Under the pieces are notes generated by a model. The model worked only from the letters and a program-made list of their open reading frames with translations, did not search any database and was not told the DNA's origin. A stretch of 64,000 nt of DNA from Hermatobates lingyangjiaoensis (taxonomy: Eukaryota; Arthropoda; Insecta; Hemiptera; Hermatobatidae), in the NCBI GenBank assembly GCA_026182355.1, contig JAPFBL010000069.1, positions 186,001 through 250,000 of the forward strand, written 5' to 3'. Of this stretch, positions 1 through 64,000 are shown piece by piece (positions within the stretch are counted from its first letter, which is position 1; the number at the start of each line of letters is the position of its first letter). Both the position numbers and the translations under genes were made by a program.

Positions 1-120
1 TAGTGCAGTTTCTATGGGAAATGCATTTTTTTTTTAAACAGCAACTTAGATTCACAGAATTTAATTGAAGTCTACTAATGATTAAGAATATTGCTTAAAC
101 TGTTAATTCTATTTAATAGA

Positions 121-167
<47 letters not shown>

Positions 168-252
168 GTCTAGTCAAAGGTTTTGTCTGGTTAACATTGT
201 TGTTCCTTTAAATAATGTAAATTTCATTTACTTTGTTAAAAATTCTTACTTC

Positions 253-293
253 TGCCTATGAAAAAGGTTTTAAATAAAACCGAAACGTTGGCA
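253..293 (+). ncRNA. Hammerhead-like core, PLE family 1 (variant core)
   Basis: Stem I TGCC/GGCA closes the motif perfectly. Stem II pairs GGTTTT with AAAACC. GAA follows, then the self-complementary ACGT, then T at the cleavage position. The catalytic strand reads TATGAAAA instead of CTGANGA, so catalysis is doubtful although all three helices can form. Related copies lie at about 603-645 (-), 1096-1133 (+), 60709-60750 (+) and 63800-63840 (-). The 63800-63840 copy keeps the TGCC/GGCA stem and ACGT with C at the cleavage position. Confidence 0.55.
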
Positions 294-451
294 ACGAGAG
301 TTTGATTTTTTATCCTGGAAAATTGACCGAACCCCGATTAAAGAACACACCTATTCTATCAAACGGTTGATATATTATTAAATATATTGATACATTCAAT
401 ATGTATTGAATATTATTGAATATGTCGATATATTATTATATATATATAAAG

Positions 452-603
452 ATTTCACATAAACACATGAATAACAATCAAAGATCAAACCACAATAAGA
501 AATGAAAAAACAAGTCTAAGATCTTTCAACCGTAACAAGCGGTCTTCATCAGAGTCAAAAACCCAACTGACACGAGTTTCTCAAAAACCCAACTCTCAAT
601 GCA
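452..603 (-). mobile_element. PLE end, AGATCT family, single arm
   Basis: One arm of the most abundant repeat in the window. From the outside in it carries a TTTCACATAAACAC-like end, a CAAACCACAATAAGAAA block, AAGATCTTTCAACCGTAAC, and the CAGAGTCAAAAACCCAAC block. Read on the minus strand, this contains the hammerhead-like core at about 514-557. It borders a (TA)n run on its left. Confidence 0.7.
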
Positions 604-1226
604 AATGTTTCGGTTTTTATTTAAAACCTTTTTCATAGATAGAAGTATAAATTTTGAAACACAAAAACTAAGTAGTATATTTCAAATTATTTTACAAAGA
701 AAATAGTCTGTGAATTTCAACAACTCTAGTTTTAATGAATACGTGACACTGTATATATAATATATATACGTGTGTTTGTGTGACTGTGTGTATTGTGCAA
801 TCGGGATTCGATCAATTTTCTAGGTTCAAAATGTCCTTTGAGTGAACAGTGTTGCCGTTTACTTGTACTATCATCTAGTCCAAAGGTTTGAATAATTTTT
901 TTGGTCTTGATTCTTAGATCTTTTATATAATGCAGATTTCATTTTCTAATCAGTAAAATTCTGACTGCTGTAAGTTATTTTTATTAATCTTTCAATTATT
1001 TCTACTTTTAATGTTCCACAAGCTGTAATAATCCAGTTTCATATTGTTTATTCATTGATGCTTGTATTTGATATTTATTATTATTTTTTTGCAGGCCTAT
1101 AAAAAAGGTTTTAAAATAAAACCAAAATGTCGGTAATGAGAGTTTCATTTTGAACTTGGAAAATTGACCGAATCCTGATTGAATAATACACTTATTCTTT
1201 CAAACGGTTGATATATTATTGAATTT

Positions 1227-1259
<33 letters not shown>

Positions 1260-1261
1260 AA

Positions 1262-1480
1262 AAGATTTCACATAAACACGTGAAACAACAATCAATGATC
1301 AAACCACAATAAGAAATGGGAAAACAAGACTAAGATCTTTCAACCGTAACAAGCGGTCTTCGTCAGAGCCAAAAACCCAACGTTTTTTGGGTCAGTTGGG
1401 TTTTTGACTCTGACGAAGACCGCTTGATACGGTTGAAAGATCTTAGTCTTGTTTTCCCATTTCTTATTGTGGTTTGCACA
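1262..1480. mobile_element. Fold-back pair of PLE ends, AGATCT family
   Basis: Two inverted copies of the AGATCT-family end meet near 1385, so the transcript could fold into a long hairpin. The outer sides run into (TA)n at 1236-1258 and 1478-1498. The right arm has a hammerhead-like core at 1406-1448: stem I GACT/AGTC, CTGACGA, stem II ACCG/CGGT, GAA, then AGATCT and T. Confidence 0.8.
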
Positions 1481-1540
1481 TATATATATATATATATACA
1501 CATATGCATATAATGCATAATGCATATCATATGCATATAT

Positions 1541-1609
1541 AATCTTGAAGAGGCATTCATATGCCTCCTTGGGGCTCGTTCTCCTCCTGGTCTCAACCTG
1601 TACCGTTAA
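1541..1609 (+). pseudogene. PLE GIY-YIG endonuclease C-terminus
   Basis: The plus frame reads LEEAFICLLGARSPPGLNLY followed by R and a stop. This matches the last residues of the longer endonuclease fragment ending at 4324 (EEALISLLGGRSAPGLNL). It is only the extreme C-terminal end of a Penelope-like endonuclease. A (TTA)n run and the element's 3' untranslated region follow, and then the hammerhead-like core at 1834-1874, so the whole 3' end of one PLE copy is represented. Confidence 0.75.
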
Positions 1610-1627
1610 TTATTTTTTATTTTATTA

Positions 1628-1628
<1 letters not shown>

Positions 1629-1674
<46 letters not shown>

Positions 1675-1690
1675 TATTTTTTATTATTAT
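1629..1690. repeat. (TTA)n microsatellite
   Basis: About 15 uninterrupted TTA units lie in the 3' untranslated region of a PLE fragment. The inverted relative of this fragment at 9240-9278 has the matching (ATA)n, so the microsatellite belongs to the element. Confidence 0.9.
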
Positions 1691-1833
1691 TATTTCGTAT
1701 TTTATATATTTTTTTTCTTGTTTTCTAAATAAATATGGGAGGGATTTCTATGTTTCCTCTCCTCCGCTGGGGAGCAGCATTGCAATGGGTCCACGAGGCC
1801 AGTAGCAGTTTGCTTCTCAACGCGAGTACTTCG

Positions 1834-1874
1834 CACTTCTTCCCGATGACGACGGATGTCGAAATATCGAAGTG
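1834..1874 (+). ncRNA. Hammerhead-like core, ATAT family
   Basis: Stem I is CTTC/GAAG, or CACTTC/GAAGTG with a bulge. The catalytic strand is CCGATGA (U4 changed). Stem II pairs GAC with GTC. GAA is followed by the palindrome ATAT and then C. Inverted copies with the same parts lie at 6236-6276 (-) and 9018-9058 (-). The motif lies downstream of the endonuclease end at 1541-1609, as expected for a PLE pseudo-LTR. Confidence 0.65.
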
Positions 1875-1915
1875 AGTTCTGTAGTGTCTTTCTGTGTCCT
1901 TTTCTATGTGTTAAA

Positions 1916-1957
<42 letters not shown>

Positions 1958-1962
<5 letters not shown>

Positions 1963-2240
1963 TGTAACTAGGTAGCAGACCTTCGTTTATACAAACATTA
2001 TTAAATTTCTTCCCAACTTCTCTATGTATTTTATTCTAGTGTTTTCTTTATGTACTTTATTCTCAACGTGGCACATGTAATAATTAGCAAAGGTTACTCC
2101 TAAAGGAGACCCCATGGCCACGCCGTCAATCTGGTAGTACATGGTACCATCTATGTGAGTAAAGGGATTTTTCATGGTACAGCTTCTCAGTAGTTTCTCC
2201 ATAATTGTTCTATTAAAAGGGGGAGGGGGTATTTCGGGAT
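1958..2240 (-). pseudogene. PLE reverse transcriptase fragment joined to N-terminal fragment
   Basis: The minus frame contains YYQIDGVAMGSPLGVTFANY, a close match to motif B of Penelope-like reverse transcriptases (GVAMGSPL, then FAN). The frame upstream, EIPPPPFNRTIMEKLLRSC, also fits this family. Downstream the frame breaks. A different frame then reads FNNVCINEGLLPSYTNIY, the conserved N-terminal region of a PLE, which runs directly into (TA)n. No palm aspartates are present, so this is a dead composite. The junction lies close to 2005-2015. Confidence 0.8.
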
Positions 2241-2375
2241 GGATATGGATTGTACGAACAAATCTTTTGGTGAACTGTTGTACTTAGTACCAAGTAAATG
2301 GAAATGTGAGATCCGAAATCTTGAAAAACTGTATCGAAAAATAATACAAAGAGAAGTTGGGAACAAATTTAATAT

Positions 2376-2426
<51 letters not shown>

Positions 2427-2430
2427 TTAA
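2239..2430 (+). pseudogene. PLE open reading frame start, truncated at (TA)n
   Basis: The reading frame begins MDMDCTNKSFGELLYLVPSK and continues for about 48 residues before dissolving into IYIY repeats encoded by (TA)n. A second start at 45649 reads MEVKNKSFGELLYILPERWK, so the two share KSFGELLY and P..WK. Because the second copy directly follows a PLE pseudo-LTR, I infer that both are the beginning of a PLE protein. No domain is complete. Confidence 0.55.
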
Positions 2431-2443
2431 TAGTGTATAAAAT

Positions 2444-2485
2444 AAACTTGATGATGGTCTTTTGAAGGACCGAAACATGTCGTTT
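2444..2485 (+). ncRNA. Hammerhead-like core, ACATGT family
   Basis: Stem I is AAAC/GTTT. The catalytic strand is TTGATGA (C3 to U). Stem II pairs GGTC with GACC. GAA is followed by the 6-nt palindrome ACATGT and C at the cleavage position. It is a single copy in this window, lying just past (TA)n at 2381-2423. Confidence 0.65.
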
Positions 2486-2691
2486 TTAAGTAGTGTAATT
2501 GTAAATTAATAGTAATTATTGGTTAAAAAATAAGTTGGTGTACAAATATGTGGAATAAAATGAATTATGGACAGTTGTTGCATATGCTATCTCATACTAC
2601 AAAGGGATTAATATGAAAACTGGAATATCTTTAAAAAAAAAAAAAAAATAACAAAAGTGGAACTAGATGAGAATTTTATATATATATATAT

Positions 2692-2918
2692 ATGATCAAA
2701 CCACAATAAGAAAATGGGAAAACAAGACAATGATCTTTCAACTGTAACAAGCGGTCTTCGTCAGAGTCAAAAACCCAACAAAACTCAGTTGGGTTTTTGA
2801 CTCTGACGAAGACCGCTTGTTACGGTTGAAAGATCTTAGTTTTGTTTTCCCATTTTCTAATTGTAATTTGATCATTGATTGTTATTTCATGTGTTTATGG
2901 GCAATCTTTTTATACATA
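2692..2918. mobile_element. Fold-back pair of PLE ends, AGATCT family
   Basis: Two inverted arms of the AGATCT-family end meet near 2783 (CAACAAAACTCAGTTG). Each has the CTGACGA, ACCG/CGGT and GAA core. The left arm reads ATGATCTTT in place of AAGATCTTT and so has a broken palindrome, while the right arm keeps AGATCT. (TA)n flanks both sides. Confidence 0.8.
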
Positions 2919-3464
2919 CATATATATATATATATATATATTTAGTTATATATATATAGTTATATATATATATAACTTGACATATCATTCTTTGTTTAAA
3001 ACAATATCTGTTGACTACTTAGGATAATATATATGTTTTAATTTCATAATGAACACATACAATAAGAATGTAATAATATTAAAGGAGCTTTTTAAGCTTC
3101 AACGTAGCTACTTTGTGTACTAGAATACTGGCACTAAGGGGAATGTACAACCCGTCCTTCTAAGTAGGTTTGGCTATGCCTAAGGTCTCCCAGTGGTTAA
3201 CCCTCCACTTGACTTGTTCTGGTGCTCCGATGAAGCATGCTCAAGCCAAACACTTACTAACCAAACGAGACAAACATAAGGTTTATTAACAAGAGGTATG
3301 CTTCTAAAGGCATTTACTATCATCCAAGGTGAAGACAATATAGCTTAATTACAATTTTTATAGTATGTACAAATAAAAGAACGGAATCTATATATATATA
3401 TATTTCGCGCTCCGTTCTTCGACGTGGGGAGATCTCTCTCACTTCGTCCTCTCTACTAGTCTAC

Positions 3465-3500
3465 TCTCCTGATGACGAACAACAGTTCGAAATATTGATT
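3465..3500 (+). ncRNA. Hammerhead-like core, second ATAT family
   Basis: CTGATGA is intact at 3469-3475. Stem II pairs GAAC with GTTC around AACA. GAA is followed by the palindrome ATAT and U. Stem I is weak here (two pairs), so activity is uncertain. A (TA)n run begins about 60 bp downstream. Confidence 0.6.
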
Positions 3501-3582
3501 TCTGTAAGTTTTCTTTGTATTCTCTTTTCTGTGTCGTGCTTTGTGTAATTTAAAGTTATATATATATATATATATATATATA

Positions 3583-3815
3583 ATAATCAAACCCCAATAA
3601 GAAAATGAGAAAACAAGACTAAGATTTTCCAACCGTAACAAGCAGTCTTCGTCAGAGTCAAAAACCCAACTGTCAGTTGGGTTTTTGACTCTGAGTTGGG
3701 TTTTTGACTCTGACGAAGACCGATTGTTACGGTTGAAAGATCATAGTCTTGTTTTCCCATTTTCGTATTGTGGTTTGATCATTAATTGTTATTTCACGTC
3801 TTTATGTGATTTTTT
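3583..3815. mobile_element. Fold-back pair of PLE ends, AGATCT family
   Basis: Inverted arms with a short internal duplication of the TTGGGTTTTTGACTCTGA segment near 3677-3713, so the centre is not simply palindromic. The left arm carries AAGATTTTC and the right arm AAGATCATAG, so both stem III palindromes are mutated. (TA)n lies on both sides. Confidence 0.75.
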
Positions 3816-4324
3816 TTAGATATATATATATATATATATATATTGCTAATATTCAATCTATCTTCTCTCACATCTCTTCTCCTAAGCCTCCAAAAACTGC
3901 TGGTGGTATGGTTCAATGTGGGCGTCGTGGATGTCTTACTTGTCCTATCATCAATCCTGTTCCTTCCTTTACCTCTGTCCATAGTAAACGCACCTACCCT
4001 ATCTCTCACAAGACCTCTTGTACCTCTGGTAACTGCGTTTACCGTTTGGATTGCACCCAGTGTCATTCTTTTTATGTGGGTTTGGCTTCCACCAAGCTAA
4101 GCCTGCGTATGAATAATCACAGGTCATCCGTTAGCAAACGCAGTGACCTTCCCGTTGCTACTCATGCCAGTTCTCACGGACTCAGTTTTAATGACTGTTT
4201 CCGTGTACAGGTCCTGAGGCAGATTGATCAGACTAATTCGAAAGTTACTCTGAGAGCTTCAGAAGAAGCACTTATTAGTCTTCTGGGTGGTAGATCGGCT
4301 CCTGGGCTTAACCTGAATCGTTGA
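3806..4324 (+). pseudogene. PLE GIY-YIG endonuclease domain, 5'-truncated
   Basis: This is the longest PLE coding piece in the window. After a TA-encoded leader the frame reads about 150 residues to a stop. A cysteine cluster CGRRGCLTC comes first, followed by SCTSGNCVYRLDCTQC and HSFYVGLASTKLSLRMNNHR, the GIY-YIG core (Y..YVG, then R...HR). The C-terminus is EEALISLLGGRSAPGLNL. This order (CxxC linker, endonuclease core, SE-type C-terminal helix) is that of the endonuclease of Neptune/Poseidon-type Penelope-like elements, which nicks target DNA for integration. The reverse transcriptase is missing because the piece starts at (TA)n at 3820-3842. The frame is intact, but there is no start of its own, so I treat it as a truncated copy. 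Confidence 0.85.
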
Positions 4325-5940
4325 TTTTTTTTCTTTTTTACTTTACTATAAGTAAAGTATGTATAGTGATCGTGAAAAAATTCGATCTCGAGATTTTGAC
4401 GGAATTACATGTTTTGAGGTCCCAGAAGTCGTTTTATGAAGTTTTTACGATGATGTCTGTGTGTGTGTGGGTGGGTGGGTGGGTGAGTGTGTTAGCATTG
4501 CTTGTTACCACGCTACGGTCCAGAATCTTTCATGGATCAAGTTGATATTTTACACAAAATGGGCCCCATAAAGACGAAGATCCCTATTCTTTGGGAAGAA
4601 TTATGCATGATGGGAAAGTCACTTTTTTTGCCAAAAACCGTTTTTTTTAAAACATTTATTTCTCCTAAACTGATAACTCCAGAGTTTTAAAATTTTGACA
4701 TTATCTTTGAGGTTTCAAACGCAACAAACGAAAAATATATTCAGAATTTTAAAACAACAGGAAATATTTTTTTTTCAATAAAATGTAAAAATTTTGACTT
4801 ATAATTCAATCTCAAACCTTGTGAGAGCGATACAAGCCATACTGTTTGACGGACAAGAATGAAACTATCCCTACAAATAGAACATTATATGGAGAATGAG
4901 TTGAGATATTTTTTTCTAAAATTACATTCGCTAAAGGGGCGTTACAGTACGATTTGTGTTTTCAGAAAATGTTTTTTTGACGCTAAACGGCTCGTTAAAA
5001 AATAATGAAAATTTTACCAAAAATGGAAAAAAAAATTAGCAATTCATAAAAAAAAATCATGAAGTTTCAATTACGGGAAAGAGCAATAACGATATAAAAA
5101 CTCTTTGTTTATCCTAGACTAAGAGATCACCTGCTATACTTGTCGAATTTTTTGTATTTTTTTTCATTGTTTACATTGACTTAGAACATTTTTGAGCGGT
5201 TCCACTGAGATAAAATTGATATTTATAAAGGAACAATTTAAATTGTTTATTGACTTATATGAGATGTAAGAGGAATAATATTGTGCAGTAAAATGATAAC
5301 ACACACTCGGAAAAAATTCGTATATACTGGTATGTTATTTGACAAAGGGGAAGGAAAATGATCTTATTAAATACTAAGAAGCCATAAAATTCAAAGTATA
5401 ATAATTTTGTAAAAAACCAAAAATGTAAAAGATAATTCAAAATTGAAATCTTTCGTTTAGATATTAATAAATGTAATTATCGTACATCTTTAATTATAAA
5501 TCACCTTAAAACAACATTTTCTTAGCTGTTTATGATGTTTTTCAGAGAAAAAAAGTGTATTTTCCTGTTTTAAATTTGAAAATTTTACTTTAATATTCAA
5601 TGTAGAAGGATGTCAGGTAAACGATGTAAGAAATCCACTGGATATTTGAACAAAAGCCATGTTCTGTTGTAGGAGAATATTTCGTTTCTAGAAATGTTCA
5701 CATGGGTTTTTCAAAAACGTTATTACTGCTGTAGTTATACTAATGAAATTATTTGCATCAGCTGTGTGATATACAAAAATAAGCTTCTATATTGATATGT
5801 CCTTCAATCACTATCTGTACAACCTCAGGATGAAAGACTAATAACCATATCCCATTTAGAAGTTTACGTTATGATTAAATGAGACGTTTATGTATTATAT
5901 GCTCAAGAAATTTTTTATTAAGTTACTTATAGTAAAGTAG
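4325..5940. other. AT-rich non-coding stretch after the endonuclease
   Basis: The first 600 bases (including a GT/GTGGG-rich patch at 4458-4492) are probably the 3' untranslated region of the PLE copy ending at 4324. Beyond that the sequence is AT-rich with poly-A and poly-T runs, and I see no gene or repeat in it. Confidence 0.5.
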
Positions 5941-6059
5941 AGTGTAGGCCACTCCAGATTTTTTTTTTTGTAAAGTTGTTATCAGCTTTTAATTTTATTT
6001 TAGTTAAATGTTTTCATTTTTTAATTTTTATTTGGCTTTTATCTCTTTATCTTCCCTGT

Positions 6060-6307
6060 CTACCTTTCCTCCGAAAGTTGGGAGGAGAGTTGAGATAGGG
6101 ACACCAAGTGCACTTGCGAAGCGACGGTTGGAGACGTTTGTGTTCCTTTTGGATCGTTATTATGTTAACAATATATATATATATATATATATACTTTAAC
6201 ACATAGAAAAGAACACAGAAAGACACTACAGAACTCACTTCGATATTTCGACATCCGTCGTCATCGGGAAGAAGTGCGAAGTACTCGCGTTGAGAAGCAA
6301 ACTGCTA

Positions 6308-6364
<57 letters not shown>

Positions 6365-6365
6365 G
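6060..6365 (-). mobile_element. PLE end remnants with hammerhead-like core
   Basis: The minus strand at 6236-6276 carries the ATAT-family core (GAAG/CTTC stem, GATGAC, GTC, GAAATATC). At 6060-6170 is a related but different PLE end (accaagtgcacttgcgaag ... ggttggagac), similar to blocks at 15010-15060, 53450-53520 and 54290-54330. (TA)n runs lie at 6171-6193 and 6311-6362. Confidence 0.6.
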
Positions 6366-8360
6366 TAATTTCAACTATTATTTGTTTTAATAAATTCTAA
6401 TTTTTAAAGTTGTATAGTTGTAAGCACTTATTGATTATTGTTAGTTTGGTTTTGTTTGTCGTTGTTGGGGCTAATAGATATATCTGTATTAATGGGCATG
6501 TAGGGGGATGGCCTACAGTGACCTGGTAACCCCTATAATCGATCACTTCTCACCTCCCCCGCCCCATACAATATTTAACACCCTTGACGGTCTAGCGCCT
6601 AGTCCATACTTCCTGCCCTCCTACCATTAACTCTTCAAACTTTCTCCACCCTATTAAGACCTTTTCAAACTGTCCATACCTCCAGGAATTAATGGCTTTC
6701 TCTTAATTAATAGTTAACATCCTTAATGATTTACAAAATAAATATCTCCAGTGATCTACAACCAAATTATTGAGCAACTTTTTTTTACCATACTCATAAG
6801 TTGTTTAATTATTTGATTCCTTTAATATACTTTTCTCAATTTTCCCAATTTTTTTTATAAAGATTTAATCAAGGGTCATGTTTTTAATTTTTTTATGTAG
6901 AAATCTGCTCTAATATCTTCAATAAATAAGGGTTTTTTTCAAAAATGTTGAAATAATGGCGATCTCACTGGTTGAATGGTTATACGATTATACAGGAATA
7001 AATGAACTGCCTTAGAGATAAATAAACCGTCTTCTTGTACATAGCTTAATCAACCTTCAACGTCTTTGTTATAATTTGAAGGTGTCAGTCGGTTAATGTG
7101 GTATTTACTTATTTTGAAAAAAACAAACATAATAATAGTCTTCACATTGAAAAAAAACCTAACAAAATGCTCCAAATACAATTTTTTAAAAAAATGTACG
7201 AACATTTTTTTTATTTTTATTGTTATTTAGTATTCTTTTATTTTATTTTATTTTTTGTTATCAGTTCAGTTTATGATGAGTATTTATACAAATACTCATA
7301 TAGTAATACTTACTATGGTATTAAACGCCTAAACTATAGTAAGAAAATCATAAATGTGACTTAGATCTTTTAAAAATTAAGACATCTTTCTAAAGCAGTA
7401 ACAGAAATCCGTTGAATATCATAGTTTTACCTAATAATAAATCATTGAACCCCGTTGCTAAACTTGCTCGTAACCTTCACTATACTATATTTGTTTGCAA
7501 TAGTAACGACGTAGATAATTTGTTAATTAAAAACTAAGGACTGGAGTCCAACGACCTATAGTGCACGTCGTAACTAGCAGTTCCAGACCAGAAGCATTCT
7601 ACTGCTTGATTACTGTGCTACTATAACTTGGAATGTCAGTAATTTTAAGTTCGTCTGTACAGTAATGATGTCGTATTCGCGCTCATGTGGTCTTTTTTCT
7701 TATGTGGTTTGATCATTGACTAATAGTATGTATAGTATTATAATAGTATGAGCAAAAACGTAATGCTAATACTACTAAATCATATTGAAATTCTTTTCAA
7801 TATGGATTAAAGAAAGGTAAAAAAAAATAAATCCATCAAAAGTTGGAATGGATTTTATTTCCTTATTGCTGAACTATACTACTCAGTGTCAAATATTTAA
7901 AAAAAAATAATATTAGCCTATGTACGGTGATTTTTATTTTTATAATTGTTGATCAAATCTTTAGACTAAATAAAAAGCTCTTAAACGGTATTAATGATCT
8001 AATGAGTAATCTGGTACAACATTTGAACCTGGAAGCATTGAAGCTAATGCAGCGTGGGTGAAACTGGCATAATTTCTGATTTTACCGACCTGTCCAGAGG
8101 AAGCTCTCTGGTAATTTAGTTTGATAAAGTGAAACCAACATAGATGTAATTACAATGCATTCTCTGTTCATTATGTAGGTGCAGTTAGGGAAGAATATGA
8201 AATATTGATATAAAGGGTGGAAATGTGTACCTACAAGGGAGGCAGTCAAGTAATTTTGAGGGATGATAATAGGGGTGGGTTAAACAAACATTTATGACGG
8301 TAATTGGTGTCTGCTTCATTTATCAGTATGTTGTGCTCTACAGGGCTGTGAAAGATTTAT

Positions 8361-8366
<6 letters not shown>
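6366..8366. other. Non-coding AT-rich stretch
   Basis: It holds one GC-richer patch (6460-6640) of unknown origin and a possible decayed SINE head on the minus strand at about 7545-7640 (gtagcacagtaa, then a GGTCGTTGGACTCC B-box-like word). Nothing else is recognisable. Confidence 0.45.
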
Positions 8367-8393
<27 letters not shown>

Positions 8394-8396
<3 letters not shown>

Positions 8397-8893
8397 AATT
8401 TGATGGCAGATTCTGCATTCACGATTTTCTTACTTATAGCTTCTATTTTCCTTACAATTATCTTTTGTGAAGGTGATAATTGCCAAAGCAAACTAGCATA
8501 CGACATTCAGGAGGCTGGAAATAACCACTTCACTGGGGGTAACTATATTCAATTAAACACTACACTAGATTAAACTAAGATAACAAGCTTTCGGCCCCAT
8601 GGGTCATCATCAGGTTCTTAAACTACTTAATATGTATACATATTTAGTTAATATAAGTAGTTTAAGAACCTGATGATGACCCATGGGGCCGAAAGCTTGT
8701 TATCTTAGTTTAATCTAGTGTAGTTTTTAATTAAATATAGTTATCCCCAGTGAAGTGGTTATTTCCAGCCTTCTGAATGTCGTATGCTAGTTTGCTTTGG
8801 CAATTATCACCTTCTCAAAAGAAAATTGTAAGGAAAATAGAAGCTATAAGTAAGAAAATCGTGAATGCAGAATCTGCCATCAAATTCAATAAT
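8394..8893. mobile_element. Fold-back pair of PLE ends, AGCT family, with N-terminal coding arms
   Basis: Inverted arms of about 230 bp (8394-8622 and 8659-8893) meet around a short spacer. Each arm has a hammerhead-like core near the centre (8573-8622 minus, 8662-8707 plus). In the plus copy stem I is AAC/GTT with further pairs after a bulge, CTGATGA is intact, stem II has a CCCATGGG centre, and GAA is followed by AGCT and T. Towards the outside each arm encodes the PLE N-terminal region. (TA)n flanks both ends (8367-8392, 8929-8974). Confidence 0.8.
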
Positions 8894-8927
8894 ACATTCT
8901 TGAAAGAGGACTTACTGCCGAAATACA

Positions 8928-8935
<8 letters not shown>
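8777..8935 (+). pseudogene. PLE N-terminal coding fragment
   Basis: The frame reads QLSPSQKKIVRKIEAISKK, then IVNAESAIKFNNTFLKEDLL and PKYTN, before (TA)n gives IYIY. The KIVNAE.A..FN...L.EDLLP.YTN pattern recurs at 45772-45890, 47640-47730, 47740-47850 and 9355-9470 in this window and is the N-terminal region of Penelope-like proteins. The inverted arm holds the same segment at 8395-8480 on the minus strand. It is truncated exactly where the coding sequence becomes TAATATATA. Confidence 0.75.
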
Positions 8936-8976
<41 letters not shown>

Positions 8977-8979
8977 TTT

Positions 8980-9350
8980 AACACATAGAAAAGAAAACAG
9001 AAAGACACTACAGAACTCACTTCGATATTTCGACATCCGTCGTCATCGGGAAGAAGTGCGAAGTATTCGCGTTGAGAAGCAAACTGCTACTGGCCACCAG
9101 AGTAACTCGTGGAACCACCGCAATGCTGCTCCCCAGCGGAGGAGAGGAAAAATAGAAATCCCTCCAATATTTATTTAGAAAACAAGATCAAAAATATATA
9201 AAAAAAAATATATATATAAAATACGAAATAATAAAAAATAAATAATAATAATAAAATAATAATAATAATAATAATAAAAATTAACGGTACAGGTTGAGAC
9301 CAGGAGGAGAACGAGCCCCAAGGAGGCATATGAATGCCTCTTCGGAAGCT
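8980..9350 (-). pseudogene. PLE 3' end: endonuclease C-terminus, 3' region and hammerhead-like core
   Basis: On the minus strand 9350-9283 encodes SEEAFICLLGARSPPGLNLY, R and a stop. An (ATA)n run follows, then a 3' region and the ATAT-family core at 9018-9058. It is near-identical in order and sequence to 1541-1890 on the plus strand. Confidence 0.75.
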
Positions 9351-9354
9351 CTAT

Positions 9355-9925
9355 TAAATTAGACGGCAGCTTCCGCATTTACAACTTTTTTGCTCGTTTT
9401 CTCTAGTTTTCTTACTAGTTTTTTCTGGTAGGGAGTGATTTCATGGAGGAGTTGTCCCAGAGACATCAAAGAAATAATCTTTTAGCTTAATCAATAGTAT
9501 TATATTTTTACACTTACAAGCTTTCGATTTTCTCAGAAATCATCTTCAGGTATATATCATTATTAAACAGATTAAATTCACACAATAAAATTGTCACAGT
9601 GGACTTGTTTTGTTTTTTCACAAAGTTCATCTAGTTCTATTAACATCTAAATTTTTATTCCTTTTAATGTCTGTTTAACATTTGAAAAATTTTATTGTGT
9701 GAATTTAATCTGTTTAATAATGATATATACCTGAAGATGATTTCTGAGAAAATCGAAAGCTTGTAAGTGTAAAAATATAATATTATTGATTAAGCTAAAA
9801 GATTATTTCTTTGATGTCTCTGGGACAACTCCTCCATGAAATCACTCCCTACCAGAAAAAACTAGTAAGAAAACTAGAGAAAATGAGCAAAAAAGTCGTA
9901 AATGCGGAAGCTGCCGTCTACTTTA
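9355..9925. mobile_element. Fold-back pair of PLE ends, second AGCT family
   Basis: Arms 9355-9592 and 9690-9925 are inverted copies. The plus arm has a core at 9728-9765: TAC/GTA stem I, CTGAAGA, stem II GATTT/AAATC, GAA, AGCT, T. The minus arm has the same at 9516-9553. Outside the cores both arms encode LHEITPYQKKLVRKLEK and VVNAEAAV, the PLE N-terminal region. The plus copy runs FNKIYIY into (TA)n at 9932-9947. The minus copy is joined directly to an endonuclease C-terminus at 9350. Confidence 0.8.
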
Positions 9926-9949
9926 ATAAAATATATATATATATATAGT

Positions 9950-10935
9950 AATCCGTCATGTAACACGGTACTCTTATAACGTGTTTTCATAGAATGCTAT
10001 TTAGCGGTATTCCATGTCCTCTGTCATCTAGTACTAAGGAGGTTAAAATGCACTCCTTCTGATATGTATATAGAGACATAAACAATAGTAAGAAAATTAG
10101 AAATAGAGCTAATATGTTTTAACCAAATAATGGATTTTGTGAGAGAAGAAATCCAATATAATTCAACTGTTAATTTTTCAAGAGAGATATTAAAACCACT
10201 TTTTAATCTTATTATAGTTAATATGTTGCTCTACTTAATTTGTTTATTATTAATCCCGGTTTATATATGTAGAAGGAATGTTTTATTGAGATAGTAGAAT
10301 TAATTATATATAAATTAGGTATATGAGAAGTCTGTGGAAAAGTTTGTATTGTAAATGGTAAAAGATAGAGCAAATATGTGTGTGTATATAGCACACACAA
10401 TAGAATAAATATGTGTGTATTTATATGGACAAAAGAGGGAAGAATAAGAAGGAGTGAGAAGAAAATGATAGAGAAAGACAGATTGATTGTAGTGGTAAGA
10501 AGAGAGGGACTTGGTTAAGTAAAGTTAGAGGAAAAAAGAAGGAGCATAAAGGGGTTCTGTGGAGGAGAGGAGTATTTAAGGTATAAAAGAAGGAGTAAGA
10601 GCGAGATGGTAGAAAGTGGAATAGGGTGGTTATCAATCAAGCCGTTCCGACCCTCATCATGCCAACCCTTCTTGCACGAATTTAACAAAACTCAATACCA
10701 TTACAATTTGCAATTTATCTTATATAAGTCAAGAGCTGTTCCTCCTTATTGCTTGCCTCCCAGCCCCCTCAATGTGAAAACTAAATAACAGTCTTCCTCC
10801 CTAACTATTCTACCACCCACCCCATAACCTTTACTTTTCTAACATCATAACTATTTAAATCATGTTTTCTTTTATATTATAAAAACCATTATTTTAATAT
10901 ATTTTTTTTTTCAATTTACTTACTTCTATAATTTA
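9950..10935. other. Non-coding stretch with a purine-rich tract
   Basis: 10430-10620 is almost all purine on the plus strand (repeated GAA, AGG and GAG words) with no periodicity I can define. The rest is plain AT-rich sequence. Confidence 0.5.
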
Positions 10936-10940
10936 ATTTT

Positions 10941-11670
10941 AATTAAATGATGCTGAAATGTATACTGAATTCTGGGGTTTCTGCCTTGGTATTAACCCAC
11001 TGCTTTAGTGATAACTAGTGCAGTAAATTTTGCTTTAAAATGGCTAATTTAATTTATTTTATACCTACGGATGCTGACTACATATGCCGACTTATGTCCC
11101 GTGGTACCTACCTTAGTATTTATCTGTTTCTCTAATCATAACTAGTCCAATGGATTTTCTTTGAAGTGTATAACATAATTTGATTATTTCATACCCACGG
11201 ATGCTGATAAGTATACTAAGTGTCTGGTACCTACCTTGGTATTTATCTGTTTCTCTAATCATAGCTAGCCCATTGGATTTACTGTGAAATATGGAACTTA
11301 ATTTCAATACTTGATACCCACGGATGCTGATAAGTATACTAAGTGTCTGGTACCTACCTTGGTATTTATCTGTTTCTCTAATCATAGCTAGCCCATTGGA
11401 TTTACTGTGAAATATGGAACTTAATTTCAATACTTGATACCCACGGATGCTGATAAGTATGCTAAGTGTCTGGTATCTACCTTGGTATTATCCGTTGCTC
11501 TAATCATAACTAGTCCAATGGATTTGCTTTGAAGTATATAACATAATTTCAATATTTCATACCCACAGATGCTGTAAGTATGATAAGTCCCTAGTACCTG
11601 CTCTTGTATTTATCCGTTCCTGTTATGATAACTAGTCCACTGGATTTTACTGTGAAACATATAATTATGT
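10941..11670. repeat. Tandem array, 123-bp unit, about 6 copies
   Basis: The word ATACCCACGGATGCTG starts at 11191, 11314, 11437 and, slightly changed, at 11061 and 11559, giving a period of 123 (122-130 at the edges). The central two units are nearly identical and the outer ones decay. Because 123 is a multiple of three, the array has an open frame on the minus strand, which I regard as a by-product. Confidence 0.9.
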
Positions 11671-11689
11671 TCACTATGTCATTGAATTA

Positions 11690-12853
11690 GATATTCTGGT
11701 AAAAATGCTGACCAAGTAAAAAAGGGCCTTCTACTGTCACATGAACACAGTTGTAATACAGTCGAATACACTCTACCACAATCTATTCCTTTTATAGTTA
11801 TAATGCTTTTATACATTAAATGCAGAAAATTAAGCAAATTAATGCTCGTAAAGAATTGTTTAAAATATTGTAAATTTTAATTTTTTTTTTTTGGTTTAAA
11901 TTTGTTAAAAAAAAATGTTTATCTTAATGTACAGGAAATAGAGCAAATTCCAATAATTCCTAGTTAAGTTTCTTGTTTATGGGACTGCGTTACGTTTCCT
12001 AATGGACAGAATTACTGAAACTTTTATCCATAAAATAATAGCTGTATGTACACCATGCATGAAACTATTAATACTCTAGTTATAGCATTATAGTCAAAAA
12101 ATAAATTACGATTTTACAAAATTTGCTATAATTTTCTTTTGCTATAAATTCAATGTCGTCAAAAACCGATGTGGGTCATATGCCCACAAAAAGCTATTTT
12201 TCTGTTTAAAATATTTGGTCTTGTTGCTCAAAATTATTTTGTGTACTTATTTGTAAACTATGTAGATTAATCTTATTATGGAGAGGTTTATTTTTGTTGT
12301 TTTAACAAAGGAAGAAAGACAGAAAAAGAATAGTTTTTTTACCGTCTTCTACCAATTGTATGATTAATACTGTCCTACTCTACCAGAATAGTTCACCTTA
12401 TTTCAAGCAACGTCAATAAGACTATACAAGTATTGGCTACATTCTATGTTATAAATTAAACCTAACAATTTTATGTAGTAAAGTAATAAACACTTATGGA
12501 ACATTTAAACACTCATGTAGCCATAAAAATGACAGTGGTTGACTTTCTTAAAACGTTTTTTATGCGTTGAACACGAGTTATATTATTATAGAATGTTTTC
12601 TTATGTCGACCCCATATATTCAACATATTTTTCTTCCTTTATTAAGCTTTGGTCTAGATTCAAACCGTAAAATGCCTTTAAGCTAACATCTAGTTTATAT
12701 TTGTAGACATCTTCAGAGCTTGAGATTTTCCTATTGTACAAGTAGGAAAATAGGGTGATGTATTTTTTTTTTTTTGGAATAGGTAAATACCAAGCCCTAA
12801 AGATGTTTACAAATACAAACTATATGTTGGATTAAAGGTTTTTTACTGTTTGA
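11690..12853. other. Non-coding AT-rich stretch
   Basis: I see no gene. A weak imperfect inversion around 12640-12850 pairs 'gtagacatcttcagagct' with 'agccctaaagatgttta'-type words. It resembles an old fold-back but is too decayed to classify. Confidence 0.4.
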
Positions 12854-12861
12854 CTCTAAAC

Positions 12862-13436
12862 CAGGGGTTAGAGGCCTTTAATGGCCTTTCTTGGAGTAAA
12901 GGCCATTTTAGCACCGTCCACTTCCCCAAAAGGCCACCAAGAATAGATAAGCAAATTCTTATATAATAGTTATATTGTAAAATACTTGATCTATCATTAT
13001 ATTACTAGATTAAGTACATCTAAATCTGTTTTGCATCTTTCAAAAGATTCAGTAGTGTCCTTACTGCCTTCGTTTATTACATTTGTTAACCCAGGAAAAT
13101 TATTTTCCATAAGCTTAGACTTTTCAAGCAATGATTAATGAATAGTCTTCTTCCTAAATGCCAGAATTTTTTTGTCTTTATTACCATAATTGTAATTCTT
13201 TATATTTTGAAACATTTTTCTCAACAAACTGTAGAAGGCCACATTTCACGGTTCAAAAGGCCACATGCGGCCTTAAGGCCACATTTCACGGTTCAAAAAG
13301 CCACATGCGGCCTTAAGGCCACATGCGGCCTTAAGGCCACATTTCACGGTTCAAAAGGCCACATGCGGCCTTAAGGCCACATTTCACGGTTCAAAAGGCC
13401 ACATGCGGCCTTAAGGCCGCGGGTTCCCCACGCCTG
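12862..13436. mobile_element. hAT-type nonautonomous element with 8-bp target duplication
   Basis: The element starts CAGGGGTTAGAGGCC and ends GGTTCCCCACGCCTG, giving imperfect inverted termini of the hAT type (CAGGNGTNGGN). The 8 bases CTCTAAAC stand immediately outside on both sides (12854-12861 and 13437-13444), the hAT target-site length. At 575 bp it encodes no transposase. Its interior contains the 40-bp minisatellite described next. Confidence 0.85.
13237..13420. repeat. 40-bp minisatellite inside the hAT element
   Basis: About 4.5 copies of a unit made of GGCCACATTTCACGGTTC and AAAAGGCCACATGCGGCCTTAA-like parts, one copy shortened by 20 bp. The unit contains the palindrome ATGCGGCCTTAAGGCC in part and abuts the right terminus, so it was probably amplified from the subterminal repeat. 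Confidence 0.85.
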
Positions 13437-13444
13437 CTCTAAAC

Positions 13445-14110
13445 CAAACCTCGATAAACACAGAAAACTAATGTTGTATATTATCACAATACACACAAAC
13501 CGATTCCTTACCGATTCATTACAAATTCATTTTTTTTTTATTCAAAACCACTACTTAATAATTATATTCTCGTTTCAATTTTCATATTAAAGAAATTTTC
13601 CTGAATGAAAATATTTATCAAGATTAATGCTTATATTTGGAAGAAAAATGACTATTATATTAAGATGAGGAGGTAAAGCTGGGGAAGAAGAAGGCCTTGT
13701 TCACTGAGATGAGATTGGGTTTAAGGATTAATCACTAAGTCCGGAGAGAGGGGAAATTACTTCATTGAAATAAGTTAATTGAAAAAATTAATACATTTAT
13801 TTGAAGGTGGCAGTTAAGAAGTTTTTATTAGATTACATGGTAAGCTGTTAAATTAGAAAAGTTTCTCCTTTACTCTCCTCTCCCTTTACCATCATCTCTT
13901 TAATAATAAAAATACACATACACTGCCAAGTAAGTTAGTTGACGTCTAAACAGATTTAATATACTCGTATGTATTATATATACATATATATAAGCAATTA
14001 AATAATAAATTAAATATTGAAAATTGAGTGTTTGTTTTCTGTTTATTTTCTCTATGTGACATAATTTATTTTAAGTTTAATCTGTCCTGCTGGACCGCAT
14101 TTCGTTTATC
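13445..14110. other. Non-coding AT-rich stretch
   Basis: No gene or repeat recognised. A (TA)n run of about 40 bp follows at 14112-14151. Confidence 0.5.
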
Positions 14111-14153
<43 letters not shown>

Positions 14154-14339
14154 ACGGACCAACTTGTCATTGTCAAGTGTCATTGTTTGTTTTGCTTATT
14201 ATGTGAGTGTTAATTTATCTGTAACTCTACTCTACTGTTCTATGAGATCTATATTACTCTGAAGAACACAAACACAAGCGATACATGGTTTTATAGTTAC
14301 ATGATTGATCAGCTTTTTAGCTTGAATTGAAGAAGGATT

Positions 14340-14620
14340 ATGTTTCGTTCAGGTGTTGGAGTCTGCCGCTTTCTTCAGTGAGCTGCTTCTTCAGCAACGC
14401 TTTGTTCAGCAGCATCAATCATGGCTGAGACCAGACCTGACTACCACGCTAATCCCCCAAGGTTTAAAACTTGATCGCTGCATATCACTAGCAGCATGGT
14501 TATCAAAGTGCACACACGGTGCATGCCATGACAATGACCTAGAATGCAACCCTAGAACTGTTCACTCCTTCAGTCATGCATTACACGACTTTAAATTACA
14601 TTTAAATAAAATATAAACAT
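14340..14620 (+). other. Unassigned GC-richer segment with an open frame
   Basis: A plus-strand frame of 87 codons (14353-14616) lies in a segment of higher GC than its surroundings. It is serine-, leucine- and histidine-rich with no motif I recognise. It may be a fragment of a mobile element or an exon. Nothing supports translation. Confidence 0.2.
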
Positions 14621-14999
14621 ATCATAAAACTATTTAAAACTGAAAACTGTAATTCTTAATGCATGTATCTATTTAATAATAGAAAAAAACAGATAATTTT
14701 CAAAATCGGCAAATAGATTCAACTGATCGGTTCATTTCTTTTAGAATATTAAAGATATATTACACATGTTTTTAAACATGTCTTAAATATAATATTATTA
14801 TGTTATTCCAACAGCACATATTCTTTCATTTTAAAACAAACAACCTGTTTATTTTTATTCTTTCTTTTTAAAATTAATGCAAACAACAACTTTTTAAATC
14901 TTCGATATCATAAAATAGCCTTAGACCGAGCGTATTTTAGTAATCGAAGAAAAATAGCTTACAGACTCACAGTTAATAACTCAAAATTTCAGTAAATTC

Positions 15000-15075
15000 T
15001 TCTTCAGGGGAATAGAGAGAGGGAGACCAAGTGCACCAGAGATCCGGCGTACTTGGTCCTCCCTCTAATTACCTG
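15000..15075 (+). mobile_element. Decayed PLE end (gagaccaagtgcacc block)
   Basis: The segment resembles the 3' regions at 53450-53520 and 54290-54330 (agaccaagtgcacc, then CCTGAAGACGG at 15073-15083). It is an old copy of the AATT family. The core past CTGAAGA is too mutated to fold. Confidence 0.45.
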
Positions 15076-15479
15076 AAGACGGATTTTACAAAAATTTGAG
15101 TTAGTAAATGTGTTTCTTTACTCTAAGGGTTACTGTTGTTCGGTTTAGAACTTGTATATGTCCAGTTGGGATCGACTTTCCAATTTTTTAGTAATTTTAG
15201 TAATGTTTTATTAGATTCACTAAATATGGAAAATATTTGCTTTGTAATTTACAATTACACTTGCACTTTGATATAGAGTAGTCAGTTTAAATCTGTAGAT
15301 CTTCATTATTTCTGTTTTCCAGATTTTGTATTGTTACATCAGATAGTGTTAATCGAAAAGATAATGAAATTCATACTTAAAAAATAACTATAAAAATTAT
15401 TAGTAGTTGCTAAATTTAGTTAAATAATAAATTGAAAATCATATGCTGTAATAACAAATCAATCAATACGTCTAGTTAC

Positions 15480-16025
15480 AACATAAAACTTCTCGCGATA
15501 TCGGTTATTCCAGGTTTTCAAACTTCGTTCGTTTCATACACTAAGCTAACACTGTGGCTGAACTTTTTAAGGGTTATCTCAACTGAAGCTTAACTCTTTA
15601 ATCCGACAGTTCGAAAATTGATATTTCTAGCTTCAACCCTACAAGAAAAAATATGATATGGTTTACCAAAAATATATTTTTTTTGGTTAACTATAATAGA
15701 TTACACTAACACTACAGTTTTTAAGAGTTATCTCCTCTGAAACTCAAGTCTTTAATCTGACATTTCGAAAATTTAATTTTTTTCATTTTCAAAGCTAGAA
15801 GAAAAAATATAGTATACAGTATAGTATAGTTAACCAAATATATAATATATTTCGTTAACTATATTATATAAAACATTTCTTATGAAACAATGAAAATGAA
15901 AATATAAATTTTTGAAACGTCGTTTCGTAAAAAGTTCTATTTCTATCCAAATAACGAGCAAAAATTCCAGGAATATTGGTTACATAGGGTGTAAAACTTT
16001 TACTAGTGCACAATACGAAATGTGT
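15480..16025 (+). mobile_element. Old PLE-like end with tandem halves and variant hammerhead-like core
   Basis: Two diverged copies of a roughly 153-bp block start near 15569 and 15723 (rGGGTTATCTC-type words, then CATTTCGAAAATT). At 15882-15928 a motif has stem I ATGAAAC/GTTTCGT (seven pairs, one wobble), stem II AAAAT/ATTTT, GAA, the palindrome ACGT and C. Its core strand is AATGAAAA. The tail (ggaatattggttacat, then tactagtgcacaata) is also found, diverged, at 55935-56000. Confidence 0.5.
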
Positions 16026-16743
16026 TAAATTGTGTTATACAGAACCATTCATAATATAAAGGTCTTTCTTTATTATAAAAATTATTCAAATCATATAAAA
16101 TATATTTAAATTAATCATCATTTGCATTAATAAATCTCGAAATACATCAAATCTTTGATGTGAGTTCGGCCCTTGTCAATAATCACATTTAAATGAGAAT
16201 AAAATATTGGAAAGGTCGAAGATTACTTTCAAACTGTCGTTTTCATCGTCGTATATTATTTCGACATGTCTGTATTATATTGTGACAGGTTAATGCTTAA
16301 GATTTATTAGGCTATATTGAATTACTAACTTTAACTAATTACTAGTTACTGTTTCACATAAACAGTCAATTTTTTTTCTGTACAATTTTAAAAGATTGAC
16401 AATAATGTTAGCTGCAGTGACTAACATTAAAACATTGTCGTTCAGTATACCACTTATAGTATATATCATGGATTATATTTGGGGTGATTTTTCAACAGAA
16501 CTACAGGTTGAGTTTTTAAAATGCAAGATTATATGTTTTTTTTGTAATATTTAATAAATTTTAAAGCAATAAAGTTTTTAATTAATTATAGTTTACAGGC
16601 GTTTTAACGTTGCCTGTATTTTGCTTCATTGCAAAATTTAAATCACTGCAGTCGAAGAGATTGCAGTATTTTAAAATTTTACGCGTAGCATTGTATTCCT
16701 TTGTGAAAAATGAATGTATATTCTGAACACATGAAGCTATCAC

Positions 16744-17362
16744 CAGTGCAGAAATCCCCTTCCACCCCACCGGCTCTTAGGTTTAAAACAAATTTCTATA
16801 TTTAATGACCCAGACTATCGTCTCAGCCGATAGGCATATTTAGTCAATTTTTATGAAAATTTCTAACTAATATAACCGGGAGCATTTTCGCTGATTAAGT
16901 AGATACGAAAGATGAGACTTTTTTAAAATTTTCAAGTTAAAAGTTCATTTAACTGATCATTAAAACAGACATAAAAATGATAGATTTTGTGCAAATTTTC
17001 GGCTTAATTTTCGATATTAAATGTTAAAAGATAAATTTTTAACTACTTTAGCGAAATTCTCCGCAAAATCAAATAAAAATGGTAATTTTAATTACTGATA
17101 TTTTGCAAACAATAATGTTTGAATTATCTAACTTAAACCAGTATAAGGTAGCTTAAAACACAGCCAGAATGTTTAGATGCATTATGTCTCTATTTTGTTT
17201 AATTTAGAACAATCTTCAGTTAGAAAAAAAAATAACAAATAGAATTACATTTTTAAGGTATATTTATAAAAATCTCAGATATTTGTTAGCTTTTATCTTC
17301 TATATTTGACACCCTTAAAATGTCATACCTGGCACGTGCCACTTTCTAGTGCTACGCCACTA
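16744..17362. mobile_element. hAT-like nonautonomous element, related to 40483-41032
   Basis: It starts CAGTGCAGAAATCCCC and ends near GCTACGCCACTA, close to the CAGTGGCGTAGC terminus of the copy at 40483-41032. The two share CACCCTTAAAATG just inside the right end and CCCACCGGCTCTT / CCCGCCGGGTCTT near the left. I see no matching target duplication. Confidence 0.55.
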
Positions 17363-18285
17363 AACAGTGTTAAACCTGATTAGACTACTAGTACTAGAGA
17401 AATAATGTTGTAATATTCCTTCTACGAGTCAATTATTTATCATTCCATGACTTTTTCCACCCTGTTTTTAGAAAACAACACAAATATTACGACTTATTTT
17501 ATTATATTATTAAAGTATTTCAATCCTCATTGTTATAACATCCAGTCTTTAATCAGTATGTACCTCAGAATAGCAATGTTGGTTACCCCTAAAAATGTTA
17601 CCAATTATCAAAAGAACTTATAAACGAACTCAGTAGAATGTTAATAATTCAAACAATGAGCCCAGTAACTACTGTCGTACAACCAAACTTCTAAAAGCTT
17701 ACTCTTGTCCACCTTCAGGAGTAATTTAGCTTTTGATAGTGAATTTTCTCACAAACATAGGAAGAAAGATAAATATTTCATTTGTTAGGTGGAAAAAAAG
17801 CTAATATCTAAAGTGATAACTTAAAAATAAAATATAATCATGTCTAAATTAGATTATTAATAATATATATTTGATTAAAAAAATTTATATGACTATAAAA
17901 GGCATTATAATTTAGTTAAGATACTATCCGCTTAATTAAGTCGTAAATGAATTCATAAATATATAAGTAGTGTTGCATATTGTAGCTTGACCTGAAATAC
18001 AATCCTTGCTTGGTTCTTTTGTTAGTTTATGCTGTGTAGTTTTTTTAATTTAAGAATATAAGGGATTTGCTGGTTTTTTTCCACATCAAAGTAGCTTTAC
18101 CTTATTGTTAAGGTTTAATGAGATCCAGAGGCTGGTCTGAACCATTAATCTATATAGAGATTTCAGTAGAAAATTATTAAATTTTTCACTTTTTACTGTT
18201 AGATTGTTAAAATTTTGTTGTTGTTTTTGTATTTCAACTAAGCATGGAATGAATAATTTTTGTTGCACCTATTCTAGGCTTTTAA

Positions 18286-18830
18286 AGTATGTTAGTTTTA
18301 TATAAATGTTTGCATGCATTCTATCTCTATTTTGTTTAATTTAGAACAATCTTTTGTTAGGAAAAATATGTTCATTAAATCATTAGTTGTGCAGTCCGTA
18401 ATTGTGTGGTATTTACTCATCCTGAGGTAAAATCGATAAACAAACAAAAGTCTCCATACAAATAAAGTTTTATTCAATAGCAACACCGCGTTTCGAACAC
18501 TTTGTGTTCATCATCAGGAAGACAACACATTCCGTCAGGATGTGGTGCTGACGGGTTGGTCCAGTGAAAACAACATATTGTTGTGTGTAAAAACAACAGG
18601 TTGTTTTTACACACAACAATATGTTGTTTTCACTGGACCAACCCGTCAGCACCACATCCTTGGTGTCTTCCTGATGATGAACACAAAGTGTTCGAAACGC
18701 GGTGTTGCTGTTGAATAAAACTTCATTTGTGTGGAGACTTTTGTTTGTTTATCTATTTTACATCAGAATGTTCATTAAAATAACAAATAGAATTAATTAA
18801 GAGATTTTTGAAAATTTAGAACAAAATCAA
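18286..18830. mobile_element. hAT-like fragment interrupted by a fold-back
   Basis: 18300-18360 and 18780-18810 together match 17170-17250 (CTCTATTTTGTTTAATTTAG, then ATAACAAATAGAATT). The match is split by the 388-bp fold-back at 18380-18767. This shows the fold-back is the younger insertion. Confidence 0.7.
18380..18767. mobile_element. Fold-back PLE element with 12-bp target duplication
   Basis: The 12 bases ATGTTCATTAAA stand at both borders (18368-18379 and 18768-18779). Inside are two inverted arms meeting at about 18597. Each has the core CTGATGA, stem II GAACAC/GTGTTC around AAA, and GAAAC (18481-18522 minus, 18662-18710 plus). The word after GAA is ACGCGG rather than a perfect palindrome, so stem III is broken by one base. 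It carries no coding sequence. The double-ended duplication means the inverted pair inserted as one unit. Confidence 0.85.
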
Positions 18831-19620
18831 TTTTCTTTTATTCGATTTGTTCATTAGTATATAGAAGAGTCTGATTTCTGTTGCGACTCTCATTTCTCTC
18901 TCATTCTTTCTCTATTAGCGACAGTTCTTGATTACATTTATGCAATTTTTAAACACAATGATGAAAGATACGTGCCACGTTTGATCAACATGTGTAATAA
19001 CTAAACCTGTTTATCTTTCTATGCAATTCTTTGTGCAGTGAATGAAAAGAGTTATTGAGCTTGCAGATTTCTGGTCTGTTCATCATGATTTTAACTAAAT
19101 TGTTTTATTTTTCTTATTGTTTAAGTGAGTATTTACATCATAGTTATTTAATATGAATTATGGTTTGATATCTGATTAGTTTATTTATACAAAATATTCT
19201 CTGCCGTCTTGTTGAGTTAACAGAGTGGATTGCCTTGATACCGAAAAGTGAATTTTGTTCCATTAACTTTTAGTCATATGCGATGTACAAAACAACTGAA
19301 AATACCAAAAACGACCAAAAGTTGAGGTGCCTCCTCATCTTTCTACTAATTTATTGTAAAATTTTTCGTCAAAGTGTGTGAAAATAATTTTTCCTACTTC
19401 CCCATCAACAGTTTGTCAGCTACATAGAATTAAATGCTTTTCTACTTACAGATGGGACATCTTTGTGTTTATTTTTAACTGCTACTACAATAGTATCGAA
19501 AGGTTACTCAACAAACTATCAGATAGCTTTACATTTTTCGTGTAGAAAATGTAATAATTTTTTCCATTCTAGAAATGAAGTATATTTGCCCGTTTCGAAT
19601 CGTATTGTCATAAAAAAAAT

Positions 19621-19775
19621 GTATATATATATATATATATATATGAATTAAATACAACAATTAACAAATATATATTAATTAAAATGCGCTAAGACCTTTC
19701 TTTACATCATCAGAGAGCTAAATTAAACAATCGTGATTTATATATATCTTTATATTTATATATTTTATTTATATT

Positions 19776-19822
<47 letters not shown>
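19621..19822. repeat. (TA)n runs around a decayed PLE end
   Basis: TA runs at 19621-19645 and 19780-19822 border a segment with CATCATCAGAG (minus-strand CTGATGATG) at about 19706-19716. The rest of the hammerhead pattern is lost. Confidence 0.5.
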
Positions 19823-19826
<4 letters not shown>

Positions 19827-20554
19827 ACAATTGCAATATAATCAGTACTGATATATAAAGTCAGTACTATCAATATAAAACTCGCGTTCTTAAAAAGAAT
19901 ACCAGGTAATGGTTTAATGTGAGATGATCATTTTGGAATCGACGGCCAAGAGTCTACGCCTCAAGTGCGGGGATTGATTCAGCCCCGACATGAACCAGCC
20001 ATTCATACTTGTGAATAATAATTTTGCACGTGTTCAAGTCCCTACCCACTCTGCATACTAACACAGTCAGCATGTTTCACCCGTCATCACCACCTTCGTT
20101 CAACACTGTCAGCAAAACCATCTTGAATTACTTGTCCTTGATAAATTAAAGTCCGTTATACTCTACAGGTATTGGTCTTTAATAAAGCCTGTATGTATAG
20201 TACATCGTCTCCTTTATCGAGGAAATCAATACTCATTCTTACAACTCTATTCCTTTAACTCTATATTTGTTTTGTTTAATGGATTTGAGTTAACTGTATA
20301 ATAGATCTCAATAGTCACCAACTTGAATCTTTATGAATATTTGAATAACAGTGAGATGTTGGCTTAGGGAATTTGTGGCCACGAACTTCCCACTGTGTTA
20401 TTGAGCAACATCCGAAATCTCCATGACGACTTGAACACTAGTATACGTGGTAGGACGGTATTTCTGTCTGTTAATTTAACTTAGAATATATTAATCGTGC
20501 TAATTTTCTCTAAGGCAAATTATTTATTTCTTTAAGGATATTCATCTGACATAT

Positions 20555-20700
20555 GCCCTACTCTTATCCATCGAGATGGAATAGGCTGTTAGTCTTCGAT
20601 CACAGAACAGCTCAACACCTGGCAGAAACATTGAATTAAAACTATTTTAAAACAATAGAGTTTTTCCATCAAAAACTAATCTTAAAATGAACAATGGTTT
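20555..20700. repeat. Dispersed repeat, copy A
   Basis: It shares 'tgttagtcttcgatcac', 'ctcaacacctgg' and 'caaaaactaatctt' in the same order with 23180-23285. The elements are otherwise unclassified. The region 19925-20100 may also be a decayed SINE (GGGGATTGATTC B-box-like word). Confidence 0.55.
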
Positions 20701-20709
20701 TTATGACAG

Positions 20710-20945
20710 GGACCAGTGTAGACCAATGGCTATGTTCTCGCCTCTGCTCTAGTAGAACCGGGGTTCAATACCCTCTCTGGCTATTGATTTATTCATACTG
20801 GATGCCACAAATCTGAGGATGTCGTCCATCAGAGAGGACGTTAATCCATTAGTCGCAAGCTTGTACAATGTCAGGTATTCTTTAAAGATCTATATTCTAA
20901 ATACACTTGAGTTAGGTAAAACTTAGGACTCCGAATGTAGAATGT
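20710..20945 (+). mobile_element. tRNA-derived SINE, copy 1
   Basis: A tRNA-like head (ACCAATGGCTATGTTCTCGC, then the B-box-like GGGGTTCAATACC) is followed by a body with 'tgtacaatgtcaggtatt' and a tail 'acacttgagttaggtaaaac', 'ttaggactccgaatgtagaa'. The body and tail recur at 29740-29990, 51640-51845, 52016-52262 and 24160-24330. RNA polymerase III boxes in the head suggest internal promotion. Confidence 0.8.
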
Positions 20946-21342
20946 AGATTGACTTTTGTGTAACATAAAGGGCCAATCTTCAGCTAATGTGGGTACTCTC
21001 GTGGGACTGTCACTGCATCTTAACCTAACCATTTAAGACAATAATTGCGACTGAACCATATACAAGGATAAATTAAAATTAAACAAAGTTGACTAACGTT
21101 TTATATATAACTTGAAAGATTGAATTTTGAATTTGAGTAATGGTTAGTTTCTGGTATAGAACTGTACAAATATATTCGTTGATCCCTGAATTCTCATAGA
21201 GGAAAATTTAGTATCTTATTTAAAATAGTACATACTCATAATATAAAATGCAAAATGTAATTACTCTTATTACATTATTGAATATTACAGTATTGAAACA
21301 TTATAGATTTAAAACAATAAATATAATTTTTCCTGAGTTTTA

Positions 21343-22261
21343 TTAAAAGTCAATAAATTCTTTAATGTAGGTATCTTTGGAGCTGATAATGTGGTTTCCT
21401 TCATCGTACTGATCAAAATTACTGACGTCACCTAATCCTTTGATCTTGGGGGTGAATGGGGGTTCAACTTGTTTATTAAGAATGGCAAGCCAGTTGCTCT
21501 CTTGGAAGAACCTGTGGTCTTTTATGTCGTTGACTCCTCTCTTGAGGTTTCCATACCGCATTGTGAGATCTGTTTGGATAAGCTTCTTAATGATGTCCTT
21601 AAGAGAGTCAGACAGGTTTTTAGGCATACTATATTTACCACTGACTATCTTTTCATAGATCTTGATAGGTTCGTTGGAATAAAAAGGAGGATAACCGGCA
21701 GCCATTTCATATAAAAGAATGCCAAAGCTCCACCAGTCTGCAGAGAAGCCATAGCCACGATTTAAAATAATTTCAGGTGCCAAATATTCCGGTGTACCGC
21801 AAAGTGTATATGTTCGACCTCTTAAAACTTTACAAAATCCAAAATCAGTTATTTTTATATAGCCGTCACGATCAATTAGAATGTTTTCTGGTTTTAAATC
21901 CCTATAGATAAGATCTAAAAAGTGTAAATATTCAAAACTTAGCAATACCTGCGACCCATAGAACCGAACAAGGGCTTCAGAGAATTTACCAAATCTTCTC
22001 AAGTATGTAAACATTTCTCCCCCTTGTATAAAAGGCAGTACAAAGTACAAGTAGGAGTTATCTTTAAAGAAGTAATCCATATGTACCGTAAAAGGAAACG
22101 AAACTGACTGCAAAATTCGTTTTTCATTTAAAGTGTGATCAATTTGCTTCGTCTGAACTATCTTTTCTTTTTCCAAAATCTTGATTGCAACAAAAGAATT
22201 ATCTGCCTTATTTTTGGCTGCAATGACTCTTCCAAAAGAACCTGTGCCTATCGTTCTCAAC
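21343..22261 (-). CDS. PKA-C: Protein kinase A catalytic subunit, kinase-domain exon
   Basis: This exon encodes residues 59-363 and the stop of a cAMP-dependent protein kinase catalytic subunit, the cytosolic and nuclear serine/threonine kinase held inactive by regulatory subunits. Visible landmarks (numbered in the two-exon model) are the glycine loop GTGSFGRV (63-70), VAIK lysine 85, NEKRIL glutamate 104, YRDLKPEN with catalytic Asp179, DFGF Asp197, activation loop [16 protein letters not shown] with Thr210, ADWW, and [11 protein letters not shown]. The C-terminal tail ends EFIDF, the FxxF motif that docks on the small lobe. Each landmark is 13 residues beyond the mammalian number, so there are no internal gaps. 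The 5' border is a splice acceptor (tttgttaacag before 22261). A start at 22296 would read intron sequence. The frame is intact with no stops. Confidence 0.95.
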
Positions 22262-22451
22262 CTGTTAACAAAATTAATACTAGTTCTAACAAACATTAAA
22301 CATTTACTGCAGAAAATATTTATTTTTCAATTATTTTACATTGTGAACAACTGCTTTCAGGTATCATCAATTTAATCCTTATTTTAAATTAATTTAACAT
22401 ATTTTTATTAATTTTAAAACTTTGTGCGGTTATTCAGTATTTAAAACTAAT

Positions 22452-22492
<41 letters not shown>

Positions 22493-22493
<1 letters not shown>

Positions 22494-22893
22494 GATTTCA
22501 CATAAACACGTGAAATAACAATCAATGATCAAACCACAATAAGAAAATGAGAAAACAAGACTAAGATCTTTCAACCGTAACAAGCGGTCTTCGTCAGAGT
22601 CACAAACCCAACTGAGGGGTTTTTGACTCTGACGAAGACCGCTTGTTACGGTTGAAAGATCTTAGTCTTGTTTTCCCATTTTCTTATTGTGGTTTGATCA
22701 TATATACATGTATATATATCAATGATCAAACCACAATATGAAATAGGAAAACAAGACTAAGATCTTTTCGTCAGAGTCACAAACCCAACTGTTTGAGTTT
22801 TTGGGTCAGTTAGGTTTTTGACTCTGACGAGACTGCTTGTTACGGTTGAAAGATCTTTGTCTTGTTTTCCCATTTCTTATTGTGGTTTGATCA
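22493..22893. mobile_element. Two adjacent fold-back PLE ends, AGATCT family
   Basis: The first (22493-22700) has full inverted arms with AAGATCTTTCAACCGTAAC and its complement and opens beside (TA)n at 22457-22492. The second (22725-22893) has a deletion in its left arm, which lacks the stem II segment, so only its right arm (about 22815-22860) keeps most of the core (CTGACGA, GACTGC..., GGTTGAAAGATCT). Confidence 0.8.
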
Positions 22894-22907
22894 TATATGT
22901 ATATATA

Positions 22908-23115
22908 TATCAACATCTAAACCGCAGTAAGAGAATCAGAAAAATGATTATGATCTTTCAACCAAAACAAGTTGTCTTCTTCAGAGTTTAACTGATACTC
23001 TATGATACTAACTATGTAGTGATCAGTGTCAGTGAGACTCTAATGAAAATCAGTTGTTTTAGTTGAATGTTCTTACTCATTTTTCTGTTCCTCTTGGCGT
23101 GATTTATATCTTATT
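22908..23115. mobile_element. Old fold-back related to the AGATCT family
   Basis: Diverged arms (gatctttcaaccaaaacaag, then cttgttttggttgaa-like sequence) lie around an unrelated centre. Similar old copies lie at 25620-25810, 37800-37900, 44830-44930, 54480-54560 and 62578-62765. They show this family has been active over a long time. Confidence 0.6.
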
Positions 23116-23179
23116 TGCATATTAGTATGACTGAGGTTCTTAAAAGTTAAATTGACAATTTAACTCATGACATCTGATA

Positions 23180-23285
23180 TGTGGTTATTAGTCTTTGATC
23201 AGAAAACTACTCAACACCTTGTACGAAGATAGAACTTATTTGCAATAAGTTGTAGCTTTTTGTTCAAAAACTAATCTTCAATTGA
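23180..23285. repeat. Dispersed repeat, copy B
   Basis: Matches 20570-20690 in word order (see copy A). Confidence 0.5.
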
Positions 23286-23514
23286 ATATTTTTAGTTTGA
23301 AACTAAACTAATGAATATTAGTTTTATGAATTCTTCAATAAAGATTGATTAAAATCTCTTCTTTTTTATCAGTTATTAGAGTTGTTATTATGTTAATATA
23401 TAAAATTTTAAGAATTTGGTGACCAACCGACAGCGTTTAATTAATGCTGTGAGGATATTTTCTAAATCAATCTGGTTTACTTATGAGTCTATAGTTTGAA
23501 CGCGAAGTAAAAAA

Positions 23515-23660
23515 ATCTCTCTTGATGACGGTTAAACCAGAAATTAGAGGCCGTAAGTGTTTGTTATCTATTTACTGCTTACCTATGCTTTACCCTAAAA
23601 ATGTTGGTTGCCCTTTTTGGATCGTTTTCCTAGCGATACTATGTATTTACAAATGTTTAA
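23515..23660 (+). mobile_element. Old PLE end of the AATT family
   Basis: TTGATGACGGTTAAACCAGA followed by AATTAGAGGCCGTAAGTG matches the intact core at 54338-54372 (CTGAAGACGGTTCAACCGAA, then AATTAGAGACTGTAAGT). The GAA has become AGAA and stem I is lost. Further on, ttttggatcgtttt matches the same family's 54437 region. Confidence 0.55.
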
Positions 23661-24159
23661 ATAATATACCTGAGCAAGTAATTTTGATCGATAAATTAGT
23701 TTAATTAATCAATGAATGGTTTAGCTGAGCGAAGGAAGAAGGATTTGCTTGAGAGAAATCCTAAAAGGATAAAGGACGTGTCGCAGAGAAGTCGTATTAA
23801 AGGATTAGTGCGGAAGACAGAGTTGCGACCAGGCAGCTTAAATACTGACAAGTGTGGCTTCTCTGACTTGTACTATCTCTGTCTTTCATTTCATCAATTA
23901 GTGTTTAAAGCCACTGTAGCAATTTCGACATAAGAATGAGATACGCTGCCACTGTCAATGATAACAGCCAACCTCTGTGAAATAAATGATATCTCAACTT
24001 TATTAAGCTCTCTGTACTCTTCTGCTGCGCACAATCCACTGAACAATATTCTGCTTTATTCGTTTCATTACATGTGATGTGATGTTTATATGCTTTTACC
24101 TTATTTTTGTTGGAGGGATGGAAACACTTAATTTACCTATAGGCCAACTATATAATTAA

Positions 24160-24330
24160 CGTGATTTTACATCAGGACATCTTAATTTGACTTTCCTCAG
24201 GATGATTATAATAGGGATTTTTAAGCAATATCTGACACCGTATAGGATTGAAACAGACAGCTTATTGTTTTCTCCAAGGGACATGTGAATTAGCAACCTA
24301 GGTTCAACTCCATTGTCAAAATTGTCAAGT
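24160..24330 (-). mobile_element. SINE, copy lacking a clear head
   Basis: On the minus strand 'tatacggtgtcagatattgc' and 'aaaaatccctattataatca' align with the body of the SINE copies at 20880 and 52195. The tRNA-like head is decayed. Confidence 0.6.
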
Positions 24331-25619
24331 ACATACATACATTTATGCCTATTTTATTATTATTAATTAAAGTTCGTCATTTTTGTCTCCCAATATGAAA
24401 TCAACATCTTAAAGTTGATACTTTCACCATCTCATTCCTTTTTTTTTTGTTTTTAATTTTTTATAACAATACTAATGAAACTTCGATTCCTGATAACTAT
24501 ATAATATGCAAGTATTTCTACTGTTATAATTATTTCAAAGCATAAAAACAAAATACTTTTAGAACTTGTTTCCTTTTTTTCATATTTCCAACAATGTCAT
24601 TTCACTGAAATGGTATTTTTATACTATAAAATAATCCTAACTCTTGCGATATACATAATCAAGAGTTAAAGTTAATTAGTTAGTAGTAATGAATCGGATT
24701 TAGTTAATTTCCCATAGTATAAGTAGTTGAAGAAGTGACAGACTTATTGAAGCTTGTCTATCCTGAAACATTATTTCCCCTACTTGTTTATTCCTTAATG
24801 ATCTTTTTTAGCAAGCATCAGATAAATTATGGGCATTTACCTTTATTCCTCTTTAGTTAATGTCATGCTTAATTTCTGGGCACTCTATACAAAATGCATG
24901 TATAAAAAGTCATATTTCAGTGGAACAGGCCAAATAGTATTCGTATTAATGTCAAAATAATTGTTTGGTTTGTGAACGGGGTTTAAAAAACCATGTTAGA
25001 TTGCCAGCTGGATGTTCCACTGTCTATTCATTCTAGAAGAATGAGTCTGGAGATTAAAAATGTCAGACTTTCCCATTCGTCTTGATAGTTCCTAATATTG
25101 GAAATAAATTGCTATACACCATTCCACTTCGGAATCATTATCGTCATTCCTTCCCCATTATTTGTTCTGGAAATTGAAAAATATAGCCAGTACAAACCCC
25201 AAATATACCAAGCCTTTTCTTCTTTGTACTGTACAAATACAATATAGGGCAGGCTATTACCTATGGTGTGGTTTAAAAAGTAAAGTTTATGATTGTAAGA
25301 TTCAAGTTTCTTTGTTAATCAATATTTTGGACCTAATAATTAACTTTTTTATTACTTTAGATATTATTTTTTTTTACAAATATCCTATTATTTTTTATTT
25401 AAATTCTACTGTCTATCCTCCAATTTCAAAGGAACCGATACATTAGTATTTTATACAAATTAGAATCGTTATACTAAGAAATAAACATGAACATAAATAA
25501 GCATGAAATAAAAGTGACTCTCTCTCAAATCATTTTTTTATGACTTTAACCAGAACAATTTTAACTGGATGAAAACTTGTTGTTCATTCGATAGATATAT
25601 GTAACAAGTTTTTAAAATA

Positions 25620-25810
25620 AACACGTGAAATAAAAATCAACATCTAACCAACAGTAAAAAATCAGAAAATTTGCTTACGATCTTTCAAGCCTAACAAGTG
25701 GTCTTCATCATTTTCTACTCTCTATTAGTTTGGACTATGACGAAGACCACTTCTTTTGGTTGAAAGATTCTAATCATTTTGCTGATATCTTACTGTAGTA
25801 GATACTTACT
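25620..25810. mobile_element. Old fold-back related to the AGATCT family
   Basis: The arms read gatctttcaagcctaacaag and, inverted, gacgaagaccacttcttttg followed by gttgaaagattctaatca. The left border has 'taaacacgtgaaataa', the family's outer end. Confidence 0.65.
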
Positions 25811-26489
25811 GTCTAAAAAAAAAAAGGAAAAGAATTGAAACGTTAATCTAATTAATTACTAAATTTTTTTTAGATTATTTATTTAACTTTGATCTTTTAT
25901 ATGTACGACTTGATCATGACTTATAAGAATAATTGTACGTTCAAGTTCACAAAATATGCTCCTTTGAAGCAGGGGTTTGTTAGTGGGCTGATAAAACAGG
26001 GGCCGATAATTAGTGGATTATCAAGAAAATATATTAAAAATAATTAAATTTAATTAAAAAATTAACAAGAATGAATACTAATTGCAATTTGGATTGATTA
26101 CACTGGATGTAAAGACTTTTTACTGATATAGCTGTTTCTGACCCATTAATGTTCCTTCAGGAGAAATTCATTAAATATTTAAATATACCCTCTATTACCT
26201 ACCACTACTATGGCAAAATTAATTAAATTTTGTGTTGTTGACTATCACTTTTATTTGAAAATAGTTTTTATAAACTTGAATTTGGTCTTTCGACGAATAA
26301 TTGCTTATCCCCTTCTCTGGAGTAGTTTATAAATGAAAATTTTTGACATAAAATATTAATTCAATTCTACTTAGTCAAGTTAGTTGGTTCCAATATATAT
26401 TAACGATATATTATGGTTCTATACTAAGCCCATTAATATAACTATCTTTTTTTGCGAAATTTAATTCATTAATACCAAGAATCCGATTC

Positions 26490-26800
26490 ATCAAAATATG
26501 AAAAGAAACTGTATACTGCCTTTTGTGGATGTTTTTATCATTGATTCCATCCCTATTATGGTTTTAATGTATAAAGAGTTCATCAGTGCATTTGCTTATG
26601 TCGATTTTTATTTCTCGTATACAAGAAATATTGAATTATCTGTTTTATTTAGACATATGTTTTTAAAGGCATTAACAATCACCCGCCGGAATTCCTAAGG
26701 GTGGTAGTATTACCATTGTTTCTATCGTTACTCATTAAAACACTCAACTCTAATATTAGCAAACATTTAAAGGGTGCTGAAGAATAATAATCTTCTTCAG
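26490..26800 (+). pseudogene. Decayed PLE reverse transcriptase fragment
   Basis: The frame reads LPFVDVFIIDSIPIMVLMYK, then EFISAFAYVDFYFSYTRNIE and VLFRHMFLKALTI. This has the spacing of the Penelope-like segment LPFLDV...VYRKPTFT..Y..F.S...K...L..L..RA..I, which follows the palm aspartates. It is interrupted after about 66 codons. A second frame downstream (LRVVVLPLFLSLLIKTL) may be the following LPF segment. Identity is by pattern only. Confidence 0.5.
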
Positions 26801-27344
26801 ATTATCAGATTTGAATCTTGATTCTCAGATCAAAATAACGTTTGATTAAAATCAAATCAGGCTACTTCAAGTATAGAAAGGTTTTGCATAACAAAAGCAA
26901 ATATATAGGCAAAGTTTTTAGTCTTTTAGAAAACTAATCTCTGAATTTTTGATGCATAAAATGTTTTGCTTGATAATTTGAAGTTAGGTGTTTCAACTTA
27001 TTTAATTTTTTTTTTTGAATCTATTGAAACATAAGATATTGTTGGGGGTGATTGATATGATATTATAGCGGCCGCCCTGGATGTTTTACGTTAACATACG
27101 GAATAAACATAGAAATGTAGTAGAAAACAACATCAACGAGTGTCAGTCACAATTATAAAAGTCGCTTGTGATACTCACAACTTGATAGGCTGAGGTTGTT
27201 TTTTTTTACTCTTTTCCTTTTATATAAAAGTGAAGTATCAAAATATATTCCAAATTTATTAAATTTTCAGCTGAAGGGCGAACGTCTTTTACGAGTTACT
27301 GATTCCGTCAACAAGAAATGAATAATATGTATGTGCATATGATG

Positions 27345-27465
27345 TTGGTAGGTGGCTAGAGTAGCACAGTGGCTTACGTGCGCACCTCTGAACTGGTAGA
27401 GTTCGGTTTTTTTTTACTTCTTTGGTTTCAGTTGAGATACACTTGAAAGATCTTTATAGGCTCAG
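27345..27465 (+). mobile_element. tRNA-like SINE head, truncated
   Basis: An A-box-like word (TAGCACAGTGGCTTACGTGC), then 'ctctgaactggtagagttcg', then poly-T. The arrangement matches the SINE heads at 51790-51840 (minus) and 29930-29985 (minus). Confidence 0.55.
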
Positions 27466-27544
27466 GGTGAATGTTTTTTTTATTAAATTAAATTTTATTA
27501 AAATTAAAAAAAATTGAATATATTTTGATGTTTCACTTTTAATA

Positions 27545-27960
27545 AAAAAAAAAATCAACCTGAGCCTATAAAGATCTTTCAACCGTAACAAACTGACTTC
27601 GTTAGAGACAAATCCCAACTGAAATCGAAGATGTAGAAACATCTGGTAAGTAGGTTTGTTGCGATCGAAGATGGACAACGTCCGAAAGCGCTCCAATTTC
27701 AGGATCAATTTACGAGGTATGACGGTTTTACCTATTTCTAATATAAATCTGGTAAGGGGTTGAGAGGAGTGGGAGGCGAGAGCGGTATTTTAAAGGGTGT
27801 AAAGTGTAGGGGAGGGCAATGGTCCAGGGAACAATATTAGGGTAAACAAAGGAGTACAGGTAGAAGGAAGTGAAAAACTATCTGGTAGACGTCAACCCTC
27901 TAAGTATACTAAAGTCAAACAAATGTTAATACTCCCAATATAGAATCATTAGAGACACAT
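27545..27960. mobile_element. Longer AGATCT-family element with unique centre and SINE tail
   Basis: It has the AAGATCTTTCAACCGTAAC end followed by a longer interior (ggttgagaggagtgggagg, then 'gtaaacaaaggagtacagg') that matches 38560-38710. This is a less reduced version of the small fold-backs. A SINE-tail-like segment 'actcccaatatagaatca' follows at about 27930. Confidence 0.55.
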
Positions 27961-29739
27961 TACTCTTTTATGGAATCAGAGTCAGAAATGTAGTTTTCTA
28001 GAAAAAACCCCAATCCCACAAAAAAAAAGGAAAAAGTGAAGTTGTACTACAGCTTAATCGTCAATGTGATGGCATTCGGGATCGTAAGCACTGAGAAAAT
28101 CGAGGAGCGCCAATGTCAAATGCAAGGTTATGCTCATTGGGTTCTTCGATTTTAATTTCACAAGTTTTTTTATTTCTTTCTATAGAATCAAAAGGCCGCT
28201 AGAAATATCATACTTGGATCTACGGTGTTTTCAAAAAGCAATAGAAATAAATACAATTATAAATTGGTAGCTGGCAACTCGTACATTGTTCTTCAATTTT
28301 TAGTCATAAACAACTTCATAATAATGCTCCAAACCTTCATATTCGCGTTTGCCAGTCATGGTTCAGTTCAAATTTTTCTTTTCCCAAAATAAAGGAAAAC
28401 TTTAAGATGCCGTTAAGATAGTAAAGGTTTCCTTCACTGATAGATTTAAACTCTTGAAACCATTGTCTCTGATATTACTAGTTTTGTATTTAATCCATAT
28501 TTCGTATACAAAGTATATTACCACAATAGCTATGAAATTATTAAATAAAATCATTTTTATTACAGTTTCTTTGGTATTAAAGAGTATTTTAATCTTTAAT
28601 TGGCAACGTTAATATACTTTGTATTATTTGTATACTAATAGAAATTTTTATTAGTATTTTGGTATTAGTCCAAATAGCAGAACTATTAAGTGAAGTATTA
28701 TTTTTTGACAATCCCAGGGTCTTATTGACGATTGATTATGCAATAACGAGCCATTCTATATAAATTAGAGTAGTTAAAACTATTCACAGGCTTCTAAATT
28801 ATTATTAAATTGAGGTAAATTGTACAGTATTATATTGAATTTGAGTTCGAGCATTAAAGCTGAATACCTTGAAATCAATAAATGATATTTACTTCAGTTT
28901 AGGTAGAAAAAAAAATTACTTTTTTTTTTCATGCTGAATACACCACAAAACCAAACAGTTTTCTACCATTTGTGATCAAACTCTGTTTTTCTTTCAGCTT
29001 TCAATTTAGGAAATCAACTGTATTGGTGAAAACACTAGGCAGACTGTAAGAGAAAACTGGAAATAAATCCCTGGATTAGGTTTTAGGTGGAACCTTTCAA
29101 AATCCCATTTTTGTTTTTGCAAGTCTTCAATTTCGTTCCATGAAATTTTATTGTTCTGAATCCCTTTCTTTCTTTTTTTTTTTTCAATGTTTCACTTTTT
29201 TGTTATGACTAAATAAACTGCTTTAAAAGATTTGTATTTTAGATGTTTGAAAAAGTTTCAAGGCATTTATATGTCAGATGTAAATATTTTCAAGATAGAT
29301 TGATTGTCTGCAACTTTATAAAGGTTTACTGTAATTTGGGGAAGTATTCATTTGATAATACAGTATACTGGCGAGTAGAAATAACGTTTGTGCATTAATG
29401 AGGAACTGATTATTGTGTACTTGGCATGTAGAAGAGGAACTCGTTTTTCAATTTAATAGTGATGAAGTACATAGAACTTGTCAAACGATCGGTACCAAGT
29501 TTTTTTCATCGAAAATAATACATGTTATTGGTATCTTTCGTATATATGGGAGATAGTAGTAATTAAAGTGTTTGAGATACTAACAGGTTGATTCTGTAGA
29601 CGGAGTCTTTTATATAAAGTCTCAATGGGTTTTTTTCTCGGTTGCCAGGGAGATTGAGGGTCTACTGGAAAGCTAAACTGATCTAACGCTGATTCCTCAA
29701 GGGAATATGGCGTATCCCTACCCTACAATTCAAATCATT

Positions 29740-29990
29740 CTATATTAGGAGGTCTAGATTTTACCCAACCAAAGTATATTTAAAGTAAGGATCTTGAACG
29801 CATACCTGACATCGTACAGGCGTGTGACAACGGTTTATCGTCTTCTCTGAGGGAAGCCGTGCTTAAAGTTTTTCACCTCCCTCATGAAAGAAATAAGAAT
29901 ATGAATCGAAGGCCTGAGTAAGAATCGAAACACTGGGATTACTAGTCCAAAGGCATGTGCACAATCCGTTGGGCTAACATGGCACCTTAT
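29740..29990 (-). mobile_element. tRNA-derived SINE, copy 2
   Basis: The minus strand begins with a tRNA-like head (GTTAGCCCAACGGATTGTGC, then CAGTGTTTCGATTC as B box). It continues through 'ctgtacgatgtcaggtatgc' to the tail 'ggttgggtaaaatctagacc' and 'tcctaatatagaatg'. It is full length and clearly homologous to 20710-20945. Confidence 0.8.
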
Positions 29991-30271
29991 TTTCTAATAA
30001 GACACTTTAGAAACAGGGTTGTTTATAATAGTTCTTAAACAATAAAGATTTGAGAATTAATATTACATCAAACATTAAAGATCTAAGATTTGTTGATTGT
30101 TTATTAACATCGATAGTTATCAGAGCAGTCGATTACTTACATAATTGCAATCTAAATAATATAGATTCGATTGTTATTTCTACATTCAATTCACTCTCAT
30201 TTCATCAATTATTACTTGTGTCGATAAATCGATGTATTATTGTAAAAAAACTGTACTGTAAATGCACTTAC

Positions 30272-30444
30272 TTTTCAAAGTCTTGAAGACTCTTGTCTGT
30301 TGCATTCTTTGGTTTTGTAAACTCCTTATTAAATTTATCTTTGGAATAGTTGAGATATTGCTTCCAGTCTTCAATGGGGAACTTGATATAGCCCTGTGCT
30401 TGATGAGCACTGCGGTGGTCACCCAGATTAAGTCCATCCAGCAT
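30272..30444 (-). CDS. PKA-C: Protein kinase A catalytic subunit, N-terminal exon
   Basis: The minus strand encodes MLDGLNLGDHRSAHQ, then IKFPIEDWKQYLNYSKDK and FNKEFTKPKNATDKSLQDFE. This has the spacing of the PKA-C A-helix and linker (VKEFLAKAKEDFLKKWE...LDQFER). A GTAAGT donor follows two bases into a lysine codon. Joining to the acceptor at 22261 restores AAG and gives [16 protein letters not shown], colinear with [18 protein letters not shown] chose the ATG at 30444, giving 363 residues in all. The frame stays open upstream, and two possible acceptors exist (exon start 30450 after CGGCAG, or 30466 after CTGAAAG), so another first exon is possible. With this ATG there is no MGN myristoylation signal. 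Confidence 0.85.
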
Positions 30445-30479
30445 ATCTACCTGCCGCTTACTTTGACTTTCAGAAAAAT

Positions 30480-31480
30480 AAAAACAACAAAATCAGTGTT
30501 TTCCATTCATTGTTTCAAATATTTTAAAACTTAACAATACGCAAATTCTATTATTATTATTCGTTTTTTTCATTTAACCTCATGGAATAAAAATTTAAAT
30601 ACTTCTATATATTTCTTCCTTCTAACTGGGACTTAATAATTTACAAAGTGCAGGACAGTTTTTAAAAATCATTGAAAAGCAAAAAAATATGTATAGCAGT
30701 GTTTTTATCATTTATTTGTATTAATTCTCAGAATATTGTGTCATATAGCCTTTGAGTTGACTTAACCATCTATTTATTTTGTCTGGATTTTTTTTACTAT
30801 TTAATGATATATTTTATCATTCTTTGAATGTATTTTTCAAGAGTGCCAGTTATATCGGATTTGCGACAAGTTTGTCATTAAATATCTGACTAAAGTATGT
30901 TTCTGGTGAAATATGAATAACGACTCAGAGTTGGTCACCTCTCGGTTTTTGTTTTATTTCCAGTACACTTCAAAGAGCATGGTAAATATGGGAAAGTCAT
31001 ATCCCTCAGTAGGTAAATAACAGATTTAAAGCACAACTCTAAATTAAGCCTTAAATTCATATCTTTCTTTTGTCGTGAACATTTTTTTTATTGCAATTTT
31101 ATCAAGTAAAAAAAAAGAGTTTGCCAAAATAAACAGGTTTTTTTTTAAACTGAAAAGTAATATTTAAAAAAAAATTCTATTTCATCGAATGAATTGAACT
31201 CTTGGATTGTTAAAAAAAAAATCTTCTTTCGTTGACAATTTATTCACATGTCTCTATTGTGAAATTCCTTTTTCATTACGTCACTATCTAATGAAAGTAA
31301 AATATTATTTTGTTTTAATATTGGCTTTATTTATGCAAATAATTATTTCATTTCATTTTTTTCATAATTTACATCCGATATATATAACAGTATAATATTT
31401 TGATAGAAATTTACAAATTTTGTATTACATATAAAATTGCAAAGTATTCGTATTTGAAAATGCGTTTACATACTTTCTCG
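30480..31480. other. Non-coding AT-rich stretch upstream of the kinase exon
   Basis: It could contain the kinase promoter if the ATG at 30444 is the true start. I see no TATA box or CpG-rich patch I would call. Confidence 0.4.
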
Positions 31481-31489
31481 GTATAACGT

Positions 31490-32330
31490 AATCATAGATC
31501 ATTTCCAGAAATGTAGATCACATACTTAGCAGTATAAGACACTTATAGGTCATTACCACGTTATATACTTTACTGATATAACACATTTATGAATTATTTC
31601 TAAGATTCAAGATACGACTTACTTAATAACCATTTCAAAGATCTCATTCGTAACTAATATAACACATTTATGAATTATTTCTAAGATACAAGATACAACT
31701 TACTTAATAACCATTTCAAAGATCTCATTCGTAACTAATATAACACATTTATGAATTATTTCTAAGATACAAGATACAACTTACTTAATAACCATTTCAA
31801 AGATCTCATTCGTAACTAATATAACACATTTATGAATTATTTCTAAGATACAAGATACAACTTACTTAATAACCATTTCAAAGATCTCATTCGTAACTAA
31901 TATAACACATTTATGAATTATTTCTAAGATACAAGATACAACATACTTAATAACCATTTCAGAGATCTCATTCGTAACTGATGTAACACATTTATGAATT
32001 ATTTCTAAGATACAAGATACAGCATACTTAATAACCATTTCAAAGATCTCATTCGTAACTAATATAACACATTTATGAATTATTTCTAAGATACAAGATA
32101 CAACATACTTAATAACCATTTCAGAGATCTCATTCGTAACTAATATAACACATTAATGAATTATTTCTAAGATACAAGATACAACTTACTTAATAACCAT
32201 TTCAAAGATCTCATTCGTAACTAATATAACACATTTATGAATTATTTCTAAGATACAAGATACAACATACTTAATAACCATTTCAGAGATCTCATTCGTA
32301 ACTGATGTAACACATTTGTGAATCATTTCT
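31490..32330. repeat. Tandem array, 81-bp unit, about 9 copies
   Basis: The unit starts TAACACATTTATGAATTATT and contains ACCATTTCAAAGATCTCATT. 'CTAAGATAC' recurs at 31681 and 31762, giving period 81. The first copies before 31577 are strongly diverged, the middle ones near identical, and the last decays. Two unit variants alternate (caacttac/ttcaaag and caacatac/ttcagag), which suggests higher-order duplication of 162 bp. The open minus-strand frame is due to the 81-bp period. Confidence 0.9.
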
Positions 32331-33289
32331 AAAATTTCCATATCGCTTTAAGGATTTTCAGTTTTTTATGACCACAAAACAACAACCTAAATATTTTGTA
32401 AAGTTTTTGTTATCTTGCCTTTTGTTAGTTTGTTCTTCTGTCGTGACATAAATTAAAAGTTCTCAGAGCATTTGTTTCGTTTATTTTCCTAGTGGTCTCT
32501 TGTGTTATTAATTCAATCTCATGTTTAATGTGGATATTTTCTTATGATAACTGTCATATATATTACATTATATACTTTACTTAGGAAGTTTGTCTATTAT
32601 TTGAATGTGCGTTACAAGTTCTGATTGCTGAAAGATCAAATAATTGTTTATTTGTTTTATTCTTACCTGTATAATGTGGGCGACAAGGTACTTCGTTGGG
32701 TTTTTTTTTTTAGTTAATCATATAATACCTATTAACTGTCATTATACCCTTTTAGTTATACGTAAATTGGGAATGATGAGATACAAAACTGGAGTTTCAA
32801 AATCAAAACTTAATGAACAGAGACTAAGTTGTCGAACACACAGGTTGTGTAAGTATTCGTTCTGCCTTTACTCAAGTTTTTTTTTTTACAAAGAACAAAA
32901 AAAATCTGTTCACATCATCTCCCTGAAATAAAGCGGTTAATCTTGTTCCTATGTTATATCCGTTAAAATGTTACCGAAACTTTGAATATGTAAAAATGTA
33001 TAACTCCTCTCAGATAGTTTGATTGCATTTTACCAAAAATACACTTGAGACTCATGTGTATAATGAAGTTAGAACACTCACCATAACCTGACCTAACTTT
33101 AAAAAAACATATCTTCCTAAGAATCTTGTTCATTTGAATTTAACTAAAGAAATGAACAAAATGGAGTTGTTTCTTTGTGATGGTGAATGTAATCTTGTTA
33201 GTGAAATTTTATTTTGCTCCTGGAGAAGGTGGTAAGAATGATTAGACAAGGTGTTGGTAGCATTGTAAGGGGGTAACAGATGTTATATT

Positions 33290-33570
33290 TATAGCGCTAC
33301 CTAACCAGTGTCGAGGGGTGTGATTGCTAGGGGTTGGCCAAGCAGGGGTGGAAACGTAAAACTGTTTATTGTAATACTTGGCTTGGGGGAGGGAGGTTGG
33401 GTTAAAGTGAGAGGAATAGATGTGCGGGCGGATATTGATCAGTTGAAAGGGAACCCAAGGCCGCAGCCTCCCCCGGCAGAGCGGGTCACTACCCGCCTGT
33501 CTCCATTACAGGACACCCTCCTCCTAGAGGTCCCCACTCAATTATTTGCCGTAGTCTTAACAAAATGCCT
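33290..33570. other. GC-richer segment of unknown origin
   Basis: A G-rich then C-rich block (ccgcagcctcccccggca, then ctgtctccattacaggac) in AT-rich surroundings. The plus frame is open for about 100 codons but resembles nothing I know. It is probably a fragment of a mobile element. Confidence 0.3.
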
Positions 33571-33825
33571 GTACAATAAACAAAATATTTCAATCACAAA
33601 ATTTAAAAAGTAATGACATATTTAAATTATGCATAAACTGCGGGTAGTCCAAAGTTTTGTTGTTTTTTTTTTCCAACACAGTAACCCTACATCGGGTCCA
33701 TAGGAAACCCTGTGTAATCTATACACACATACACATAACTGTATTTGTAATCTATAAGGAAACCCTGTTTCCTTATGGATTACACATTTATCACAAACCT
33801 GAATACATCTTATATCTAATTTTAT

Positions 33826-34095
33826 CAATGATCAAACCACAATAAGAAAATGGGAAAACAAGACTAAGATCTTTCAACCGTATCAAGCGGTCTTCGTCAG
33901 AGTCAAAAACCCAACTGAACACTAGATGCAGAAAACATCTGGTGAGGAGTTTCTGCATCTAGTGTTCAGTTGGGTTTTTGACTCTGACGAAGACCGCTTG
34001 TTACGGTTAAAAGATCTTAGTCTTGTTTTCCCATTTTCTTATTGTGGTTTGATCATTGATTGTTATTTCACGTGTTTTTGTGAAATCTTTTTATC
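33826..34095. mobile_element. Fold-back pair of PLE ends, AGATCT family, with preserved centre
   Basis: Full inverted arms lie around a centre 'ctagatgcagaaaacatctg' that is itself inverted. The right arm contains CTGACGA, ACCG/CGGT (GGTTA) and GAT-like changes, the left arm the complement of GGTTGAAAGATCTTAGTC. The outer right end shows the full family end (gattgttatttcacgtgttt). Confidence 0.8.
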
Positions 34096-34099
34096 TAAT

Positions 34100-35935
34100 T
34101 TTATACAATATATCAACATATTAATAAATTGAGAATATATCTTATTTTAACTTTATCTATAACGTGAAGTAATATTTCTACACACTTAAATTAAGAGTAA
34201 TAATCTTTTTTTTATTTTACACTTTCATAAAAAAAACAGGAGTTAAAAATATTACAGCAATACAAAACATACATTACGTAATTATTGTATTCACCTAAAG
34301 AATAATAGAATAAAATAAAAATACAGGAACAATAAAAAAATCAACTAATGAAAAATAAAGATATATTTGATTCTGTTCATTCATTTTCAAAATTGTTTTC
34401 ATGATTTTAATTTAAATTTCAGATAGTAAAAACAATTATAATGTAATTGTAATATTCATTAATTATATACTCATATAATAATTCTTAAAATACTCAAAAT
34501 CTAAAGTTGTATAGAACTTTCGGACCACTGTACAGAAGGTTGTTCCAGCATAAGACATATTAGTATGGCACTAGATGAACTTCCTGGAGTCATGGAAAGG
34601 TATGAAAGAGTGGAACATGTTTCTAGTTGACAGAACTAGGTCATAAAAATATGTTTAGCTTACAATGAAAACTGAGAATGAATACATGGAACATGTATAA
34701 CTAATAGTTCATGTTTTCATGAACAGCTGAAAAAATGTACACCCATTACTGATATGCTCAGTAATAGTAATAGTATGTAATTGTCTTAATTACGTGAGTA
34801 ATTAAGACAATTACGTCTTAATTATCACATCAAACGGAAAATTTCGACACTTCTAATTTATGATATCATCAATTTATACATAAACAAATTACTATAAAAA
34901 GATTCGTATCTTAACATCCCCTGTTATACAATTTATCATTTCGTTATGTAGTAATTTTTTATTCTGTACAATTTTTATTGTACATAAATCCTGAAGAAGC
35001 TTAGAATATTTTTCAAAACGCATTTGTTTACGAACAAACTTTCTCAGTAATCGATAATTATGGGAAATTCGTTTGAAATTATTTTGTGGATTTGATCAAC
35101 TAAAGGTTCCAAAACTAGAAGGAATGGGCCGCAAGTAACGTTTTAAATGTGCCATTCTATGTCTCACTCTAAAAATAAGCTCTGGCCATTTAAACAATAT
35201 GTTCCTCGGCGCAGTTTCAGTAAGAATTTAGTCATATCAGTGAACTCCAATTTAGTAAACCGGAAGGAGTTTTGTCTGATTAAATTGTTGATTTCTATAA
35301 TAGAAGTAGAATGAAGAATATGTCGAATGATTTTTAGATGAAAGAAGTTTTAATTAACAAAAAATGTTCATTCTGTCTATCTAAAAGCTTAAAACAATAA
35401 CTCAGAGAACCGTGCTAAATATTTGACGTATTATAAATTTTATAACCTGCTGTTACTAAAGAAAAATAAAGAAATATATATTACTCTTTTTTTTTGTACA
35501 TTGGTATGAACTATTATACCTGTTATTCATATTTCATATGAAATTGATGATGTGAATCTTACAGCTTCACTAAATTTAAAACTATATGAAAAATACAGAA
35601 CAATTACAATAAAAAGTGTGTTGTTAAAACAATAACTACAGCTTTCCATTTTAAAATATTATTTTAATTCTTTACTACTAATAACAAATTGCTCAAATAT
35701 GACTTACAAAATAGATACAAGAATGCTTTAAAATAATATAAAAACGAGGAATTTTGTACTTGATGGTAAGAATTTAAATTATTGCTCAAAGAATTTTAAC
35801 AAATAATGGACAAACTGAATATTTCATGTAAGCTTACTTAAGGTTATTTATAAATTTGTTTTTTCAGTACTATGAGTTTCTTAGGATAACAATTACGGTA
35901 TTTTTTTTTCGAAAAAAAAAATAGGTACCGAATCA
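34100..35935. other. Non-coding AT-rich stretch
   Basis: Contains a small perfect inversion at about 34780-34815 (AATTGTCTTAATTACGTGAG and its complement) and a possible decayed hammerhead-like word at 34990-35025 (CCTGAAGAAGCTTAG, then TTTTTCAAAACGC). Otherwise nothing is recognised. Confidence 0.4.
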
Positions 35936-35939
35936 CCTA

Positions 35940-36530
35940 TCTCTGTCCAGCAAAGTTGCCTGACAGTCAGCCAGCAGGCGCAACGGTTTTTCTTCCTCTT
36001 CTTTGTTTTCTCCTTCATTTTCCTTCTTCGGGTCCTTAGGTGCACTTGTGGGAGGTTGACTCCTACTAGTTAGCGTTTTTGAACCCTCCGCCCTTCAGGA
36101 GAGTGGTCTCCGGACTTCTTTGTCCTTTCTATCAAGCAGGGCAAAATGTCTGAAGCTCTTTCGGTGGTATTTTGTCCGGAGTAAGCTATTTACTCAAGGG
36201 GTCGCCTGGTACCCTTGAGGCTTCGGGTATCGAAGTTACCGTAAGTTACCGGGTACCGTTACGTCGTAATACAGTAACCCCTGTATCATCCATCCTTCGG
36301 AATGGATCGCATAACGCCTTGGATTGGAGCTGGTATAAGAGGAGAGGATTTGGGAAGTTGGAAGGACATAAAACGAAGGTGGTCAGGCCCAGCCCCTGGT
36401 CAGCTTCTCCTCCTCTTTCGTTCGGAGTTGAGTCTAGAAGCTATAGAGGCGCATAGTCACTCCATTACTACCCCTATTTTATATTTTCTCGCTTATATCT
36501 TTTTAATATTTTGACATAGAGATGATTCAA
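35940..36530 (+). other. GC-richer segment, probable mobile-element fragment
   Basis: Base composition differs sharply from both flanks. It contains short palindromes (GGGTACC..GGTACC words near 36205-36260). A 94-codon frame (36172-36456) and an overlapping 70-codon frame exist, neither with a motif I recognise. It may be the 5' or 3' region of a retroelement. Confidence 0.3.
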
Positions 36531-38439
36531 GACGCCTTTCACACACACAACTTCAAAACTAATTAAGTGATAACGCTATGGTTCACTAGTGCAATAAAAG
36601 CAGCAAAAACAGAGGGTAAAAAGGTGCTAAAAGTCTGTAATTTTGCATTTTGTAATTTAATATCGTGGATGAGGTATTTGAAGGAGATGACAAATCCTAT
36701 TAATAATTACTTTGTACGAGTATCATCAGAGATAGTGCATTGATCGATGAAAACTTCAAGATTAGTTAGAATGCATTCTTATCAAGTGTTATCTCTTGGG
36801 TATTGAAGTATTAAAACGAAAGAAGTTGCTGTCTGAGACTGTCGAGGTGAGCACAAAAATGATCGGAAAACTGATATTTCATGTTATAATTCTAAATTTC
36901 ATAAGAATATTGTTTATCTTGTTGGTACACTCGTTTAATCCTTGAATGCATAATTTAGTTTCAAATATGATTATTTTTAATAGGTCAGAAAGGTTATTCA
37001 AAGGACAATAGTGGGACATTTTAAATTAAAATTCTGTAGTACTTGAATCCGCTTTTTTAACTTCCTATGAAATACAAAATTAATGAGTGCTTTGAAACAT
37101 TATAAAACAAAGGTTCATTAGGTTTAATTGTAAACCACCAAAATCTTGTCTCAATAAATAATTTTTTTCCTTCTTCGTTAAAATTTCATTTACATGGTCA
37201 TCTATAAACTTGAATAATCAAGTAAAGCTGACTTAATTATTACAATAACTTTATACTTATTTATAATAATAGTCAAATTAACTAGAGTGAATAGCGGTTT
37301 TTTAGAACCCTTAGCTATAAACGAAATTTGTCACAAGTTAAAATGTCCATCCAGTTCATTAAGTCCTTTTCATTTTTCAACCCTTGTTTTTTGGAAAAAG
37401 GAATGCGGTGAATACTAATTCAGCTACTTTTTGACGTATATTTTACATCACATTCATTAAAAATTCCGAAAAGCGCCAAGAAATAGCAGACAGGAGAGAG
37501 TAAACTCCTAAATTATTTTCTCTCTATTTTTCTTATTTATTACTTTGCCACTTATGTTCTCTCTTCCCATCACGTTTCACAAATGATCTTGATTAGTTCT
37601 TTTAGTGGCTGAAAAGAAGTACTCTCAGTTTCTATCCATCGCTTACCAGAGTGTTTGGTTTTTTCCTTTTCCCCCTCCTGATAAGGATTTATCTTAAAAT
37701 GATTGAATGTGTTTGTCTTTTAATATATTTTCAAGTTTATTTCTGCATAAATACTCAGATATATGATATCTATTTAGACCTAATTACAAGATTTGGTAGT
37801 AAAAACATGAAAGAAATCGACAGTCCAAACTACTGTAAAAATTCAGAAAGGTGACTAAAATCTTTCAGCCAAATCAACTAGACTTTTTTTTTGGTGAACA
37901 CTAGAGGTTGCCTTTTATGAAACATGAATTTCTGATTTCAATCAGTTTTTAACCTAAGTTTTCAGCACCATTCATTATACGATTCGCAGCGTGGTAAGAA
38001 TTTTAATTAAGATGTTTCCCAGGCTCTGTCAGATATTTTGTGCCAACCAGTTAAAATATTTTCACCCCTTATCATTTTTACACTACAGATTCAAAAAAAC
38101 AGATCATCAACGTAAAATTTAATGAATTCGACTTTGTAATGATGTTCATTATTGCAGTAGTTCAATAACTCATTTCTCACTAATTAGCAAGAACTGCTGG
38201 TATAGAAGACTCTACTGGGAATTGCAATCATTGTTTATATGTAACTCCATCGAATTTAGAATATCTATCTTTACATATAAGATTTAGTAAGGAAAGAAAT
38301 GTATAATTTGATAAACAAATAAAATATAAGAAACGCTTAAATTAAAGACTAGAATTCAATTGTTTGCATGCTCTTGTATATAAATTATTGTAAATAGAAA
38401 ATTAAACTAAATATACTCGTACTAATTTAGTAACATGAT

Positions 38440-38775
38440 TTCACAATAAAAACGTGAAATAACAATCAACGCTCAAACCACAATGAGCTATGAGAAAAAA
38501 AAAAGACTAGAATAAGCGGCTTTCGTCTGAGACAAATCCCAAACAAAGATTAGAAACATCCGGTGAGGAGTTAAGTAGAGTGGGAGGTATGACAAATATT
38601 TTAGAAGGTGTAATATGCAGGAAAGGAGAATTGTATAGTGAGAGATGTTAGGGTAAGCAAAGGAGTACAGGAAGAAAAAGTAAAAAACTATGTGGTAGCT
38701 GTCAACCCCGTTATATGAGGCCACTGCCCTCGTCTGTACTGTGTCAAGTACTTATTGTGGTTTGAACGTTGACTG
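38440..38775. mobile_element. Longer AGATCT-related element
   Basis: The ends are family-like (cgtgaaataacaatcaac, then cttattgtggtttgaacg). The interior matches 27760-27900 (gagtgggaggtatgac, gtaagcaaaggagtacagg). The core region is deleted (aagactagaataagcggc). 43300-43560 is a third, shorter relative. Confidence 0.65.
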
Positions 38776-39196
38776 ATACCTATTTAAATGCAATATAATA
38801 TCTTCAGCTAAAGTGGTATTATTTTGTTTCAAATTGTATTGAAAAATGAAGCATATAAGAGTAGAAATAAAATAAAATGGAGTGTAAGGTTCATTTGAGA
38901 CAGTTACAAAATAGGTAAGGTAGTACTTAAAGCAAAAAAAAAAAATGTAGCTATCAAGTTATTTGTCTATTTATTTCTTCTGAAGTGGTTTAAGGTTTCA
39001 CTAAATCAAGATTGTTATTGAAGAAGAAGTTGGTAACTTATAACAAGATTATGTAAGTTACAATGGCAGAAGATAGGAAAGTTAAGGAGGGTAATTATGA
39101 TTGGCTAAATGGACAGAGATGGAAATATTAATTGCAGAGGCCTGATTGAAGGAGGTGAGAGACCCTAAGCAAACAGCCTACCTGCCTTCACCCTTT

Positions 39197-39291
39197 CTAG
39201 AAGGGCATTTCTCTAATGAGTTCTATCATTCTAGAGCCATGCTTGTGTCCACAAGGCTCCATTTCACGAATCACGGATACCGTCTCTTCAA
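39197..39291 (-). CDS. Candidate terminal exon of an unidentified gene
   Basis: After a good acceptor (gagtttgatttcag) the frame reads EETVSVIREMEPCGHKHG, SRMIELIREMPF and a stop. It begins with two bases that complete a codon left by the exon at 41257-41337 (G plus TT gives valine). The residue mix is that of a helical protein and codons look unbiased, but I recognise no family. Whether the stop is real or a donor lies earlier is open. Confidence 0.35.
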
Positions 39292-40482
39292 CTGAAATCA
39301 AACTCACTGTATCGCTATACCTCTTATGTTTTACAACACTAATATATTACAAACTACATCTAGGAAATGTCTTGAAGTCGATTTTATCAAACAGTCATTG
39401 AAATTACTTAGGAAATGCAATACATTCATATGAGGGAAGGAGATAGAGTACTACTTGAGAGGTTAAACGGATATTGCGAAATAATAGAGAGGGACAGATA
39501 TCCAAGCCAGAGAAGAAAGAAAGAATAACAAAGTTTCAAGAAACAAAAATTTTGATAGCTCTTAAAATAATTCATACTTATTAGTCGTTAGAAATTACTT
39601 TGAATTTGAATTCTTCATACTTATTTTAGATGGTTTTACGGATTTTCACATTCTGAGATTCCCCTATTCTATATCGAGAGGAGGTGAAGGAGCGTGATGA
39701 TATACTGAATAGTTGGTCAATATCGAAATGATGGTGAACATAGTAAAAGTAATAGACTTGATTGATCGTGATGGTGTTCATGATTGATATTCATGATAAG
39801 ACGATTGAGAGCATTGTGATGTGCGGAGTACTTCTTAGTCAATATCAATTTATAAGGGTGTACACATTTCAAATGTAAGCAGAAAACTTCTGCTTGGAAA
39901 AAGAAAACTTCTCCGTTAAGTCTTGGAAAAAGTTAATAAGACTATCTTATTAACTATTAGAATATCCTATTTTAAATCTTTGCAATATTAGCATAGTTTG
40001 TAAAATTTTTATGAATTTAAGATTTAAAAGAATGCTTTAATAGTGCTACAATGTTCAAACCTTGACGTCCTATTAAATTAGAAAATCTCCACCTTCTATT
40101 GTTACTTATCAAATTTTCTTACTTTTAACAACTTTGATCATTAATTTTTTGACGGTTATTCTTTACTGTAACTTTATTTTACACTTTATGAAACTGAATT
40201 TTGTCAAAGTTTCTGTTATCTCTTGCGAGATCATTAAAGGAATAAATTTTCTAAATTGCATGGTCTGTCAGTCCTAGTTTTTTCATTGTGTTGGTGAGTA
40301 AACATGGATTATCGGAAAGCATTATTTTATTTTTACATAATATTAATTTATAATAAAATTAATATATTAATGAACATGTTAATATTATTATTTTAACATT
40401 ATTAATTAATGATTCGTAATATTTAATAAACTATGATTCAAAAAAGTTATCAACTTTGGATTGAATGGTAATATTCACATAC

Positions 40483-41032
40483 CATTGGCGTAGGAACCAT
40501 TTATGTCGCCTGAGGCGGTCGTAAGATTTGCCCCCCATCCCGCCGGGTCTTGATAATCCATTAAACCCCAAATCTCCAGAAAGTCTTCAAAATATTTATT
40601 TTCATGGAATTACAATCAAGGATCTAATTTTATACTGCTGTTATTAGTCCCAGACTTTCATCTTATTATAGTACTCGTATACATAAAAAATCATCATCAA
40701 AAACAACCAATGATTTTTCAAAACAAAAACTTATAATTCAAATAATAAAAAAATGTTAAATTAAATTAACTGGCTACGCAAACACATAATAAACTTTCAC
40801 AATTTTATGAAAATAATTTTGAAAAATTTTAAAATAAATTTATTTTTAATTTGATATATTACAGTTGAAAAATCTATTTAAAAACAGTATTACAAACATA
40901 AAAACAATTACAACAATAAAATCCCAATTTTGTTTAAAATTTCAGATTTTTTTGTTAGCTTTTTATGATTTTAACTTTTTTGTATTTCGTATTTTTACAC
41001 CCTTAAAATGCCGCCTCCTTGCTAAGCCACTG
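40483..41032. mobile_element. hAT-like nonautonomous element
   Basis: Left end CATTGGCGTAGGAACC and right end GCTAAGCCACTG are inverted relatives of the CAGTGGCGTAGC hAT terminus. The flanking 8-mers TCACATAC (40475-40482) and CCATATAC (41033-41040) agree at six of eight positions, a decayed target duplication. There is no coding capacity. 16744-17362 and 18286-18830 are relatives. Confidence 0.65.
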
Positions 41033-41256
41033 CCATATACATACCTAGTAATGTAAACCTTGAAAAGAGAATATCATTTTAGATGACAGTAGTTTATGTA
41101 GTGAGCTAAAAGCAGAAATAGTTTTTCATTAAAATGATTTGAGTTTAGTTGATCATTTAAGGTCACAGGAAATAATCTGTCATTTTGTTATTTTTTAATA
41201 ATTATGCATTTCAATTACTTAATAATTCCATATTATTATAAAAAAAAACATCATAC

Positions 41257-41337
41257 CTCGTGAATCCATGCAGTAGACTCCAAACAGTTTTGCACGTTGT
41301 GCGTCTTCAAGTGGCACTGATAATAATTGGAGAATCC
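41257..41337 (-). CDS. Candidate internal exon of an unidentified gene
   Basis: 81 nt between an acceptor (tttataccag) and a donor (GTATGA). The frame reads ILQLLSVPLEDAQRAKLF then GVYCMDSR. It starts with two bases of a codon and ends with one. These phases fit the exon at 61716-61759 upstream and 39197-39291 downstream. It looks like genuine coding sequence of a soluble helical protein, but I cannot name it. Confidence 0.45.
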
Positions 41338-41599
41338 CTGGTATAAATACCTATTAAGCAGGTAGTTTTAGTGTATGCCTAGATCTCCTATTATTAATAT
41401 TTGTTTCATTTTACTTATACCTGATTTTATTCTTCTATAATTTGAATCATCGCTGTCAAGTCCGTCCTGCTGTCTTTTCTACTGTTCTAGCCATTCTATT
41501 ATTGGCTTAAATAGTTTATTCCTTTGATGATTAATCTGTTCATTTATTAAATTATCTGCGTTTATCTTTATATATTTCTGTTTCATATAATAATATATG

Positions 41600-41757
41600 A
41601 TCAAACCACAATATGAAATAGGAAAACAAGAGTAAGATCTTTCAACCGTAACAAGTGGTCTTCGTCAGAGTCAAAAACCCAATTTGTTTTCCCATTTCAT
41701 ATTGTGGTTTGACCATTGATTGCTATTTTACGTGTTTATGTGAAATTCGTTTATATA
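41600..41757. mobile_element. AGATCT-family PLE fold-back, right arm truncated
   Basis: A full left arm (cttcgtcagagtcaaaaacc) is joined to only the outer part of the right arm (TTGTTTTCCCATTTCATATT onwards), so the core of the right arm is deleted. Confidence 0.75.
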
Positions 41758-42004
41758 ATAATATGCATGTATCTTATTAAAAATTCTTTGAGAATAATAA
41801 TTAGTAATGCAGATCATTTTTCTTAGTATAATTTTGAATAAATTAATGTTAATGAAAATTATCGAAGATATTGTTTGCTTTATGGTTTGTATTTTTAAAA
41901 ATGAAAGAAATGAAACATTTACTAGGTCTACATGAGCAATACTTTAAGTAATTGGAATAGCGAAAAGTATTTTATGAATTTTTTATTTGTTTATTTTAAT
42001 CTGA

Positions 42005-42300
42005 AGGTGGTTCATATCTTGGAAAACTTAAATTACTTGATAGATGCCACTAAACAAATTAAACAGGTCATCAACAGAACATTGGCTAAAAATTTTAATA
42101 CAACTCATAGAAGGTAAAACCATTATGAACATGGGAAGGATACTGAAGGTTTAAAATTGGGTTCCTCCTGATTTCAATGATACTCAGGAAAACCAAATAT
42201 TGACAATGAACGCATGTTTGTTGCCATGGAACCATAAATATTCTATTATTGCAATGAATTGTCCCTGTCGACAAAAAATGGATTTTCTATCCTAATAACA
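42005..42300 (+). pseudogene. Mariner-type transposase pseudogene fragment
   Basis: Two frames are needed. The first reads TLAKNFNTTHRR, corresponding to the helix-turn-helix segment LAE.FN.SHTT. After a frameshift the second reads NWVPPDFNDTQENQILTM, then NACLLPWNHKY and CPCRQKMDFL, the mariner order of WVPHEL.e.q...R......LL.R......, (I)vT.DEKW. The catalytic aspartate motif is not preserved (DEKW has become RQKM), and there is at least one in-frame stop. It is a dead copy. Confidence 0.75.
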
Positions 42301-42779
42301 ATAATCAAGTTCAGGTTGAAAGTTAGACCAAATTCAATATCCTTGGTTTTGAAACGATCGCCAAACTCAAGAGAGGTCGTGCTCTTTTTATAGTAGAGTA
42401 CGGAAAAAATTGGTTCTTTATGAGGTTTTCAGAAATTTTTAAAGTAGAAAATCCAATGGAAAATGAGAAAAGTTGAATTAAACTGATATATTGTAATTTT
42501 TTTTGTATATCTAAATTTATCGAAAAATAATTTCTTCATTTAGAAAACTGATATAATGATATTAATAAGCAAACAGATGTGTAATTTAAAGTTTTATATA
42601 TTTATGAGAATACATAAGGTATGAGTTACCTTATATACTAATATTAAATAGTATACGTTTATTAATAGTAAAATTACTATTAGCTTGTAAATAGTTGTGT
42701 AATTTGTTACCGGATAGTAAAGTAAAAAATAATTGTTGAGCTGTTAAAGGTGTAAATAAGTTCAAGGGTCAGCAGGTCC

Positions 42780-43010
42780 ATATTTCATATCTCCCACTTC
42801 TGAAGAAAGCGTGATTTTTCTGGTCTCGCTAGAGATAAATTGTTTTTCCTATCTCTCTCAGACTCTCTCTTCCTCTATTCCTGTCTCTTGAAGTTGGCTT
42901 CGGGACAGTTGACAATGGCCTCCGTCGAGACCAATAAAGGGCCTAGCCACCCCCAAAGGGCCAGCCCATCTGGCCCTTACAGCGCCCATAATGGAGGCCT
43001 GTAGTCAGCA
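42780..43010. other. GC-richer segment of unknown origin
   Basis: GGCC-rich words (agggcctagccacccccaaa, gggccagcccatctggccct) and CT-rich sequence lie in AT-rich flanks. Likely a mobile-element fragment. Confidence 0.3.
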
Positions 43011-43299
43011 AAACATCTCACTCCCTCGCTCTTAAATAACTAATGAAATAACTCTGCCTGCTGAAAATCATTCTTCAGTCTTTCCTCAAAATATACACTT
43101 TTATACAACTGTATATGCCACTTATTCTCAACTATCTTCTCTTTGTTTTTACTGCAAACACTTTTTTGATCTTCAGTTTGTAGTCTGTATTTTAGCAACA
43201 TTCTACGATCCATTCAACAAAACTTTAACAAAATACTATTTACTTTTCCTTCTCAACACCTGGAGTTATTTAATCTAGATATTATAGCTGTCATCCATA

Positions 43300-43560
43300 A
43301 CAAGATTTCACAATAAACACGTGAAATAACAATCAACGTCCAAAACCGCAATAAAAAAAAAACTGTCTTTATCATTTCCTGCAGTGTACACCCTTTAAAA
43401 TACCTCTCTTGTCTACAATTCTTCTCAACACCTATCATATGTTTCTTCATCTTTGCTTTCAGTTAGGAATTGACTCTTACAAAGACCGCTTGTTACAGTT
43501 GAAACATCATAGTCTTTTTTCTGATTTCTTACTGTGGTTTGGACATTCATAATAGCTTGA
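43300..43560. mobile_element. Longer AGATCT-related element, degraded
   Basis: The ends read cacgtgaaataacaatcaac and, inverted, actgtggtttggacattc. The right side has aaagaccgcttgttacag and ttgaaacatcatagtc. The centre holds the TGTACACCCTTTAAAATACC block also found (inverted) at about 27785-27810. Confidence 0.6.
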
Positions 43561-43569
43561 ATATCAGTT

Positions 43570-44830
43570 TTAATATCCATAGATTGTAAATAAATTTAAT
43601 GTTTTAAAGTGGTTTATCTTTGCCAAGCAGAATTCAAGTATATTTACTATGTATGAGTTTTATCTTATTTTGATAAAACTAGAAGATAAAACAAATATTT
43701 GTCAATAATAATTATACACATCATTCAATCATGAAAACAGTCCTGGGCTGGAAATTTATATATGCTGGTAGTTGTGACCGTTTTTTTTTTTAAAGTTATG
43801 AGTCTAAAGGGCAAACACTATGATAGCTCCATAGTTTACAATAATTTTCACTCTGCATGTTTCAAACACGACAAGTAATGAAAGCTGATATTTATTATTT
43901 AAATGCATGAATATTGTTAGTCCCCGTGATTATTTAAAATTACATACTAAATAATATTGCTTAAGTCATACACTGATTGCAAGGTATCATTTACTAAAGT
44001 AATTTATTCTTAAGTCAGCAATATACACTACAAGTTCCAGAGTTGTCCCATAAAGCCTTCTGTACTTCCATACATTTGTGATGTTTGTTTTCATTGTTTC
44101 AAAACCTTGCATACAATAGTAATAAAATAAAACATTTTGAACTTAATATAGTAGTAAAACAACTGAGTGTATTATTTTTTTCTCTAATAAAAATTTCTTT
44201 AATTGTATGTATATTGTAGATTAAAATAGGCATTAAGTGAAGTAATTTGTAATAAATACTGATATCTTCTAATTTATAAGAAAGAAAATTTACTTAAGGA
44301 AATGGTAGAAAGTGAAAAGAGGAAAATTGAGAGGCTCATTTACTTGTTAATTGAATAGAATTGTTTGTTTTTGTGAAAGAAAGAGAAAGGGGCTATAATT
44401 AATGCTGATGAGCTGCCTACTCTGAATGAAATGAATAGAAGTAATGGAGAGTTTGAGGAAAAAGTTTTAGTTATCGCTAATGCAAGGGACATGAATTTAG
44501 CCAGTTAACAGGATTGATTATACTTATGCTAGTCGTCGCAAACTCACTCCAATTACTAAAGAACAAAGCTATGCGGATCGCGTTGGGCTGCCAGAGTTAC
44601 ATCCGTGTTCTCCAATTACTGAAGACCGTCTGCATTGCACCTTACTTATAACTCGAGTAATTATACTTGCAATAGTTGGACTTATTTCAATTAATGCTAT
44701 AATTGTACTCATAAGCAGTAACAAAAACTTGATAACTGAGAGAACTTATGAGACTAGAGTCTACATTATTTTCTTTGAAACTCTGTGGAACATTATTTCA
44801 AATACAAGTGGCATACAACTTACAACTAGG
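43570..44830. other. Non-coding AT-rich stretch
   Basis: No gene recognised. 44520-44650 has near-balanced base composition and the duplicated phrase 'ccaattactaaag / ccaattactgaag', but the frames are broken. Confidence 0.4.
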
Positions 44831-44983
44831 TTCGGTTCTAACCAATCCTAAGAAATATCTTAGTCTTTTTTCTGATTTAGTCTTACTGTGGTTTAGATAT
44901 TAATGTTTACTTCATGTGTTTATTTTTTAACGTTCATATAAACTAGAATTTTCAAAAGAACACACGAAAAAGAAATCACTGAA

Positions 44984-45022
44984 ACTCACTACTATATTTC
45001 GATGCCTCCTCATCAGGAATAT
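44984..45022 (-). ncRNA. Hammerhead-like core, third ATAT family
   Basis: On the minus strand CTGATGA is followed by a short stem II (GA..TC around ggca), then GAA, the palindrome ATAT and A. Stem I is weak. A decayed copy lies at about 52838-52880 (minus). Confidence 0.4.
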
Positions 45023-45027
45023 ATGTG

Positions 45028-45063
<36 letters not shown>

Positions 45064-45665
45064 AACTAACAAGTTTTAACTATAACAAACAAATTAACAT
45101 TACATACAAATTATATACGACGTTTCGGTCAGCTCTGACCATCTTCAGGCACTAATAACAATTCATAACAGAACTCAAATACAAAAATAAGAACTATCTA
45201 AATTATTAACACAATTATTAACATCCTAACAGAATAAGAAATATTTACATGAATTGAGTGGGAGGTTATACAGGTTATAGCAACCCTGAGGACCGTTATA
45301 ACCTGTATAACCTCCCACTCAATTCATGTAAATATTTCTTATTCTGTTAGGATGCTATTAATTAAAAGTACTAACGAATTTGACAAATTCGTTAGTACTT
45401 TTAATTAATAGCAACCCTGAGGACCGTTATAACCTGTATAACCTCCCACTCAATTCATGTAAATATTTCTTATTCTGTTAGGATGTTAATAATTGTGTTA
45501 ATAATTTAGATAGTTCTTATTTTTGTATTTGAGTTCTGTTATGAATTGTTATTAGTGCCTGAAGATGGTCAGAGCTGACCGAAACGTCGTATATAATTTG
45601 TATGTAATGTTAATTTGTTTGTTATAGTTAAAACTTGTTAGTTAATAAAATGGAAGTCAAGAATA
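45064..45665. mobile_element. Fold-back PLE element, ACGT family, with nested palindromes
   Basis: The outer arms are inverted copies. Cores lie at 45115-45152 (minus) and 45555-45592 (plus): stem I GTGC/GTAT, CTGAAGA, stem II GGTCA/TGACC, GAA, ACGT, C. The centre contains a second inversion (about 45250-45345) and a third, short perfect palindrome (about 45355-45410). The left side starts at (TA)n 45028-45063. Confidence 0.8.
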
Positions 45666-45725
45666 AATCTTTTGGTGAATTACTTTATATTTTACCAGAA
45701 AGGTGGAAATCCATATATATATATA
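45649..45725 (+). pseudogene. PLE open reading frame start, truncated at (TA)n
   Basis: The ATG lies 57 bp after the ACGT hammerhead-like core, and the frame reads MEVKNKSFGELLYILPERWK before entering (TA)n. It shares KSFGELLY with the start at 2239. The placement shows that the PLE protein begins just downstream of the pseudo-LTR. Confidence 0.6.
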
Positions 45726-45732
45726 TATATAT

Positions 45733-45764
<32 letters not shown>

Positions 45765-45771
45765 TGGTATA

Positions 45772-45895
45772 AATAGGCAGCAGATCTTCTTTTAAACAAG
45801 TATCATTAAAATTAACCGCAGTCTCGGCATTCACGATCTTAAGACTGAGAGATTCGATCCTACGAACTAACCTCCTGCTAACAGGGTTCAACTGA
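45772..45895 (-). pseudogene. PLE N-terminal coding fragment
   Basis: The minus frame reads NPVSRRLVRRIESLSLKI, then VNAETAVNFNDTCLKEDLLP and IYTN before (TA)n. It is the outer end of the left arm of the large inversion that follows. Confidence 0.75.
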
Positions 45896-46257
45896 AAAGG
45901 AGTTGGCCAAGTGACATGTTAAATTAAAATCGATGACTCATGCTTAGTCATTGCTATAAATAGATTAAAAGGATAGTACAGGTTAATGTAAAGAGAAGGT
46001 GAAAGGTCAATAATGAACAAGAAACAAGCGGTTAGAATAAAAGAGTTGAAAGTCCAAGAAATTCAAGAAAGGCCAAGTGACATGTTAAGTTAAACTCGAT
46101 GACTCATGCTTAGTCATTGCTATAAATAGATTAAAATCGATGACTCATGCTTAGTCATTGCTAAAAATAGATTAAAAGGATAGTACAGGTTAATATAAAG
46201 AGAAGGTTAAAGGTCAACGGTATAACTGGACTAATAGAGAATAAATAGATTAAGAAA

Positions 46258-46297
<40 letters not shown>

Positions 46298-46490
46298 TTA
46301 ATAATAATTAATAATAATAATAATTAAGATTAATAGTAAACTAGAAAAGATATATTAAATAACGAGTTGAAAGAGAGTAAGAATTAAAAGGGAAGGTATA
46401 GTTAGTTAGAAAAAGAAAGAAAAGTTTATAGTTAGTTAGTTATAAGGAAAAGAATAATAATAATAAATATAAGAAAAGTAAACGTATTGA

Positions 46491-46530
46491 GTGCGCAAGC
46501 TTTCGACATCACAGATGTCATCGACGGGCT
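46491..46530 (-). ncRNA. Hammerhead-like core, left copy
   Basis: On the minus strand TCGATGA is followed by CATC/GATG around TGT, then TCGAA, the palindrome AGCT and T. The inverted copy at 47000-47037 (plus) is identical. The core strand differs from CTGATGA at two positions (C3, U4), so activity is doubtful. Confidence 0.5.
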
Positions 46531-46891
46531 CGACGGTACTCGTCTCACTAGGGAGAAGTTAGTCGAAGGAACCAAAGTCCTTCAACTGCAAAGTGACCCT
46601 AACCGCCTGAAAATCCTGGAAGCGCTCTACATTAGGTCTAAGAAGCCTTCCCTTAACTGCCAGATGGTAGACATGTTCGTCATTCCCAGCATGAGGAGTA
46701 TGGTAGTAAGCGGTGAAGTGCAGCAGGATACCGGACTGAGTGTAGCGCCACATAGTGCTGCTGATAATAGTGGCTCGGTTGATCTGGTGACTCGGACTGG
46801 TGGAACGGAGAGTGGTGTGAGGGCGGGCGCTCGGCCTGCGGTCGGTATTCCCGAGGCTGCTCGGCGCGAGTCGGCCTCCGGCATCAGGTGA
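46520..46891 (+). pseudogene. PLE endonuclease C-terminus and tail
   Basis: The frame reads GTRLTREKLVEGTKVL then RLKILEALYIRSKKPSLNCQ, the conserved end of Penelope-type endonucleases (RLKI.EAL.I...KPSLN.Q). About 75 further serine-, glycine- and alanine-rich residues follow to the stop. Base composition is higher in GC than the arms. The ATG at 46487 lies within the hammerhead-like region and is not a true start. The frame is open, but only the last part of the protein is present. Confidence 0.75.
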
Positions 46892-46999
46892 TCTGCAGCT
46901 GTTCTCCAGTTGGGCTCCCCCACTCCCCTTACCCCCACTACTTGCCTGCTTTCCCTTCCCTATGCCTTTTGCGTCCTGGATCTCCTAGGAACAACTTCG

Positions 47000-47037
47000 C
47001 CCGTCGATGACATCTGTGATGTCGAAAGCTTGCGCAC
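47000..47037 (+). ncRNA. Hammerhead-like core, right copy
   Basis: Same architecture as 46491-46530 on the opposite strand. It sits downstream of an endonuclease C-terminus, as the other PLE cores do. Confidence 0.5.
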
Positions 47038-47230
47038 TCAATACGTTTACTTTTCTTATATTTATTATTATTATTCTTTTCCTTATAACTAACTAACTAT
47101 AAACTTTTCTTTCTTTTTCTAACTAACTATACCTTCCCTTTTAATTCTTACTCTCTTTCAACTCGTTATTTAATATATCTTTTCTAGTTTACTATTAATC
47201 TTAATTATTATTATTATTAATTATTATTAA

Positions 47231-47270
<40 letters not shown>

Positions 47271-47739
47271 TTTCTTAATCTATTTATTCTCTATTAGTCC
47301 AGTTATACCGTTGACCTTTAACCTTCTCTTTATATTAACCTGTACTATCCTTTTAATCTATTTTTAGCAATGACTAAGCATGAGTCATCGATTTTAATCT
47401 ATTTATAGCAATGACTAAGCATGAGTCATCGAGTTTAACTTAACATGTCACTTGGCCTTTCTTGAATTTCTTGGACTTTCAACTCTTTTATTCTAACCGC
47501 TTGTTTCTTGTTCATTATTGACCTTTCACCTTCTCTTTACATTAACCTGTACTATCCTTTTAATCTATTTATAGCAATGACTAAGCATGAGTCATCGATT
47601 TTAATTTAACATGTCACTTGGCCAACTCCTTTTCCAGTTGAACCCTGTTAGCAGGAGGTTAGTTCGTAGGATCGAATCTCTCAGTCTTAAGATCGTGAAT
47701 GCCGAGACTGCGGTTAATTTTAATGATATATATATATAT

Positions 47740-47905
47740 ATATATATTATTAAAAGTAGCAGCAACTTATGCTTTCACGATTTTTAAGCTGGTGGCCTCG
47801 ATCTTGCGGACGATTCTTCTATCTTGTGGTTAGAGCTTCCACATCAATTATCTAAGGGACATCAATTCATACGAGCTATCGACCATAATTACGTTGGTCA
47901 TCGTC
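47740..47905 (-). pseudogene. PLE pseudo-LTR core and N-terminal fragment
   Basis: On the minus strand 47905-47866 carries a decayed core (CGATGACCAACG, then GGTC, GATAGCTC with AGCT and C). It is followed by RRIVRKIEATSLKIVKA, a stop, then VAATFNNIYI into (TA)n. This N-terminal region belongs to a copy lying just downstream of the endonuclease at 48084-48420, i.e. a tandem PLE junction. Confidence 0.65.
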
Positions 47906-48083
47906 GGGTAAAATCTTCTTCTGGAAGGATGCTTATATAAACTTCCTTAGTGGATGTGATTTTTGATTGGTTCAATAAACTTGCCTTATTGGTCAATCAG
48001 AGTACAGGTTTCAGTTTTCGTTCTTATTCCATTTCATTTTAGGCTCTATGTTCTTGTTTGTTGGAATAACGAACATTTTTCAC

Positions 48084-48420
48084 CTAAGGATTAATTGAGG
48101 GGTTTCTTTCTTTAATGTGTAAATCCTCTAAAATATGCAGTTTATCAACATTTACCTCTCGTTGGATAATACTAGTACACCTTACACAAGCATTTCTCTG
48201 GTTAACTGGACATTGTGCTTTTCCTGGGCATGTGTCTTTGGAGCTCCAGCAGCCAAATGAAAGGTTAATCTCCTGGAGAGCTTTGTTGTAGTCAACCCGA
48301 TGTACTTTGAGGGCAGGTTCTTACCTGTAGTACAAGTATACTTGTACACCAAGTGACTACTTTGAAGCTCCTGGGTATTTTTCTTTGGACTGTTTCTTAA
48401 CAAGTTAAGAAACTGTTAAG
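48084..48420 (-). pseudogene. PLE GIY-YIG endonuclease, Penelope type, frameshifted
   Basis: The minus frame reads HLVYKYTCTTGKNLPSKYIG, then LTTTKLSRRLTFHLAAGAPK and TH. This is the GIY-YIG core (YKYTC..., YIG, T...LSRRL..HL..GAP). After a one-base shift near 48180 it continues CTSIIQREVNVDKLHILEDL then HIKERNPSIN and a stop, the Penelope-type C-terminus. The endonuclease is a different type from that at 3806-4324, so at least two PLE lineages are present. It is inactive because of the frameshift and lack of a reverse transcriptase. Confidence 0.8.
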
Positions 48421-48769
48421 TTTGGACTGTGGAGAAACAAGAATTTCTTTATTCTTTCTTCTCAAAGTCTACTTAATCTTCTACCCATAGTCGAAGTGCC
48501 AATCAAAAACATACGATAAGAGCAACAACAGTTGTGCAAAATACGATCATTGAATAGCAGCCAAAACGAAGTAATTTCAATGAATAATTAACTGCAATCA
48601 GTTACAAGAAATATGTGTAATTAAACAATTATTATAATTACCTTCTTCTTAGGTCAATTATCTTTTAATTAATAGCGAAAACAATTAGTTTCAACATATT
48701 TGACTTCTTATTTAAATATGTTTCTAAATTATATACTTCTCCCATAATAAAGTCAATTCATACTGCGGA

Positions 48770-49104
48770 AGAGAAGAAAAATAGGTTAAAACGTGATGTC
48801 AAAAGAAAGAGGTAAGCTGAGTTGAATGATACATCGGAAGAAATATCGCTGGAGGATCTTAATAAGGAGCCGAAGAGTGTCTTAAACCCTAGCTTTGCAG
48901 CACTCTTAAGAGCAGAATGGCTGCTATTAAGTTTAAGTAATCGTAATAATGAAACTCTCGCTTTTTGACCATGTCGTGAGGTTGATGTACTGGAACACTT
49001 CTGTGATGAAAGGAGCAAACGATGTGAATGTTACTGTCCAACAAATAGCCTACATGAAAGTCCTACAGATGGGAGATTTATTTAATGAGTTCACAAATGA
49101 AAGG
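48770..49104 (+). pseudogene. Broken coding segment of unknown family
   Basis: One frame reads AELNDTSEEISLEDLNKE then VLNPSFAALLRAEW. Another continues LFDHVVRLMYWNTSVMKGAN, VTVQQIAYMKVLQMGDLFNE and FTNER, after which stands a donor-like AG/GTGAGC. A stop and a frame change break the whole. It looks like a decayed exon or transposon protein that I cannot place. Confidence 0.3.
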
Positions 49105-49109
49105 TGAGC

Positions 49110-50620
49110 ATTACACACAAGCACATACTCTGTAATACATGTGCTCTTTATAACCACTTGGAAAAATACACACGTTCATATTAAAATTGTACATACTGCT
49201 AAAACATACCTGTTTAATTTATTTGACAAAACATCCAAATTTTACACAACAAATAATGAACTGAGAAAATTTATTATGGCCTAATAAGTGGGTCCAACAA
49301 GTAGATTAATTACATTCCTATTAAAAAGGCAACAAAAAAAACAATGTCAGATTTTTATAAACAACTAATCTACCCGTGACCCGTTGGGTCATCTAACACC
49401 TTTCTTTTAATGCAACCCTGTTCACATAAATGCAGATAAACTCTAAATCAATTCATTTTTAATAAAGAGGATAATGAACATCTTTATGAGACAGTTCTCT
49501 TTATTTACATTTTTTGTACAATTTAAATTTTCCAAAAAAAAAAATTAATGTTTTCTTTCTGTTTCACCCTACTGAGAGAGCAACATGTGAAATGCTGATT
49601 TACAAAAATGAACTAAAGCTTTCTGTAGATTATCTCCTTGAGACTTATGATTAGTTGTGGCAAATGCTAACTGAATTGGAAATTAAATAAAACAAATAAG
49701 AAATGTTGTCCTCTTCAGATAAAACGATTTTCAGTCTACGAATTAAAACTATTTCCTCTTGACCCGTCATGCGATAATGTTATAAACAAAGACATTATCA
49801 TAAAGCTCCTCAGTTATTAGTCTTGCTCCATTACATAAGCGCGGTTGATCAAAGTTTCTCATACATGCACATGACAGGAGCTTCCATTTTGAGTTGGAGT
49901 ATCTTTTGTTGGAGTAATCCAGACAACTCTAAATGTATTAGTGTGTAAATGTATTTAATACACTAATCAACATTATGTGCACGGATAAACATGTCATCGA
50001 ACATTAAAATATTCTCTTTATTTTCATTCTTTTCAATTCTGTCTTCACCAATATTTAAGAGAAATTTAGAGTATTCCGCAACTTTTTCTTGAACTCTCAT
50101 ATTGCTAGCTAAATGGAATTTAGTAAATTTTCGTCACAGGACAAACTGATTCAAGCATTATAGATATCAGCATCAGTTCCTCTCTTGATAATTGGTAGAA
50201 GTTGTCAATTCCTGAGAGGCTACAGCCAATGGAATTAGTCTTGAACTCCTAAATTTAGAGAGAATTAGTTTTATTAATAACTTTCCTGTATTTTTCGATG
50301 TATCGGGAGCCTTACTCTGTTATTTTTATTGAAATGGATATATCAAAAGAAGATAATATAGGCATTATGACAAAATGTTTTTTGATTACGGATATAATTT
50401 TGTTCTGTTAATATTTTACTTTATTAATTTGAGGATTGCTTAAACTTCTGTTAACTATAGTAAAAATCATTTGTTGATATATTAAATAATTTTTTAACAT
50501 TCTCGTTGATTATTCATTAAATTTCCTCTTTCTAAATTTTTTATAATTATTTCATTATAATTTAGGCCGTAAAACTATTCTTTAATCTTTCTACGTCATT
50601 TATATCAGGTTTTGGGAACT
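49110..50620. other. Non-coding AT-rich stretch with a dispersed repeat
   Basis: 49370-49402 (ctacccgtgacccgttgggt) resembles 56153-56185 (gacccgtgaccccttgtgtc). 50732-50765 (gtgcaaatatttaaacaagg, acatcagagctctata) resembles 57124-57160. The same order suggests two decayed copies of one element. Confidence 0.45.
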
Positions 50621-50632
50621 TGGTGTACAAAA

Positions 50633-50704
50633 GTCCTTGTGGCGCAGACGGTAGCGCGCTGGACCTCTAATGCGAGGGGCGTGGGTTTGATTCCCAGAAA
50701 ATGT
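50633..50704 (+). tRNA. tRNA-Arg(TCT)-like pseudogene or SINE head
   Basis: The D arm is perfect (GCGC AGACGGTA GCGC) and the A box (TGGCGCAGACGG) and B box (GGTTTGATTCC) are near consensus. The anticodon loop reads CCTCTAA with TCT in the anticodon place, but position 33 is C. The anticodon stem has two mismatches. The acceptor GTCCTTG cannot pair with the 3' side (AAAATGT). It is not a functional tRNA as it stands. Confidence 0.6.
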
Positions 50705-51639
50705 CTAGTTTTTTATTCAGTTTAGAGCTTGTGCAAATATTTAAACAAGGACATCAGAGCTCTATAGATTGACTATTGCTAACAACATAAAATAATATTT
50801 TATTGTTAATTCAATTAACAGTAGTTGTTGAGAATTATATCTGTGTTACTTTTGTTCATTCCTGCGTCTTTTCAACTGTGTTGAAAACGCCACTCTCTAT
50901 TTTCTAAGTGGCATATTGTTAAAAAAAGATATTTTATTGTTGTGAATCGGTTGTGCTTATCCAGTTGGTTGTTAAGATCTATTCTGAGAATACTGACTGG
51001 AAGAGAAGGCTTTCAAATAATTAGCCGGCTAAGTAAGTAAAATGATGCAGCCGTATATCGAATTATAGCTTTCAACAACTAATATGATTATCCTGCTTTT
51101 GCAGACAGCAGTAATGTTCTTATTCCTTCCATTTAGCAGATCTCCCAACAAAGGACTTTGCCCTAATTTTATCCTGCTTGTCGCTCTCCTTTGAAAATAA
51201 AAAAAACATTCTGATTTTAACCTTTGAAAAAAATTCGACTTATTTTATCAATTATTTTTTTTTTTTAAATTTAATAGCGAAGTTTCTAAACTTTAGTCAC
51301 ATTTCATTTACAAATTAGATCAATTAAAACTGTTAATAGTTAACAATTAAAACTGTTAAGGAATTATTAGATATTCTACTTTCCAAATAGAAAGTTTCAT
51401 CTGATTTTTCTGATTTGCTTGTTAGTTAATTTTTCTTTTGATAAATAGTTGGTTTTTATCAATGTCGACAATTATTGCAGTTAATTCTTTAGTGATGTTT
51501 GATTAGTGTAAAATATGTTTCATTTATTATTTGGTACCCATTTTACTAATAGAAGAGCCATATTACCCGCTTGATTCTACATTGGGAGCCATAAATTTCG
51601 CATAATTCAACTTTATTTTTAGTTGATATCTTTAAGAGT

Positions 51640-51845
51640 TAAAATATTTAGCATTTAACCTTAAACGATCTTCAACATCGTATAAGGTATGGACCTAAAG
51701 ATTAACATCCTCTCAAAAGGGACGACATGCTGATATTTATCTACTTCCTGCATGAAAAAGAAACGAGTTCCAAAGTGAGAATCGAACTTGTATCTACCAG
51801 TCCAGAGACGAGCACTCAGACCACTGAGCTACTTTAGCCCTAATG
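51640..51845 (-). mobile_element. tRNA-derived SINE, copy 3
   Basis: The best preserved head is here: on the minus strand GTAGCTCAGTGGTCTGAGTG (A box), then 'gtctctggactggtagatac', then AAGTTCGATTCTCAC (B box). The body 'cgtcccttttgagaggatg' and 'cttatacgatgttgaaga' matches the other copies. The end is decayed. Confidence 0.85.
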
Positions 51846-52015
51846 ATAAGGTACTAAAATTTCTTGATATCATAAAACAAAAATTACATTTATACATCCC
51901 ATGGGAAACATATAAAAAATGGTAATTTTTATATTCTATCAACTGTTAAAACACTTCAAAATGTACAAATTAAGATTATATATGGTGAATGTATAGCAGC
52001 AAAACATGAGGAGGT

Positions 52016-52262
52016 GGCATAAGTGAATGACACTTGTTTGTCATCTTCGGGAACCTGGGTAGATTATTGGACTGCATGCTCAATTCTCGATTGATGTATC
52101 CAGGATTCGGATCTGACTTCACGCGGGAGGTGAAAAAATCTGAGTACGTAGTGCCAGGAACGTCGTTAAGCAATCGGTCACGACGCTTGAACGATGTCAG
52201 TTACTCGTTAAAAATCCCTACTGTAAATAAACTTGAGCTACACAAAATTTAGGACTCCCAAT
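52016..52262 (+). mobile_element. tRNA-derived SINE, copy 4
   Basis: Head 'gattattggactgcatgc' and 'ccaggattcggatctgac' (B-box-like), body 'gcttgaacgatgtcagttac' and 'aaaaatccctactgtaaat', tail 'aaaatttaggactcccaatg'. It is the second full-length copy in the same orientation as copy 1. Confidence 0.8.
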
Positions 52263-53019
52263 GTAGAATCAGACCAGGAATGAGGCCCCTCCCAATACAT
52301 TAATGGATGCCAAATAATAAATGGTCTACTCTTTTTGTCCTTAGAAAGCACTAAAAGGTGAAATGGTATGAGTGTGTGCATTAGAAAACAAACAAACTTC
52401 TTTGCTACCCCTAATTTTGATGTTTTGATATCGTCTCTTTGAAGAAATATAGCCGGCATTTAACCAAATTTTATATTCTCAAAACTGGCTTAGAGCCAAG
52501 TCTTGATTATTTCCTTCAAATGAGCGGCCTCTACTCTAGCACACTGAGATCGGAGCGAAACCTTCGGCATTAGGATAATGGACTAGTCATTACCAAGTAA
52601 AATAAACCTCTCTTCTCGCCCCTTTCTGCATTACCATAAAGCCACCGCAAAACTCATTAAACTAAATCCTTTGAATCTATGTTCTTCTAGCATTCTCTTC
52701 TAATCGAATAATATCAATGAAAAAATGTCTCCATCAATAAGTGCATTCCATCTAGATGTAATAAGATATAAGTCATTAAGCAAAACGAATCCACGAACTA
52801 AATAAACTAAGTTACAAAGAGAATACACGTAAAAGAGATAATAAAAAATCACTACTATATTTTGATTGCCTCGTCATCATGTAGACGCTATGTGAGTCGC
52901 AGCGCAGAGAGGTGACAACTGAAGTGAAGTCTCATTGAAGAGGCACTCAGTCAGTGTAGCCAACTTATGGAAGAAAAATAGACAAGAATATATAACAAAA
53001 ATAAAGAAATATGTATAAG

Positions 53020-53330
53020 CAATCAATGTTCAAACAACAATAAAAAAGGGAAAAAACTAAGATCTTTCAAGCGTAAGAATCTGTGTTCGTCAGAGTCAAA
53101 ACCCAACTGAAACACAAGCTGCAGAAACATCATGGTGAGGGGTTGAGAGAGGAGGTTGAAACCCTTGATGTTTCTGCATCGTATGTTTCAGTTGGGTTTT
53201 TGAGTCTTACGAAGACCACTTGTAACGCTTGAAATATCTTAATCTTTTTTTCACATTTCTTGTTGTGGTTCGAACATTGATTGTTGTTTCACGAGTTTAT
53301 TGTGAAATCTTGTTACCATATATATAAATG
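53020..53330. mobile_element. AGATCT-family fold-back, moderately diverged
   Basis: Arms read aagatctttcaagcgtaaga and, inverted, cgaagaccacttgtaacgct then tgaaatatctt. The centre (gcagaaacatcatggtgagg) matches 33935-33955 and 38550-38575. The outer right end reads tgttgtttcacgagtttatt. Confidence 0.7.
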
Positions 53331-53379
53331 TATAAATCAAAGCCCTCCCTAAAGGAGGGCCAAATAAAGTACCTAAAGG

Positions 53380-54420
53380 TACATAAAGAACATAGAGAAA
53401 TTGAAAACACACACATACAGTCTCTAATTTTCGGTTGAACCGTCTTCAGGGGAGATAAGAGAGGGAAACCAAGCGGACTGGTACAGAGACGGTTGGAGAC
53501 CAACAATGTTGCCACATACAGGTCGGGTCACAGAGAATAATGTAGACAAGAATCAATTTAAATTAAAATAGGAATATGAAAATTAATAGTAAACACAAAA
53601 ACAAATAAAATAATAAAAAATAAAAACTGAGAGATGAACAGAAGATATGATACATAAATAAATAAAATAATATTAAAAATTATGGACTAAGCTTTAATAA
53701 AAAATGGAGAATAAAAATTAAAATAAATTAAATAAATGAAAAATATAAAAGATGAAAACATAAAAACTAGATGCAGAGACAAGAAACTAATACAATGAAG
53801 CTTTATCTCTTAAGATTAAGGCCAGGTGCACTGCGCGCATTGAGCAACCAAATATGGGCTCTTTCGGAAGCTCGGAGAGTGAGGTTTTTGCAGTCAGAGG
53901 GGAATTGTCGTAGAATCTGTAACCTGGAACCTGCAAAAACCTCACCCTCCGAGCCTCCGAAGAAGCCCATATTTGGTTGCTCAATGAGTGCAGTTCACCT
54001 GGTCTTAATCTTAAGAGTTAAAGCTTCATTGTATTAGTTTCTTGTCTCTGCATCTAGTTTTTATGTTTTCATCTTATATATTTTTCGTTTATTTAAGTTT
54101 TATTCTCTATTTTTTATTAAAGCTTAGTTCATAATTCTTAATTTTATTTTATTTATTTATGTAAATTTAATTTGTTTATTAATTTATTTGTTTTTGTGTT
54201 TACTATTATTTTTCATATTCCTATTTTAATTTAAATTGATTCTTGTCTACCTTATTCTCTGTGACCGGGCGCGTATGTGGCAACAATGTTGGTCTCCAAC
54301 CGTTTCAGTACCAGTGCACTTGGTTTCCCTTCTTTATGTCTCCTGAAGACGGTTCAACCGAAAATTAGAGACTGTAAGTTTGTGTTTTTAATTTCTCTAT
54401 GTTTCTTTATGTACATTGAA
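53380..54420. mobile_element. Fold-back PLE element, AATT family, with two endonuclease tails
   Basis: The arms are inverted around about 53905. Cores lie at the outer sides (53420-53455 minus, 54338-54372 plus). In the plus copy stem I GTCTC/GAGAC is perfect, CTGAAGA intact, stem II a short GGT/ACC, GAA, then AATT and A. At the centre each arm encodes an endonuclease C-terminus: SERAHIWLLNARSAPGLNLK, R, stop (minus, about 53868-53808) and SEEAHIWLLNECSSPGLNLK, S, stop (plus, about 53955-54020). Confidence 0.8.
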
Positions 54421-54559
54421 CCGTATTTGTCCATTTCGGATCGTATTTTCATCGAAAAAGTATATATTTGAGTGTGTATCTACTTCCAAACTACCGTAAG
54501 AAATCAGAAAAAAAGCAAGCGGTCTTCATTAGTGTCAAAACTAACTCTGAGTTTTCAAC

Positions 54560-55860
54560 CTAGTATTTCACTTCTTATCCTAGCGATGAAGTGTGTGTAA
54601 ATATTAAAGTGGTTTCCTTCTTGATGTTTCTTCTAGTGTTACATGTTTTCGTTTGCAAATTAAGTATATAAATAATAAATAAATTATATTTTAGAAATTC
54701 TTATTTAGTTTTCACAGTTTATTTTTATTTATTAAATCGTGAACAACCATGATGTAACTAGCTCGGTGAACTTGTAAAGTTTAAGAAAACTTTTAAGAAC
54801 TAAAGAGGAGATATTATTTAATATGAGATTCGCATTAATGGAGAAAAGAGCTAAATGAGGGAAGTAAAAAGCCCAGATAAGCGCCGAGTTGTTGGCTTGA
54901 TTCATGGTGGGTCATTAATTCGGCCAACCAAGTCCCAAACTTGTCCACACATCTTGCTCCGCATACATCACCTACAAACAACTTTCTTTTTTTTTCTTCC
55001 TTCTCCCTATTTATCAGCAAATTTGCCCTAACCCACTTTGGGACAAAGTTTCAAACTACCCTTCATCATCACTTCAACTCTCATTTTGTTCACCCGTTTT
55101 CTAATTCAATGCTTTGTCATTGTTCTTTTTTCTGCTCTTTTCTCTCTAGAATCCTAGTTACATGAATCACACCTTATAATAAAACCGCCGATATACAAAA
55201 TATATATAATGACCAGAAGTTTTGTCAACATGTGAAGCGTTGTTTCAAATTACATCTTACACCTCAGATCCATCCACTTGAACCAATCAAATCATATGGG
55301 GAATCTATTTTAATATAGTTAAGCAGGAATTTCTGAGCAACAGTTTGCAAACTGTATCAGAAAACAAAAGTGGTTTCCCATTTCTACTGGCTTATACTTG
55401 AAAGCATGTTAGTTTCTAATATCTTTAGGATTTTCAACTTTTGGAAGCTGTAGCAATTTAAGTGGAATGATTGTCAACACCAAAGCTGTTTCAGATGTAA
55501 TCTTTTTCAAACATAAGAAAATTGTTTTCTATTTGGTAGCTCAACAGTTATTAAGGTAATGACTGGTATTACAATAATTGTATGACAGTTTACATTAACT
55601 TGAGCTCCCTCATGTATGATGCACTCTTGTTCATAAATATGTAAGAGGAAATGATAGCGATGATTCATTCAGCTTGTGAATATTCCCTATCTTACAATCC
55701 ATGGCATTTTTGCACTTCTGTACCAATTGATAAAGCCACCAATATTCCCAGCAGAGTCTTCTATTGCAATACTTCGGCAGTTCCCTACAACTTTTAAGAC
55801 GTAGGATTTTTTTTTATTCTTTGGATTCCAAAAGACCTACCTAATAATAGATTATGATTT
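54560..55860. other. Non-coding stretch
   Basis: A pyrimidine-rich patch (54980-55160) gives open frames on both strands but no recognisable protein. The rest is AT-rich. Confidence 0.4.
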
Positions 55861-55869
55861 TCTTGTAGT

Positions 55870-56000
55870 CTTGATAATGAAAATGTAAAATTTCGAAACG
55901 TTGGAATACAGAGTTGAGTCTTTTGACCAGATACCCCTCAAAGAGACCAGCAACATTGGTTATGTAGTGTATTAAACCTCTACTAGTCCACAATAGGAGA
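55870..56000 (+). mobile_element. Old PLE-like end
   Basis: TGATAATGAAAATGTAAAAT then TTCGAAACGTTGG has a possible stem II (GAAAT/ATTTC-like), GAA, ACGT and T, but the core strand is altered and stem I absent. The following 'ggttatgtagtgtattaaac' is shared with 15970-16010. Confidence 0.4.
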
Positions 56001-56399
56001 TGAACAAGTGAATTATTATTATATTTCGCTGGAGATAAGTCAGTATTGGCTAGTAATGCTTTCTAAATGCAACAAAAAATTTACATTTTAAAAGTCTTAT
56101 AAAAATAAATGTTCTACTTAATTTTGAAAAATAATTAGTTTTTATTGATTACTAGAGGACCCGTGACCCCTTGTGTCACTCAGTGTTAAGAAATTGTAGC
56201 GACAATTAATATAATAAGTATTGAAAACAAAGATTTTTATATGTTCCCAAGCCTTTATACACAGAGTAAGTATATTTAGTAAAACAATAAATCATTTAAA
56301 AGTAAAAAGTTCATTTATTTTATTACATAAATAAATAAAACATCAACTCATAAAGAATTAGTTACTAATTCTAACAACTCAATAAAGAAGTATATTACT

Positions 56400-56440
56400 G
56401 AATCGATATTTCGAACTGAAGTTCGTCGTCAGAGAGAGAG
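56400..56440 (-). ncRNA. Hammerhead-like core, ATAT family 2
   Basis: On the minus strand CTGACGA is intact, stem II GAACT/AGTTC has loop TC, GAA is followed by ATAT and C. Stem I is not convincing. The core word GACGAAC..GTTCGAAATAT resembles that at 3469-3496. Confidence 0.55.
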
Positions 56441-56499
56441 TAGAAGGGAAGAAGAAGAGGTACGTGCGTTCACTTGTATGTGAAATACAGTATGTATAT

Positions 56500-56552
56500 G
56501 TATGTATGTACATACATACTGTACATACATACATACATACAGAGTATGTACA

Positions 56553-56591
<39 letters not shown>

Positions 56592-56776
56592 ATTTCTCAT
56601 AAACACGTGAAATAACAATCAATGATCAAACCACAATAAGAAATGGGAAAACAAGACTAAGATCTTTCAACCGTAACAAGCGGTCTTCGTCAGTTGGGTT
56701 TATGACTCTGACGAAGACTGCTTGTTACGGTTGAAAGATCTTAAGTCTTGTTTTCCCATTTCTTATTGTGGTTTGA

Positions 56777-56820
<44 letters not shown>
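56500..56820. mobile_element. AGATCT-family fold-back between (TA)n runs
   Basis: 56587-56780 is an inverted pair of arms bordered by (TA)n at 56551-56589 and 56777-56818. The plus arm reads CTGACGAAGACTGCTTGTTA, so stem II has one changed pair, and GAAAGATCTT is kept. The stretch before it (56480-56540) is a CATA/GTAT simple repeat that is itself inverted. Confidence 0.8.
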
Positions 56821-56823
<3 letters not shown>

Positions 56824-57850
56824 AAAATTAAAAGTAAATACCTATAATAAAAAATAAACATCGTCTAGGCAACAATAAGATTTCCAAAAATGGGACTGAG
56901 ATCTTTGATAAAAAAAAAATCGTTACGTTTATTCTATAACATAAATAAATTTTACATCTGGAGTCATTAATTTTACTTGGCTTATGTTGAGAGAATTTAG
57001 TTTTCATTCTTCTTTCTTTCTGCTGTTATTTGTAAATTCATATATCACTCACTGTTTTCTTTAATATTTATGGAATAATTCGTCATAAACTGGAATTAAT
57101 AAGCATTCCAATTTTTACTGGTGTGCAAACATTTAAAGAAGAACATCAGAGTTTTATAAGTATATAGATTTTCTTTCAGAAACAGAATAAAAGTTTGCAG
57201 CAGTACTTCTAGGACCACTAAACCATTATAAAATTCCCCATCAAACTCTTTGTTTACCTCTTATTTCCTTTATTCTGAAAGTTATTGCAAATATCATACG
57301 AGAAATTCTCGAATACTTTTTGGTATTCCTATAGGACTTAAATTCCTAATAACTTTTGGATAAGTTCATGAAAATTATATTCTTACTGGATTTTGTTAGG
57401 TTGTCATTAGAGCTCTTTAAATTACTATTAGAGTTTATTGCCATAATCCACTAATGTTTCCTGATACAAAATGGAAACTGTTTCTGTTAATTTTCTACAT
57501 ATCTGTGTTATAAATGATGGCTCTTAGGTTTTAAGTGGTTTAAGTTAGTGGGAGTGAGTTGTGAAGGGTTTTTCAAATCACTCTATTTACCCTCGTCTTC
57601 TCCACCATTCATTTTCCTTATTCAACTCATTGTCTTTCATTCAATAAATAGTTTATTATTTATTTAAAGAAGAAGAATATCTGAATTATTTCATCTCTGC
57701 TGTGTCGGTTGTTATCTAAATAACTTTAGAGTTCTTTGTTGTGTAGTTTGCTTTAGCTGTTCGGTTGTTAAACAATTTTAAATAGAAATCTACAGTTATA
57801 TTTTTGAGCTAAAACAGTGTTTCGCAGAAATATATCATACTTGATATACT

Positions 57851-57882
57851 AGTTGGTGCAATTTTTTTGTTTTTGCGGCTTT
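57851..57882 (+). mobile_element. Solo mariner-like terminus
   Basis: AGTTGGTGCAATTTTTTTGT then TTTTGCGGCTTTT resembles the mariner terminal repeat GGTTGGTGCAAAAGTAATTG then CGG. I see no partner terminus nearby. Confidence 0.45.
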
Positions 57883-57947
57883 TGTTCTAAATTCGGACCA
57901 AATTATTATTATTATTGTTGCTGGTATTATATTTCTAACGTTATATG

Positions 57948-58213
57948 CTGGGATTAACCGGGATTCAGCCGGTTCGCACGAACCGGTGCTTAAAATATTA
58001 TGAGTTCGGCGAACCGGTTGTTAAAATTACGTAAACCCCTATTCAGACCTGTATTAATTAGCCCACTATTAAACTCCACAAGTGTCACGTGACTCACGTA
58101 TATTGTGCATGTATGACAACGTAATTTGCGCATATATATAGGCTATATATAACAAAACAATTTAGTTTCTGAACTCACGAACCGGTTCTTAAAAAATTTG
58201 AATCCCATCACTG
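57948..58213. mobile_element. hAT-type MITE with perfect 8-bp target duplication
   Basis: 266 bp, ending ATTTGAATCCCATCACTG and beginning CTGGGATTAACCGGGATT. GTTATATG flanks both sides (57940-57947 and 58214-58221). The subterminal regions carry GAACCGGT/ACCGGTTC words in both orientations (three clusters), the kind of repeat hAT transposases bind. It is noncoding. Confidence 0.85.
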
Positions 58214-58344
58214 GTTATATGCCATTATTGCCAGATACCATTCATGTTTTCTGATACAATACGCAATAATACGTTAGCGGTCTAAACTATTGACCGTAAA
58301 ATAACTACAACGCTAATACTTATAATTCCACTATGTACCATAAT

Positions 58345-58725
58345 AGTACTATACACCACTTAAACTCGAGTAACCACACACCTTTTAATCAAGAGTAACC
58401 ACACTCTACTTAAACTTGAGTAACTCATCACCTAAGCTCTAATAACTGCAACGACTTATACCCGAGTAACTATACACTACCTAAACTTGAGTAACTGAAC
58501 ATCACGTATACTCGAGTAATCGTACACGACTTAAACCCGAATAACTATACACTACTTAAACTTGAGTAACTGCACACCTCTTAAACTTGAGTAATCGTTC
58601 AAGACTTAAACCCGATTAACTATACACTACTTAAGCTTTAGTAACTAAACACCACTTAAACTCGAGTAACTACTTAGCATGTAAACTGGAATAACTGCAA
58701 ACCACTTAAACCTTAGTAATTACCT
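58345..58725. repeat. 25-bp satellite-like array, about 15 copies
   Basis: The unit is roughly TAAACTYGAGTAACTACACAC plus four bases. Copies are diverged by a few bases each but keep a strict 25-bp spacing. The core CTCGAGTAA or CTTGAGTAA recurs in most units, with an alternate CCCGAATAA. No coding frame. Confidence 0.85.
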
Positions 58726-58729
58726 TGGT

Positions 58730-60030
58730 TTCTCGATTATGATTATGAGACGCCATCAATTGTAAGACGCCCTTATTTTGTGAGGGAAAAAAAAAAAAAG
58801 CACAAATAAAAAAAGATAAAACTGGCATTACTTGTAAACTTACAAATCACTCAATCTTGTAAAAGTAATTTAAACTTTGGCACCACATTTACGTATTTGT
58901 TATCAGAGGCTGAAATCTCCCCAGATTGTACATTACTTTATAGCAAATCCGACTCTGTAACATATCCGGCTCTTATAACAAAATTAGCACCCTCATATCT
59001 TATCGAAATCATAAAAATGCAACATTATGATATAGGAATTCCTTGAAACCACTATGTAGAGCAATTTTTGTAAATTAACATTGCAAAAAAAATTGGACCA
59101 GTGGGTTATAAAATTTTGAATAAATGGTAAGGTATCCTCAATTATAAGATCTGCCAATTATTGAGAGGCACCCAAAGGGGAAAAAGTTTTATATTAAAAA
59201 AAATATGGTATATCACTTTTTTAATTATTGAAAAGGTTATCACCCTAACAGTCAAAAATCAGTTATTTAATTTTTGTTAATGTTGTTGACTAAACTTTGA
59301 ATAACTATTTTCAAAATAATATAAACAAAGTAGTTAGCTTGTTATGAAGTAGTCTTTAAGACTGGAGTTTTCCTTCATCGACATCAAAGAAACATTATGT
59401 CTGAAAGCCTGAAAAAGTTTCAAGCTAATAGTACTATCATTGAATATAACAAAATAATAAATAAATATTGAAGTCAAAAAAAATCATAAGTCACACCGAG
59501 GAATGCAATGCAGGTGTGTAAACTCTCCACTCAAAGATGCCAGCCTAAAGAAAACCACATCCGTCCAACGGAATAAAAGCAGAGAAAGCTGTCATTATCC
59601 ATTTCTCACTACCTGCTGGAGGAAAAAAAAAGTCACCTTCTACCACAATAAGAGAAGACACATCAATGGAGAAGAGACTTTCGAATCATCTAGAAATGGT
59701 CGTCACGAACTTTACGTCATCTTGAGATTGTAGTTTAAAATCTAGATACATCTGTCAAGTGGAAAAAAATCATTTCTACATGCTAAATCTAAATTTTTTA
59801 AACTATCTGCTTGAAAATAAACTACTAGGCAATCCCTGTATTCAAATAAATACTTAACATAAAGTAGATGAAGACGAAATATCAAGAAAAAATATTACAA
59901 GAGACATGGGTCATTTATGTACTAATTGGTAAATCAACAAATTTATAGATGTGGTTTTAATAATATTCCTCGTTTTTAATAAAAAGTTAATTTCATTTTA
60001 TCTCCAGCTCTAAATAAGATACGCACACAC
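58730..60030. other. Non-coding AT-rich stretch
   Basis: A 76-codon plus frame at 59503-59733 is basic (many K and R) and resembles nothing I know. Otherwise no structure. Confidence 0.4.
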
Positions 60031-60032
60031 AC

Positions 60033-60036
<4 letters not shown>

Positions 60037-60099
<63 letters not shown>

Positions 60100-60108
60100 G
60101 AGAGGGCA
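60037..60108. repeat. (GA)n microsatellite
   Basis: About 35 GA units with a single TGAG interruption. Confidence 0.95.
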
Positions 60109-60459
60109 CATATATATAATAACTTCTAACAAAGAATACATATACAAGTGCCAATTCACTTTTTTATTTCAATGCGTTGATATGACATATATATAGTAAA
60201 CCATACTATCCACTTGAGCAAAGACTGAAGCCTTTTAATCAAGAAGCATTTTATCAGTGTTGCCATCTTGGGAGAGGATACAAGAAAAAAATTAAATAAA
60301 TAACGACAAAATTAAGAAATAAAGTAAAATATAAAAATGTGTTATAAAATTTGAATTTGTTTAAACATAATTACCTGATTAATGGAAAAGTGTAATAAAA
60401 AAAAACTGGAAAAGCTACACAGGAAAAGAGTGAGAAAAGAAATAGGTAAACAATTTAAT

Positions 60460-60780
60460 ATTTAAAACCTTTTTCATATGCAGAATTATACAATTTTGAA
60501 ACAGAAAAACTAACCATTACATTAAAAATTTTTACAAGAAAAATTTCTGTGAATTTTAACAACTGTCTAGTTTGAATGAACACTGACGTTTGAACAATGT
60601 CACGTGTTCATTCAAACTGGATAGTTGCTGCTAAAATCCAGAGACTATTTTTCTTTTAAAAAATCTTTAATGAAGTATGTAGTTTTTCTGTTTCAAAATT
60701 TTATACTTCTGCTTATGAAAAAGGTTTTAAATAAAAACTGAATCGTTGGCAATGAGAGTTTAATTTGAACCTGAAGAACT
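60460..60780. mobile_element. Fold-back of PLE family 1
   Basis: Inverted arms (aaaacctttttcatatgcag and ctgcttatgaaaaaggtttt) meet near 60600. The right arm's core is decayed at GAA (aaactgaatcg). Same family as 253-293. Confidence 0.7.
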
Positions 60781-60846
60781 GACTGAGTCCTGATAAACTT
60801 TAATTTTGTTTACATGTAGATATATATTTTTTGACTACTACGTACA

Positions 60847-61255
60847 GTTGGGTTTTTGACTCTGACGAAGACCGCTTGTTACGGTTGAAAGATATTAGTC
60901 TTGTTTTCCCATTTCTTATTGTGGTTTGATCATTGATTGTTGTTTCACGTGTTTATGTGAAATCTTTATATATATATATATATATAAATAAAAAGATTTC
61001 ACATAAACACGTGAAACAACAATCAATGATTAAACCACAATAAGAATGGGAAAACAAGACTAAGATCTTTCAACCGTAACAAGCGGTCTTCGTCAGAGTC
61101 AAAAACCCAACTATAGTCAGACTATGGTCTATATAGCGGTCTATAGTCAGACCCAAAAACCCAACAGTTGGGTTTTTGACTCTGACGAAGACCGCTTGTT
61201 ACGGTTGAAAGATCTTAGTCTTGTTTTCCCATTCTTATTGTGGTTTAATCATTGA
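60847..61255. mobile_element. One and a half AGATCT-family fold-backs
   Basis: A lone right arm (60847-60968) is followed by (TA)n and a full inverted pair (60985-61255) with an odd spacer (gactatggtctatatagcgg) at its centre. The best core is at 61178-61220: GACT/AGTC stem I, CTGACGA, GACCG/CGGTT stem II, GAA, AGATCT, T. In the lone arm the palindrome reads AGATAT. Confidence 0.85.
61178..61220 (+). ncRNA. Hammerhead-like core, AGATCT family (representative)
   Basis: Stem I GACT/AGTC is perfect. CTGACGA meets the CUGANGA consensus. Stem II GACCG/CGGTT contains one G-T pair and one extra A precedes it. GAA is followed by the palindrome AGATCT and T at the cleavage position. The same arrangement is repeated in most copies of this family in the window. 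Confidence 0.65.
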
Positions 61256-61715
61256 TATATATATATAATCTTTTGTATAGTGGTGCTCAGGTTTGATTTT
61301 AACTATGAAAAGTATCTTTTAGAAGAGATTTCTCATAAGAATTAGGAGAACCTATGAGCTAAAAGCTCCATATTACCTTTATAATAGAAATAAAAAGAAA
61401 AAAATCTAAAGCATTTGGTATTTAGTTAAACCAATTCTTAAGGAAGTATGTTTTTGTCTGTAGTAAAAGCATTAAAACCTGAAGCATTTTAATAAATTTT
61501 AATAATGCGACATTTCTTTAGGATCCGTCGCTTTGTAGAGAATATAATTAAAAAAAATTGTATGAAAAAAATACTTGTTAGTACATTAATTAACAAGTCT
61601 GTTTGCTTATTTTTATTCCCCGGTATCAGATTCAAATTGGCCATTTTCTGTGCATTTCATTTAAATTGGTAGTAAAGCAGAGTTTTAAAATGCTAAACTC
61701 TAGATAATTTATTAC

Positions 61716-61759
61716 CTTCAACAGTTATCTCTGGTATCCAGTTTGCAAATTTTTCTTCA
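61716..61759 (-). CDS. Candidate internal exon of an unidentified gene
   Basis: 44 nt between a strong acceptor (thirteen T, then AG) and a GTAATA donor. The frame reads EEKFANWIPEITVE. Its 3' end leaves one base, which the exon at 41257-41337 completes to glycine, giving EITVEGILQLLSVPLEDAQ across the junction. It is not in phase with 62142-62223, so if both are real an exon is missing between them. Confidence 0.4.
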
Positions 61760-62141
61760 CTAAAAAAAAAAAAATAACTAAAATTTAATAAAGAATAAAT
61801 TGTAATTTTTTTTAGCACTCAAAAATTCCAAAGAAAAATTCAACCCTGTTTTATAATTTTATATTATGATAAAATATGATTCAGTTTAGTAATGAGATCG
61901 CTATGAAGAATTGTGTTTTAGATATTTTGTGCAATGAAAAATTAAGTTTTACTTAATAAAACCGTTGTAATTGTTTTGTTATCTGTCACAAATACTTAGA
62001 TTTTATAAGAAAAAAATACCACAAAAGTAGTAGTACCTCAAAAATGAGATTTGGGCATTTTTTGTCATGTTCAAATGTTTACTTATATCTAATAAATATT
62101 TATTAGAGGTCTTGTATTCATTTCGTTTTACACTAAAGTAC

Positions 62142-62223
62142 CTCGTGGGATAATATTTGCAATAAAAATTCTGCGACTCATGTTTGGCTCTCCATGATCT
62201 CTCCAAACAGTTATGATTTCACT
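62142..62223 (-). CDS. Candidate internal exon of an unidentified gene
   Basis: 82 nt after a good acceptor (tttcaagtttccag) and before GTACTT. The frame reads SEIITVWRDHGEPNMSRR then IFIANIIPR. It starts in phase 0 and leaves one base. Not recognised; it could belong to the same gene as 61716-61759 or to another. Confidence 0.4.
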
Positions 62224-62577
62224 CTGGAAACTTGAAATCTTTAATTAATTCTTATGTAATTTGACAAAAATTCCCTTAATTTTTTCGTGGTGAGTTGTTT
62301 TGAGATTACGAGTATGTTTCATAATATTTTCCTCGGGTGTTTGAAAATGATTATAATACTTTTATAAATGGTTTGTGATGGATTTACTCATCAAATAAAA
62401 AGGTAGGATGGTATGTTCCAAAGTTTTATCTATTCATTTTTATTTAAAGCAATTATCTTAAAGAAAAACTGACATCATGAACTGAAACCCCTGAGCGGGA
62501 GTTTCCAACATGATCTGCTCATAGAGGTCATAAAAAATATAAACATTTTGGGGGTCCATGCAAAATCTACATGCACA

Positions 62578-62765
62578 TATACAACAAGATTTCAGAAATG
62601 AATTCTTAAAATATAAATCAACATCTACCAGTAAGAAAATCAGAAAAATGGCTAAGAATTTTCAACCAAATCAATTGGCCTTCGAGATGCAAGTCAGACT
62701 CTGATGAAGACCAATTGTTTTGTTTGAAAGGTCTGATTTTCTTACCGTGGTTTAATTGTTGATAC
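62578..62765. mobile_element. Old fold-back related to the AGATCT family
   Basis: Arms read gaattttcaaccaaatcaat and, inverted, tgatgaagaccaattgtttt then gtttgaaaggtctgat. The core words CTGATGA and GAAAGGTCT are still visible. Confidence 0.6.
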
Positions 62766-63080
62766 ATATATGTACCATTATTGTATACCTAAAGTGAAGA
62801 TATTGATAAATAATTGTTGGCTAACGTAGTCACCTAGCCGTTAAACTATCAGAGCATTGGAATTAACACTTAATCGAAGTTCTAAGGTATTACAATCAGT
62901 TATTGTGCGATATTTACTAATTGTAGGGCCAAAAGCTAATAAAATAGTATCTACATGAGTTTTGTTTAATGAGTTCAATAAATGAAGTGAGTTCAACAAC
63001 GGAATGTTCTCATTTATGAGTTTATGACTGCTCTAGGGCAATGTAAAAAAGTTAATGGGTTAGTTCCACTGAGGTTAGTA

Positions 63081-63299
63081 ATATTAGAATTAGTAATAAT
63101 ACAATCCGTCATACCCCGTAAAGTCTCAGAAAAGCTCGACCGGTTTCGGGTCCGTCTGAATCCCATCTTCAAGAGCACCTAACTGACTGTCCAGTCAGTT
63201 AGGTGCTCTTGAAGATGGGATTCAGACGGACCCGAAACCGGTCGAGCTTTTCTGAGACTTTACGGGGTATGACGGATTGTATTATTACTAATTCTAATA
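63081..63299. mobile_element. Fold-back PLE element, ACCGGT family
   Basis: An almost perfect 219-bp inverted repeat. Each arm has a core (63134-63176 minus, 63205-63247 plus): stem I GCTC/GAGC, TTGAAGA, stem II GGG/CCC, GAA, the palindrome ACCGGT, and C. No coding sequence. Arms appear nearly identical, so the insertion is young. Confidence 0.8.
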
Positions 63300-63389
63300 G
63301 TGTATAAAAGGTTCTACCTTCACCCTTCAAAACTTAACTTTCAACAGGCACAGCCCTATCCCTATCGCCTGTCCATGATTGCAGATTTA

Positions 63390-63426
63390 CCTGAACAAGT
63401 ACAATACATGTTCGAAACGTATTATT
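63390..63426 (+). ncRNA. Possible hammerhead-like core
   Basis: CCTGAACAAGTAC, then ATGTTC, GAA, ACGT and A. The catalytic strand is CTGAACA and the stems are poor. Kept because GAA-ACGT-A fits the pattern of the other families. Confidence 0.3.
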
Positions 63427-63699
63427 TAACTCATTAAACATCTGTATTTGTTTACAAATATTTATTACAGCTTTTTACTCTGTAATGAAGCGAAATGTTC
63501 CATTCATTTTTCAGTGTGAACTGATGAAATTGTACATCGCTCTTTTTTAACGGTATAAAGAATTTGATCTTTTTTACAATTTATTTTCACACAGTTTGTA
63601 AAATGATAATAAGTAATATCTTCTTATAGTTTAAACAATTTTATTTGTACTTGAATTTCATATCACGAATATAAAGAAATTGTTTAATTGTAGATGTAT

Positions 63700-64000
63700 A
63701 TATAACAGATTCAATGATATATCGACCGTTTGATAGAATACGTGTATTATCTAATCGGGATTCGCTCAAATTTTCTTGGTTTAAAAATCAAACTCTCATT
63801 GCCGACGTTTCGGTTTTATTTTAAAACCTTTTCATAGGCAGAAACAAGAATTTTTTTACTAAGAAAATGAAATTTACAAATTTTGAAAGGAAGAACAGTC
63901 TAAACCGGACAAAACCTTCGACTAGAGTCGGTTTGCACCGTGAATTTATATATATATATTATATAATTATATTATATTACTGAATTATATATATAATATT
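63700..64000 (-). mobile_element. PLE end, family 1, at the window edge
   Basis: On the minus strand the core at 63800-63840 has TGCC/GGCA, GGTTTT/AAAACC, GAA, ACGT and C. The element continues to a (TA)n-rich end. The same end is seen at 225-440 in the opposite direction. Confidence 0.7.

Follow-up and report, generated by a model that had tools for sequence, protein, structure and literature searches.

Scattered over both strands of the window analysed here (64,000 nt of contig JAPFBL010000069.1 of Hermatobates lingyangjiaoensis) are short segments in which a hammerhead-like core is followed by a palindrome, which raises the question of whether these are ribozymes and, if so, whether two copies must meet to build a stem III. 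We favour, at a probability of roughly 0.7, the reading that they are minimal type I hammerheads lying in the terminal repeats (pLTRs) of Penelope-like elements (PLEs) and in a non-coding family (A), with a palindrome replacing stem III and the ribozyme acting between two copies. The original prediction listed ten sites with a shared hammerhead architecture. Eight of them (at 1834, 2444, 8662, 9728, 45555, 54338, 61178 and 63205) are well-formed minimal hammerheads, combining a CTGANGA core (at most one base changed) with stem II, GAA, a palindrome that starts with A and ends with T, a following A, C or T, and three or more stem I pairs; site 8662 has one A.C mismatch in stem II. The site at 3465-3500 has core and palindrome and a weak stem I of only two contiguous pairs. 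The site at 253-293 (+) was rejected as a hammerhead: it keeps stem I, stem II, GAA and ACGT, its core strand reads TATGAAAA, and a CTGANGA-like core occurs in 0 of 6 members of its family (K; 253-293 and five related aligned segments). About ten families (A-J), each with its own stem III palindrome, are nonetheless present, so that the figure of at least ten stands once the family at 56401-56436 (-) takes the place of the one dropped at 253.

Searches on the window returned far more sites than its shuffled or permuted counterparts. A relaxed descriptor found 28 sites against a mean of 0.65 in 40 first-order shuffles, and a strict one, which demanded GAAA and three or more stem I pairs, found 19 against a mean of 0.05 in 20 second-order shuffles. 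On the real window, 179 permuted cores gave a mean of 0.095 sites and a maximum of 6, the latter for TCGANGA, which is one change away from the CCGATGA variant. Scanning for exact core, stem II and GAA, with palindrome and stem I both optional, again gave 28 sites, 21 with the palindrome; the seven without it are four decayed family A copies, a related site at 62701 and the pair 18517/18671. A palindrome stands straight after GAA in six of the seven families from the palindrome-blind scan (P 5e-5 at a background of 0.14, the palindrome frequency after GAAA), and at this fixed register in all ten families A-J, several of which were detected by scans requiring it.

The core is exact in seven of the ten families and differs by one change in B (CCGATGA), H (TTGATGA) and I (TTGAAGA), while U3-A8 replaces C3-G8 at 55867-55906 (+) and 15755-15796 (-). 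One extra nucleotide follows A9 in all ten families (19/19 strict sites), leaving stem II not joined directly to A9 as it is in the canonical hammerhead; it could lower activity, and it is absent at 22824, 27605 and 62701, all divergent family A copies. Rfam hammerhead models, built for an ordinary stem III and lacking the additional nucleotide, gave no match in the window up to E=1 and none up to E=10 in two short rescanned stretches. Stem I is weak in families C and J. Judged by core, GAA and covarying stems, assignment of the sites to the minimal type I hammerheads is supported, with cleavage expected after H17.

Family-specific palindromes and stems I with covariation had also been pointed out, and the alignments bear this out. 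Across eight families 69 of 72 cells are paired (shuffle mean 46.9; 0/5000 shuffles as high) and further pair types number 17 against 12.5 in shuffles (88/5000 as high), both figures being partly biased, as stems were required for detection. An alignment of six families (A3) is 86.8% paired, with 0/500 as high, whereas slid versions are 10-42% paired; for further pair types, 49/500 were as high. Stem I, stem II and the palindrome all covary between families, the inner pair of the palindrome appearing as GC, TA, AT or CG. A covariance-model search of the kind proposed with the prediction had a mixed outcome: a six-family model matched held-out family D (1.7e-5 and 5.5e-5), site M (2.2e-4) and family H (0.009), but ranked family A copies (E 0.02-3) and family I (0.24) level with or below some unrelated sites, and gave 0.004-0.007 to one site antisense to coding sequence.

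What the palindromes do is a separate matter. The sites had been expected to cleave as dimers, and calculated energies favour dimers in only part of the set: a double hammerhead beats two monomers by 10.9 kcal/mol with ACCGGT (I) and 7.2 kcal/mol with ACATGT (H), the gain is a slight 2.6 kcal/mol with AGATCT (A), and it lies between -1.3 and +2.4 kcal/mol in the five 4-nt families tested. In none of eight families was the double hammerhead the calculated co-fold minimum, nor the monomer hammerhead the monomer minimum. By these calculations a dimer is clearly favoured in just two 6-nt families (H and I), the 4-nt families would probably need tethering, and a short palindrome by itself is no predictor of free dimers. 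One might then suppose that these are real hammerheads working as slow monomers, or, in the 6-nt families, capping stem III with one A-U pair and a tetraloop, the palindrome being a by-product of a minimal stem III. Such an account sits well with the little or nothing calculable that 4-nt families gain from a dimer, and with the 4-nt loop that 6-nt palindromes leave under an A-U pair. Yet a stem III built without a dimer would require no more than A15.1 and U16.1, leaving the inner bases free, whereas they are complementary in six of the seven palindrome-blind families (background 0.14) and vary through all four pairs given above; we consider the account unlikely. As for mixed dimers among eight families, 0/28 pairings can complete stem III while keeping 3 bp or more in each stem I.

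The coding neighbourhood was mapped with window-derived peptides, and the proposed association with PLEs held up for most families. Among 12 PLE N-terminal matches, 7 are preceded by a same-strand hammerhead at most 112 nt upstream (both arms of E and G; F, H and M); among 8 endonuclease C-terminal matches, 6 are followed by one at most 360 nt downstream (two each in B and D, one at M, and 3387 before C); the expected hammerhead is absent at 5/12 and 2/8, respectively. Upstream of an N-terminus are family E (AGCT-T) at 9728-9765 (+; Met at 9814) with its inverted partner at 9515-9552 (-; Met at 9466), family G (AGCT-T, one stem II mismatch) at 8666-8702 (+; Met at 8777) with its inverted partner at 8581-8617 (-; Met at 8506), family F (ACGT-C) at 45555-45592 (+; N-terminal coding from ~45662) with its inverted partner at 45115-45152 (-), and family H (ACATGT-C) at 2444-2485 (+), before an N-terminus-like Met at 2560 (E 0.02). 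On the downstream side, family B (ATAT-C) lies at 1839-1872 (+), with a PLE-type endonuclease C-terminus ~240 nt to its 5' side, at 9020-9053 (-), 3' of a same-strand endonuclease C-terminus, and at 6238-6271 (-). Family D (AATT-A, stem I GTCTC/GAGAC) is found at 54338-54372 (+), with a head-to-head partner of decayed stem I at 53421-53453 (-), and family C (ATAT-T, stem I of 2 bp) at 3465-3500 (+), beside endonuclease fragments. Site M at 47869-47911 (-; AGCT-C, GAT replacing GAA) occupies a tandem junction: it follows an endonuclease C-terminus (stop near 48085) and precedes a PLE-type N-terminus (Met 47862). This is a pLTR-like placement.

The window holds PLE-type reverse transcriptase (1990-2283, -) and GIY-YIG endonuclease as separate fragments only, with no intact element. 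The former matches three proteins, one of them above the Pfam RVT_1 cut-off. Of the latter, 48087-48415 (-) includes the C-terminus and reaches the Pfam GIY-YIG cut-off over 48185-48415 (22.6 of 22.6 bits), and a C-terminal part lies downstream of family C at 3875-4321 (+), where 3779-4321 stays below the cut-off. As the proteins matched are unnamed, we call the window peptides PLE-type partly on the strength of motifs typical of such elements; the hosts look like several PLE lineages. No coding link was found for families A, I and J among window-derived peptide matches. Family I (ACCGGT-C) lies at 63205-63247 (+) with an inverted partner at 63134-63176 (-), and family J (ATAT-C, weak stem I) at 56401-56436 (-).

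Family A (AGATCT-T, stem I GACT/AGTC) includes 61178-61220 (+) and its head-to-head partner at 61058-61100 (-), 22625-22667 (+) and its head-to-head partner at 22559-22601 (-), 1406-1448 (+), 2799-2841 (+) and 33862-33904 (-). It is non-coding and looks like a non-autonomous derivative. Its copies bear on a further explanation, in which the motifs are vestiges carried in dead PLE copies and the conserved stems serve RNA binding by PLE proteins or nothing. The window copies are indeed fragmentary (only three stop-to-stop frames of at least 150 aa), family K keeps its stems with the core lost in all six aligned segments, and PLE insertion in vitro is described as independent of hammerhead activity (PMC11167929). 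Against this, core and GAA rank with the most constant stretches of family A, at 0.09 and 0.05 versus 0.20-0.51 in the flanks, and the hammerhead differs in variability from the adjacent downstream sequence at p=0.02 (both from 26 copies, partly motif-chosen); complete, differing stems are also kept in eight families. We regard a purely vestigial status as quite improbable.

Most copies are inverted: 15 of 19 strict sites lie in head-to-head pairs, and single inverted repeats contain both hammerheads of families I (63082-63299), G (8386-8897), E (9352-9928), F (45060-45647) and D (53389-54403). Family A is likewise mainly head-to-head, with two close direct pairs, 22629/22824 and 60862/61182 (195 and 320 nt); 11 of 11 testable pairs have one long and one short arm, and the arms end at two positions, often adjoining (TA)n. 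None of the family A segments found begins at the cleavage site. The palindromes could instead have a DNA-level origin, left behind when inverted repeats form or serving as element target sites, given that the elements are inverted repeats, that short palindromes occur at some of their junctions, and that palindromes at inverted junctions are described in PMC3846280. The register already disfavours this, as the stem III palindrome sits inside each arm, flanked directly by GAA and A/C/T and tens of nucleotides off the junction, and the junction sequences are separate from it; such an origin is very improbable. In predicted foldbacks the antisense arm pairs with 43/43, 43/43 and 41/43 ribozyme bases (I and two A copies), 37/37 (G) and 38/38 (E), and read-through RNA of head-to-head pairs would sequester the ribozyme.

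Under the reading that we favour, the 4-6 nt palindrome would stand in for a stem III that is impossible within one RNA and would be formed by two RNAs each giving one half, with stem I likewise formed between two copies. Tandem transcripts would carry the ribozyme at the unit junction, and therefore we infer that cleavage after H17 would yield unit-length RNA. Since a 4-nt stem on its own is too weak, the partner is most likely an adjacent copy within one transcript or RNP and not an RNA that diffuses freely. From head-to-head copies, a read-through transcript would fold onto its antisense arm and switch the ribozyme off. Several families also have GTRAGT just 3' of the ribozyme, spotted post hoc: GTGAGT overlaps the 3' edge of the family B site at 1839, and GTAAGT is just downstream in C and D. 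A speculative extension, which we think unlikely to be right, is that palindrome and stem I form a lineage-specific, two-part dimer address, under which a ribozyme is completed solely by RNAs of one element, as the 0/28 mixed pairings would suggest, making the ribozyme a self-recognition device that counts or pairs RNAs of the same lineage, like a retroviral dimer signal; in the B, C and D lineages a 5' splice donor (GTRAGT) at the 3' edge of the ribozyme would bring in a further alternative, between splicing and cleavage.

The closest known relatives are the small PLE hammerhead variants that cleave as dimers (Lunse, Weinberg, Breaker 2017; Cervera and de la Pena 2014; via PMC6466107, PMC7761336 and PMC8490949), which share the minimal type I form, near-absent stem III, pLTR location and expected dimeric cleavage. 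Here, by contrast, ten families, each with a palindrome and stem I of its own, occur within 64 kb, mostly head-to-head; the extra nucleotide after A9 in all ten may be a further difference. Repeat-type hammerheads in PMC3088659 share the self-complementary stem III proposed for a dimer (palindromic stem III and dimeric conformation, Fig. S8 legend) and U3-A8 instead of C3-G8, but there stem and loop III pair together (a 10-bp stem in Aedes), whereas here a 4-6 nt palindrome has no loop. Animal retrozymes resemble family A as non-coding repeats with a type I hammerhead and weak helix III (PMC7761336), but are direct repeats of ~150-300 bp, to which the two direct pairs come nearest. Adineta vaga Penelope elements likewise have head-to-head inverted pLTRs, with an optional tail on one, in an account whose main text contains no occurrence of "ribozyme" (PMC3846280); the arm asymmetry of family A is seen here alongside hammerheads.

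The Poseidon PLE of Anolis carolinensis (PAc; PMC11167929) also has its hammerhead at the pLTR/ORF junction, and there a single C3G or G8C mutation abolishes cleavage in vitro. Two nearby internal reverse-transcription starts give PAc its "tail", at AT-rich targets, much as the arms of family A have two end points, often beside (TA)n. The PAc ORF is said to start at stem II, whereas here A9-U-G (in E, F, G, H, I and M) opens a frame that meets a stop after 3-20 codons in the four families checked (E-H), with 83-112 nt between the core and the PLE-like Met downstream. The role of PLE hammerheads is called a mystery in PMC7761336; Anolis hammerhead mutants still insert in vitro, and the RNA-seq described in PMC11167929 has no ends at the cleavage site. 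The families of this window bear on whether inserted copies came from cleaved RNA and on how head-to-head copies form. Palindromic stem III and dimeric PLE hammerheads are already known; the sites described here are new members, and about ten differently coded families side by side in 64 kb amount to a natural experiment on whether dimerisation is lineage-specific.

Searches of both strands for hammerhead motifs with a palindromic stem III mostly confirmed the original prediction, which had assigned this architecture to ten stretches. On re-reading, eight of the ten fit the hammerhead description; stem I is weak at 3465-3500, and 253-293 is without a core. Families are named here by palindrome: A (AGATCT), B (ATAT-C), C (ATAT-T), D (AATT), E (AGCT), F (ACGT), G (AGCT), H (ACATGT), I (ACCGGT) and J (ATAT-C), with K for the core-less repeat of 253-293. 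A relaxed descriptor (core with at most one change, 0-1 extra nucleotide, stem II, GAA, a palindrome A..T, then A/C/T) found 28 sites in the window, where 40 shuffles averaged 0.65; once stem I also had to span 3 bp or more, 19 "strict" sites were found against 0.05 in 20 second-order shuffles. The window is AT-rich (31% G+C) and repeat-dense, with many repeats inverted, and 179 permuted cores scanned in the real window, repeats kept, gave a mean of 0.095 and a maximum of 6 sites, the latter from a permutation one change off a core variant present in the window. Swapping GAA for seven other triplets left 0 or 1 site each, and all 19 strict sites carry exactly one extra nucleotide after A9, the last core A. 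Rfam hammerhead models matched nothing across the window at E values up to 1 and nothing in two short stretches at values up to 10; miRNA-named Rfam matches in the window all fell under the gathering threshold (several on inverted repeats), and two exact patterns each gave no match in the viral contigs searched.

Across eight families, 69 of 72 cells were paired (shuffle mean 46.9; 0 of 5000 shuffles reached this), and further pair types numbered 17 versus 12.5 (88 of 5000 shuffles as high), a covariation that is partly built in because the stems served in detection. We give separately a MAFFT alignment of six families, A3, an earlier nine-member alignment (A2) being poor and set aside. In A3, 86.8% of cells are paired and the covariation score is 0.60 versus 0.21, with none of 500 shuffles as high on either; on two measures counting pairs and types, 24 and 49 of 500 were as high. 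Pairing fell to 10-42% when the alignment was slid by 1-3 columns. A covariance model built on these six families, with stem III left unpaired, recovered held-out matches in family D (1.7e-5 and 5.5e-5), at site M (47869..47911 (-), AGCT-C with GAT replacing GAA; 2.2e-4) and in family H (0.009), and scored family A copies (0.02-3) and family I (0.24) weakly. A further match at 46997-47035 (+) (0.004-0.007) was ruled out as a likely false hammerhead because it lies antisense to endonuclease coding sequence ('AFDITDVIDG').

The palindrome was also assessed on its own. When exact core, stem II and GAA were demanded, with palindrome and stem I not required, 21 of 28 sites had a palindrome directly after GAA. 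Counted per family by a typical copy, six of seven have one, the pair 18517/18671 being the exception; given a background rate of 0.142 for each GAAA site, this has a probability of 5e-5. The count omits B, G, H and I, where a core change or mismatch is needed. Those four are palindromic as well, B, H and I having come from scans that demanded a palindrome. All four possible 4-nt palindromes A..T (ATAT, AATT, ACGT, AGCT) are present. The inverted repeat 18418-18770 has CTGATGA, GAA and a long stem II, lacks a palindrome and carries G where cleavage would occur; its sites 18484/18667 have an intact core and a model score of 3.8e-4 and were kept out of the families for lack of a palindrome and for the G at H17, the nucleotide after the palindrome and predicted cleavage point. 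Two similar sites, 55867-55906 (+) and 15755-15796 (-), combine U3 with A8, a compensated core change described in PMC3088659.

The original prediction further held that palindromic stems III imply cleavage as dimers, an interpretation mostly right in kind that, for the 4-nt families, goes beyond the data. For a double hammerhead, whose geometry we take to be stem III and both stems I formed between strands, the calculated gain over two monomers was -10.9 kcal/mol for I, -7.2 for H and -2.6 for A; among 4-nt families it was -1.3 for E and G, -1.1 for F, +2.2 for B and +2.4 for D (eight families calculated, A, B and D-I). The hammerhead fold was the energy minimum in none of the eight, whether as monomer or dimer; since nearest-neighbour energies ignore tertiary contacts, these values are no disproof of dimers. 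For the 4-nt families the modelled energies point to tethered partners. By pair counting, all 8 homotypic combinations, and none of the 28 heterotypic ones, can complete stem III while keeping each stem I at 3 bp or more. The dimer interpretation is already published in principle: a palindromic stem III permitting dimers appears in the Fig. S8 legend of PMC3088659, and passages of PMC6466107, PMC7761336 and PMC8490949 cite Lunse et al. 2017 for hammerheads of Penelope-like elements (PLEs) cleaving as dimers.

The motifs lie among coding fragments. At 1990-2283 (-), three of five candidate proteins match, all unnamed (E 2e-15 to 3e-12), with one above the Pfam RVT_1 cut-off; GIY-YIG scores right at the cut-off in 48185-48415 (E 1.3e-4) and weakly in 3779-4321 (E 0.04), and none of 15 candidates scored in a GIY-YIG protein search. 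We take these fragments to be of PLE type, partly from characteristic motifs and partly from the combination of an RT fragment with GIY-YIG. Peptides translated from the window and searched back against it by tblastn gave 12 N-terminal matches, seven with a same-strand hammerhead core 45-112 nt upstream, namely those at 9814 and 9466 (family E), 8777 and 8506 (G), 45662 (F), 47862 (site M) and, weakly (E 0.02), 2560 (H); the other five, which lack one, are 45897 -, 47611 +, 2029 -, 2263 + and 60388 +. Six of eight endonuclease C-terminal matches have a same-strand hammerhead at most 360 nt downstream: 1606 and about 9285 before family B, 54012 and 53806 before D, 48090 before site M, and a fragment ending at 3387 before C (4321 and 46657 have none). 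At site M, the endonuclease stop near 48085 is followed by ~170 nt including a TATA-like sequence, the hammerhead (47911-47869) and Met 47862; M, where alone of 12 sites inspected a TATA box lies close to the expected distance, is a tandem junction at which cleavage would yield unit-length RNA. Families A, I and J have no linked coding sequence within the window, and no intact PLE was found there. An AUG at A9 was rejected as ORF start: in families E-H a stop closes the frame after 3-20 codons, and in family I, where it runs open for ~30, no PLE-like peptide was seen. By eye, an intron for family E had no frame-keeping acceptor. A 636-nt, 100% complementary inverted repeat (45894-46529 / 46999-47634) flanks a PLE-type endonuclease C-terminus, and stems either from a tail-to-tail rearrangement of recent date or from the assembly itself.

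Families B, C, D and E carry GTRAGT at most 16 nt after H17 (1872 +, 3504 +, 54374 + and 9763 +, respectively), as does a D relative at 23553 +. At a background of 0.0046 per such window, four of ten families has a probability of 9e-8, noticed post hoc and representing at most two independent cases because B, C and D look related. GTRAGT is present in six of nine aligned lineage loci (in 14979 at another offset) and absent in three. From the sequence, these hexamers are possible splice donors; a literature search, with most subscription papers outside its reach, found no account of such a neighbourhood for PLE hammerheads.

Several copies of family K retain hammerhead stems, with ACGT at 253-293, and the core is absent in all six aligned segments (253-293, 60692-60797, 1095-1328, 63695-63926 (-), 583-658 (-) and 60459-60500 (-)), as if it had been amplified without an active ribozyme. 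Elsewhere, 21346-22326 (-) holds an unbroken 327-aa frame that resembles PKA catalytic subunits, possibly a retrocopy, with animal relatives (best match Ixodes, 63% over 83%, among the 8000 closest candidates scored). Tandem repeats occupy 31403-32431 (81 bp), 58348-58729 (25 bp) and 11102-11611 (about 123 bp).

Head-to-head pairs hold 15 of the 19 strict sites (A, D, E, F and I), with the three B sites and H outside. The two cores of a pair stand 14-112 nt apart in nine listed A pairs; for D, E, F, G and I the spacing is 36-893 nt. In the predicted read-through foldback, 41-43 of 43 ribozyme bases pair with the antisense arm in I and two A copies, as do 37 of 37 in G and 38 of 38 in E. Family A segments (BLAST, ribozyme orientation, matches to further copies within the query excluded) mostly begin near -15, upstream of the ribozyme; those beginning within or after the motif start at 1, 2, 26, 27, 40, 40, 51 and 92, one of the two at 40 (38501) resembling a divergent full copy. 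As no segment begins at the cleavage site (36), the template was probably uncleaved there, in agreement with an in vitro finding in PMC11167929.

Between 1236 and 61256, a repeat-free probe showed one short arm and one ~30 nt longer in all 11 testable family A pairs; it was picked after an initial probe had, owing to its TA repeat, shown this in 9 of 11. For arms that are truncated or divergent, the core positions (43394, 41645 and 38541) were extrapolated, and the pairs exclude the nested 22700-22990 copies, whose two sides both look short, along with other copies lacking a partner. The longer arm carries a TTTCAC..GTGAAA hairpin, seen by eye, and the outer ends often lead into (TA)n. We suggest that each reverse-transcription start would be used once per insertion and that the resulting two cDNAs would join in head-to-head orientation. 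The asymmetry fits both the 'tail' that PMC3846280 places on one of the inverted PLE terminal repeats (pLTRs) and the description in PMC11167929 of reverse transcription that starts at two points and is primed on both strands of the target.
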